Made by a program: the position numbers and the translations under genes. 64,000 bases of DNA from Liolophura sinensis (taxonomy: Eukaryota; Mollusca; Polyplacophora; Chitonida; Chitonidae), in NCBI RefSeq assembly GCF_032854445.1, contig NC_088295.1:42147385-42211384 (forward strand), read 5' to 3'. How positions within the stretch are numbered: position 1 is the stretch's first letter; every line of letters starts with the position of its first letter. Positions 1 through 64,000 of the stretch are shown one piece after another. The notes beneath the pieces were generated by a model. The model saw nothing but the letters and a program-made list of their open reading frames with translations, was not told the origin of the DNA and searched no databases.

Positions 1-958
1 GAAGGGGAATTCCCGGTGTCTGCTGTTACTGATGATTGACATGCGTTACACAGCTCGTTGCTAAACTTAGCCCATTTGCAAAATGAAATGTCCGTTTTTG
101 CTATTTAAAAAAAGGTGAGATTTATACTTGAATGCCATGGCCGAGGTGAGAGAACTGACAATATTCTAATGTAATTACTTCTATGGTTTATGTTCGTTCG
201 TTACGAAAACTGCTCATGGAGTAATACAACTTACAAGTTGAATACAAGGATGACAGTGATGTTATTTTAACGCACACTGTGATGAGTATATGAATCATTT
301 TATGTTCTGTTTGAAACACTGAATTTTAAGCATGTTCAACTAAAATTAAATGAAAAGCCATTTTGGATTATCTGGTATGAGAGGGCCTCCGTGGCTCATT
401 TGGTTAGCGCGCTGGCGCAGCGTTATGATCCAGCTAGGAGTGTGGTCGCTGCTTGTGAGAGCCCAGCTCATGCTGGCTTCCTCTCTGGCCGCAAGTAGGA
501 AAGTCTACCAGCCACGTGCAGATGGTTGTGGGTTTCCTCCGGACTCTGCCCAGTTTCCTCTGGACTCTGCCCGGTTTCCTCCCACAATAATGCTGGCCGC
601 CATCGTGTTTGTGAAATATTCTTGAGAATGGCGTAAAAAACCAATCAGATTAATAAATTAACTGGAATTATCTTATTATTTAAAGTATTACAAAGTAAAA
701 TGAGTTTGGCCTTTAAACCCAAGTGTCAGAACTGATTATATCACTTTGTCCAAAAATATTCACTAAAGGATAGATCATGAAATAATAATATTGAAAAATG
801 AAAATTATTACTTTACTGACAGCAATTTTCCAAAATATTCAGATCTGAAACAAGGAATCAAGTGTCATTTTTATATTGATTATGGTTTTTGGCAACTTTT
901 CAACATTTTGGTAACATGATGCTGAGATGATGTTGATACTTCTTTTTCAGATAACAAG
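1..958 (+). other. Upstream region and probable 5' UTR intron of PTCD1
   Basis: No protein-coding exon is visible. A polypyrimidine tract ending in TTTTTCAG at 941-950 sits eight bases before the PTCD1 start codon. This indicates that the first coding exon begins at 951 and that a non-coding exon lies further upstream. A possible donor is the GTGAGA at about 145-150, but the exact non-coding exon cannot be fixed from sequence alone. A tRNA-headed SINE occupies 384-661 and accounts for the short open frame there. Confidence 0.5.
384..661 (+). repeat. tRNA-derived SINE, family A
   Basis: The copy begins with a tRNA-like head (GCCTCCGTGGCTCATTTGG, resembling an RNA polymerase III A box). It has a middle rich in 'ggtttcctcc', and it ends in the family's typical 'aatattcttgag...gcgtaaaa..ccaatcagattaataaatta' tail. 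At least ten other copies or fragments in the window share this tail. It lies in the probable 5' UTR intron of PTCD1. Confidence 0.85.
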
Positions 959-3900
959 ATGTCTTCAGTATACAGATTCCTTGGCTCAGCGCTAAGGCAG
1001 TTGTCAGAGTTGTCACTGGTAACTCAAGGGATTTGTTTAAATCGAAGGTGCGCTCTCCCCTTTTGTTCACATCTAAGCTCTCAAGCAGGAGATGAAGAAA
1101 GTGGGGAGACTGCTTCTTTCGATAGAAAAGCTCCAGTTAGGAATAAAGCAAATGGACACGGTCAAAAGAGTGTGAAGGATAATTGGAGACGCTATAAAAT
1201 TGTAAAATTACACAAACGGACTTTGAATGCTGAAGAAAGAGAACAAGACTATTTGCTGAAAGAGCAAATGTCTCAATTACCAAGGGATGAATTATTTGGA
1301 ACAATGAAGAGAAAAGAAACAGACTCAGACCAACGTGAAAAATATAATCAGATGAATTTGTTCTCTGCTGACAACGAATCAAAACCTGATTTTGGCAAAA
1401 CATCTAGCAAGACTATGTTTGATAGGAGTTCAGTAGAATGCAGGTCCAAAGGTAACTCAAACAAAAGATTTGACCAACAGGACAAACAGAGTGATGACGT
1501 TACTAAGACTGGTAAATCTAAGCAGTGGACAGAAAACTTTGGAACCTTGAGGAGTGAACATGTTGACAGGTGGATGGACGGCAGTGAGGATTTGACAAAA
1601 CGAAGTGATGATGATGATCAAAAGGATTATTAGTAAGTAATTTTATTTCCTGTCAGGGAATAGAATGACGTCCTCAACTTTTGTTCTTGCAGAGATTCAA
1701 GTTTCCAGCAGCAACCAATATGGCCGTTAACAGGTTATTAAGATGGTTGTCTTTTAATTGCTAGATCACTTGAGTTGTTGGTTCAGTCCCATTCTCGGAA
1801 GGAATTTTCTAGATTCAACTGCTTGCATAGTTCTTGGTGGCCTTGGTGGTGTTGGTACTCTGTTGGGTAATCTTGCATTAGGTTTGATGGAGGCCACTTA
1901 CCCTCCACCAATATAACATACTGGTGGGTCACATGTGGGAGAGTCCGCCAGGGACCCGTCCAATGTCGGTGGTTTACTTCAGTTATACAGTATTCAGGTT
2001 TGCTCCACCCATAAATTTGGCCATCAGCATATAGGTGAAAAATTCTCGAGCTTGGGCATTGTGTTATTGTAGTTAATAAATGAATAATCCAAAATCTGCT
2101 CTCAATCCATGACAAACCAGTTGCTGTAAATCTTCCATCTTTTCCAAGTCTGCAGCATTTTTTATACAATAACTATGAAAATGACACTAAAAAAAAAAAA
2201 AAAAAAAAAAAAAAAATGTGCAAATTAGGTCTCTACACCCCATAGTTCTCTCAGAATGTTTCAAAATATTGGTCACAATGGTGGTTGAAAGGTTGAAGAA
2301 TTAGAGTACATGTGTCTCACTGCGGTTTTCTGTTAATACCTGTACTACGATTGGCAGGTTCCTGGCAAGATGCAATGGTTTCCTGGAACACCTGGGTTTC
2401 CACTAGAGTGTAACCCATAAATCTGATCACTTTAATATGAGTGAAATATTCTTGAGTTTAGTGTAAAACAGTGATAAAATAAATAATTGAATAAGTTAAA
2501 ATGGACATCTCTTTGTATAATGCCTTGACAAATTGTCTAATGATGAGGAACCAGTCAGGGCATTTGACCGACTGCTTTGGCCTAGTAGAGACTAGTTACG
2601 AAAACGTAACTGACTTTGTTGATTTTATCCTAGTTGTAACATACTGATGCCTAAATGTGCATAATTATTTTGACTTTATAATGATTGTTTTTCAGTTCCT
2701 CTGATGATGAAGATGACAAACCTTTCCGCAGATTGTCTTCTCAGGGTAAACATTCGGCAGAATGGTACGGTCGACAGATGAGACATTTTGCAGATGAAGG
2801 AAAGGTAGCTAGAGTGGACTATGGTCATTGTAATTTTCTTTAATAGTTTTTGACCGAGACAACAGCTGTACAGTAACATATTTTTATACTGGTAGTCAAG
2901 ATTGTTGCCTGGTATGCTGCTTTGAAAAGGTTAAAAGAAACCCTGAAATATACTTGCAAGATATAATATATATAGGTATATAATAATTGCAAAGAATATT
3001 TTTTGCTTTCCCAACCAAAGGTACATTTTTACATCACTGGTACTGCAGGAATCTGTGATGAAAATTTGAAGTTAATAAAACTGTCATTCAGATATAAATA
3101 AGGATGTCAGTGAAAGAAAAGTAATTTGCAAGATTATTCTCTCTAATATATAAAGTCAGATTTCAGAAACAAGACTTACATTGTCACATTTGTAAAGTGG
3201 AGTTCATGTTTTTGTTTCAGATCAAGGAGGCTATTGATGTACTGGATGTGTGGATGTTGAAGAATGACCGGGTCAAACCCAACTACTACGTTTTTTCCAT
3301 CCTTATCAGTATTCTGGGCAAAGCAGGGTACACCAAGAAAGCTTTTAAGGTGTTTAACCAGGTAAAAAAAACCCCTCATTTTACCTACATGTATTTTTTA
3401 TTGAAATGGTTTTAACTACAGTGTGACATTATTTTGACCAGCTTGATTTAGCTGTGGAATGCTTTTGAACTAGAGCATTGGAGCTTTTCTTCCACCAATT
3501 TAACATGACTACCATCATAATAGGTGACGCAGTCCTGAGTACGGTACTTAACCTTGTCAAGGGAGTGAATCGTGGCTGTGGGGTCAGGTGCTGGGACATG
3601 CAAAGTGCATGATGAATATTGGCACTGGACAATTTTAGAATTTGTGGATTCCCAGACAATAAGATGCCAACAAGTTCTCTAGTATGGCTTTAAACAACAA
3701 TAGAATAAATGAATAAAATCAAAACATGTCAGTTAAAGAAATAAGATTCAGATGACAAGAAACTGCTAGCTCCAGTGCTAACTGCACCTATAAAGTAATT
3801 GCTTTTTGTCACAGATGAAAAAAATGGGTGTCAAGCCCAAACCGAACACATATACAGCTCTGTTCAACGCTTGCTCAAACTCACCCTGGCCTCAAGATGG

Positions 3901-6900
3901 TTTGCAGAGAGCGCAGAATTTGGAAAACCTGATGAAGGAGAAGAGACACCAGCCGAATATTATCACCTACAGAGCCATGATCAAAGGTGAGAAATACCAC
4001 TGTTAACATTTAACTTGCAGCTTCTGGTAAAGCAATTACATGATGATGTTTTTCAATAAATCATTTAATAAATTAGGAGGGACCTCTGTGGCCATGGGGG
4101 TCAGGAGTCGCTGTGAGTTCAAGTCCAGCTCCTGCTGGTTTCCTCTCTTTCCATATATGGTAAGGTCTGCCAGCAACCTATGGCTGGTCGTATGTTTCAC
4201 TTGGGCTCTGCCCGGTTTCCTCCCACTATAACGCTAGCTGCCTTCGTATAAGTAAAATATTCTTGAGTGCGGCATAAAATGCCAATCAAATAAATAAATA
4301 AATAATAAATTAAAGGTGAATAGTAAAATACATGGTGATAATTGTGTTACATTTTTATTTTGTTGTTATTTTATTTTCAACTTGTATCTTACATTTGGAC
4401 AGGAGTTAACAGCACGAATCTAGATTGACTGCAATTTGCTTAAAATGCCATGGATTGTTCCCCTTGGATATTGGGACAATATTAGAGTAGCCTTAGTCCA
4501 TTTATCTGAGCGTCAACTATGTCACCAAGACTGCTACATTTTTTTTACATGAATGATGGTGACCACAAAAAATGTCATGTTTTAAAGCAAAAAAAATACA
4601 TTTTCCAGACAACTTTACATGGGACAGTTTTAATAATATTTTGAAAATACTTAGTGGATTATTTTCCTAAAGAAAACTTCCTGTTGATAACTTGGTATTC
4701 TTGCTCTAGTATGAAGAAGTCCCATTCCATGCATATTTTTTTCAATTTTGGGGGTTGAGGCTATCAGGGTTAAGGTGAATTGAAATGTATCATGGAACTA
4801 GAAAGCTTACAGAGAGCACAAACATCTATCACAGCTAAATATATAAAACTGCATGATGTGTTACATAGGACTATAGGTCAACTCGTGTGGAAAATTTCAT
4901 CCAAATGCCTGAATGACTTTTTGTGCTATGTTGCTGACAGACAGACAGACAGACAGATAGACAAATAAAAGCTGTCATAAACACTACCTCCTGTGCAGAG
5001 TTAATAATAATGATACATGTATTAATGTATATAGATGTTTTCTTACATTCCAACTACAGCGTATGGGGTTTGTGGTGATGTACAGGCTGCCTTCAGGGTC
5101 CTTGATGAGGCTTCTGTCCACTGCCAGCCTGACCTCAAGTGCTTTAGTTTTCTGCTGATGGCCTGCTGTTCTGACAGAGAGGCTGGATTTAGACACGCGA
5201 TTCTGGTAAATGCATGTTTGAATTTAAATCGAGTTGCATTTTTACATTTCCTTCCTTCAAGAAATGATTACATCATTGTAGTTCAGTAAATTGTTGCTAT
5301 GATTCTTATTGTGGTGTATTGTTGAACAGAAGGAGACAGAGTTGATTAATTACTCATCTTTAAAGGAAAGAAAAATAATAAAAAATTGAAAAAATAACAT
5401 GACAGAAATGACAGAATATACATCAGATTTTTTACTTTTGATTCTTTGCTAGGTTTGGAGGTTGATGCACCAGTATCATCTTTTGCCAACTCTTTACCAA
5501 TACAATCTCTTGCTGCGTGTTATAAGGGATTGTGGGATTGGAGATCTAAATATGGCTGCCCCACTGATATTTGGAAGAGAAGTAGCAGAGGGACAATCTT
5601 CAGGAAACTCACAAACCACTCTCAGAATAGAGAATGGAGAATCAGATAACACAGATACTTCACATATCTGTCAGGATGACTTCATGTCTGTATCTCCAGA
5701 CATGTCAAAAGATATCACAAATGAGAGGATGGTGATAGATTTTAACGCAGTTAAAAATGGAGGATCAGATGGATTCGTTGAGCTGAATACAGGCAGTATG
5801 GAGTCTCAGTTGGCAGAGCTATCATCACTTCCAGGTATTTGTTTACGTCTTAGAGATTTCTGTGGCTTCAGTTTTGAAAAGAAAATGTAAATAATATTAT
5901 GCTTTTAAATTCTGCATTTGTTTCAAATATTTATCAAAAAAAGTCCACTTTTAAAAGGCTAAGGTCATATCACCTTTTGTGCTGAAACTAACCAAACAAA
6001 CATCAAAAACAAGACATATTTAAATATTTTTACATCTTCAGTAATTTAATGCGATTCAGTGTTAAATGACTATTATAGAATTATGTAAAATGCAAAAAGA
6101 ATATAAAATATTTCAACCCATCCAAATGCCACAGATTCGTTCTGTAAAATGTCTTGTTTCTTTGTCTGTTCATTTCAACATAAATTATTCAAATGTACTA
6201 ACATAATGTTTGTTATACAGACCACCCCAGTGTACTAGAAAGTCCATTAGAGCCAAACTCTTTGATCAGCGTGGACTTGACACTACTAAAATCAGCCCAG
6301 GGACGACTGGCATTGTCAGGAGGAATGCTGGGAATTTTGAGCAATATGGCGGCTGATGGTGTCACTCCAGACATCAAGACATTATCTCAGCTGGTCAGTG
6401 CAATCCCATCCAATGTGCAGGCAGAGAAAGAGCTTATTCATGTACTGGAGTCCCAGAATATACAGCCAGATGTGGACTTCTTTAACATGCTGATCAGAAA
6501 GAGGAATCTGAGAAAAGATTATGACAGGGCAAGGGTATGGTTGTTTATTTTCTTGAATGGATGTGTTGAACACGAACACTTAACACATGTATTTTACTGT
6601 GTTACGATAAACAACCAAAAATTGTGCCCCCCAAAAAGCGCATTCTTAAAGGTCAGTAAAAGTCATAAAACACTAACTTATGTGTTGAAAGTTACAATAG
6701 GATATTAACATACCTTCCAAACAAACCTCAAAACAGCTTTCTAAGATCATTATATTTTCCAGAATCAGGCAAAGTGTGCAACTTTGTCATGGGCCAAATT
6801 TTAGGTCATTCACTGAACTAAGAGAATTGACAGTTAATTTTAACAACGGCATTTTAAAACTGACCTGACCCTCTCCACCTGTCTGCCCATCTGTTTGTCT

Positions 6901-9900
6901 GCCAATCTCTCTGTCTGTTCCTATATTTGTGACCATTCTGCCTATGAACCCTTTGAAAGGAAATTCATGAGCTTTTGCTTGATACATGGATTATACAGGA
7001 CTGAAGAGTGCTGAAGCTCTGATGCTATTTTTCATGGTGCTTTCCTACATGTTTAAACCCTCAAAGGCAAGTTGTTTGTTAGGAATTTGAAAAGCAGATT
7101 TGGCATTGTTATGCCAACACCCACTGCCCACTGCCCAATTCAGCAGAGTTTCTTCTACATGGAGTCTAACCTCACATGTGTCATGAGGAGTTCAATAATC
7201 TTCATGAATCAAACAAATTTATCCTTTCTCTCGTAAAATGTATTAAGTATTTGTTCAGTAGTTTGATTGGATGTTGTTCCTTACTACATTTCACTTATAC
7301 AATGGCCATCTGGTTTGGGATGTAGTCAGTACATGTATATGATGCTGGTTAAAATGTTTAAAATTGAAACAGAAAAACTGAAAATCACAAACATACATTA
7401 GATTTGGTTATTAATAATTATAATGAAAATCACTGAATGAACATTCCCTTCTAGCATTTTACCAAGGGTCACACAAGGAGCCTCCGTGGCTCATTTGGTT
7501 AGCGCGCAGTGTAATGACCCAGAGGCCTCTCATCAATGCGGTCGCTCTGAGTTCAAGTCCAGCTCATGTTGGCTTTCTCTCTGGCTGTAAGTGGGAAGGT
7601 TTTCCAGCAACCTGCGGATGGTCATGGGTTTCCCTGAGCCCGGTTTCTTCCCACCATTATGCTGGCCGCCATTACATAAGCGAAATATTCTTGAGTATGG
7701 CATAAAACATCAATCAAATGAATAAATAAAAGGTCACACAAAGTGTTTCTTCGGTTGCCATTATGAATGATTGTGACAAATTTTATTCTGTAAGCTTGAA
7801 GAAATTTTTTTCTACTGGAAATGGCCCTAAAATATTATGCTGCTGTGTTGAGCTGGGGCAGAAAAAATATCCAACATTGCTGTTATTTCAAAGGACAGTG
7901 TTGAACTTGCTAAACATGCCATAAAAGTGCCCTGATATTACAATAAAGCATGCTAATGCAAAGTGGAAATGTTTTCTTGATGATTTTCTTCAGGATCTGC
8001 TGCGAGTGATTGGTGAGTACAAGCTGTTACCTAACATGATGACGTTCGGCTGTTTGGCCATGGGTTGTCGGAAGAGGGTGGATGGTCTACAGCTGCTTAA
8101 GGATATAGAGGTGAGATCAAACTGCAAATATAACCAAATGTAACAGAAACTACCATATGACGTGAAACCGAAACCAAAAGACTTCTAAGTGACTTGTTGA
8201 CTAGCATGTCAATTTTTTCAGTTTATCTCGTAGCAAAATATGTTGATGTTATCTTTGACTCTGCTGGTATAAAAATTTCTTCTTAACTAAAGGTGTTAAT
8301 TAGACTTTATTAAACTTATGAAGTGACTGTTGATCTTGGGCATTGTGGGGAATATAATCTATAGTGTTACCACTTGCACAAAGCGATCACAGCCTAAATT
8401 CATTTAAATTCCATGGCAACACACATGCTTAACACGTCCTGAACATAATTGTTCCCTAATAGGAACCTGGCCAAAACTGTGCCCTAATTGGATCCTGGCC
8501 AAAACTATGCCTTAATAGTAACTTGATCAGGAGCTTAATAGGAGCCTGACCAGAACTGTGCCTGTTATGATCAGAATTGTGCCTTAACTGTGTCCTAATA
8601 GGAGTCTGACCAGACCTGTGCCCTAATACGAGCCTGGCCAGAATTGCGCCCAAATAGGAGCCTGGCAAGACCTGGCAAAAGCTGGTTACAACTGTACCCA
8701 ACATGAGTGGCCAGAATTGTGCCCTAGTGGTAACGACTAGATTTGTGCCTTGATAGGAGCCTGGCTTGAACTGTGCCCTGATATGGGCCTGGCCAGTCCC
8801 GTGCCCTAATATCAACCTGGCCAGAATTGTGCCCTAATAGGAGCCTTGTGAGACCTATGCTGTAATAGGAGCCTGGTTAGAACTGGTCAGAATTGTGTCC
8901 TAATAATACCCTGACTATGACCTGTTCTAATGGGAGCATGACCAGAACTGTGACTAGTGTGAGCCAGGCCAGAATTGTGCCTAATAGTAACTATATCAGA
9001 ATTGTGCCCTGATAGGAGCCTGGCGAGAACTGTGTCCTAATAGGAGCCTGGCTACAGTTGTGCCTGGATAGGAGTCTAACCAGAATTGTGCTGTAATAGG
9101 GGCCTGGTGTGCCCTAATACTGTAACCTTTCATGTATTGTTTAAGCTAATTGATCACAGATTAATTATCATGGCAATGATATATTTTATACTTCCAGTCA
9201 TGTGGGCTTTCTCCAAATCGAGAGATTTTCACCATTCTGATCTACAACAGTGCACATGAGTTTTATTACAAACTCGATCTGCTTCGTGAACTGGAAAAGA
9301 GAGATATGGAGCCTTCAGAAAAAATGTTGTCCTACATTGAACTGCAAGTTCAGACGGCCAAGAAGTCCATAGTTCAACAGGCAAGTCTGTTAGATTGTAA
9401 CAACACATGGCTGCTCTGTATAATGTATGTGATTAGAAGTTTATTAAATAACTGGATGTACAATTTTACCCAGCTACACAGTGTAGGGACGAACTGTAAC
9501 CCAACAATGCTTGTCCTTTAGATTGGTTTAATGGTGTATTTCTTGTCATGTTGAGTGTTATTGAGTGTTGAGACAAAAGACAACACTGAACCAAATGTGC
9601 ATATGTCACACGAAGTTTAAAAAGCATTACTTTTTATTTTTGTAATCTTTGACAACCAAGATGTTGCAGATCAAAGTAAGCAAAATCACAAGACGTTAGA
9701 AAGTGCTGCCATTATATCACTTATATCCAGTGGGACGAGAGTTATGTCTATGACTCAGGACGTGTCTGTTTCCGCTTACATCACGCAAACCCTGTTTTGC
9801 CTTGTAACCTAATGTGCGTGACATGACATTGTGTTTCCTGTTACTCTTAGAATTTCTTGTTAGAAGATCATTTATAGAATTACCAAGCATGTCAGAAAAA

Positions 9901-10868
9901 AATGTCTGATCTTTGAGGTCTGTTTTCACCCCTTTTCATGAATAACTCAGGTTATATTATTTATTGTCTTTTCTGTTACACCGTTCTTACGTAGTGAAGA
10001 TGGGTGGTCTACTGCGGACGCTACAAGTTCGTCTAACCATAACCCTGAACCCCGTCATACAAATGACAAATTTTTAAATATGGAGTTAAAACACCAATCA
10101 TATAAATACATATTAAACTGTGCTCATAAATATTTCTCTTTTATATACTGTAATGGATTTTTAAAAACGTCTTATTTACCTTTAGAGATTAAGAATACAG
10201 GCTTTGCTCTGCTCTCTGTTCATCACCAGTTTATCTCTATTGACTTGGAGGTAAAAAATTTGACATTTTGGTAGAGTACGAGACCGATATTTACTTCGGG
10301 TATTTGGAGACACCACTATGTAGATATGGATTTACTCTCAATACTCCAATCATTAATTCAGTGCTGTTACATTCCCAGCCCATATTGTTCCAGTATAACT
10401 CTTGGAGGAAAACTCAATCTTACGACTTATTTCAGTGAATCAGCAAGAACAGCATAATAGAAGATCCGAAGATTTGTTTTTCAGTTTGAACACTAAACAG
10501 TAAAATCAATTTACTATGATGGCGAAACAAATATGGCTAAAATAGCGTAATTTTCCCCATGCTAACATAAAGAAAAATCCCGTAATTTCTATCAAATAGT
10601 GCTGTATTAAATATTAAGGTGTAACAGTTCATGTTTTCTGTTCTGGTTCTTGCAGGAATCTGGACAGCAGGTAAATGAGTATTATGCGTCAAATTACTTC
10701 CTTGACGGTTACAAGGCATTCATGAAATTCTATGGGCCATGGTTGAAGAGGACTCCCATGGCGCAGAAAGAACACCCATGGGCAAAGTTTCGACACCCCA
10801 AGGACCCACCCAAGGGGCAGTCTGAAGATCACGAGGAAGATAACAATGACTTTGTATGGAATACCTGA
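959..10868 (+). CDS. PTCD1: Pentatricopeptide repeat domain-containing protein 1, mitochondrial
   Basis: Ten coding exons: 959-1632, 2696-2804, 3221-3361, 3815-3986, 5060-5205, 5453-5834, 6221-6534, 7994-8110, 9198-9380 and 10656-10868. They join in frame to give 816 residues. Vertebrate PTCD1 is about 700 residues; the extra length is mostly a charged, low-complexity N-terminal part in exon 1. The first 30 or so residues are basic and hydroxylated without acids, as in a mitochondrial presequence. PPR-like helical pairs follow, for example NYYVFSILISILGKAGYTKK and NTYTALFNACSNSPW in exons 3-4 and DREAGFRHAIL-VWRLM across exons 5-6. The C-terminal block HPWAKFRHPKDPPKG matches the vertebrate HPWQKFR ending. 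In known members, PTCD1 is a matrix RNA-binding protein that affects mitochondrial leucine tRNAs, 16S rRNA maturation and large-subunit assembly. All introns are GT-AG except the one after exon 9, which starts with GC. The identity is firm; exon borders are read by eye. Confidence 0.93.
2189..2305 (+). repeat. Poly-A tract and adjoining dispersed repeat fragment
   Basis: A run of about 28 A residues occupies 2189-2216 in PTCD1 intron 1. The following segment, about 2227-2305, reappears in inverted orientation at about 28058-28135, with shared words such as TGTTTCAAAATATTG and GGTTGAA. It ends in AAAGGTTGAAGAATTA, the same end sequence as the MITE family seen at 58095-58306. It is probably a fragment or relative of that element. 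Confidence 0.55.
2335..2495 (+). repeat. Divergent SINE family A fragment
   Basis: Only the 3' half is recognisable: 'ggtttcctgg', 'gtgaaatattcttgag', 'gtaaaacagtgataaaataaataattgaa'. It lies in PTCD1 intron 1. The head is decayed. Confidence 0.55.
4074..4312 (+). repeat. SINE family A copy
   Basis: This is a near-complete copy in PTCD1 intron 4. It has a degraded tRNA head (GGACCTCTGTGGCCATGG), an intact B-box-like GAGTTCAAGTCC, the 'cccggtttcctcccactata' segment, and a (AATA)n tail. Confidence 0.8.
6600..6835 (+). repeat. Dispersed repeat family F
   Basis: This segment in PTCD1 intron 7 contains 'gccccccaaaaagcgcattct', 'ccttccaaacaaacctcaaaac', and a segment ending in 'catgggccaaattttaggtcattcactg'. 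Related stretches occur at about 32750-32940, 38585-38770, 59000-59140 (same strand), and 44330-44560 and 46330-46520 (opposite strand). Both outer ends carry variants of GACATAAAATTTCG(T/C)CCA, so it may be a non-autonomous inverted-repeat element. The class is uncertain. Confidence 0.5.
7467..7741 (+). repeat. Full SINE family A copy with target-site duplication
   Basis: This is the best-preserved family A copy, in PTCD1 intron 7. It has a tRNA-like head with an A box (TGGCTCATTTGGTTAGCGCG), a B box (GAGTTCAAGTCC) and an (AATA)n tail. It is bracketed by the direct repeat GGTCACACAA at 7467-7476 and 7732-7741. That is the target-site duplication expected from LINE-driven insertion. Confidence 0.92.
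8456..9120 (+). repeat. Degenerate 28-bp minisatellite in PTCD1 intron 8
   Basis: Roughly two dozen copies of a unit close to CCCTAATAGGAGCCTGGCC followed by AGAATTGTG run in tandem with many substitutions and indels. The array fills most of the intron between exon 8 (ends 8110) and exon 9 (starts 9198). The minus strand happens to be open for 119 codons in the array. That is a by-product of the repeat and not a gene. Confidence 0.88.
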
Positions 10869-10920
10869 AAGTGTTCAGTTAAAAGTAGAAATGGGATACC
10901 ATAGTACTCCATGCACTTGA

Positions 10921-10926
10921 AATAAA
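10921..10926 (+). terminator. Polyadenylation signal of PTCD1
   Basis: A canonical AATAAA lies 52 bases after the PTCD1 stop codon and is followed by a T-rich stretch (TATTTTTTTTTCTTTCC). This implies a very short 3' UTR. Confidence 0.75.
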
Positions 10927-13031
10927 CCTGAAAGTATTTTTTTTTCTTTCCTCATAATAATGTCAATTATTTTGTTTTATACTGTACTCCGTAATATTTC
11001 ACTTTATGATGGTGACTAGCATTATGGTGGGAGGAAACCAGGGGGATACATAGAGCCCCGAGAAACACAGAGCCCGGGGGAAACCCACGACCAACTGAGG
11101 TTGCTGCGAGACCAAACTCAATACTACAATTCTTCACTGTACTTTGCAATGAGGAAGCCAGCATGAGTTAGGCTTGATGTTCTAGCGATTGGAAAGAAAG
11201 CACCTGTACCCACTAGACAACGGGTACTCCTCAGAAAGCACCATGAAGATAAATAACACACGACATGAATTAAAAAAGCAAACACTTGTGTAACAATATT
11301 ATCCCACATGTATAATAAATAGTTAATTCCCATCATAATTACAATTTAATTTAATTTCGCTGTACACATCTTAGCAGCACTCATAACAAAAGAAAATGTA
11401 CACCATATCCCACCAGTTACGACACTGGTGTCTTGTGATCACACATGGACTTTATAACATTGTGCATAATTTAAAGTCAAAGAGTATCAGTGGCTGACTC
11501 TAGAGCATGCAGAGAAATTGACTAGTGTGTGCCCAAAATTTACATTAGTCAACTTAATCGTATTTTAATGTTAGCACAAAGAAAACGTATACATTTACTG
11601 TATTCAAATTTTGCCTGAACAGGTAACTCCTGCACATCAATGCAAATAAATAACGTTTTCGTTTTCTGAATAAAAGAGGACACTCACTGGCTCAGATGAT
11701 TAATGAGGTGCTGGCCTGCTGCAACTGACAAGTCCTGAACCAATCAGGTCATATGTTGTTGTAATTCAGCTCTCACTGTTTTAGCTGCAGGTTTTATGTT
11801 CAGAGGTTTGTCAGGTACGTGGCAAAGTCTTGTACTATTAAGGCAAAGTATGTCGCAATGCTTCATATAATTTCCATCTGTATTCTTACAATATTTGTTT
11901 TTCATGGTTATACAGTAATTAGGGGCAATTCCAAAGGGCCATTTTTTTCAGTCAGAATTTACATCATAAATTAGTTGAAAGTGGTTAAACTTTTAATTTA
12001 GAGATATGTGAGAGTCTATGTCAAATCCGCCAAATGAGGCTCAGTCCTCCTTCATAAAGTGCCCACTGAAATATTCATTTTATGTTGGAGTGCGAGCTTC
12101 AACATATACATAACACATAATTACAAGATTTAGTTTCTTTCTTGGACGTGGACTTTTCAGCTGATAAGATGTTGATCACTGAAATAACACATTTTAAGTT
12201 TGCAAAAAAAGTTAAATTACTGCGTTACAGTTTGCAATACAATACTACAAGTCTTATTGAGATAACTCACGAAAGAGTCACAAACTGGTATACCACCTCA
12301 CAAGGGAACATTAAGCTTACTAATACCACATACTTAGATGTACAAGCAGGTCTCAGATCAGGAGACTAAAGACATTCGATTTCATTATGGAAAGGCAATT
12401 AATCTTTTTCCTCCATTTATCCATGACATTCTAGCAGGTTACAGTTCATATTCCAATTGAAATAATGCAAATAATGCCCATAGTACAGACACTATTGCTA
12501 CCAGTTCTTATAACTACATATTTCTGGCGAAAAACCAGAGGGCATACAGTACTTCTTCACCTATTGACCCGTTTTTATCTTTTATTTTTGTTAACCGCTT
12601 TTTTTCTCAAAGCCTTTCAGTAGGCTATCCCAACTCTTCAAATTCAGATTCACAAATTCCACTTTAAAGTTGGCGATGGACACGCATATTTTGGGCATTT
12701 GGGATTTTCACTTCCAACATTTTTTCTTTAAGGTGATTTTTCAATGATACATCCTTGTAACAATAAATCTGATTTCACTGTCTGTTGTTAAGCTGAGTGT
12801 ATTGACCATGAACTTAAATTAAAAACACCATGCATTGTAAAAAGCATTGGAACCCTTGACAGCCAATGAGTTCTTTTGTTGACACTCCATAATATAATCA
12901 GATCTTAGAGGTGTGTAATACGGGTACCCTATCCGTGAGTTGTCTTCCTTTACACATCATTTTGGTTTTGAGCAAAGTTAACTGGGTTGGCTGCTCTCAG
13001 CTCTGCCGACCTTTATCCTCTAGGGTTTAAG
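10927..13031. other. Intergenic region between PTCD1 and TVP23 (convergent)
   Basis: The two genes converge here. An inverted SINE family A fragment lies at about 10975-11110 ('ttatactgtactccgtaatatttcactttatgatgg', 'gtgggaggaaacca'). A possible further tRNA-headed fragment begins near 11690 ('actcactggctcagatgattaatg'). The part nearest 13032 should include the TVP23 3' UTR. I see no other coding sequence. Confidence 0.6.
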
Positions 13032-17899
<4,868 letters not shown>

Positions 17900-18246
17900 A
17901 ATTACCTGCAGTTGAAATTTTCACATGTATGTTGAAGTAAATCACATGTATGGATTGAAATGGTAAAGAAATTATCTTGTAAACTTGCTTACGGAATCTT
18001 GTTCTGCCATCACATAACCGGAAGTGAATGTGTGGGTCTATACTCTCCATTCATGGAATAATATTGTACCTAACCTCGTAAAAGGCCTCGTCATCACCCA
18101 AGGGAGAAAACCGTCGGTGCGCGGAGAGCTCAACTTGTTTCTATTTCCGTCTCCGCACGTGGATTTTAAAATTTGTGTTGACAGTGGTTGATCAATCCAG
18201 TTGTTCACGATGTGGATGAAACAATTATTGTCATAAGGTCACGAAA
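17900..18246. promoter_or_regulatory. Shared divergent promoter of TVP23 and PLD6
   Basis: Only 347 bases separate the two start codons of these divergent genes. The stretch 18060-18160 is locally GC-richer and has several CG dinucleotides ('accgtcggtgcgcggagagctc', 'gtctccgcacgtgg'), typical of a bidirectional housekeeping promoter. No TATA box stands out. A probable TVP23 non-coding exon (donor GTAAGC near 17990 on the minus strand) would place that gene's transcription start above 18000. Confidence 0.55.
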
Positions 18247-21200
18247 ATGCCTCGGTGTAGTTCAGGCATACTGAAGACAGTTGGCGCAATTTTAATTGCT
18301 GGGGTTGCCACTGAAATAGGTTATCAGCTTTACTTGTATTTCACACATAAGCGAAAAGATAAAACTTTCCCTAATGACAAAAGAGTCTTCATCAACAAAG
18401 TGCTAATCTTTCCTGATAAATCTGTGGCCTGCAAGAAACATTTTCTAACGGAAAATGGTTGTGGAAATGAGAACTGCAGATTTTCACACGAGAAATCTTC
18501 CCTGAGCGAGCTTTTCCAGTATCTGAACAGTGCCAAGTCCTCGTTAGACGTGTGTGTGTTCACAATATCGTTCGAAGATTTGGCAGATATTCTGGTGGCA
18601 AAAGCGAAGGCTGGCGTGACTGTACGTGTGATAGCAGATGATGAACAGGTGGATGTTCCCGGATCTCAGATTTGGAAACTTAGGGCACAAGGTATATAAA
18701 AAAAAATGAACATGGGAGCTTAAGAGATTTTAATTCAGTTCTTTGATACTCTTCCTGCAAGATACATATAGCAGCCCCTGTCCCATGTTAGCGCCACATA
18801 CCGTGTAGTGTTAGTGAAGGTGTAGAGGTACATGGAGCTAGTCCCACGTAACTCCACGAGGGAAATTAACTGACCTTTACAACTGAAACACATCCATATA
18901 TTGGGTATAGACTGATTCCCTAAGTCATTCGAAATCTGTTGGATTGAATTGCTCAGTTCAAGTTTATATAGTTGGATTACTGTTTAAAGATGATTTACTG
19001 ATGCAGACATTGGCATGTCTACAGTTGGGATGACTCAGGGAATCAGTGTATACCAAATATAAGGAAGGATTCAAGTTGTAAAGGTCAGTGAAATTTTGTT
19101 GTTCAATAGATAGGCAGCCATCCAGGGCTCTACGTAAGGAGAGCGAAATGTTTTGAGGGTATTTTCATACCTGTTAATTACCCCTCTATACTATGCATAT
19201 TTTCAGTCAACTGTCAGATTTTTTCAGAAATTAAGTCATCGTTGATCTTGCTCAGAACTTGGTGAACACCCAGATGTACCCCAAGCCCATTGAACCATTT
19301 GGCTACGGTGTGGGCAAAGTGACATGTACATAGATCCTGCATGGCTTCTTCAGGCCAGCTTAACGCCCCCTCCGTGCCCCTACACCTGTCCCCATTCGGT
19401 CTGTTCCTCACACCCCTACCCCCATTTGACCAAACCAGTTTGGTGTGTGTCCCTCACAGAGTTCTTTTTAAACAGAGATCATCATTGACGTCACAGCTGC
19501 AAGCCACTTAAGTTCTAGACTGGCCTTCAGAAAACTGTACTTTTAAGCCATTTTGACCCACAAAGTGAAAGTTATGTGTTATCCCCACATGATAATCTGC
19601 ACATACAGAAATAAAACCAAAGCATTTCGTATGTCCTTTGATTATTTGCAATCATATTTATAAACATATGCATATCCCAAAGTTTTGTTGACAGGAAACG
19701 TATGGATCTCATAAATGATATAAAGTTTCATTTTATATAGCCTAAAATGATGAGCTTAATATATGTATGTACATTTAGATTGGTTCTGCTGTTTGAATGG
19801 GCAGTGTTATTGATGCCCAGCTAGGCTTTCTTAATTGGCACTATTCTTTGTTAATCATTGTCATGAATCATTAACTGGCCAATCTCACCTATCGTTACAT
19901 ACAGTAAATGATGTAATTATTATAAATAATCAAATACATTACTTGTAGGTTAGTTTGAATTCTCAAAATCTTTGTGTTCCCCACAGCCCTTTGCTTTAAA
20001 GGACAATACAGCATCTTGCTTAAAGATATTTCAATCGACAGCAGAATACTCAAGCTTTCTATAAAGTATCATACTTTATTATTTTAATGAGATTTTGCCA
20101 GATACATTTAGAACGAAATGACAATACTGCAGAAATGGCTGGTATGAGTCGAGGCAGTCATCTTGAGAATTGTATCCAATCAAACTCATTGTTATCAGAT
20201 TGCGCCGCTAATGTTGTGACGTAGCCTTTACCCATTCACTCCATGAAGTGACATAAGATAACACAGAACGGCTGCATAACACATCATTTTGATATCGTTT
20301 ACAACGATTTAGTTGCATGTAACTGAACGGCCATTTCAAACAGCGTTGTGGGACAGATCTGTATCATTTAAGGATCACCACAGACGTGAAAATCAAGCGA
20401 TTTACAAGCCATGCAATATTCAATGACGATATCACAAATAATGTTGGACAGTAGCATGTACCGCCTTCCTAATAGAACCTAGGCCTACTTAGTCACATTA
20501 CTCAAATTATACAAATGTATGTTTTGTCGTTCATTTCCCTGTTCAGTAAGCAGTTTCTACATATCAGAGTCAGTGAAAAGCTCATTAGGGATGACGAGGG
20601 TTTATGGGAATGAACACGGCATATCACTGGACAGTGCTTAAAATTAATTAAATCCCATAATATATTTTTTTTTCTCTGAATTTATTACAATTGAAGAATT
20701 TAAATATTACTCCTTTGTCTTTCTTGCATACAAAGAGTGTTTTATTTTTCTGCTTTCTTTTATAAAATACAGTAAAATTACTGGAGTGCCTTTTTCAAAC
20801 TGAGGTGCTATCTGCGACGTCTGCGATAACTAGGAAGCACAAAATCCAGTAACAGTTGAATGCCTAGATTAGCCCCAGTGGTGCTCAGAAGCATGAATCT
20901 AGTTGTACAACAATCCTATTGTAATTTTGACCCATATTTAATATGGGCCAAAATCAGCAGCACAACCCCTCCGGAGGCTGCAACCTAAACAAGAAATACC
21001 CTGGCCATGCATCTGCAGGCTTTAAACAGGGTCGCTGGAGTTCCTTGTCAATAATATAGTAGGCCAGCTGTATCAACAGTTCAGTCAGTGGAAGAATTTC
21101 CTTCCAGTATGTCCAATTTTGGAGATAGCTATTTATGACTTGGGCCTCCATTGCCAAAGTTTAAAATTTTTATCTGCCGTAGGCTACTGCTTAGGCAGTT

Positions 21201-21785
21201 ATACAGAGAATACCTTTGATGTCAGAGAGCCAGAGCATAGGTGATGTCACACCTTGCCCTCCATAATAGAGACGTGCTGAAGCTGTGTCAAGATGAAGTT
21301 TCATTAAACTTTTACTGGGTCAGAAAAATCTAAAAAAATATGTATATGTATGTGCCGGTTTGAGATACTTTGAATGGTAGTCTTTCGGTGGACATAAACA
21401 TTAGTCAGGTACTGTCTTTCACTTTAATATCTGGAAGATTAAAACAAATTGTGTGTGACTTATTTCTTTTGTACAGTTATAAAAGGGAGTATTCAAACAG
21501 TGAATCTTGGTGTTTTTTTTTGTAGGTATAGCCCTGAGGACGGACAACTCATCTTATTTTATGCACCACAAGTTTGTAATAATCGACAACAGCCTTTTAA
21601 TCAATGGTTCTTTCAACTGGACGAGACAGGCAATCATGGGCAATCAGGAAAACCTTGTGATTGTAAACCATCCAGAGATACTGGAAGAGTTTAAGAAAGA
21701 GTTCAGTAAACTTTGGGAAGACTTTGACCCTAAATTTATCAGCAATCAACCACATTTACGTGCCATTCACAATTATCGTCACTGA
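18247..21785 (+). CDS. PLD6: Mitochondrial cardiolipin hydrolase / phospholipase D6 (Zucchini)
   Basis: Two coding exons, 18247-18691 and 21526-21785, give 234 residues (human 252). Residues 9-33 form a hydrophobic N-terminal anchor, followed by basic residues (HKRKDK), as expected for an outer mitochondrial membrane protein. A CCCH-type finger is seen as C62-x9-C72-x4-C77-x3-H81. The phospholipase D half-site is complete: H162-x-K164-x4-D169, then NGSFNW at 175-180. A single HKD motif means the enzyme must act as a homodimer. Family members either cleave cardiolipin or act as the endonuclease that makes piRNA 5' ends; both roles are described, and the sequence does not decide between them. 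The intron (2.8 kb, GT-AG) breaks a glycine codon at the same general place as in vertebrates, after the DVPGSQIWKLRAQG block. No missing catalytic residue was seen. Confidence 0.96.
18868..19095. repeat. Fold-back element in the PLD6 intron
   Basis: The left arm, about 18868-18935, contains ACTGACCTTTACAACT, TATTGGGTATAGACTG and ATTCCCTAAGTCAT. The right arm, about 19027-19095, contains the reverse complement of each in reverse order (GATGACTCAGGGAAT, CAGTGTATACCAAATA, AGTTGTAAAGGTCAGTG). Arms are about 68 bases with a spacer of about 90. This fits a short non-autonomous inverted-repeat element. Confidence 0.75.
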
Positions 21786-22099
21786 CACCTGGCAATTCAA
21801 AAAGGATGTGCAAATGCATTTACATGTATTTTATTTAAGATTAGAACTACCTTCACATCACAATGCTTAATTTTTGGCCTTTGACATGTTTGAAGTTAAA
21901 ATTTGACTATTTTCTATAGCTTATGGCTGACATGGTCAAAATTTTAATTGTTGGACCCTAAATAAGCTCTAAAAATCCTATTTCAAATTTTTATCTTTAG
22001 CTTGGCTTTATTGAATCGGGCCCCTTGTGTGAAAGGACTTTTAAATACCAGGCCTATTGTTATGTTTTCAGTAGCAGTAGCAAATAATAGGAGATCTAC

Positions 22100-22264
22100 T
22101 GTCGCTCTCCAACCCTTTTCGCATGTTTGCAAGTGTTGAAGCATTTTCTCAAGGCATGTCTGTTTAGACTGATAAAATTATACTTTTTGTGAAGCCCTGA
22201 AATTGGACAACCTAACCTATGTAGCTTTCTCTCCAAAATTTAATGAAAAAGGTTGAGGAATTAT
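22100..22264 (+). repeat. MITE family E copy (decayed)
   Basis: The left end is 'ctccaacccttttcgcatg' and the right end is 'aaaaaggttgaggaattatgg'. The middle shares 'attatactttttgtgaagccctgaaattggacaa' blocks with the well-preserved copy at 58095-58306. Confidence 0.6.
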
Positions 22265-22714
22265 GGTACCAATAGACAAAGATGCTATAAATGTGGAAAA
22301 GCTTGTTCATTTCAGAAGTGGAATGATGTACCTATGTGCAGACAGCGAACAGGCTCAACTTGTTATAGTTCTGGGAGGATCATTGGTTACCATAACTCTC
22401 ATTGGTTTGGTACTTTTTGTTAAAAATTTTGCCACAAATATACGCATATATCAATTAAAAAAAAAAACAAAAAAAACAACGTGCAATGTATAGTGTATAG
22501 TATTTTGAATGAAGATGAGACCAGCATTTCATGTATAAAGCTTTAATAGCAGTGTAACTTCATGAATAATTTTTTCGATTCAAATGTATTTTTTTCTGTG
22601 TATTATTCAGTATTTAGATTGCTTTTCACATTTCATCATGGTTTTATAGCAGTGAATTAACATTTTAAAGAGATTATACCTGGTTTTTGATCTTCACATA
22701 CTGATTTCTTTATT

Positions 22715-23150
22715 TGAGTTATATGCTGCACTCAAGAATATTTCAATTATACACTGGCAGCCAGCATTATGTTGGGAGGAGACCAGTCAGAGCCGAAAGA
22801 AACTCACAACCATCCGCAGATTATTGCATACTCTGATAGATAGTCTGATAGATGTACATGTGGAAATCTATTCACCTATATGTTTATGGTTTAAACACAT
22901 CTTCAACCAAAGGTTATGAATTTTTAGAAGATTTATTTATTTTTTTGACTGGTGTTTTACGCCATACTGAAGAATATTTCACTTATACCACAGTGACCAG
23001 TACTATGGGAGGAAACCTGGTAAAGCCTGTGGGAAACCCACGACCACCTGCAGGTTGAATACTTTTATAGTGATACGGGTCGTTGCACTGACCCCTTAAT
23101 GCTGAATGCCAAGCGAGGAAGCTACAACTTCCTCTTTTAAGATCTTTGGT
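22715..23150 (-). repeat. Inverted SINE pieces: two family A tails and a family B fragment
   Basis: At 22715-22830 and again at 22925-23055 the sequence is the reverse complement of the family A 3' half ('ggtgttttacgccatactgaagaatatttcac', 'gggaggaaacc', 'acccacgaccacctgcagg'). From about 23060 it switches to the reverse complement of the family B body ('agtgatacgggtc', 'gccaagcgaggaagctacaacttcctctttt'). The abrupt A-to-B junction suggests nested insertion or recombination. Confidence 0.75.
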
Positions 23151-24559
23151 CTGGTAAAATTGATGCTCCACACATTGGTTACACATGATCAGTCTATTTG
23201 TGACAATTGCTTTGCTGAGAAAGGATTGAATAGCTAGATATCCTTTTGCATGAGCTTTGCTAAGTCCTACTGTTTTCATATATATGGTGTAAAACAACAA
23301 TGAAATAAATAAATAAATTAATATTAATTTGACTTTCATAATTTGGGTCAAATTGGAACCACTATGAAAATTAATTATTGCACAAAAGCAAAAAAATTGC
23401 ATTATACCAAGGGTGGTATTCACTGGTAGTACATTACCAGTAACTGAATAAGAGAGGAAAAATATATAAAATTTGGTTTAATGGCTTAGAGGGAAAATCT
23501 AAAGTCATTTTCCAAGTAAAGTCTCTTTACACTATACTCATGACTTGTTCACTTTAATGTATGATGGCGGTTGGTTAAATGGCTGGAGGAAACTGAACTG
23601 TATGGGGTAAACCAGTGAAATTAGGTCAGTTTATAGCACTACTGAAAAAAAAAGAAGCTGTATGTTGTATTGGTGAAAGACCAAAATGTTTGTTGAGTGC
23701 CACTGACTGCAAATATGAGTGCCATTGACTGTGTAGGACACCAAGAAGAATCTGGATTCTATTACCTGGCCTATTAACAAGTGAGACTAAAATCTGGAAA
23801 CAAACTTCATTTATATATTTCTTCATGTTTATAAATACACATCTGAAATGAGATACAATGCAATTATTTCACAATAATCAACGATTCAGAACATAGCATT
23901 TGTCTTTAATAGCTTATGTTCTTCACCTTACATTTACTTCCTTTACACAATAAAGCAAACTTAAAATGAATGTGTACCAAATAAAATAAAGTCTGAAATA
24001 TAACACACTGGCATCAACTGAGAAACTAAACCCGAACAAATTCTGATCCAATTACACCATGACATACCTCTGTAATTGTCATCTCTTTAATCTTATATTT
24101 AAATAATCCACAACAAAACCTAACTGATCTGTGCCTTAAAGGCCAATTATAAAAGGAAATACTCTTAGGCTATCTTGTTTCTTTGAAGTTTAAGTAACTA
24201 ACACAAATTGCCACTCCGGAATCAGATCTTGGTCCTGGTTATACATTGACATTCTAAATGTCTTCGAATTGCATGTACCTTGAATACACTTTGTTCAAAT
24301 ATTATTTGAAGATAAACACAAGCAATTTCAATGAACAGCGCTTAAAAGTCCTTTAAGTATACAATCACTTGAACAGCACGTATATAATCTGTCCATTTTT
24401 TTAAATTATGAAAATATTCCAACGTAAATCAGCTACATATCCCACAAGCCAGTTCTATCTTCCTCATTTCACCACCTGCTTCACAGGCAAATAGATTCAT
24501 GTCTATTGGCTGAGATAACAAAGATTACAAACCTTGTTACGGACATATTTTACCGTGTT

Positions 24560-25020
24560 GACCTTCACACAAAGCATCTTGACACACAGCACAAACTAAG
24601 TCCATCTCCACAAAGACGCGTGGATTTAGGTTTTAAGTTCAATTAAGTGTACATAGCCCACCTCCACACAAAGCACAGACTGCTCCCATTTGTAGGTAAA
24701 GCACTTAACCCATCTCCACATAAAGTACAAACTTAACCTATTTCCATGTGATGCAAAGAGAACCCGACTACACTGACCAGAACCTTAACCCTTCTTCACA
24801 TGTAGCATAGATTTAACTCAGATACATCTCTAATCCACCTTCACATGAAGAATGTTTGTGGTGGGATAAGCCTGTGCTCCATATGGAGACTTAACTCACA
24901 TCCACATGAAGCAGACAATCCCCCTTCACATGATGCATGAATGTAACAAACTTTAAGTATAAGTTTATCCGCCTCCAAATGAAGTAGGGATTTAACACCT
25001 CCATATAGAACAGACTTTAT
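24560..25020. repeat. Degenerate flank of the minisatellite complex
   Basis: Spaced, divergent versions of the repeat word (ACC-CA-TCTCCACA, CTTCACATGATGCATG, TCCACATGAAGCAGA) occur here, increasingly similar to the uniform array that begins at 25021. It looks like the old eroded edge of the same repeat lineage. Confidence 0.6.
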
Positions 25021-25505
25021 CCGCCTCCACATGATGCACGGACGACCCACATCCACATGATGCAAGGACGACCCACACCCACATGATGCACGGACGACCC
25101 ACATCCACATGATGCACGGACGACCCACACCCACATGATGCACGAACGACCCACATCCACATGATGCACGGACGACCCACACCCACATGATGCACGGACG
25201 ACCCACATCCACATGATGCACGGACGACCCACACCCACATGATGCACGGACGACCCACATCCACATGATGCACGGACGACCCACACCCACATGATGCACG
25301 GACGACCCACATCCACATGATGCACGGATGACCCACACCTACATGATGCACGGACGACCCACATCCACATGATGCACGGACGACCCACATCCACATGATG
25401 CACGGACAACCCACACCCACATGATGCACGGATGACCCACACCCACATGATGCACGGACGACCCACATCCACATGATGCACGGACGACCCACACCCACAT
25501 GACGT
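25021..25505. repeat. 26-bp minisatellite with alternating unit types
   Basis: About 18 nearly identical units of 26 bases (core CACATGATGCACGGACGACC) run without interruption. Two unit types, one with CCCACATC and one with CCCACACC, mostly alternate, giving a 52-base higher-order period. Because 26 is not a multiple of three and the unit has no stop on the minus strand in any frame, all three minus frames stay open for over 150 codons. The resulting 'proteins' are only translations of the repeat. Confidence 0.95.
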
Positions 25506-25599
25506 ACAGACTTAATAGACTGAAACTGCCCTATGTTACTGCCAATTTCCTTCCACTCTTCTCCATGGTATCACAGACAATGAGACTTTTGCTACATCA

Positions 25600-26625
25600 T
25601 GATCTGATTTTTTCAGCGTATCACAGCCTTCTCCCACCTGAATCAGACGTGTCTTCCCTCCCATCTAAATCAGGTTACTCTCCCCTCCACCTGACCAGAC
25701 CACTCTCCCTCTCCCACCTGAATCAGACTACTCTCCTCCTCTTACTTGAATCAGAAGGCTGATCCCCTTCTCACATGAGTAAGACTACTCTTTCCCCTCC
25801 CACCTGGATTATGTTACTCCCTCCCAAAGCTGAACCAGACTGCTCTCCCCTCCCACCTGACTCAGTCTACTCTCCCCATCTCCAACCTGAATCGTGTTAC
25901 TCTCCCTTCCACTGTCCCCCTCCCACATGGATCAGACTGCTCTCCCCTCCCACATGAATCAGACTGTCCCCCTCCCACACCCACATGGATCATCCTGCTT
26001 TCCCTCCCAAGTGAATCAGATTACTGTCCCCTTTCCACCTGAATCAGACTGCTCTCCCCTCCCACATGAATCAGACTGCTCTCCCCTCCCACATGAATCA
26101 GACGGCTCTCCCCTCCCACATGGATCAGACTGCTCTCCCCTCCCACATGAATCAGACTGCTCTCCCCTCCCACATGAATCAGACTGTCCCCCTCCCACAC
26201 CCACATGGATCATCCTGCTTTCCCTCCCAAATGAATCAGATTACTGTCCCCTTTCCACCTGAATCAGACTGCTCTCCCCTCCCAAATGAATCAGACGGCT
26301 CTCCCCTCCCACATGAATCAGACTGCTCTCCCCTCCCACATGAATCAGACTGCTCTCCCCTCCCAAATGAATCAGACGGCTCTCCCCTTCCACCTGAATC
26401 AGACTGCTCTCCCCTCCCAAATGAATCAGACGGCTCTCCCCTCCCACATGAATCAGACGGCTCTCCCCTCCTACATGAATCAGACTGCTCTCCCCTCCCA
26501 CATGAATCAGACGCTCTCCTTTCCCATATGGATCAGACTACTGTCCACATCCCACCTGAATCGGACTACTCTCGCCTACCTGAATCAAACTGCTCTCCCC
26601 CTTCCACCTGAATCACACTACTCTT
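25600..26625. repeat. 27-bp pyrimidine-rich minisatellite
   Basis: The unit is close to CAGACTGCTCTCCCCTCCCA followed by CATGAAT, repeated about 30 times, irregular on the left and regular from 25900. A 220-base block is itself repeated: the segment with 'cccacacccacatggatcatcctgctttccc' occurs at about 25975 and again at about 26195. One strand is almost free of G runs and very C/T-rich. As 27 is divisible by three, both strands carry long open frames; these are not genes. Confidence 0.93.
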
Positions 26626-29296
26626 CACATAGTGACATTAAAGCACATAAACCACATCCTCTCCAATTACAGGTAAAGCACACACACACTCCCCCCACCC
26701 CACCCCCCTTGACATCATCAAATATTGCAGATTTTCTGAACAACAAGATTTCTCTCCCTGAGATTCTCACTTAACCAAATCTCACTTTGGGCTGCACATA
26801 TGGACTATGTGCAGGCTTTGTCACACAAATCACAACTCTTTCTATATGATCCTTTTCTGTATCATATCCCTTCCAAAGAATCAAACTTCACACATGAAAA
26901 ACACATTATTTCCCTAGGCTTCATTCAGAGACCACAAATCATCAACCTCTTCAATAAGCGTCACTATCACAGATCATCCTTCCAGGGTAATACTCTAACT
27001 ACAAAGTAGACATTCCTACACACATCCCAAATTATCACACAAAATAAAATAATCCACTATACCTTGAAGTTTGCATTGAAATTTTACACAGTAAATGCCA
27101 AAAGTTCACTCGAAGTGTAAAATAGTTAACATGAAAAATCAGTATTAAATACATGCATAAGAGGATAGGAGTCATGACAGAAATTATATAGGCTACTTAT
27201 AAGCAATCTTTACAAATTATTATCCTTCATGCTCCTCTGCACAGCTACAATACCATAGATTTGAGGATATGTATTTTATTAATTTATTCAGACTGATTTT
27301 AACTAAAAAGACATACTAGTACACAGTGTCATGGTATATTAATAGTTACATGTGCATGCACAATCAGCTTGTTAGTTTTGTGGAAGGGCCAAGATTTAAA
27401 ATATTAAGATTAAATGCTTAACAAATGTGAATAAAGGATATTCTAATATTTTGCATAATCCAGGCTAGTTACACTACATTTCTGCCATATTTGTTGACAG
27501 TTGGGACTACTTAGTATAAAATATTGCATGTATTTTACCACCAAACAAAACACCCATTTAACACACATGTATGTATTAGATTTTCAAGAACATCTATCAT
27601 ACAGTTAATATAACAATGACAACTCACACAAGAATGAAAGAAGAAATATTTGCAGTAAATGTAGTAGGTATTATGACCTGTAAGCACAAGCCATAAATTA
27701 CCATGAACTTTGACTGGTTACAGCAATAAAGGTATATTTTTTTATTTTTATTTATTCACACAATGGTAACAACTGTCTCATTCTCATAACATATTATGCT
27801 TTATAACTACAAAACGCTGTTACTTTGAAGACAAAGGACATCCGTATAGTCACTATATTTGGTTTTTAATCAAAAAAAATACTGGTTCTGAAAAAAAAAA
27901 AAAGAAAAAGAAACTACCTTTGTCTGGAAACTTAGGATGACTGTTAAGACACTGATTCAGTGACCTAAGAATTTAACAAATGGTAATTGGTAATGTTTAT
28001 AAAAAAAAACACGACAGTAAACAACCCATACCTTATTCATTATGCCAGCTAGGCTCATTCCTTAACCTTTTCAACCACTTCTGCAATCAATATTTTGAAA
28101 CAATCTGAGAAAACTATGGAGTGTAGAGAACTTATTTGCACAGTTTTGTGAAGCTTGCATGTTTAATGACACGAACAGACATTTTTAGTGTCATTTTCAT
28201 AATAACTGAAGACATACATTAGCGGTGCTTTAGTAGTTGAAAAAGTTAAAGATTTCCACAACTTCTATGGACATCCACAATATTTGCTTTGTATTTGGCC
28301 TGTAATTTATACAGGCTTGTGCTCTATAGAAGGTAGATGATTTTTGTTACGAGACACTTCCATCTGAGACAAATTCTCTAATTACAGAGAGTACAAAAGA
28401 GTTTTTTACCTTCATCTGTGGCTTGATACCCAGCCTGCAAAGGATACTTTGAACTGAAGAACCTTCTAAGAATCTCAGAATGAAAGACAGAAAAAACGGC
28501 CTGTTTAAAATAGTCAATTAAGAACATCCATTCCATGACAATTCATGAATAACCACGAATAAAATCTAGGCTTTCTTAATGCATGGAAACCCTATGTTTT
28601 CATTCTATGAAAATGTGTATGAAAACTTTCATTAAAGGCATAAAATAATTAAAAAAAAAAAGAACAAACGAAAGATCAAAAGAATGAATCTTTAACAAGA
28701 CATAAATATAATAAACTAAGAGGACTCTATCAACTAAAAATGGACACATTTTCTTCACAATGATCATGTGTCAAAGCTGAAAACTTGTTCAGATGATATA
28801 TACATCTGCAACTCCGACAACCAAATCTGAGAGATATGGAAATAAATATTTATCATATAATATAGAAGTATTAAACAGTATCCTTTTTATCTCATAATAC
28901 TGTAACCCTTCCAATTTTTTGGCGTATGTAAAGCAACCTTTTTTATGTTATAGTGTATTGATGATACAATATTTCGGTACATTTTTTAGTTGTGAGAGTG
29001 TCAGGATTAGAATGACTAGAAAAGACACATCAGTATATATGGTATTGTCTAGTTTAGATCCTTTACAAGTGATATTGCATCAATTCAATGGGGGTATAAT
29101 ACTGCAACTATTACTACCATAATGTAAACATGAAAGATACAAAGTGCTGTAACCTAACAAGATAATGCAGGGTAAGATTGACTGAGGCCTGATGGCTTGT
29201 TTAACTATTGCCATCACACCCAAGATAGGCACTGGAAACATCACAATTTAACTAGCAGCTTTTGGAGAGGGGTAAACCAAGGGACATCATGTTGAA

Positions 29297-32200
29297 TCAA
29301 TTGTCCTTCAGTCTCAGCAGTTCGCCTGAAGTAGTCTGTACACTGTAAACAAGGAAATAAAAACATGATGCACAGGCCTACCATTGTAGAATTAGAAGAA
29401 ACCCAATTGTAAGAAATCAGAAAACAGATTGTATTAAAACAATTATGCAATATTCTGGTTCTTATAATCATGAAAATATGTTGAGTTTTACAAGACATGT
29501 GACTTAGAGTGCTGAGTTCTAAACACAATTCCAGTCTGGGATACAGTGAAAACATACAGAGGCTATACCAGAGATTTTGGGATAAAAAATCCAGATTCAC
29601 TAATAAAATCAAATTTTCAAGATTTGTCAAGAATAGCTGAAATTACTGCCTTTCACAAAATATCAGAGACATACTACCTGTACTACATGTATTCATAATG
29701 GTAAAATGATACTAAATTTTAAACAAGTTATAAAGCGACACACAAATTTTATGAACTTTGTTAATAACTTTAAACTGTATCACATGCAGCAGATGAAGCA
29801 GATATTTTGTAAAAGGTAATTATTCCAGATGGCCTAAAATACAGCATTTCACCTAAAGTTTGGTATTTTATAGATGACACATTTTGCTTTGATTCTGACT
29901 GAATCATCAACCATATAGGCCCACATGAGTTTTTTTCATTCAGTTAATTTCTTCTCAGAAAACCTTAGGTGTTGGCATAAAAGCATTGTTTTAGGTGTAT
30001 ATATGCTCATGAAAGAGCATTTTTTGTGAAATACAGCAATGGCAAAAAATCTGATTGGATTTGCATATTTTGGCCAAATCTGTGGTATGGTCCCTATAAA
30101 ATAAAAATTTTTCGTTGTTTTCTCTCCTCAGAAAAGGGCTTCTCAAAAATATTGAGAATCATCCTGGCTAAGTATAGCAGAGTACTGTGAACAGAGTACT
30201 GTGTAACCTGGCTTACCATTCTACAAGTTCACTTCCAATGATATCATGGATATGGAACATCAAGCCCAACTTTGCTAACTTTGGCCATTTCCTTTGTTCC
30301 AGCTCCTACAAATAAACCAGAAATCTATGTATGTAACAGTGCTGTGATTGACAGACCTGAAAACCAATCAATTACTGACTTCTTTGAGATTTATGTGTTC
30401 ATGAAGCATTTAACTTCCAAAATCATCCGCTCAACTGCAGCAATGGTATGTAAAACATCATGTACACAGACCGTGACTGCTAGGACCTGGGGAAAGACAA
30501 AACATGTAGTCATTCCACTGAATGGAGATGTACAATTTTGGCTGAAGCCCCAATGACTGAGATTTGTTTATTTATTTGGTTGGTGTTTTACGCAGTTCTC
30601 AAGAATATTCCACTTAAACAAAGGCAGGCAGCATTATGATGGGAGGAAAAAAGGCAGAGTCTGGTGGAAACCCACAACCATTAGCACATACAGCTGGAGA
30701 GGTGACTTAAACTCACCGCGACTGTATTGATCAGAGGCAGTGATTCAGAGTCATTCACAGGCACACAGACATAAGAATACACGTCATACTGGCTCTTGTC
30801 CCTTTTGGTCAAGGGACAACTCATGTGACAGTTGCAGGAACATTATAGTTATACACACCTGTTTGAGAATCGCCCTGTATTTTGATTTGCGGATCATTGT
30901 CAGCACAGATTTTCTCCCCCTGATGAAACTCTTCATAAAGACGCCAGTATTAGGAATGGACAGCCACCAACTGCCCACCTCTCTGAATGTCAGTAAATTA
31001 GCCTTAACCATCTGCCTACAACACAAATGTCCACTAGCTGATTGATACATTCACTGATGATAGCATCTGTTTCTGTTTACACCAGATGGTAGTATAGCAA
31101 TGTATACAGAGGGCTTCGATTATTATTTACAAATTAAGAAGTTAGATCTCTTTTTACAGAGAAATATTTGTATTCTTTAAATTGAAAATCAGAGCACAGG
31201 TAAACAAGTGGCTAATGAGGGCCAATGAGAGGGCAACAGTCAAGGAAAAGCGACAACAGAAAACACACTGATGAACAACAGGAAGCAAATTAATGGGAAA
31301 CAAGCTGGCAAGGAATAAACAGTAAATAGCTCAGGAATGAACAACAGAAAATCCAAAATTAGCAACACACATCCCACTAATTATCAGAGACATTCCAACT
31401 GAACAAATGATTATGGCCTCACATAACCCTTGTAGTATTTCAGCCATCAATTTGACAAGACAATGTTTAAAAAGCAAGTCTGAAAATGAACAAGACTGCA
31501 CATGAATAAATTAAATTGCCATAGAAAGATCACTGAACAGAACAGGACTGAATAACTGTCAGCACAGAAAACCACCATGCAGAGCACTAATCCACAACTA
31601 AGCACATCCTAAAGCAGACTTATATTAGGTGAGAGATGTAGAGGACAGAGGTTCGTAAATTTGTATCTAACAGAGAAACTATAAACAACTGAATGGGTCA
31701 CAGACAATAACAAAATAATGAAAGGTGCCTTAAGGAAGAGGTATGCACCTAAATGAGATTCTACAAACAACTTTTTTGTGAATGGGTCACAGAGAAGTCA
31801 TAAAATAATTCCACAAAATAATGAATTCTGAACTAGACCAGCCTGAGAAACATAGGATGGCCTGAGTGAATCACAACATACAAGTGACTGTATGCCTGCA
31901 TGTATGTTAAAAATGTGAACTGTTTAATTTAATTTAAATTCATGTAAAAGAATTCAGTGTGATAACAATGATAAAGTCAGAATATTACGTGATCTCTTCG
32001 TCTTTGAAGCGGAACTCGTCAAGCAACGTCTCTTTGCTGATGCTGACATCACTGTGCTGGGAGACCACTTTTTTGATGAACTTATCTGAAACATGAACCA
32101 TCGTACCTCACATGGCTATTTCTTATGACATAATGAATTGTTGTAAATCGAAAAGCAAACGGGATTATAGGAGTCAGCGAATAGAAGCTCTCACCTATCA

Positions 32201-34015
32201 CAGTTTTACTGACAGCCATACTTCTGGAGGTTCTGAGTATATGAGATTTGTAATCCTCTGTAAATAACACACAGTACTCCTCTTCCCCTGTACCCATGGG
32301 AAGCTTGAACAATTTGATCTCCCCAGCTGTCCTCAGGTCATTCTGTCAAAGAATTACACAGGTTACATGCTACAGATATCTATTCAAAACAAATATTTTC
32401 CCTGGCAGGTAGCTTTACAGGTGTATGGAACTTGAGTGCCCTGAAAAAAACACTGACCTCTGGCAAGTTACTGACAAACTTTCCCATGTGTGATAGACAG
32501 ATATGTACACATACATTATTATGTTATGTATGTGCACCTACTACATATTTTTAAAACTGCAAAGTACCTGTATTTATGAGTCTAAAGACAGCACCTGTTA
32601 TTATCAACAGTTTCAATCCAGGACAATGTAACATCTAATCACACAATATCTTGATCCAATGCAGACTGAAAAATTAGCATGCCATCTACAAAAAGATATT
32701 TTAAAGAGAACTTCAGATTTAGCCCTGAAAATTAGCCAAGTGTGCCTTTAAATAATTTTGTTTTCCTGTGATGACATTTACATTTTTCTATTAGGACAAT
32801 AACCCTACTTTCCAAACAAACCTCAAACTTTCCTACTTTCCCAACAAAACCTCAAACTTTCTAAGATCAATGGTGCTCTCAAAATCAGGGAAAATTAGTG
32901 AATTAATCTTGGATGAAATAACAGGTCACAAATAGTAGTTAGTACATACTAAACTACTTGTGGCTGCTACACTGTATATTGGTGTACATCTTAACATAAA
33001 CAATTACCAGCTGTTTGTCTGCTACTGTTCTGTTCTTCACAATACTGTACACCTGGTGTTTGAGAATCATTGCAGGTAATGTGTGATGAAACTTCTCTAC
33101 TGGGAAAAGACCTCTTAGGAAGAACAAAGTAGCCTTTGTGTCTGACAGTATTTCATCAGCTGCAAAATAAAAGCAATCTCCAGGTCAAGATTGCATCACA
33201 GGTTCACTGAAAATAAAATTCTTGTTGTTAACTCTAAGTTATCCCTGTAGTGATAAATAACAGCAGCAAAGACCAAATTAAATGCACTTATTATTTATGA
33301 TTTTGTACAATTATTCCAGAAAATAAGTGTACATGTAAGCTCCTATATTAAGACACATTCTTAATTCATGACACATATGTTTGCACTTTTAAAATGACAG
33401 TTGACTGATCTAAATGTCATTCATAAAGGAAACAGTTTGCTATTATGCCTACATTTTATTAATTTATTTGATTGGAAATTGAATTATATACCGGTTCCCC
33501 ATCACAATTCCACAGCTGTTCTCTTAAAAGTACAGGAAACTGGAGTGTTGGAAGAAAAAAACCACAACCCATTTGCCAAAATAACATCATAATGTAATGT
33601 GCCATACAAGTGCATGTTAAAGTCTGACTACACTTTTATAGTTTTGATTGGATACAGAATCATGTCTTCAGAAACATAGATGTACACTTCAACATTCGAA
33701 ACTTTCAATGGGCTCCAGCCATATTGTTGACCCATGCAGGTCTATGAAGTCATATCACTAACCAACTGAAATTTGTTCAAGCATAACAAAAAAGGAACAT
33801 ACCTTGAAGACAGTGAATATTCTGGGCATTATTATATGTAAATATATTTGGTGAATGATATTAGTATACTAAGTTCAACTTGAGTACTAACACTCCACAT
33901 CTTTCTCATCTTTGGGAAACCCATTTGTGGCACCGCTATCGACTTTTGCTGGTCCCAAGAATATTCTTTTCCTCTGTTTGTAGATTTCAGGTATATGTGA
34001 TCTCTTCCGACTCAT
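29297..34015 (-). CDS. STK19: STK19 (winged-helix nuclear protein, transcription-coupled repair factor)
   Basis: Seven coding exons on the minus strand: 33892-34015, 33008-33159, 32195-32342, 31989-32085, 30859-31015, 30217-30305 and 29297-29342. They encode 270 residues (human about 254). The basic start MSRKRSHIPEIYKQRKRIFL is followed by the core LFFLRGLFPVEKFHHTLPAM, KNRTVADKQLNDLRTAGEIK and FTEDYKSHI. Later blocks are DEFRFKDEEITQMVKANLLT (to about residue 183), VGSWWLSIPNTGVFMKSFIR, GLMFHIHDIIGSELVEC and TTSGELLRLKDN. Each has a direct human counterpart (GSWWLAVPGAGRF, TTSGTLLRL). No kinase glycine loop, HRD or DFG motif is present. Recent work describes the human protein as a DNA-binding tandem winged-helix factor in transcription-coupled repair and not a kinase. 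The first intron uses the less common donor GTTAGT, chosen because it alone keeps frame. An acceptor (TTTTCAG) two bases before the ATG implies an upstream non-coding exon. Confidence 0.95.
30570..30720 (-). repeat. Inverted SINE family A fragment in STK19 intron 5
   Basis: This is the reverse complement of the family A tail and middle: 'tttatttatttggttggtgttttacgcag', 'caagaatattccactta', 'gatgggagga', 'ggaaacccacaaccatt'. Confidence 0.8.
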
Positions 34016-34450
34016 GTCTGAAAACATAAAAATAAACTGCCACTATGCTGCACTTTCCAGAACTAAATTTTACGATAAAGGGATACAGAATCGAATCTGA
34101 CTGGGTGACATGAGAGATAGGTAAGTCAAGGCTTTGCCTTGCCTATGCTGAATATCAGGTATGGTAGATTTATTCAGGCGTGATCAAGGATGCAAGATTT
34201 AACCCTGGAAACCCTATCAGCTATGTCCACTGTCAGACAATCAACATTGATTCTGTATCCCTTTAAGAAAGGATTCCTAAATGAGAGGGTCTTCTTGGAG
34301 TTCTTATTTGAGATGTATCTGTGGACTATGCTCATTGTATACTGGAATTGTCACTACTGCTTCTTTCACCATTGGTATTGTCCCCTTTGAAAGATGTGCT
34401 AGGAACAGGTGTCTGTATATAGGGGTCTACATGTATATATATGTAGCGTT

Positions 34451-34641
34451 TATGAGAGATGAGTTCTCTGGAGTGGGGGAGCTCGCACATATGCCGTAAG
34501 TTGGGGTTAGAAAACACTCTGTTCGCTCAACGCTCGTGCGCAAAACCATTTAGAGCCAGGGTTCTAACCCCAACTTCCGGCATATACATGAACTCTCCTA
34601 CGTGGAACTCCCGAGAACTCATATCTCTCATAGGCCCTATA

Positions 34642-34676
<35 letters not shown>
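34451..34676. repeat. Fold-back element ending in a TA microsatellite
   Basis: The left arm at 34451-34512 (TATGAGAGATGAGTTCTCTG ... CATATGCCGTAAGTTGGGGTTAGAA) is matched in reverse complement by 34562-34634 (TTCTAACCCCAACTTCCGGC ... GAGAACTCATATCTCTCATA). The spacer of about 49 bases is CG-containing ('gttcgctcaacgctcgtgcgc'). A (TA)n run of about 40 bases follows at 34636-34676, and a shorter ATGTATATATATGTA precedes the left arm. It lies in the STK19 5' region. Confidence 0.85.
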
Positions 34677-34679
<3 letters not shown>

Positions 34680-35589
34680 GCATATTATGGTAATTTTTTT
34701 TACATGTCATCCAATTTCATTTGCCAGTGACGGTGAGTGACATCTACTTTGAAACAATACACTGCATAGAACTGAATAAGTAACTTTTCAGAGTAATCCA
34801 GCTTTTAAACTTGTGAATTTTAATGCAAATTAATGGCATCAACTAGGTTTGCCCTAATTACCATACCAGAATGCCTGCGATTGCATGTCAGCAAAACTCG
34901 ATGAAAACTGCTTTCCTCCGGAAATGATCGGGCTTGTGTATCAAGATAGGAAAGTATACATGAAGGAATGCTTGACCTTAAACAAATGACATCATGCTCC
35001 TAACTGTATGCGCACGGCTTCGCATACACGTCTATGGCTTGTCAGATTCATCATCAGAATCAGTTACCGGAAAGTTACATTTACACTCAACAAATTTTGA
35101 CAACTTTGCAGACAGGACAATGCAAATCGTTGAATTTAGGGGATGGTATGAAGTGTTACCTTCAATACAATAAACTAAAGGCCTGACACGCACTTTGACG
35201 AGAGAAAACTTTAAATAACGTCTTTTTCTTCACTTGGCAACCAGGTAAAACCTAACCTGTACCCCGCCATGTTTGACGATAATAAGGTTTGATTGGTTGA
35301 TCATTGCAGTTCCGGTTCAAGTAGGACACTTTTTAACTCCTAAGCTAGAGAGTCTTTACACTAAATATTGTACTGAGTTGTTGTAACTTGCATGCGTACA
35401 AGTTGAAACTACTGTACCAAACTTTTCAAGTTTGCGTTTCTATGTACGCTACTTTTCAGTGTTGTGTGACACATTGATGTACAAGTGCAAGTGCAAGTCA
35501 ATATTTTGTTAATTCGCCAAATGATCAAATATCTGCGCGAAATAATGAATCTGATTCATCCCGGCTATCCGGCATTATTTTCAGGTGGG

Positions 35590-35755
35590 AGTTTTAAAAT
35601 AAGGTTGGGCCCCCAGATGGTCATGGGGTCCCCCCGCCAACCCCCCCCCCTCCCCCCGCCCCATTTGTCTCCTTCAATGATGTTGGCCACGGTCGTATAA
35701 GTGAAACATTTAAGGCACGGCGTAAGACGCCAATCATAACAAATAAATAAAAAAT
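35590..35755 (+). repeat. SINE family A 3' fragment
   Basis: Only the distal half is present ('gatggtcatggggtcccccc', 'atgatgttggccacggtcgtataagtgaaacat', 'ggcgtaagacgccaatcata...aaataaataaa'). It is interrupted by a run of C. Confidence 0.75.
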
Positions 35756-36766
35756 GTGTGTACTATTGCATGCATGCTTCTAACAATGGTATAAAACCAT
35801 AGTCCAGCTCAGTACGTTATCGCCAGTTTTTTGAAGTGTGTAGTACATCTTTGTGATGATGTGAAAGGGTAGACCTTTGGTCATTTGTACAAGAATTTTA
35901 GTCATAAATAATCCAGAAATACTTCTAAATTTGTTATAGTGTCGGCTTAGTTACATAATGCATTGGCAGGTGCTCTGCTAATGCAGCAAGCTAAATGATC
36001 TCGCTCCTTATTTAATGTTCAGACATTTACCTTGTCCAGTCATGGAGGTAGTACATTTAACATTGTTAAATTAGTGATCTGGGAGACCTCAGATATTGCT
36101 CAGACTTAAAATGAATCACTGAGATCATCAACATGATCAATATACATTTATGTGCACATGGTTGAATTATCATTGCATTAATTGGTGTGGTATGCGCTTT
36201 AATATTCAATTAATGGTGTACTAAACAGATCAAGCTGAATCCTGTGGCCAGCAAAATGCAGTTTCAGTAATTGTAGGATTTCAGCACTTGTAGGATTTCA
36301 GTACTCAGACTGTGATGGGATGAGGTATCTTGTCTGGTTATATGTATCGGCTTAAGTCACTATCCTGTTATGAATACTTATAGAAAAGTGTTGTGATTGA
36401 TTAAAATAATGCCAGACTTGATAAAGAAAAGAAATAATATTAAAGTAGTAAGTAAATAAAAATACTGATGTAAAGTATTTAGGTTAAACAACATTTTGTA
36501 CAAGAAAAAAGATGTATGAATCACACATGGTACTTTAATAACTTTATCACATATATGTTTACAGATGTGTGCATATTTTTGCCTTGTTTTTTCAGTGTAT
36601 ACTGGAGTGTGTTCTACCATCCAAGGTCTGAAAGATGTCATTTATTCTCACCTTTAGATCCTCTTTGACCTGTCATATGGAAAAAAACTTGACTTGAGAA
36701 AAGAATTTAAGGTCAAAATGAAATAATGTCATCAGGCAGCATTTCTGGGTAAAAATAGAAGGAATA

Positions 36767-39700
36767 ATGAAGAGGAAATCAGACGAAGCCTTTGAGGACT
36801 TTGGAAATAAAGTGAGGCGCAAAGATTCCAAAGACCAAAATGTGAATAACAAATTGGATGGATCTAATTGCCAACCAAGATTCTCTTTAAGGCAAATTCA
36901 GTCATCCAGGAGCCATTTTCCATACTATAGGCAGCCACGAGAAATTGGCTTCTTTTCTCTGGATATTCAGCGAAAGTTTTATGATGATAAAAGTCAGCTA
37001 AAGTTTTATATTGCTCCTAGCAATGCTGCCTCAGTGAATTTTAACCTGAGAGAAGGATACAAAGATCTGATCAAGAAAGACGAATCTGTGAAGGAATTTA
37101 TTGATGATCTGCTCAGATGGGTGTTGGTTCACAAACAGCTCTTTGTGTTGAGAGACAGTGAAGGGAATTTACCCTCAGATGAAACCTTGAAGAGGTACAT
37201 GGTAACCGGTAATTTAATTTCTAAGTTGTACGCTTTGGAAACAGAGATACATTGATACATTAATACATTGGGCATAGCTGTTTGTTTCACCTGGGATTAA
37301 AAGACGTCTATCGTAATCCCAGGTTTCACACCCATAAAACTGACCACCGTCTTACTAATGAAATCTTCTGAATAGCATGTTAAACACTAGTGAATGGCAA
37401 CTGCTCTAGACTGTCCTGTTTCAGCATTTGCTTGTCTTATGTTTTTTTAATAATTAATAATATGATTTGCCTCTCTGACTTCTCTATTTGTGAAGCCTAT
37501 TGTATTATATAGTTTATATACTAAAAACAGCTGGTATATTTTTTTAAAATTTTGTTGTGACAGTTTAAACACAGACTTCATTTGCTGGAGGGGCCTGCTA
37601 ACCAAGCTGTTATGTACGCCTTTTGAGAGAAGAGATGGCTGGTTGATTGCCATCATTCTGTACAGAGGAACATACTACATGTGTGAATATGACACGGAGG
37701 AGAGGAAACACCAGAAACAGCGAATAACACAGCGTCAAGATGAGATGTGCTACTGGGGCTGGAAGTTTGAACAGTACCTTGTGGCAGGTGAGCGGGCATG
37801 ATGCTGGGGCTGATTTCATGAAGCGTACTTAGTGTTAAGTCGCCCTTAGCTAAGTGCACTTTATATCTCTACAACATACGTTTTCCTGGTAGTTAAGGGC
37901 TTACTTAGTTAAGTGAGCTTCATGAAACTGGCCCCTAGGAAAGAAGTTTTAACTGATATTTAACTAAAGATGATGCACTTTATATGAGCTGGCCTTCATG
38001 GCCTAAAGGTTTGCATGCGAGGGCAGCACAATGACCATGGAACCTCTCACCATTATGATCCCTGTGTGTTCAGATTGTGCTGATGCTGGCCTGTCAACAG
38101 CCTGCAGATGGTCATGGGTTTCTCCCTGGTTTCCTGTGGCAGAAGTGAAATATACTAAAATATGTTATAAAAATCCAACTAGATAAATAAATCCACTTAT
38201 AGGACACCACCGTTTGCTAGGAACCTGTCAGCTGAGCATGAACATGCGACCTCTTTGGTCAAGGACAGCGAGATGCATTTCAGCCAGTGAGGACCCATGC
38301 TGGACGAATTATTGTTCAGTCAGGGGCAAGGTAGATAGATCTGATAGAGTTGATTTGGCAAATGGTTCTTGTTAATGAATTATTGCCTTCCCTGTATTCC
38401 ATTTTCGCATCCTTAAAATGTTTGTGAATTTTACATAAATGTCACAGTCATGACTGTACATGTATGAGTTAAATTTCTGGTTCTTGATGACATGCAATTG
38501 CCATGATATCTGATGTTTGCTGTACCCGGTGACTTTATCCACAGACTTGGAAAAAAATGAAATGTTTGAACAAGTGGTTATATACACTAAATGACATAAA
38601 ATTTCGCCCACAAAAGTGTGTTTTTATAGTCAAATAGATGTCACAAAATATTATTTTTGGGTCTGACACAATTAATTTTCCAGTAGATTATCATCCTGTG
38701 TTCCAAGCAACTCTCAGAATCAGGAAAAATCAGCAAGTTAGTCATGGATGAAATTTGTGGTCCTTTAGGAGACTAGTTTGTACATGTTTTAATGATCATA
38801 GCCTCATGACATCTTTTTGTTCGTTTATTTATTTATTTGACTGTTGTTTTGCGCCGTCATCTTTCTGTTTACAGACTCCCCAAAGAAACTGCCGGACACA
38901 ACAGGTCCTGTGAACAACTGTGAGGCATACTGCACCGTGGTCAGGAGTCGACTCACATCCCACTCAATGGGTAAGAATTTAATCTCAGTCATTTTCCCCT
39001 AATTGTAATGTTGTCATTTTTTTTACAGTACATTAAAGAGTTTGAGGGCATAGATCAGCCCACTTGAGAGATCTAAAGTTATTGCCTTTATGCTTAATTT
39101 GCATAATTTTTTCTACCAAGGTGTCCCTCAGGTGCGCAAGGTATTGCCTGCGTATTTTACTTGGCTCAGACAACTCTGTGGGACAGCTTTATACATGTGT
39201 GTGCAGATGCACTTACAATGTAGAAAAGGGCAGTGGTTTATATTGGCCACTCTGATCCCCTCTGACCTTGAAACTGACTTTTGTCATACATGTACTTGTG
39301 GAATATTATTTTACGGCATTAAATACTAATAAATCAATCAATTGATTTTCTGAAATTTTGTGATGTAAATGTATCTTGACTGGGACCATCTAGGGCAAGA
39401 TGTATTTACCATTTATTCCCCGCAGAAGGTAGAACTTGTTGCAGAAATCAAAAAAATAACTGATTCATAAAATATATGTGTCCAATTCTATAAAATGATG
39501 AGTATGCTGTTGAACCATAAAGAACTGTTTTCTTGGTTTACAGTGAAGTACATGTAATGACTGAAATCAGAAATAAAATTTTGTTGTTGCCTGTATCTCT
39601 CTTGGTTATCTCCCCTTTCAGTGTTTGCCGGTGAAGTGGACGGTCTTGATCCCAAATCAACAGAGCCATGCAAATATGTGGAGTTAAAGACTAGTCGAGA

Positions 39701-42700
39701 GATAGATAACAGACGGCAGGATGAAAACTTTAAACGGTATGCATCAGTAGGAATGGTGTTCAACCTGTTTGATTTAGATCCCTTTTTGGTGTTCAGTGGA
39801 AGTATTTAAAAATTATGCCCCCATGAGTTATAGGTTTATTTATTTCTTTTCTTGCTAGACCTTTTTTTCGTCCAGATATGTCCAGTTATCACAGTGTTAA
39901 AAGAATAATTTGTCTGACATAATACAAAAAAATTGAATGAAATTAAAATACTCTAATTCCTGGTATATGGTTAATATGGTTATGCAGATGGCATCACAAT
40001 TACTTGGTTTGCGGAAGTGTTTTAAGTAAACTGCAGGCTAATCCGCCTAAAAGGAACACAAGTATGAAAATGTGGCTTATATACATATACAGGGGAAAAA
40101 TAATATGAGAAGCCAAATACATGTACCCTGATTATCCAATAAATGTGAGAAAGTTGATTTAACAGACTGGTTTTCTGCCCTCAGTTTTAAGCTTATAAAG
40201 TGGTGGGCCCAGAGTTTTCTGCCTGGTGTTCCTACTGTCATATGCGGCTTCAGAGATGACAGTGGTGTGGTACATAGGCTACAAACCTACAAAACACTGG
40301 ATATTCCAGCAGTAGCCAAAGTAAGTCCTGATTTAGTTAATATTCCTTATTGTTGGGAACAGTCCACCAAAGTAAACTGACAAATAGACTACAGACCCAA
40401 AGAACACTGTTTATTCCAGCATTAGCCAAGTAAGTCCTGATGTAGTCAGTGTTCATTATTGTTTAGGACAGTCCACCAAAGTAAACTTGACACTAAACTA
40501 CAGACCTACAAAACACTGTATATTCCAGCATTAGCCAAAGTAAGTTGTGATGTAGTCACTGTTCATTATTGTTTAGGACAGTCCACCAAAGTAAACTTGA
40601 CACTAAACTACAGACCTACAAAACACTGGATGTTCCAGAATAGCCGAAGTAAGTCCTGATTCAGTCAGTATTCTTTATTGTTGGGAACAGTCCAGTGAGT
40701 AAACTGACAAATACACTACAAACCTTCAGAACATGGCATATTTCAGAGTAGCCAGAGTAAGTCCTGATTCAGTCAGTATTCTTTATTGTTGGGAACAGTT
40801 CAGTAAGTAAACTGACAAATACACTACAAACCTTCAGAACATGGCATATTCCAGAGTAGCCAGAGTAAGTCCTGATTCAGTCAGTATTCTTTATTGTTGG
40901 GAACAGTCCAGTAAGTAAACTGACAAATACACTACAAACCTTCAGAACATGGCATATTCCAGAGTAGCCAGAGTAAGTCCTGATTCAGTCAGTATTCTTT
41001 ATTGTTTAGGACAGTCCACCTAAATAAACTGACACATAGACTACAGACCTACAAAACACTGTATATTCCTGCATTAACCAAAGCAAGTCATGATGTAGTC
41101 AGTGTTCATTATTGTTGGGGACAATCCACTGCATAAACTGACATAAAGACTAGGGGTATATTTTTCAGCCTCCAGTGAGGTACATGTAAGTACTAAAAAG
41201 CTTAAAAATTAAATAAAATTGTAAACGTGTATTAGCAATGGAATTAATCATGAACATATATGTATATATATGCTTATGGTTTTACATCGCACATATTAAA
41301 CAAATTTTCAGTCATATGACTAGGAGGAATCATTAGGTATGTGTACATATAATGTGTCTTCTTGTAGCTGGGTGAGTCCATGCTGCTAAAGTGCTGCCGC
41401 CACAGGAAACCCTAACAGGTCACCGTCACATTATACTGACACCCGGCCAACCAATCCTGTTTCCTTGGTCAAACCTGCCAGTGCTGAGTGGGGTTAATAT
41501 CTTATCTGTTAATTATGAAGTTTTAGGTTTTAATGTCTATGTACTTCTGACTTTCAGCAATTTATCATGAATTGTAAAGGAAACATTATTTCAGTACAAA
41601 TGCAGTTTATCAAATTTGAAGAAGTGTATGGGAACATTTTCTCTTCTGCCTTTCTGTTACTAACTTCTGTTTTACATTTCAGGATATCAATGATCCCTGG
41701 GATGCTGCAACATGTTTTAATTTCCTGGACAAGTTTTTTCATTTTGTCAAAGAGTCTGTCAAAGTAGATGACCCCAGGTAAAGTTGGATTTGACAGTCTG
41801 GTTAAATGCGTGGGATAATAAAACATTTAAAAGTTATCATAGGCTATTTATTATTGAACTAAGATCATGAAATTTTTCATACAACAGTTATTCATTTGCG
41901 GTGCAAAAAGGACCTTTTTTACTAGGATCCAAGTACTCTGGAAACATAGGGTTGCATCTTTTGATTAGCTTCACATTTCTACTCAATAGTACATCAGTCC
42001 ATAACCACAGAACAGCGTAGTGATATTGAATGCTCGGAGCATCTAATGACACTTCATTAATTAATACAAGATTAAAACAGTAACTATGGTTAGTTGACAG
42101 TCAAAATGGTATTTCAGTGCTATTCTACACATGTAATAAACCTGCTTTGATAGAAAGCACTTGATGACCTATTTGAATGTTCCCACTATCCAAAGGACTG
42201 CGCAACTTGCTAAAAATAGTGTTCATATGCGAAGTTGTACAAGTAGTACCTAACTTTATCTGCATGAAATATGCTCAAACAACAACCAAAATTACAATAA
42301 ACAAGAACATTACAATGCAGCAAAATGTCAAAGGATTGCTAAAATATTTTACGAGTCTAGTCACATGACTAACAGGGTTGCTGAAGGAAAACATGGCTGC
42401 GGCAACATTTACAAAAGGTCTAATATGGATTACCAGTACATGGATGCAAATTCAGGAGTTAATACATGTGTCACAGCGTTATTTGAGTTCCAGGAAAGTT
42501 CAGGTAACCATGCATGCATGTAGGTACATTTGTGGTTTATGACAGCAATATAAAAGTACATTCCACCATGCCATCCCAACCTAACATTACACTTTACATG
42601 TCTGTCAGTACCCTAATTCTTCTAGTTTTCATGACAGATAGGAGTGCTGAAAGCAAAGAAATACATTTACGTCTCAGTTTTTCGGAAAAGTAAAAATATG

Positions 42701-43303
42701 CATATGTTGCTCATTAGAAGGACTAGCGTTGTGTAAAGTAAGAAACTAAATATTCCTGCTACAATTACATGTATATTGGCTAAAAAAAAGAAGACCAGGT
42801 GTCTCAAAAGTTAAAAGAATTCGGGTAGCTGAGGACACAAGTGTTGGTTAAATTATACTCTCAATAGGGAAACTTCAGGAGTTCTTTGCTGTCATTAGAT
42901 AAAGAGATGCTGGTGCTACAAGAAGTTTGTAGGGATTATTAGACCTCCATCCATGCGAAAAAATGTGTGTTATGCATGGAAATATTTGTCAGTTACATAG
43001 AAATATATATTTGATAGCTTTATTCAATAATCAAGGTTATTTCACTTATAGAATAAGTATACTTTGTCTAACACTACTTTTGTTTAAACCTATATTGCCA
43101 TTATTAACCAATGTAACAGAGCCAGAAGTACAATGTATGTATGTTAACTAAATTCACCCATGACAGACATGTTTGTTTGCAGAGTGGTGCACCTGTTCTC
43201 CTGGAGCCCGGGGGAGGACATCACGTGTGAGGACATGGGCACAGACTCGGAGTATTCCTTCTTACCCCACTGGTACATCGATAAGCTTTTCCCCCAGACC
43301 TGA
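36767..43303 (+). CDS. DXO: Decapping and exoribonuclease protein DXO (Rai1/Dom3Z family)
   Basis: Seven coding exons: 36767-37194, 37564-37787, 38875-38970, 39622-39736, 40185-40320, 41683-41777 and 43183-43303, giving about 404 residues (human 396). The first intron border is the least certain: donor 37195 with acceptor 37563 keeps frame, and so does donor 37209 with acceptor 37574. Family motifs are all present: YRQPREIGFFSLD near the start, WRGLLTKLLCTPFERRDGW, GWKFEQY, the metal-binding pair G253-E254-V255-D256 and E270-L271-K272, K293-WWAQSFLPGVP, and GFRD at 309-312. The last exon gives RVVHLFSWSPGEDI. DXO removes incomplete or NAD caps from RNA 5' ends and then degrades the RNA 5' to 3', using two metal ions held by the E-V-D and E-L-K residues. 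A lone AATAAA at 43481-43486 is the likely polyadenylation signal. Intron 5 contains a tandem array derived from exon 5. Confidence 0.95.
38000..38195 (+). repeat. Divergent SINE family A copy in DXO intron 2
   Basis: The head is decayed ('gcctaaaggtttgcatgcgagggcagcacaatgacc'). The middle ('ctgcagatggtcatgggttt') and tail ('aaaaatccaactagataaataaatcc') fit family A. Confidence 0.65.
38585..38770 (+). repeat. Dispersed repeat family F copy
   Basis: It begins AAATGACATAAAATTTCGCC, contains 'gttccaagcaactctcagaatcagg', and ends 'gttagtcatggatgaaatttgtggtc'. The end is an imperfect reverse complement of the start, suggesting an inverted-repeat element. It lies in DXO intron 2. Confidence 0.55.
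40279..41140 (+). repeat. 109-bp tandem array copying the end of DXO exon 5 and its splice donor
   Basis: Copy zero is real: the last 42 bases of exon 5 (CTACAAACCTACAAAACACT ... GTAGCCAAA) and the donor GTAAGTCCTGAT at 40321. Seven further copies follow. Their donor sites start at 40430, 40540, 40649, 40757, 40865, 40973 (all GTAAGT) and 41083 (GCAAGT), i.e. every 108-110 bases. Each copy carries an exon-like part (CTACAGACCTACAAAACACT ... TTAGCCAAA in the closest ones), a donor, and the same intron segment ('gtcagtgttcattattg', 'cagtccaccaaagtaaact'). Copies 4-6 are nearly identical to each other, indicating recent local expansion. The array lies in intron 5. Confidence 0.95.
41320..41480 (+). 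repeat. Dispersed repeat family C, copy 1
   Basis: It contains 'gggtgagtccatgctgctaaagtgctgccgcca' and a following segment with 'attatactgacacccggcc', preceded by 'atgtgtcttcttgtagc'. The same order of words (gtgtctcc-ttg-atgcagggtgagtccaagctgccaaagtgc) occurs at 51290-51370. It is probably the 3' part of a SINE or another non-autonomous retroelement. Confidence 0.6.
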
Positions 43304-46300
43304 TTTGACTGGAGGTCTGCAAACTTTACTGTTATATACCAGAGGAGCTAACCCACCAGTCTGAAGACACATTACACATGTTAGATGATATGTACTGATT
43401 ATAGCTGTTGAAAGATTTGTTCACTCCTGTAAGCTATGGTTAAATCTCAGTCACAATTTGGATCATAATCCTTCATAGTAAATAAATGCTGCATTTCTGT
43501 ACAGTCCCATTACCTCTCCATTCACACTTGCAATGTGAAGTGTTTAATAAGTCATCCTTTGTGAACATTAGATTAAATGCAGGTTAGGAATGGTTACAGT
43601 GTGTAAAGGGAGTGTTGCAGAGCGTATGCAGTTAAGATTTTTTTTTACTGAAATATGATTAATATGGCAGCAGTAGGAGTCAGGTCTATGAACTATACCA
43701 AGCAGAGCTAAATAAAATCACCGCAACTGTAAAGTCACTGGACACACTTGGTGAAAAGCCAGTCATGATGGGAGCTTGGTTTGAACATGCCACCTCCAGG
43801 GCTTGTTGTCTTTTGAGAGAACAATCACCCATTACACAAACTGACTGTATAAGATCAGATAAAATCTTCACATCGTGATTGGGTAAATAATTCAAGTAAT
43901 GAGCATTTTAAGAGCAAAATTGTCAAGTATTTCAAAAGGCATTATGCAGATATTAAGCAGATTTAAATGAGCTAGAAATGATCAGTGTGTTGATAGGCTG
44001 AGGATGTTGCATAGGGTTAATATAAAAACGGCCCTCTAAGTCTGTCCTTGGTGAATCAAATTAAGTCTAAACAATCTTAATATCAGTTCAGACAATCTGG
44101 GCAATCCATTTTATAGCATTATTATGGTGATCTACCATTTCAGAAGGTGGGCCATTTTGTTTCTCCTATTTTGTGTCCTGAGTTTCTGGTGTTTCCAAGC
44201 CCTTTTTTATGAAGCAGTTGGTTTATAGTGTATCTGCACATTTTGCCATACTTGTTTCTAACAGTGATCCCAAAAATCTTTTTGTTTTTTTTTATTCAAA
44301 TACTGGCGTTACAAAAGTAATGTACATCATGAAATAACATAAAATTTCGTCCATGACTAAGTTGTTCATTTTGTCTGCTTCTGACCGTTCTTTTGATCTT
44401 AGAAACGTGCTTTGAAGTCTGTTTGGAAGCCAGGGTGCTATATTACACCAAAATGTACGTTTCAGCACTTAAGAAATAATAATTTATGACTTCTACTTAC
44501 TGGTGAAAATGCACTTTTGGGGGTAGAATTATAGGTCATTTGCTGTAAATCAGTTTTGTACTGTGGTCTTTCTTTACTAAATTAATTTTTAGTATTACTG
44601 CAAGACACATGTATGTGTAGATGTTATTGTTAATCCACACTCAAACATGCTGTAGCTTCAAGACCTTGCTGACCGGCCCGGATAGCACAGTTGGTAGAGC
44701 GTCCGCTTCGGGACTGGTAGATCCAGGATCAATCCTTGATCGAGTCACACCTAAGACTTTAAAAGAGGAAGTTGTAACTTCCTCGCTTGGCGTTCAGCAT
44801 GAAGGGGATAGTGCAACGACTGGTTGACCCGTATCAGTATAATGGCTCGGGCGGGGCGGCTTGCTTGCCTTCGGTAAGTCGTCTCAGTGAGGCAGCACTA
44901 AATAAAAGAGCGGTGGAAATCCGTCCTGCAACAAGGAGGCACATTACACGTACATGCACCCTAAAGATTCCTTCGTCGTCATATGACTGAAAAATTGTTG
45001 AGAACGACGTTAAACCCCAAGCACTCACTCACTCACTCAAGACCTTGCTTCCTACCCATACATATATCCATTTGAATTGATTGATTTTCTGAGTAGCACC
45101 CATTAATTGTTCTTCATAGTCATACGCATTTTGTGGTTGAAGTTCTATACCACTTATCTTGCTGAACGTGATACTATATGTAGTATTCTAACCATTTTCT
45201 ATATTAAGGCAGGTTTTATTGGGTTTTCTAAATGTTTTGTCAGAAAATTGGTAGGTTTGATAACTTCACATTATTGTCCTTGTTGAAGAACTAAAAATAT
45301 GATACGTTTATAATGAACATTGCTTTCAGAGTTCACATTTTTAGCTCGTTTAAACTTTAGCTTATGTTGTACCCAGAGCGTTGGGGTCGAATAACGGGGA
45401 AAGCAGTGTTAAACAAAATGTGGGGGGGGGGGGGTGGTATCTTAAAAGGTACTGTCGATATTGAGATCGGGGTTTGCATACATGTAGAGCGCAACACCAG
45501 GAGGATGTTCCATGGTTGTACATGTTAAATTCTGAAAATTACTGAATTCTTGTCTTAGTGTATTGTGTATTAAAATCAATGTTAAACAAAATGTTAGCGG
45601 TGGTATTTCAAAAAGTACAGCGTGTATTGATCTGAAGTTTTACAAGCATATACAGCACAATGGTGGATATTCCAATGCTCTAAGTGTATATTAATTAATC
45701 TGAATTACCAAATTCACGCTTTCACTACTTTATGTATTGAGGCGAAGTTTTGCATTCATGTGTCTCCTACAGGTAAGCTCTGTGGTAGCCTTGCGACCAA
45801 ATCTAAGTTTATTTCACTTCCGGTAGCATGTAATAGGAAATTTGGTCATAATGGCAAAGATGAGAAATGATATAATTAAAGTTTTACAATGTGTTTGATT
45901 CATATTTACTGCCACACTCAAGAACTTTCCATCTCAAAAAGATGCGGCATTCAACCCTAATCATTCATTCATTTATTCAATAGTTTTCACCTATAAAGAA
46001 GTTAGTTTTATAGGTGTGGGAAACCAGAGTGACCAAGGTAAACATGGGTCAGCAGAGAATTAAACCCTCTAACCTCTTCAAGTAGTGGCCAAATGGCTGT
46101 TGCGCCTATTGGCTGCAACAAGAACAACATTTTAATGACATGAGCAAGTGACTGGCCATTAAGTTATACTGTACCAGTAACTTTCAAATCTCTATATTTA
46201 TGCAAGAATCAGCACAAACAAATTGGAATTTCAAGACAAGGTGACAAACTGTTGCCCATAAATTGTTAGCCAAGATATGATATCATATTTGTCCAAGTTT

Positions 46301-47593
46301 GGTGGTTCACTCCTCTTGCCATATGTGACCGGCGCAATAAGCACATTGTATATGCTCACATTTCACACTGCTATTGTGTTCCCATATGATAACCGACACC
46401 TGAAATGACATCCATGACTGAGTTGCCAAGTTTGCCTGATTCCGAGAGTTCTGTTGATCTTGGAAAGCTGTTTTGAGTTTTGTTTGGACACTATGATGAT
46501 ACACCACAGTACAGGGAAAAATATATTTCATCACAAAAAGAATATTTCATGAAACTTTTTTGACTGTTATTAATTTTTATTTTATTTATTTTTTTGGATG
46601 TTATTAACCATACATGTACATCACCACAATTAACAAATTACATTAATAAATGACCACAACTGAATTAGGCATTTTCAAGCAGCTTTTAATTACATAAATG
46701 TGCTACAAGGTGAAAGTCCAAAAACTTCCTTGATTTCAAGTGACCATGTATGCAGGGAACAGCCTTCTTTTGTCTAATGCCATTCTGTTCCTCCAGAACT
46801 GGATGTCTGTGTGGTGTTACTATGCATAAGAAAATCTTATGATTGCAGTTAACTTTACACTAGGACAAAATTTGCGGTTACGGGAGGTTACCAACTTCGT
46901 CATAGACTTCTCTGAGTTGCCCAAGAAAACTGGGGAGGGGACGACCCAAGACCACCTCAGGACATAAAGATGCAGTCCTTCATTTCTGTAGTGTCCTCCC
47001 TCGATGATCAAGCCGTAGAATTTAAATATTAAACAAGAGCAAGGAATAATAATGTTTCCTAAACTTAAAGTGAATTCCAGACTGCCTGATTAATCTTTCC
47101 ATCATTCCAGTAATGTCACAAACATGTTTCCCACTGTTGAGGGCTTGAGGTTTAGCGTCCCTGTCAACAAAATTCTGGACACTTGGTGTCTCTGTTTGGA
47201 CATATCCTAAGTGCTGAAGACCTCAGACAAGACACCACATCCAAACCCTGAGTATGAACATGCAACCATTTGCAGGAATAAATGTCCAGTCAACTGTATT
47301 CAATATTGGTTTAAAATACAAGCTACTAAAACCATGGATCAAGCTTTTTTGTCATTTCAAAATGTAAGGATTTTCAGTTCATGTGGAGCCTTGACAGAAG
47401 CTAATCCACATTTTCACAGAACTTTGTCCATACCTAACCATGGCAACAATGAAGAATTGCAGCTTTACCAAGTCTCCAGTTCACTGACAATTGTTTTGAC
47501 AACCATAACATATTCCATCTTCTTACCATACAATCTTATAACAAAAACTTTCTTATAACAAAACTTGGTATTCTTTCTGATGCTCGTTCATCA
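43304..47593. other. Intergenic region between DXO and PDRG1 (convergent)
   Basis: DXO and PDRG1 run towards each other. The DXO polyadenylation signal is at 43481-43486. An intact SINE family B copy (44671-45036) and inverted family F pieces (about 44330-44560, 46330-46520) occupy parts of it. A run of 13 G lies at 45422-45434. I see no coding sequence in the remainder. Confidence 0.6.
44658..45049 (+). repeat. Intact SINE family B copy with target-site duplication
   Basis: The element at 44671-45036 (366 bases) starts with a tRNA-like head. The head has an A box (GATAGCACAGTTGGTAGAGC), an anticodon-arm-like part and a degenerate B box (GATCAATCC). The body is 'aagttgtaacttcctcgcttgg', 'cccgtatcagtataatggc', 'agagcggtggaaatccgtcc', 'tcgtcgtcatatgactgaaa', and the tail is (CACT)n. 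It is flanked by the perfect 13-base direct repeat TCAAGACCTTGCT at 44658-44670 and 45037-45049. Confidence 0.95.
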
Positions 47594-49687
47594 TCACAAG
47601 AGACTGTCAATTGCTTTCATTTCCTCCCTACTTAATGGGTTTAACTGGAATCCTTTGGCAGCGTCTTTATCCTCCAGATCTCGTAGTTTGTTAACCTTGG
47701 GCTTCAGTCGTTGTCTTACCTCTGTAATTTCTTTGTCAAGCTCATCAAAATCTGCAATGAAAACAATGCATCCTTAAAAGTTTATATAGACATGGGTGTA
47801 ACACCTGGAGTGGAGTGCACAATCAAATCAAAATCATTCTGACAGCAGGGATACAAGAAGTATTAAGTTGAGGCAGCATTACATGACAGATGTTTAAGCC
47901 AGAATTACACTGAGCTTAAATGTTAAAACACTTAAATGTACGAAACTGGATGCAGCCTAGAGGAAACCACGTACTGTTCACAGCGTCTAACCAGACATCT
48001 AACAAATCAACTAACTTACAGCCACAGCTGAATCAGTGAGAGCTGGTTTTGAACCTTGACCTCACTAGTTAGGATAGTCATCATCTGGAGGAGACCTATT
48101 AGACAATATGTGTTATACATGTATGAGTTTCATGTCAGAAAAAAAAATGTACCCAAAAAGTCATAACCAAATTGTTAAAAGGCTGACATCACTGATGACC
48201 CATTCAACCATGATCAGCAAATTAGCCATACAATGCATGTATATTTATTTATTTTATTGGTCTTTTACACAGTACTCAAGATATTTCATTTATATGACGG
48301 CGGCCAGCATTATCGTTGGAGGAAACCAGGCAGAGCCCGGGGAAACTCACGACCATCTGCAGGCAATACATGTACATGCATATATACATGTACAAACATG
48401 TGCAATGGGGACCCGTCAAATGCCGCCCACCAGGACCTTGACGTCATTTTATTGACGTCAAATGTTCCTTTCCCAGCTCAAAATGATGACATCACAAGGC
48501 AGCACGCTGTTACAATAGAAACTGATACACTGTATCAGTGTAGACATAACAATGGCTTGAAGTTCTGCTTCACAATAGCGCCACCTCACAGGATTAAAAA
48601 TCTGACGCCTCCCCATTATTTCACATGTATGACATGGAGAACTGTACAGCAGCCCACCAGCGAGAAACATTATTTTTTAGGGTTGTGACACATGTACTTG
48701 TAAGCGGACTTTAAACTTGCCACATGAAATGAAAGTTCATATCCATTGTCTGACATGCACTTGACAACACGTATAAACTTCTGTTATTAATATAAACCCT
48801 ACTCACCTTGATTTAATAACTTCTTAGTCTGATCCCCAGGAAACTTTATGAAGGTATTTCCCAGACAAACCCAGTTCTTGTTTGAGGTGTCTTTCCGCAC
48901 AGCCCTGGGAACATCTAAATGGGTCAGTACCTTACTTGTGACACTGTCTTTACATTTATACATGTACATAATTCGTCAAGTCACTTGTGCTACAGACCAC
49001 ACATGAGAGTCTTACAAAATCAGTGTGTACAGCCGACATAGAGAGTAATGTTGCACTGAATTATGAGTAACTGGAGGTGGGTACACAGAGGTGAAAGAAA
49101 ATGGTTTTCAAGGACTTGCATGTAACACTGTAAGTTTTTCAGTAATTCAATGACAATTCCATGAAGTAGGCCTGCTATTTTGATATGTTATTTATTGGTC
49201 CATTTCAAACATAGTGCAATATGTTATTTAATACTGAAAATCCACCACATGTACTTTCACTGGCTTACCCTAAAATAAACTCTTTTCCAAAGATTCTAAC
49301 AGTATAAAATCTTTTATCAATATTCTAGGACTTTCAAAGATTTCAAGGACAGGAAAGAAAATGCAGAGAATACTAGTTACTGTCATCTTTTGGACATCAT
49401 ACAAATATCACATTTTGCAGGGAAGTTGATAGCTTACAAGAGATACATGTTCCCTTTTCCAACACTGTTTCCTACCGACAAGGGCCTGAATATTTCACCA
49501 CTAAGGCACCACAGGGGCAGCCAACTACACAAACTTACCTGATAGCCTCCCTTGTCTTCTGTCTTTTCTTGTCCAGGTCTACCAACTGTCTTTTGTCAGT
49601 CAGAATGTCCTCAGCTAAGCCCTCTACTTCAGTCAGGTAATGCAGCATCTTGTCTTCTTGTTCAGCTGGGCCGATCTTTTTTTCCAT
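47594..49687 (-). CDS. PDRG1: p53 and DNA damage-regulated protein 1 (prefoldin-like)
   Basis: Three coding exons on the minus strand, 49539-49687, 48807-48904 and 47594-47751, give 134 residues (human 133). The first helix is EQEDKMLHYLTEVEGLAEDI followed by DKRQLVDLDKKRQKTREA. The short central hairpin is NWVCLGNTFIKFP (human VMVCFGNMFIKMP). The second helix is DELDKEITEVRQRLKPKVNK, and the conserved end is KGFQLNPLSREEMKAIDSLL. Two coiled-coil helices joined by a beta hairpin are the prefoldin-beta fold. In other animals PDRG1 is a subunit of the R2TP/prefoldin-like (PAQosome) complex, which helps assemble RNA polymerases and related machines. All introns are GT-AG. The sequence GGCAG just upstream of the ATG could be an acceptor, so a 5' UTR exon is possible. 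Confidence 0.95.
48245..48370 (-). repeat. Inverted SINE family A fragment in PDRG1 intron 2
   Basis: This is the reverse complement of the family A tail: 'atttattggtcttttacacagtactcaag', 'atttatatgacggcggccagcatta', 'ggaggaaacc', 'gagcccggggaaactcacgaccatctgcagg'. Confidence 0.85.
48410..48620. repeat. Dispersed repeat family D, copy 2
   Basis: Shares ordered blocks with 17340-17540, including 'ccttgacgtcatttta.tgacgtcaaatgttcc' and 'gccacctcacaggattaaaaa'. It contains a short internal palindrome 'actgatacactgtatcagt'. It directly follows the inverted SINE. Confidence 0.6.
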
Positions 49688-49989
49688 CCTGCCAAATGTT
49701 CCCTTCACTCCTCAGTCTCGAGTAAAGGACTTGAATGTGCATCTCATCAAGTGATTCTGGAATGTCAAAAAGTTACAAAATCTCCACTAGTATTGACTTG
49801 TCTGGGTTTAACTTACAGTCATTAAACAGTGGTACCTCTTTGAAGAAGGCCAGGTCCATTGTCAATATGTTTAAAGAGACCCTTCACTGGAAGGCCATTC
49901 TGAAAACATAAGACACAATGCCCCCAAAGACAGAAAATACAGACCTGTGCTTGGCCGATTCCCTGACTGTTACATGTAACACCAAGCTA

Positions 49990-50330
49990 GGTTGCTACAA
50001 GGTTGCTACCAACATTGTACCAAGCCAGGGAAGTAGCATGATTGCCATCAGTTTGTTCCAAGGCAATCAACTACCTGTAGCAAGATTGCCATGAAGATTT
50101 CCCAAGCCAATGAAGTAGCAAGATTGTCACCAACACTGTGCCAAGTCAGTGAAGTAGCAAGATTGCCACAAAGGTTTACCAAGCCAGTGAAGTAGCAAGA
50201 CTGCCACAAAGGTTGTACCAAGCCAGTGAGGTAGCAAGATTGCCACAAAGGTTGTACCAAGCCAGTGAGGTAGCAAGATTGCCACAAAGGTTGTACCAAG
50301 CCAGTGAAGTAGCAAGATTTCCTAACATTT
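49990..50330. repeat. 39-bp minisatellite upstream of PDRG1
   Basis: About eight units of roughly 39 bases (AAGCCAGTGAGGTAGCAAGA then TTGCCACAAAGGTTGTACC) become more uniform towards 50160-50310. The 39-base period keeps one minus frame open, giving a repetitive WQSCYLTGLVQPL translation; this is not a gene. It lies 300-650 bases upstream of the PDRG1 start codon and could be in its promoter or 5' UTR intron. Confidence 0.9.
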
Positions 50331-51259
50331 TAGGAATACCCTGATTTAGGCTTGAGCCTGTCATGTACAATCTAACCACTCACTCACTGCAGTGTGGTTT
50401 CCATTAGTGAGGATTACTGTCAAGAGTTCAATTTATATCCCATTGTTTAGGTTTTCAGTTCAAGTTATGCTTGCCTAAGGAAACAAACCTGTAATAAGTA
50501 TCAGTGGCTTTCTTTCTGTAGACATAAGCTCTGTAACAACAAATTTTACTTAAGCCTTATCTTTAGTAAACTACTTTGTTGTGGAGAATTGCTATCCAAA
50601 GATCATTTTTGCCACACCTCCTTACAACAGTGTTGCCAATTCAGCAGTTTAATGATGATTGTTTTAACATGCAGCATACCTCAGAGAAGTGGCCCAAGAC
50701 ACCTCAGGAATGATAGCAGCACCTTACCACCTGGTCACTAACTGCACCCAAGACTTCAGATATTGACATCATTACACCGTTCACTAGAAGTTAAAATCAA
50801 GTTTATTTGAGCATGTTTTTTTGATAATAGGAACAAAAATTAATAAAATTTTCTCCAAACTCTAGAGACTGCTACATGCATATCCATACATGATAAACCG
50901 TCCGTCAGACAGTGAGGATAACCAATTTACACTAACTGAACTGACACAGTCAACCAGTCCTTGTACTGTTCTCTCAGTGTTGAGTATCCATACATACTGT
51001 ACAATAGTTTTGTAACTTTAATACCTTACTTATTAAAGGTCAGCTTTATGGTATATGGTACACGGTAAAGAAAAAAGAGAGCACTTAAAAACAGCACTAT
51101 GTACATGTACCTGACAAAATGTACTTGACACCACAGTCTTTCAAGTCTTTTGACATCAGTTGTTTGTAATCAGCTGACAATATAGAGAATACATGTAGAA
51201 ATATTTATGAATATTATTTAAGTAAGTATATATTTATGCCTGAGGTTTTATGTTATACT

Positions 51260-51480
51260 TTAAAACCATTTTTTAGTCATAAGACAACCAGGAGTCATCA
51301 GGAGTGTGTATATATTCTGTGTCTCCTTGATGCAGGGTGAGTCCAAGCTGCCAAAGTGCTGCTGCCACTGAAGCATCATGCTCTAACCTCTGAGAGCTGT
51401 GTGCCAAGAGAGAACGACAAACACCATTATCCCAACATGGAGGCAAACACTCAAACCAATAGGCCACCGATACGGTCTAC
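51260..51480 (+). repeat. Dispersed repeat family C, copy 2
   Basis: The words 'agtcataagacaaccaggagtcatcaggagtgtg', 'tgtctccttgatgcagggtgagtcca' and 'ctgccaaagtgctgctgccac' match the order in 41320-41440. Confidence 0.6.
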
Positions 51481-52745
51481 AATGTATGTGTCTCGACAGG
51501 CTCTCCATCTTCAAAGAGACACCTGTGTATTAGAAGCTAAGACAAATACCTTAAAATACATTCAAATGTTATTTTTGAAGTTCTTTCATCCTGCTAAAAA
51601 CTAGCTTAAAGAATCACCACATGAAAAAGTTACACCAGTATTAGCAACACCACAAACACAAAGTCTTTAACTAATTTCATTCCAAGCATCCCAAGGAAAA
51701 GTATCTCCCAGCTTCTTCAAACAAAATTACTAGACTTGGAGCTAAATAATGAAATATTCAAAATACCAATGAAAACAAACAAAACAATAACAGCTAGAAT
51801 TATTAACTTCAATATTTATATTATATTTCACTACAAACCAAGACATCTTATCACATCATACGAACAACTGAGGTCACTAAAAAAATTATTAAGAAGCAAT
51901 TTTCACCAAACCAACTACCGATGGCTAAAACACGCGAACAGAAATCTATGTGAACTTCATGTCAAAATTCCTTTACTCTTTTTATTTATTTATTTATTTA
52001 TTTTTATTTATTTCATTGGTCCTTAATTTTGTAATCAAGAATTTTCCACATATATTATATTTTAGTGGACAGGTTTATAACAGATCCATAAAGGAAACCT
52101 GAGTGCCCTTCACCAGGTACCTGGCAAACCTCCGGACTTGAAAAAAAGGAGGTGAAGCAGCAAGAGCTGGATTTGAACATGTAACCCCATTGGTCAAGGA
52201 TCTGATTGCATCAAGCTAGCAATTAAACCATCTGAGTGAGAGAGGGCCTCACAGAACTTGTAAGATATGCCACTTACTAATGTTACAGCAGAACTTGTAC
52301 ATGTATCAACTGAATTTGTTACCACAACACCACTTCAACTACATGTAATTTCAAGCTTTGATGACATAGTATATACATGAATATTACACTTAACAAGCAC
52401 AATATTATCTTTCATACTGACAATTATTTAATACTTAAGTTATTCTGAACTTTTGCCAAAGCTCCAAATGAAAAGTATTAAGGAGTAACAAATATAACAT
52501 GTAGGTCATTACTTTGAACATACATTCGTAAGATATACATCTTACATTTTTCCCAAAATTGAAAAAAATTCTTTACTTAATTATTAGTCTTCATGAAGAG
52601 AAATGAATGCTGTGTAGTTGTCCCTGACCCTATTTTTACATATAAAATAATACCAATAAAGCAACATTATGAGACTTTGGGTATCACATCACAAAATAAC
52701 ACAATGAAACATAATAGGTTTGGTTTGGAAACTTAAAACACAGCC

Positions 52746-53795
52746 TTATTCACTGTTCATATAAATTCTAAGTTTCCTTTCCCATTCCTTCTCTTTGCAT
52801 TCCTTCTTTTTCCTCTTTTTCTTTGACAGTGTTGCATTTCTCATCTTTCTTTCAACTTTTGGTTTCTTCACAGCAGATTGATCATTTGCTGAAAAATGGG
52901 TCACTCGAGATTTAGCCTTTTCTTCTTTGGTTGAGCCTAGCCCAAGTCGATCTCGTTTCATAACTGTCCTCACTGGGAACTTTCTTCCCTGTCCCTCCGA
53001 GCCTAATCCTTTGTCAACATTCCATCCACTTTTCACCATCATCTGGAAACCACGGTTAGATTCTGGAATGAAGTATGTTGTGGTTTTAGCTTCCAACTTC
53101 AAGTTAAACAAGTGCACTGTTGATGTAGCATGTCTTGCCTCTGTAGTGTCCTTAAATTCACATTTACAAACACTGCAATAAAATCTCTTGTGTTCACTAC
53201 ATTGTTTTGTTCCACAAGGCACCACATGGTCTGACTCCGTGACACTACTGGGTCTGTTGTGTCTTTCTAAAATGCTAACAACCTTCCAATGCCTCTTTTC
53301 CTGCGCTAACATTTTTGCACATTTTCCAACTTTATCACAGACTAATGAATTTGCCCCCTTGTCTAAAAGGTAACAAACAACTTCATGATGACCTCCGCAA
53401 GAAGCGCTCATGAGTGCAGTCCATCCAAAGGCATCTTGAAAGTTGATATTAGCACCTCTCTCGATACAAAGCTGAGTATTGTTCAAATCACCATTTTGGG
53501 AACACTTCAGTAGTTCGTTACTGAGACGATTTTCAGCAGAGAAACTCGGCTTCAGTTCAAGGTTCTGCTGTTTAAATGCTTCACCGTTTGAATCCAAACC
53601 TTCAGGGCTCCGTGGGGTTTTACTTGTTGATGAAACAAGGCTCTCATAAAACTCCCTGATCTTGTCTCCTTCGTCAGTGTCAATGTTACCAATTTCTACA
53701 GAATGCTGTTCAGAATCTTCCTTTGACAAGTTGGTACATTTCAAGTCTTGTAGATCGACAGGTCTAACGAAGTTGACTACGTTTCTGGTATGCAT
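52746..53795 (-). CDS. GPANK1: G-patch domain and ankyrin repeat-containing protein 1
   Basis: A single open frame of 349 residues (human 356). The start segment includes KIREFYESLV at 45-54 (human ARAFYEAL). Ankyrin repeats span about residues 92-178 (NGDLNNTQLCIERGANINFQ, DAFGWTALMSASCGGHHEVV, CYLLDKGANS). A C2H2-like finger lies at 207-228 (C-x2-C, then H222 and H228). The G-patch is at about 248-290 (RGFQMMVKSGWNVDKGLGSE, then KRDRLGLGS). The C-terminus is lysine-rich and ends WERKLRIYMNSE, equivalent to human WERDLRTYMNLEF. G-patch proteins generally bind RNA and activate DEAH helicases; the function of GPANK1 is poorly known. The coding region has no intron, unlike its neighbours. An intronless coding exon with introns only in the UTR is possible, and a retrocopy is unlikely because the conserved divergent context and full domain set look native. 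Confidence 0.96.
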   Translation of the reverse strand: MHTRNVVNFVRPVDLQDLKCTNLSKEDSEQHSVEIGNIDTDEGDKIREFYESLVSSTSKTPRSPEGLDSNGEAFKQQNLELKPSFSAENRLSNELLKCSQNGDLNNTQLCIERGANINFQDAFGWTALMSASCGGHHEVVCYLLDKGANSLVCDKVGKCAKMLAQEKRHWKVVSILERHNRPSSVTESDHVVPCGTKQCSEHKRFYCSVCKCEFKDTTEARHATSTVHLFNLKLEAKTTTYFIPESNRGFQMMVKSGWNVDKGLGSEGQGRKFPVRTVMKRDRLGLGSTKEEKAKSRVTHFSANDQSAVKKPKVERKMRNATLSKKKRKKKECKEKEWERKLRIYMNSE

Positions 53796-54283
53796 TATGG
53801 TGGTTTACAAGCTGCCAAGCTCCTTACATGAGTTGATAATAAAACGAAGTCTCTTCGTTTTCTTGTGAGTTCCTAGTGACGCACACTGCGAACTTAGTCA
53901 TTGCAACAACAACAATGACATCTAAACGTCAATTTTCGACGCGGAAATCGTTGTTGATGATCGTAATCAGCTGAATAAAAGATAGCGTCTTTCAGTTAGA
54001 AATATAGCTCACTTGACATCATGATAAAAGGATAAACATACTGTTACTATCAAAGTAAGTTTTACCTCATATTGCCGTTTGTCCCGGTTTCAGTCTCAAC
54101 GAATGGTACACATTTCCGGTTACAAAGATATTTGTTTCAATTTTAAAATATAAATGACGATTTATTCAAGCCATTTTGGGTAGCATATTTCAATATTTAA
54201 AAAGTGTAAATTTACTATATATATTTGAGTAGTATTCGCGCATATAAATTCAGCGGGTCTGTTGCCATAGCATCAGTTTCAAG
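53796..54283. promoter_or_regulatory. Divergent promoter region of GPANK1 and the TEX47-like gene
   Basis: There are 488 bases between the two start codons. Several CG dinucleotides cluster near each gene ('tttcgacgcggaaatcg' at 53935, 'ttcgcgcatataaattcagcggg' at 54235). No introns or other genes are apparent, so one shared promoter is the simplest reading. Confidence 0.45.
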
Positions 54284-57200
54284 ATGGCGTCCGAGTACGA
54301 TGAACGTGAGGAGTCTGTCCTCGAACCAACAAATCCTACCCTTTTAGACGCTATAGAAGAAAAAAACAGAGCCATTGGGAAGGTATATCATATGTTCATG
54401 ATAAAACATTAAACTAAGCACATTCCCAGACGGTTTATTTTGATATATTCGGCTTTGTATATCACGACTGATGTTGTAGGTATTACTCGAGGCGCAAATT
54501 TCGAGAGCACTACCGTACTCTTTTTGTATAATGATATTTAGGTCATATATTATCAGTATGTCAGCTCTCAGTCCAAATTATAGTCGGCAAATATGGATTA
54601 AAAATCATATTCAACACTATGACTGATGGTCTGGTGGAAATATATTTCCTTTCTGCAAATCAATCGGGGCCAAATGTGTTTTTTTTTTTTGGTTTTTTTT
54701 GTAAAAAGAAGGAACTATGTACCTGTTTTGATAACTTTCGCTATTTCGTGCTAAAACTGAAACTTTTTCACATGCATGGATGATCCTAGCTGGTACTAGG
54801 TCACATTATACCTTAAGTCACCTGTACTTAACCACTTTGTACCAACTTGAAGTAAATTACCTAGTACCGTAGTCACCTCATACCATCTTGTACCACAATG
54901 ACAAAACTTCAATATACTTTATTGTAATGTTTTGTAATGTGAAACTACACATGAAATATGTTAAAATATTTTGTAAGTTATTTAAAAATTAATATATCAT
55001 ACTACTTTGTTGTTAATCCCTTCAAAGGTCAAATAACTCTAGTAACAACTATCTATGATAACTGTTTACCACCCATGATGCGCTAAAATAGCACAAGACA
55101 CACTGTGAGTTTTACTGACAGAATGTCTTAATCAGCCACTTAGTTCAGACAAAATTAAAGTTGACCAAATGCTGGAAATTTAACAACATTACTTTCACAG
55201 ATAGCTATACTGAGGCTTTACAAGTTTAACAGAACAGTAGCAAGGAACATGTTTGCAAGGTGTGTTTTCAAGCATATTCTGAAGGTATTATTCTGTGTTG
55301 ACTGATGAAACTGTACTTTTTTGGAAGACTTGAAACCAATCCAACCAATGTAGTTTTGTCTCGAAAATCAAATTAAAAATGTGCATAAGTTGCACTGAAA
55401 GTTGCTCTTTCATATGCAAAAAGGTTGAGGAACTTGCATGGAGAAGAATAATCATATGGCACATGATGACTATACGGTGTGAGGTTAAAATGGTACAAGG
55501 TGCAGTCTTCGGGCAAAGTTGCTCAAGTACAAAATAATATGATACCTGTGGGAATCATTACACCTTTTGCTTTCTTACTGCCTCAATTTGGCATCGAGAT
55601 GTAGGGTTTAAGACAAGTTCCAGTTTTGTAATCAATTCTTAAATATTGTCATACCTTGGTACATCACACTTTACAGGTTAGTGAAATGAAAAACAGAAAT
55701 GCATTTAAAGTGGTTAAATTTTCAAGTACATTTAAGCACACTACCAGTACAACATATGCAGAACATTCATTTCTCCTCATGAAGACTGATATTATGAAAT
55801 ATTTGTTTTCATAAGTCTACATTATGCTCAGGGTAATCTGTGATGTACATTTCCACCGTATTATGGGTTCATACTTTTTATGACTATATTTATAGAAGAA
55901 TTATATACTTTATGTAAACATAGTTATTCTAGTGTAAAAATAGTTATAGTTGTTGTATAGTTTGTATAATAACTTTGGCATGCCATATTCACTCTTGGAT
56001 TAAGTCAGTCTTAATCCCAGATTCACTGAACAACTTACCATAACATGCTTTTGTACATAAAGTAATTTCAAACACATTAGGTTGGTCTACCATATTTCAG
56101 TTGTCATTTCTCCATACTGGTATATATATTTTAATATCAAGGCACACATGTACGTAGAAACTTTGTGGGCTCCATAAACTTTACTTCTTTATTATCTTGT
56201 TAATATTAATGTTCTAACCAATAGTTACCATTCTGATACTTCACTGGTGGAAAATCTTCATTCATTTGGGATGAATAAATGAAGGGATTATTATGGCTTC
56301 AGCAATATATATTGCCATATCACGGGGACTGCATTTGGACAATAGAGAGGAAAACTGGCATTTCTGTAGTTGCAGAAAAAGGAACTACCACATGTAAAAT
56401 CGACAGTCTCTGAAACACAACACTTTAACTTATTTTAAAGGGATCCTCTCACTGTAACTCACCTGATTCCAGTTTGAGTGCTGATTGTAACATCCTTCAC
56501 GCTTGTCATGCGGTCATTATTAGCATCTTTCATTGCTGAAATAGCTCTGGTAACCAGTCATGAATGAATTTGTAGAGCTTTGACAAAATCTGACTGTTCT
56601 TATATACATTGTGATCCATTCCATGTATCAATAAGCCCATGATCACAAGAATAAAGTTTCATATTTATATAGACAAGGTTTTAAGTTAGCTTTACACACA
56701 TATCGCTGTCTTATCATTATATGTCAGGGGTCCAATTTGAAATGAAAGTCTGTTTCCAGCTGGCTTTGGGAGTTGACACCTTCATGTCAAGCTCTGCTTT
56801 CATACTTCTGTATGTACATGTTTGGTAGTTTTGTGGACTGGTTGCCACAACAGATGGCTGGCAAGGATACTCTTTTATTCATAAACTAACAGAACATGTA
56901 ATTGATATTTCATTTAAATTTTTGATAATGCCAGGTGAAAAACTTCCATGTATTGTGGTTCTGAAGAATTAGATCTTTTGTCTGGAGTTTACATTATGTA
57001 TGGATAATTACAATTATACATTGACAAATTGCCTTGGATGAGTTTCAGTACAGAACTGAGAGCCATGTTTGTACACCTATATATGCTACGATGCCAGTTC
57101 TAGCATCTTTGGGACTTGACTGTGTGTTGGTTTGGTTGGGCATTTAGGGCAGAGAGAATTCTTGAGAATTGCTGACTAAATATTTTTTAGTGTTCATGCT

Positions 57201-60200
57201 ACAAGTATATTAGTCACTACTACAGGTGCAAGACTAAGTATATTTTAGTAATATTGTATTAATAAGAACAAAGATAGGTGCAGGGATGGAGGGCCCAGTT
57301 AAGGCAGTAATGAATAAGCAGAACCCAGTTATTTCTAGACCTGATGATGTGGATTCAGGAAGGAAAGGGAATGAGGTCAAAGCAAAGACAGGAATGTTAA
57401 AACATGAGCCAACCAGAAAAGGTGTCCTGGGCGCCATTTACACGGGAGGGAAGTTACAAACTTCGAAGAAAGGTGGTAAAAAGAAAACTGGTGTGATATA
57501 TGAAAATTTGCTTCAGGCACAAATGAAAATGAAACTGTCAGATTCAGAAGGTGTCTCAATTATCAAGGTAAATATTAATTGTGTCTAGGTTTTATCCTTG
57601 TACATGTGTTTTCCTGATCAAGTTCGAGACAACAAATTGGAACCTATTATTTGTGTTTACATTTAAACATGGTTTTCATTTTGTATGTTTCAGTAGCAGA
57701 GTAGGCCCTACTTATGGCCATATGTACATACCAGTTCATGAATTATGTTATTAGTTGTGGATGTTGTTTTATTGTTTTGTGAAATGTCGACCCAAACATG
57801 CATACATGTACATATGAATGTTTGACCAAATACCCAACTTTTTGTATCTTGCAGAAAAACCTAATTCATCGAATGGTCTGCATATCCAGACTGAGGGATA
57901 ATGCAAGTGACCCTAATTCTGTTGGAAGTAAGTAAAATTACACCTGTATATATATTTTATTCATTGACATTATAGTTAACATTAATGATATGGGATTTAA
58001 AAATTGTGCTTAATAATACTTCTGGATAGGATGTTCAAACTTGTGGAACTTTAATTTCATATGATGACTTAAATATCTCAGACAGATATTACTGTAATTC
58101 TTCAACCTTTTCACATGATAGCAAGGCATTTATTTAAGCATATTCTGAAAGGCATTATTGTGTGTGGGCTGCTAGAATTATACTTTTTTTGAAACCCTGA
58201 AATTGGCCAAGCGAAAGAATGTAGTTTTGCCTCTAAAATCAGATTAAAAATGTGCATAAATTACACTGAAAGTTGCTCTTTTATATGCAAAAAGGTTGAA
58301 GAATTAGGGTAAATATCTGTGTGATTGGTTGTAAGTGTAAATAGTAAGCCATTCACCTGGACAATAAAACTTTGAAAATTTGCAAACAAATAGTTTTTGA
58401 GAAACAGCTTTGATGCTTATATATAAAATATTTACTAACTGAACTTACCATATATAAAGTCTGGAAGCATTTAAGAAACAAGCAATCAATAGTTTACATC
58501 ACACAAGGATGAAGAGGGGTTCTAGTATCTTTAAACGGCGATCATGTCTTTGTTTCTGGTAATAGAATTCAGACATTACCATGTTCAAGTATTGCAATAG
58601 TTTATGCCTTGAAGTTTGATAGAGTTACAGATTTTTATCGTATGATGTGTGAAGAAACCCCTCCCCCTCAAAAAAACAGATGAGTATGCAATGCTGAAGT
58701 AAAAAAGTTACCATACTGTTGTACATCTAAATACATATAGCATTTATTTATCTTGTTTTCACAGATCATTATGAAAAACTGTTCAAGCATCTTCAGAATA
58801 TGTACCAGAGTGAACCCATCACAGGTCTACTGCTCATCTATCACAAACACATTGTCCATGTTGTTGAGGTATGGACTGAGTCAAGTCTGTTTGTCTAGAT
58901 ACAGATCTTCTATGTACACTTATAGTTTTGCATTCATTAATATACAGTATCTTACTTTCATGGTAAATTACCTAAAATTTTGCTTAAGAAATTGCATTTT
59001 TAGGTGCAAATAAAGGTCATAAAATAGTGCTTTTGATGCTGAACGTACCAGTAGGATATAGTCTTACCTTCCAAGTAAACCTTCCTAAAATTAAATGTGC
59101 AACTTAGTTATGGACAAAATTTGAAGTCATTTACTAGACTGGTATCTTCCATATATAAACAAACCATGACTTCTATCAGAGAAGTGAAATATTCCAGCAA
59201 ACATGCCAAAAGAGTCCTGCATCTAGAACAAAATCAAGTAAACACATAACGACAAGGCATGGATAAAATCAACACAGAAAAACAAAAATAAAATACAGAT
59301 ACATGTGCATTGCTCAGGGGCTTCTAATAATCTCTCTTTTCAGACATCCTCAGATATGCTGTTAAAGTATGTTCAAGATTTGCAGAAAACTGAACAGGAC
59401 GAAACCAGCTTCGCAGCCAAGTCCAAAATCCTGGTTGTTTCTCATGATATATCCTTTCATCAATTGAATTTAGGAGTTAATGTAATTTCTACAGAATACT
59501 TTACAGCTATTAATACTATGCCTTTTCAGGTGTGACTAAACAGCTCCTTATGTCCTTCCCTCAATATTTTTTCTACGTCATACCTTTTAACATGGCCCTT
59601 GTATCTTTTAATATATGGGCCATTAACTTAATAGGTGTCCTGTGTGTAAGACTACACATAGTCCTATAAAGAATCTGTTCCAATTATTGTGAATTTGTGG
59701 TTGTTTATTACTTCTTGATTAGTCTTACATTCACACAGTTTTACATGTTCATTTAATTATTTTCATTTGAGAACCATCCCTTCATCATGTGAATCACAAG
59801 AAATCTGTTGAGTTGGCCTTAACAGTTGTTACATCCCAGACAGACTGTATAGTCAGTGGAGTTTCCGAGGTTTGGATATACAGGCTCACAGTCTGGATCA
59901 AAACGAGAGCAATGAAGACACATACAATGTGGTGGGAGATGTTCTGACGCAGCTTGTCAAGCTTGGGGTGCATTTGTCCAGACAACCGAAGGTATGACAT
60001 TATTACTTGTGGAATGTCCTCAGATGTCAGTTTGTCCCCATGCTGTAAATGGTAGACTGATGAATCATGACCTGCAGAAACTTACTTACATGGATATTGC
60101 GAGTGTTTGTGGAATGGATAATGTTCAATGTATTTCGTCATTGACACAGCTTAGTCTGGCTTTAACTGGTAGGCTTGTTACAGCATCAGACTAGGTAGTA

Positions 60201-61513
60201 GGAGGTGGGTGGGCCAATTTGTTCAAGGGGAGATAATTATTCCGGAATCTCGTGGCCACAAGGTTCTGTTGTGATAGAATGCGTTAGAAAGTAAGAGAAT
60301 TTTGTGATTGTTGTTTAAAATTACACAGCAGCGCAGAAAGAATATAGTTTTGTCTTGCACTGATATAAAATGATTTCTCATCCAGGTTTAGTTATTATCT
60401 CCCCTTGCTACTCTCGTGGAACCGGTAACTTTTTATGTGATGACTTTGCTTTGCTTTTACAGCTAACATTGAAGAGTGCCATGGATTCTCTGTATGAGAA
60501 AGTTCCAGAACTTTTACCTCAACAGGGTAAGAATAAATCAAATTGCAATTAACGACAAGTTTTCTAGCAAAGTTAAAGCTGCCATGGCATCATCTAAATA
60601 AATTGAATACCTCCTATTCTTGTTCCGTGTTTGTGAATGATCGCAATTTTATGTATTATGCATGTATTAAAATTTTTTTTTCTTTTCAGGAACGATACAC
60701 TCTCTACTGATGAATGATGATAACTGTATGATACTGCCAAAAGAATATTTAGCCATGTATGAGCAACCGTTCGATTTTACCCTGGACAGTGGTGAGTCAT
60801 ATATCGTGAAGAATCAAATCAACTGGTAAATGTTAAACATCAATAGGACGTGTCCTTGCAAAAGTATTAGAATCAATACAGTTGGCTTGCTTTGACCAGT
60901 GCTATCCCCAACGCTTAACACTGTGACATGTACCATGATACATACAACAGTAAGTCCACTTTATTGGTTGGTTTACTGACCGTTGGGAGTATTAATTTCC
61001 TGTGGAGTCCAATATTTACCTTCAGAAAAGTCTCTCACCAGGGATGCATATGGCATGAGGATGAAGACTTTAGTGGGCATTTTAAATGTCTTCTACCTAC
61101 ATCGTAGTCATAACATTCTATTCGGAAGAGATGCAGCGACATGGAATCCATGCCCCAGAGATTTTGTAAACTTCTGAACATTTCATAAATCGTGAATTGA
61201 AAAGATGCGGCCTTGAAGAAGCCCACCACTTGCCTAGTGTTACTTATTAGGATGATAGAGCTGACCATGAATGATGCATAATAAATGCGGCCCATTGCTG
61301 ACACACCGTCTTCATGTTAGAACGTACACAGCAATTTTGTCATTTATGTACTTGAGCGTAACAGTCGGTACTTTGTTTTACATTTACCAAGTGCTTTGAA
61401 ATCACATCTTGAGTAAAAGTTTTTCATTTCATATAAAATTCTGTAAATCGTAATTATTTCTCTTAACAGAACTCTCATGGCCTCTACCAACACGCCTTTT
61501 CCCCTACAACTGA
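54284..61513 (+). CDS. TEX47: TEX47-like protein
   Basis: Nine exons: 54284-54382, 57274-57567, 57855-57927, 58765-58868, 59344-59448, 59833-59991, 60463-60526, 60690-60791 and 61470-61513. They encode about 347 residues; human TEX47 is about 250. Frame is kept throughout. The core is NLIHRMVCISRLRDN, then HYEKLFKHLQNMYQSEPITG-LLLIYHKHIVHVVE, KILVVSHDIPDRLYSQWSF, and the end LSWPLPTRLFPYN. The ITGLLLIY-VVE stretch resembles the centre of BLUF/acylphosphatase-like folds; flavin binding cannot be judged from this. The first two exons give a charged, low-complexity leader. The join 54382/57274 has a weak acceptor and is uncertain; translation could instead start at the ATG at 57286, giving 310 residues. 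The intron after residue motif VVSHD begins ATATCCTTT and ends AC (a U12-type intron). The name rests on remembered resemblance to TEX47 and is moderately sure; expression in testis or cilia is not shown by the sequence. Confidence 0.68.
55240..55440 (+). repeat. MITE family E copy in TEX47-like intron 1
   Basis: Shares 'caagcatattctgaa', 'aatgtagttttg', 'attaaaaatgtgcataa' and 'actgaaagttgctcttt.atatgcaaaaaggttga' with 58095-58306, in the same order. The left inverted end is lost. Confidence 0.75.
58095..58306 (+). repeat. MITE family E, best-preserved copy
   Basis: A 212-base element in intron 3 of the TEX47-like gene. It is bounded by perfect 17-base inverted ends, TAATTCTTCAACCTTTT at 58095-58111 and AAAAGGTTGAAGAATTA at 58290-58306. 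The outermost TA on each side could be a TA target duplication of the Tc1/mariner type. It has no coding capacity. Confidence 0.85.
59449..59832 (+). other. U12-type AT-AC intron of the TEX47-like gene
   Basis: This 384-base intron starts ATATCCTTT, the exact U12-type AT-AC donor consensus, directly after the GAT codon of VVSHD. It ends GTTGTTAC. A branch-site-like GGCCTTAAC lies at 59815-59823 and matches the U12 branch consensus TTCCTTAAC at the last seven positions. Its A is about ten bases from the 3' end, which is the short distance typical of this class. Splicing here is phase 0 and yields VVSHD-IPDRLYSQW. GT-AG alternatives either break the frame or add unrelated residues. Confidence 0.85.
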
Positions 61514-63174
61514 GCGCTGCTGAAGCAGGCAGATGTCTCTGGAAAGCTTGGACTGAAGAAAATTTGGTCTAAAGAAATTGCCTGTGATAGTCTTTTTTTT
61601 TTCTCAAGAGGAAATTTTCAATACTGCTGGGGCAGTCCTTAATGAAATCTTCTGAATATGTGTATTGACTACATTTACAACATGCCTGCCTTTTGGGTTC
61701 TTTTATGTGTATTCGAACACATTTTAAGCCGGGTTTTCAATCACTGTTTTAAATGCCCTTTACCCATTCTTGTTTACTTACATCAAGCACATTGAAGGTG
61801 TTCAGAGCATATCACTTCAAAACATGTTAGCCTTTTGTAATTAAACTACATGTACTTGTATGTTAAACAGCGCAGTTGTGCTTTTTTTTTTTAATTGGTC
61901 ACAAAGCAATCATAGGCGAAGTTGATTATAACTACCAAAGCCACTTGTTGAAAAACAGGTGTTCCCATGGCAGTTGGTCAGTTTCGATTGCCTTTTGCAC
62001 GAGGCACCAGCGTCAATGTTCTTCAATGCTGTAGTTTCAAATGTCGGACAGTAATTAACGGAATATACATACGGTGTCAAAATATATGTTCGGCATACAT
62101 GCCTTAAGTACAGAGCGTACGAAAGCAAAGGTACTTCGTGTATTTTATGGGCCCACACTCGTCATGGGTTTGCCTTCTAACCAAACGACTTATTGCCGTC
62201 TTAACTAGAGTATGGGATATATTTCAGATAATGCAAAATCTTGCTTAACATGAACTTTCTTCGAAATAATTGGACACACAAGAACACCAGTCTATTTGAT
62301 AATCGGCAAATCTTAATCCATAGCGTGATTTTGCCTTGCATCAATTTTGTGCCTTGAGTATTCTCAAGTATTGCTTTAGACACCAATCCAACACGTTTCT
62401 ACATCTTTCAACCATAATGCCAGCTTGTTCCATGATGAAATCCACTGCGAGAACTTCAGGTTTCTTCTCTTCCATAGATTACTACAACTAATAGCACTGT
62501 CTGTACTGGGTTTCAGATGGCAGATCTTGTAAGTCTAAATGAACTGAACCAATTGCACTGAGTGAACATATTTCATATATTAGCTTTTCCTTCCAATTTC
62601 AATTCACACCGTGTGGTGACCGATAAAGTCAGTACAGTTCGATGCGTTTGTGTTTTCTGTATTTGGTTTACATGGCTCAGATTGTTAAAGTGGAGGCTCA
62701 CTGCGACCCTCCCGCCACTGACCAGTGAGGTCGAAAATCTGTCACCTGGTTTCCTCCACCAATAACCATGCCTGCCATCATATTAGTAATAACTTCATAA
62801 GCATGACATGTAACACCAAACAAATATTGTATTTCTCATTATTAAGCTTAGAATTTCTCATTCTGATTGTTTCATCCACCTTACCGGACCCCTAGAAAAC
62901 GTCACCAGTTTCCCCCAAAAGTATTATGACTTGTGTGCTTTTGAAAGTGCATTTATATACCAAGCTTTAGGTGAAATACAGTAATGTTGCGTTTCACAGT
63001 GGATTATGAAGTTTCTCTCCAGCAAACCAGGCCTGTAAGCCTAGACAAAACAACCGAAGTACCATTTACAAAACACAACCAAATATCACTGGTCAAGCAA
63101 CAATCTCTATTTCAGTCACTACACAAAGTAAACAACTCCAGGAAGTGTGTCTACATTTGAACAGATTGTAATGT
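61514..63174. other. TEX47-like 3' region and following intergenic DNA
   Basis: An ATTAAA near 61840 may serve as the polyadenylation signal of the TEX47-like gene. A decayed SINE family A copy lies at about 62660-62835 ('tggctcagattgttaaag', 'ggtttcctccaccaataaccatgcctgcc', 'taacaccaaacaaatattg'). Nothing else is recognisable. Confidence 0.5.
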
Positions 63175-63200
63175 TTATTTCAGCTCCTTGACGGCCAGAC
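63175..63200 (-). other. Possible terminal coding exon of an unidentified minus-strand gene
   Basis: On the minus strand a strong polypyrimidine tract and acceptor (TTTTTGTCTTTGTTGCAG, ending at 63201) precede a short open segment encoding LAVKELK and a TAA stop. The stop overlaps an AATAAA (minus strand, 63174-63179). This layout is common for last exons, but the segment is too short to identify a gene. Upstream exons would lie to the right, at or beyond 63840-64000, where CG-richer DNA is found. The call is tentative. Confidence 0.25.
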
Positions 63201-64000
63201 CTGCAACAAAGACAAAAAGAAACATTAACAGTCACTGCAACGTTTCTGGATGCTGTAATGTCAAACCCAGTGACTAAAAACACAGACTTACAGCAAAAGG
63301 CTTTTACACACTGCATCAGAAACATAAAACCTTTGTTCACAATACTGTTTTCCAGCATTCATATAAGAGGTGTCAAAAAAAGTGTGCTCATCATTTGCAG
63401 TTCATACATCTTTATTGTAATATCAACTGACTTGCTAGGGTTTCTCTGGGACAGGTTAACAGCTACATGTGTGGCTGGTTTAATACCAAACACCCTACTC
63501 TCACATTTTATCATAATCAAAACATCACAAGGGTAGCCAAACATTCTTAAGATACTGTACCTCAGTGGAATGTGTTTTACACTTTCAAAGCAGGAATCAA
63601 TAGGGGAGTTCTGAGTTTGAGCTCTTTTGGCGTTAAAAGTCAGTCGCCCACGTTATAGTAAATGTGATCAAAAATAGTTGCCCGACATACCCGACAGGTC
63701 ACATGATGCAGAACTTTTCTTGCCTTTAAAGATACAAGAGTTCGAGCTCAAAACTCCACTGTTAAAAGCGTAACAGGTAGAACTATTGATATATACCGTA
63801 CCTTCTCAATAATTACAAACACTCGCTAATTAAGACACACTGAAAGTAAGCAGGTAGATCATCGAAGCGCTCACCGCGGGTGACATCACCGTGGCAGCTG
63901 GCCCAGCTGGAGTATCTGCCTACCCTTACCTATAATGCCAGCCTTTCCTGACAGCTTATACAAGTTTCAAACTTCGAGTTTTGACAAGACGTCATGTATA
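63201..64000. other. Right end of window, unassigned
   Basis: The stretch is mostly AT-rich without recognisable exons. At about 63600-63770 the word 'gggagttctgagtttgagctct' and the near reverse complement 'agagttcgagctcaaaactcc' form an inverted repeat about 170 bases apart, another possible fold-back element. The 63865-63935 stretch is GC-rich, with 'gctcaccgcgggtgacatcaccg'. It could be a promoter or first exon of a minus-strand gene, but no frame is convincing. Confidence 0.4.

Follow-up and report, generated by a model that had tools for sequence, protein, structure and literature searches.

Gene content of the locus

The window, a stretch of 64,000 nucleotides from the chiton Liolophura sinensis (C1:42147385-42211384), lies without any N inside a 96.4-Mb contig of an assembly comprising 609 Mb in 632 contigs. 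It holds STK19 and DXO on opposite strands with their 5' ends facing each other, and GPANK1 two genes downstream of DXO. The features discussed here are, in window coordinates:

30213-34015, minus strand: STK19 (RP1/G11) coding region, spliced model, 6 exons, 256 aa
33892-34015, 33008-33159, 32195-32342, 31989-32085, 30859-31015, 30213-30305, minus strand: coding exons of STK19
34686-35656, no strand: non-repeat stretch between STK19 and DXO with raised CpG, candidate shared promoter
36767-43303, plus strand: DXO (DOM3Z) coding region, RAI1-type nuclease, spliced model, 7 exons, 404 aa
36767-37194, 37564-37787, 38875-38970, 39622-39736, 40185-40320, 41683-41777, 43183-43303, plus strand: coding exons of DXO
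47597-49687, minus strand: PDRG1, partial model by sequence recognition, with at least the first and last coding exons
52749-53795, minus strand: GPANK1 (BAT4), single coding exon, 349 aa, ankyrin repeats and G-patch
54284-59532, plus strand: TEX47-like gene, partial model, head to head with GPANK1, start peptide MASEYDE

The STK19 model is intact, with GT-AG at every intron and an open frame over 256 aa. Human STK19 can be aligned to it over the whole length, starting at residue one (MSRKR) and stopping just short of the C-terminus, at 39% identity, and this full-length colinearity with the vertebrate protein is joined by a Stk19 Pfam domain in exon 5 (2.6e-8), the exon that is also matched by solved human STK19 chains (PDB) at about 1e-11. 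The DXO model is equally intact, with GT-AG introns throughout; it shares 43% identity with human DXO across 355 aa, carries the RAI1 Pfam domain, and contains the catalytic motifs GEVD and YVELKTS (ELK). Independent support for the two identifications, besides the comparison with the human sequences, comes from the Pfam matches of both genes and, for STK19, from the solved structures. Profile searches of the whole 609-Mb assembly found a single Pfam Stk19 locus, and every RAI1 Pfam match in the genome traces to one DXO gene.

A tandem array of 108 bp x 7.9 lies within DXO at 40279-41143. It starts out from the 3' end of the fifth coding exon and its GTAAGT donor, and since its copies repeat this exon end, alternative splice sites may arise.

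The placement of the animal in Lophotrochozoa follows from its mitochondrial genome (contig C632, 15.2 kb), in which TGA is read as Trp and the genes are ordered cox1-cox2-atp8-atp6, then nad5-nad4-nad4L-cob-nad6-nad1 on the opposite strand, then cox3-nad3-nad2. This is a mollusc or lophophorate order: chitons, vetigastropods and Octopus have it, and that of Phoronis is nearly the same. Besides this single copy, at least seven copies of the mitochondrial genome lie about 15.5 kb apart on contig C99, probably as an assembly concatemer.

The interval between STK19 and DXO

The start codons of STK19 and DXO are 2.75 kb apart, and no further gene was recognised in the interval between them. The two genes thus form a divergent, head-to-head pair: the sequence-only reading had described STK19 (minus) and DXO (plus) as immediate divergent neighbours, and the intact spliced models with their GT-AG introns bear this out, although its left edge at 29297 was set too far out, the coding part of STK19 stopping at 30213. 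If 25,000 genes are assumed, a random gene order would place two given genes side by side in divergent orientation with a probability of about 2e-5, which makes the pairing very unlikely to be due to chance.

CpG o/e rises to 0.67 in the non-repeat stretch at 34686-35656; it averages 0.35 over the window and is low in the bodies of both genes (mostly 0-0.45). SINE-like repeat insertions at 34428-34685 and 35657-35758 flank this stretch, and it is by these repeats that the intergenic space has been lengthened. A CpG island spanning the whole of 34.5-36 kb was considered and was cut back once the repeats were masked; the CpG signal that remains is modest. An unmethylated promoter with a methylated housekeeping gene on either side would be expected to show such a pattern.

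DXO acts in the removal of faulty RNA 5' ends, and STK19 in transcription-coupled DNA repair. Surveillance of RNA 5' ends and transcription-coupled repair are functions for which co-expression of the two genes, and with it a functional coupling, would be plausible. Most likely, a candidate bidirectional promoter and regulatory region common to both genes holds the pair together; control regions that are shared or overlap would account for the failure of the two genes to be separated. The shared promoter is less certain here, given the 2.75 kb between the start codons, than in humans, where the 5' ends of the two genes overlap.

GPANK1 and the remaining neighbours

The GPANK1 coding region unites ankyrin repeats and a G-patch in one protein (Pfam Ank_2, 4e-11; G-patch, 4e-13) and lies 9.4-10.5 kb past the DXO stop, in agreement with the "about 10 kb" given earlier. 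With 25,000 genes again assumed, there is a chance of about 1% that one or more of some 40 other class III genes will lie a few slots or less from the pair. Taken alone, the position of GPANK1 is only moderately surprising and is suggestive, since a class III gene of any kind would have been scored.

The gene between DXO and GPANK1 that we recognise as PDRG1 gave no match to a Pfam model; its peptides match human PDRG1. The TEX47-like gene has a Pfam TEX47 match (5e-7) at 59242-59532, and further genes of the window are PTCD1-like PPR exons, TVP23 (DUF846) and PLD6. None of the PTCD1-like, TVP23, PLD6, PDRG1 and TEX47 genes is known as a human MHC gene.

Several observations concern these neighbours in their own right. 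The interval between GPANK1 and the TEX47-like gene (53501-54500) is repeat-free with strongly raised CpG (o/e 0.96-1.24), and may likewise be a bidirectional promoter, the second candidate of the window. The divergent partner that adjoins GPANK1 in humans is CSNK2B, so that the partner of GPANK1 has changed. TVP23 and PLD6 adjoin each other within 12000-22000 of the window; human TVP23B and PLD6 are both located at 17p11.2, and the two possibly represent a second old linkage. The segment 25026-26624 holds a 26-bp x 18 and a 27-bp x 26 array, both large and with strong GC skew (-0.36), in which long reading frames stay open; they are probably minisatellites.

Other class III genes of the chiton

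Eight further class III markers were located, and every one of them falls on chromosome C13 (30.1 Mb, 4.9% of the assembly), whereas STK19, DXO and GPANK1 lie on C1. The product of chances for such a distribution is about 4e-11. Their positions on C13 are:

1.66 Mb: PBX
4.48 Mb: SKIC2
7.01 Mb: PRRC2
8.56 Mb: CSNK2B
18.96 Mb: BAG6
19.32 Mb: EHMT
27.13 Mb: ABHD16A
28.92 Mb: NELFE

These markers are not of equal value. PBX, PRRC2 and EHMT are each the one invertebrate relative of a small set of vertebrate paralogues and therefore mark the MHC paralogon generally (there is one PBX locus in the genome, as in invertebrates); CSNK2B, BAG6, ABHD16A, SKIC2 and NELFE are more specific class III markers. 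For NELFE, the first genome search had no match at E<=0.01, a looser search gave a weak match on C13, and colinear exon matches in a 20-kb stretch confirmed the locus. Two of the three short queries in this check were approximated invertebrate NELFE, and the human sequence alone still matched five colinear pieces. The helicase on C13 was also considered as MTREX, which was rejected on its 72-87% identity to SKIC2 as against 50-71% to MTREX; the helicase match on C7 is, by elimination, MTREX. A head-to-head arrangement of NELFE and SKIC2 was likewise rejected, as NELFE was not found in the roughly 13 kb upstream of SKIC2 and the two genes lie about 24 Mb apart. With its eight class III or MHC-paralogon orthologues, C13:1.66-28.93 Mb is a candidate proto-MHC chromosome, on which BAG6 and EHMT are separated by only 0.37 Mb.

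Eleven other class III genes were queried, and none had a match in the 164 kb of C1 that surround the trio. Several class III orthologues together on one chromosome, as a region homologous to MHC class III should show them, are found on C13 and not around the trio. With eight of eight markers on C13 and none of the eleven queried genes near the trio, the window lies off the MHC-homologous chromosome.

Age of the pair and origin of its linkage to class III

In mammals as in shark, zebrafish and coelacanth, the divergent arrangement of DXO and STK19 is on record (PMC6769589). The same pair in a lophotrochozoan, taken together with the vertebrate one, would place its origin no later than the common ancestor of protostomes and deuterostomes. 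Inheritance from this ancestor is the simplest account and would very probably be the correct one, bearing in mind that the invertebrate evidence for the ancestry is one genome, compared with published vertebrates. The pair thus appears to be older than vertebrates, and the block around it appears to be no counterpart of the MHC. GPANK1 may have shared this old neighbourhood: that it was linked to the pair in ancient times is plausible, on the evidence of a single genome. The sequence-only reading had proposed that all three genes were linked in the bilaterian ancestor, and this proposal is supported for STK19 and DXO, which have the same arrangement in published vertebrates, and is plausible for GPANK1. 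Overall we consider it probable that the locus preserves an old divergent pair of bilaterian ancestry, with a shared promoter as a likely feature and GPANK1 perhaps as part of the same neighbourhood. In vertebrates both the pair and GPANK1 came to lie within class III, where the pair was kept tight and GPANK1 now stands some hundreds of kb off.

The discrepancy between an ancient pair and a locus remote from other class III genes has several conceivable explanations. Either the trio came into the vertebrate MHC from a chromosome of its own, or it left the MHC linkage group in the chiton lineage. In the former case the bilaterian ancestor would have carried the three genes on a separate chromosome, and their entry into class III would fall on the vertebrate stem; the trio on C1 and eight of eight class III genes on C13 speak for this. 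Shark, zebrafish and coelacanth, moreover, are reported to have DXO-STK19 and NELFE-SKIV2L only on separate segments, which were joined definitively in frogs, but the authors themselves warn that the fish segments are perhaps unlinked only through short scaffolds (PMC6769589). One invertebrate, furthermore, cannot polarise the change, and we regard a recruitment on the vertebrate stem as a serious possibility that falls somewhat short of even. According to the latter, the trio once belonged to a C13-like ancestral linkage group behind class III and moved to C1 as a small segment. A single translocation is as economical as a recruitment in vertebrates, and chromosome rearrangement is frequent in chitons (PMC12005716); however, none of the MHC neighbours travelled with the trio (11 class III genes queried, 164 kb), and what was taken for one proto-MHC chromosome is argued to have been several separate chromosomes in the proto-vertebrate (PMC8302630), a description that favours recruitment. 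We regard a departure in the chiton lineage as about as likely as recruitment, again somewhat short of even. With one genome to go by, the two scenarios explain the data about equally well, and both refine our explanation of an inherited pair rather than compete with it: in either one the pair moved as a unit. If recruitment is followed further, vertebrate class III might tentatively be seen as built from at least two bilaterian chromosomes: a C13-type core of PBX, PRRC2, CSNK2B, BAG6, EHMT, ABHD16A, SKIC2 and NELFE, which would already have shared a chromosome before protostomes and deuterostomes parted, and a preassembled STK19-DXO-GPANK1 module that the vertebrate stem would have taken up afterwards. 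Core and capture are proposed jointly, and jointly we would give them rather less than an even chance.

Two further explanations would deny either the distinctness of the block or the inheritance of the pair. The sequence-only reading had taken the locus for the invertebrate equivalent of a block of MHC class III genes, homologous to the vertebrate region, with the immune genes joining later. Three genes of the block do belong to human class III, where GPANK1 (BAT4), DOM3Z and STK19 are so listed (PMC1309616), but the position on C13 of all eight other class III orthologues that were placed, with none in the 164 kb around the trio (0/11 queried), and a neighbourhood of PTCD1-like, TVP23, PLD6, PDRG1 and TEX47 genes speak against it. 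This reading is strongly disfavoured and improbable. Even less credible is that STK19 and DXO were brought together independently or were misjoined in the assembly. A small misjoin is conceivable at the level of the assembly; yet a same-orientation adjacency has a chance of about 2e-5 (25,000 genes assumed), and both intact genes lie in a window free of N, well within a contig of 96.4 Mb.

Comparison with known systems

A review of 2019 names NELFE-SKIV2L and DXO-STK19 as the two head-to-head pairs of vertebrate class III, reports STK19 homologues mostly from vertebrates, a sea anemone excepted, and states that before vertebrates no linkage of any two of the four MHC genes of RNA surveillance, NELFE, SKIC2, DXO and STK19, was known (PMC6769589). 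Our own literature searches for linkage of STK19, DXO and GPANK1 in invertebrates found none, and a text search of the main text of PMC10751288, in which the framework genes of the proto-MHC are given, found neither STK19 nor DXO. The DXO-STK19 pair in a lophotrochozoan is a direct counter-example to the statement of the review (PMC6769589). It separates two questions that are usually merged, namely the age of the class III gene pairs and the date at which class III was assembled. The markers used here, eight on one chromosome and three on another, can be located in every animal genome that is assembled to chromosome scale, and their placement could decide whether class III gained the module or the chiton lineage moved it away.

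Among the systems to which the locus can be compared, the NELFE-SKIV2L-DXO-STK19 (NSDK) quartet (PMC6769589) is the closest: here, too, DXO and STK19 are immediate divergent neighbours. In contrast to the quartet, NELFE and SKIC2 are found on C13, neither beside the pair nor head to head with each other, and the start codons of the pair stand apart where the human 5' ends overlap. The proto-MHC or primordial immune complex (RXR, NOTCH, PBX, BRD and others; PMC10751288, PMC8302630) resembles C13, which carries PBX and seven other class III orthologues, whereas the trio of the window lies off that chromosome. Conserved metazoan bidirectional pairs, as cases of ancient microsynteny, differ in their spacing, as the intergenic distance observed here exceeds the under-1-kb usual for bidirectional promoters according to PMC2194621; they are nevertheless matched by the chiton locus in its two housekeeping genes, long kept divergent around a CpG-raised intergenic region.
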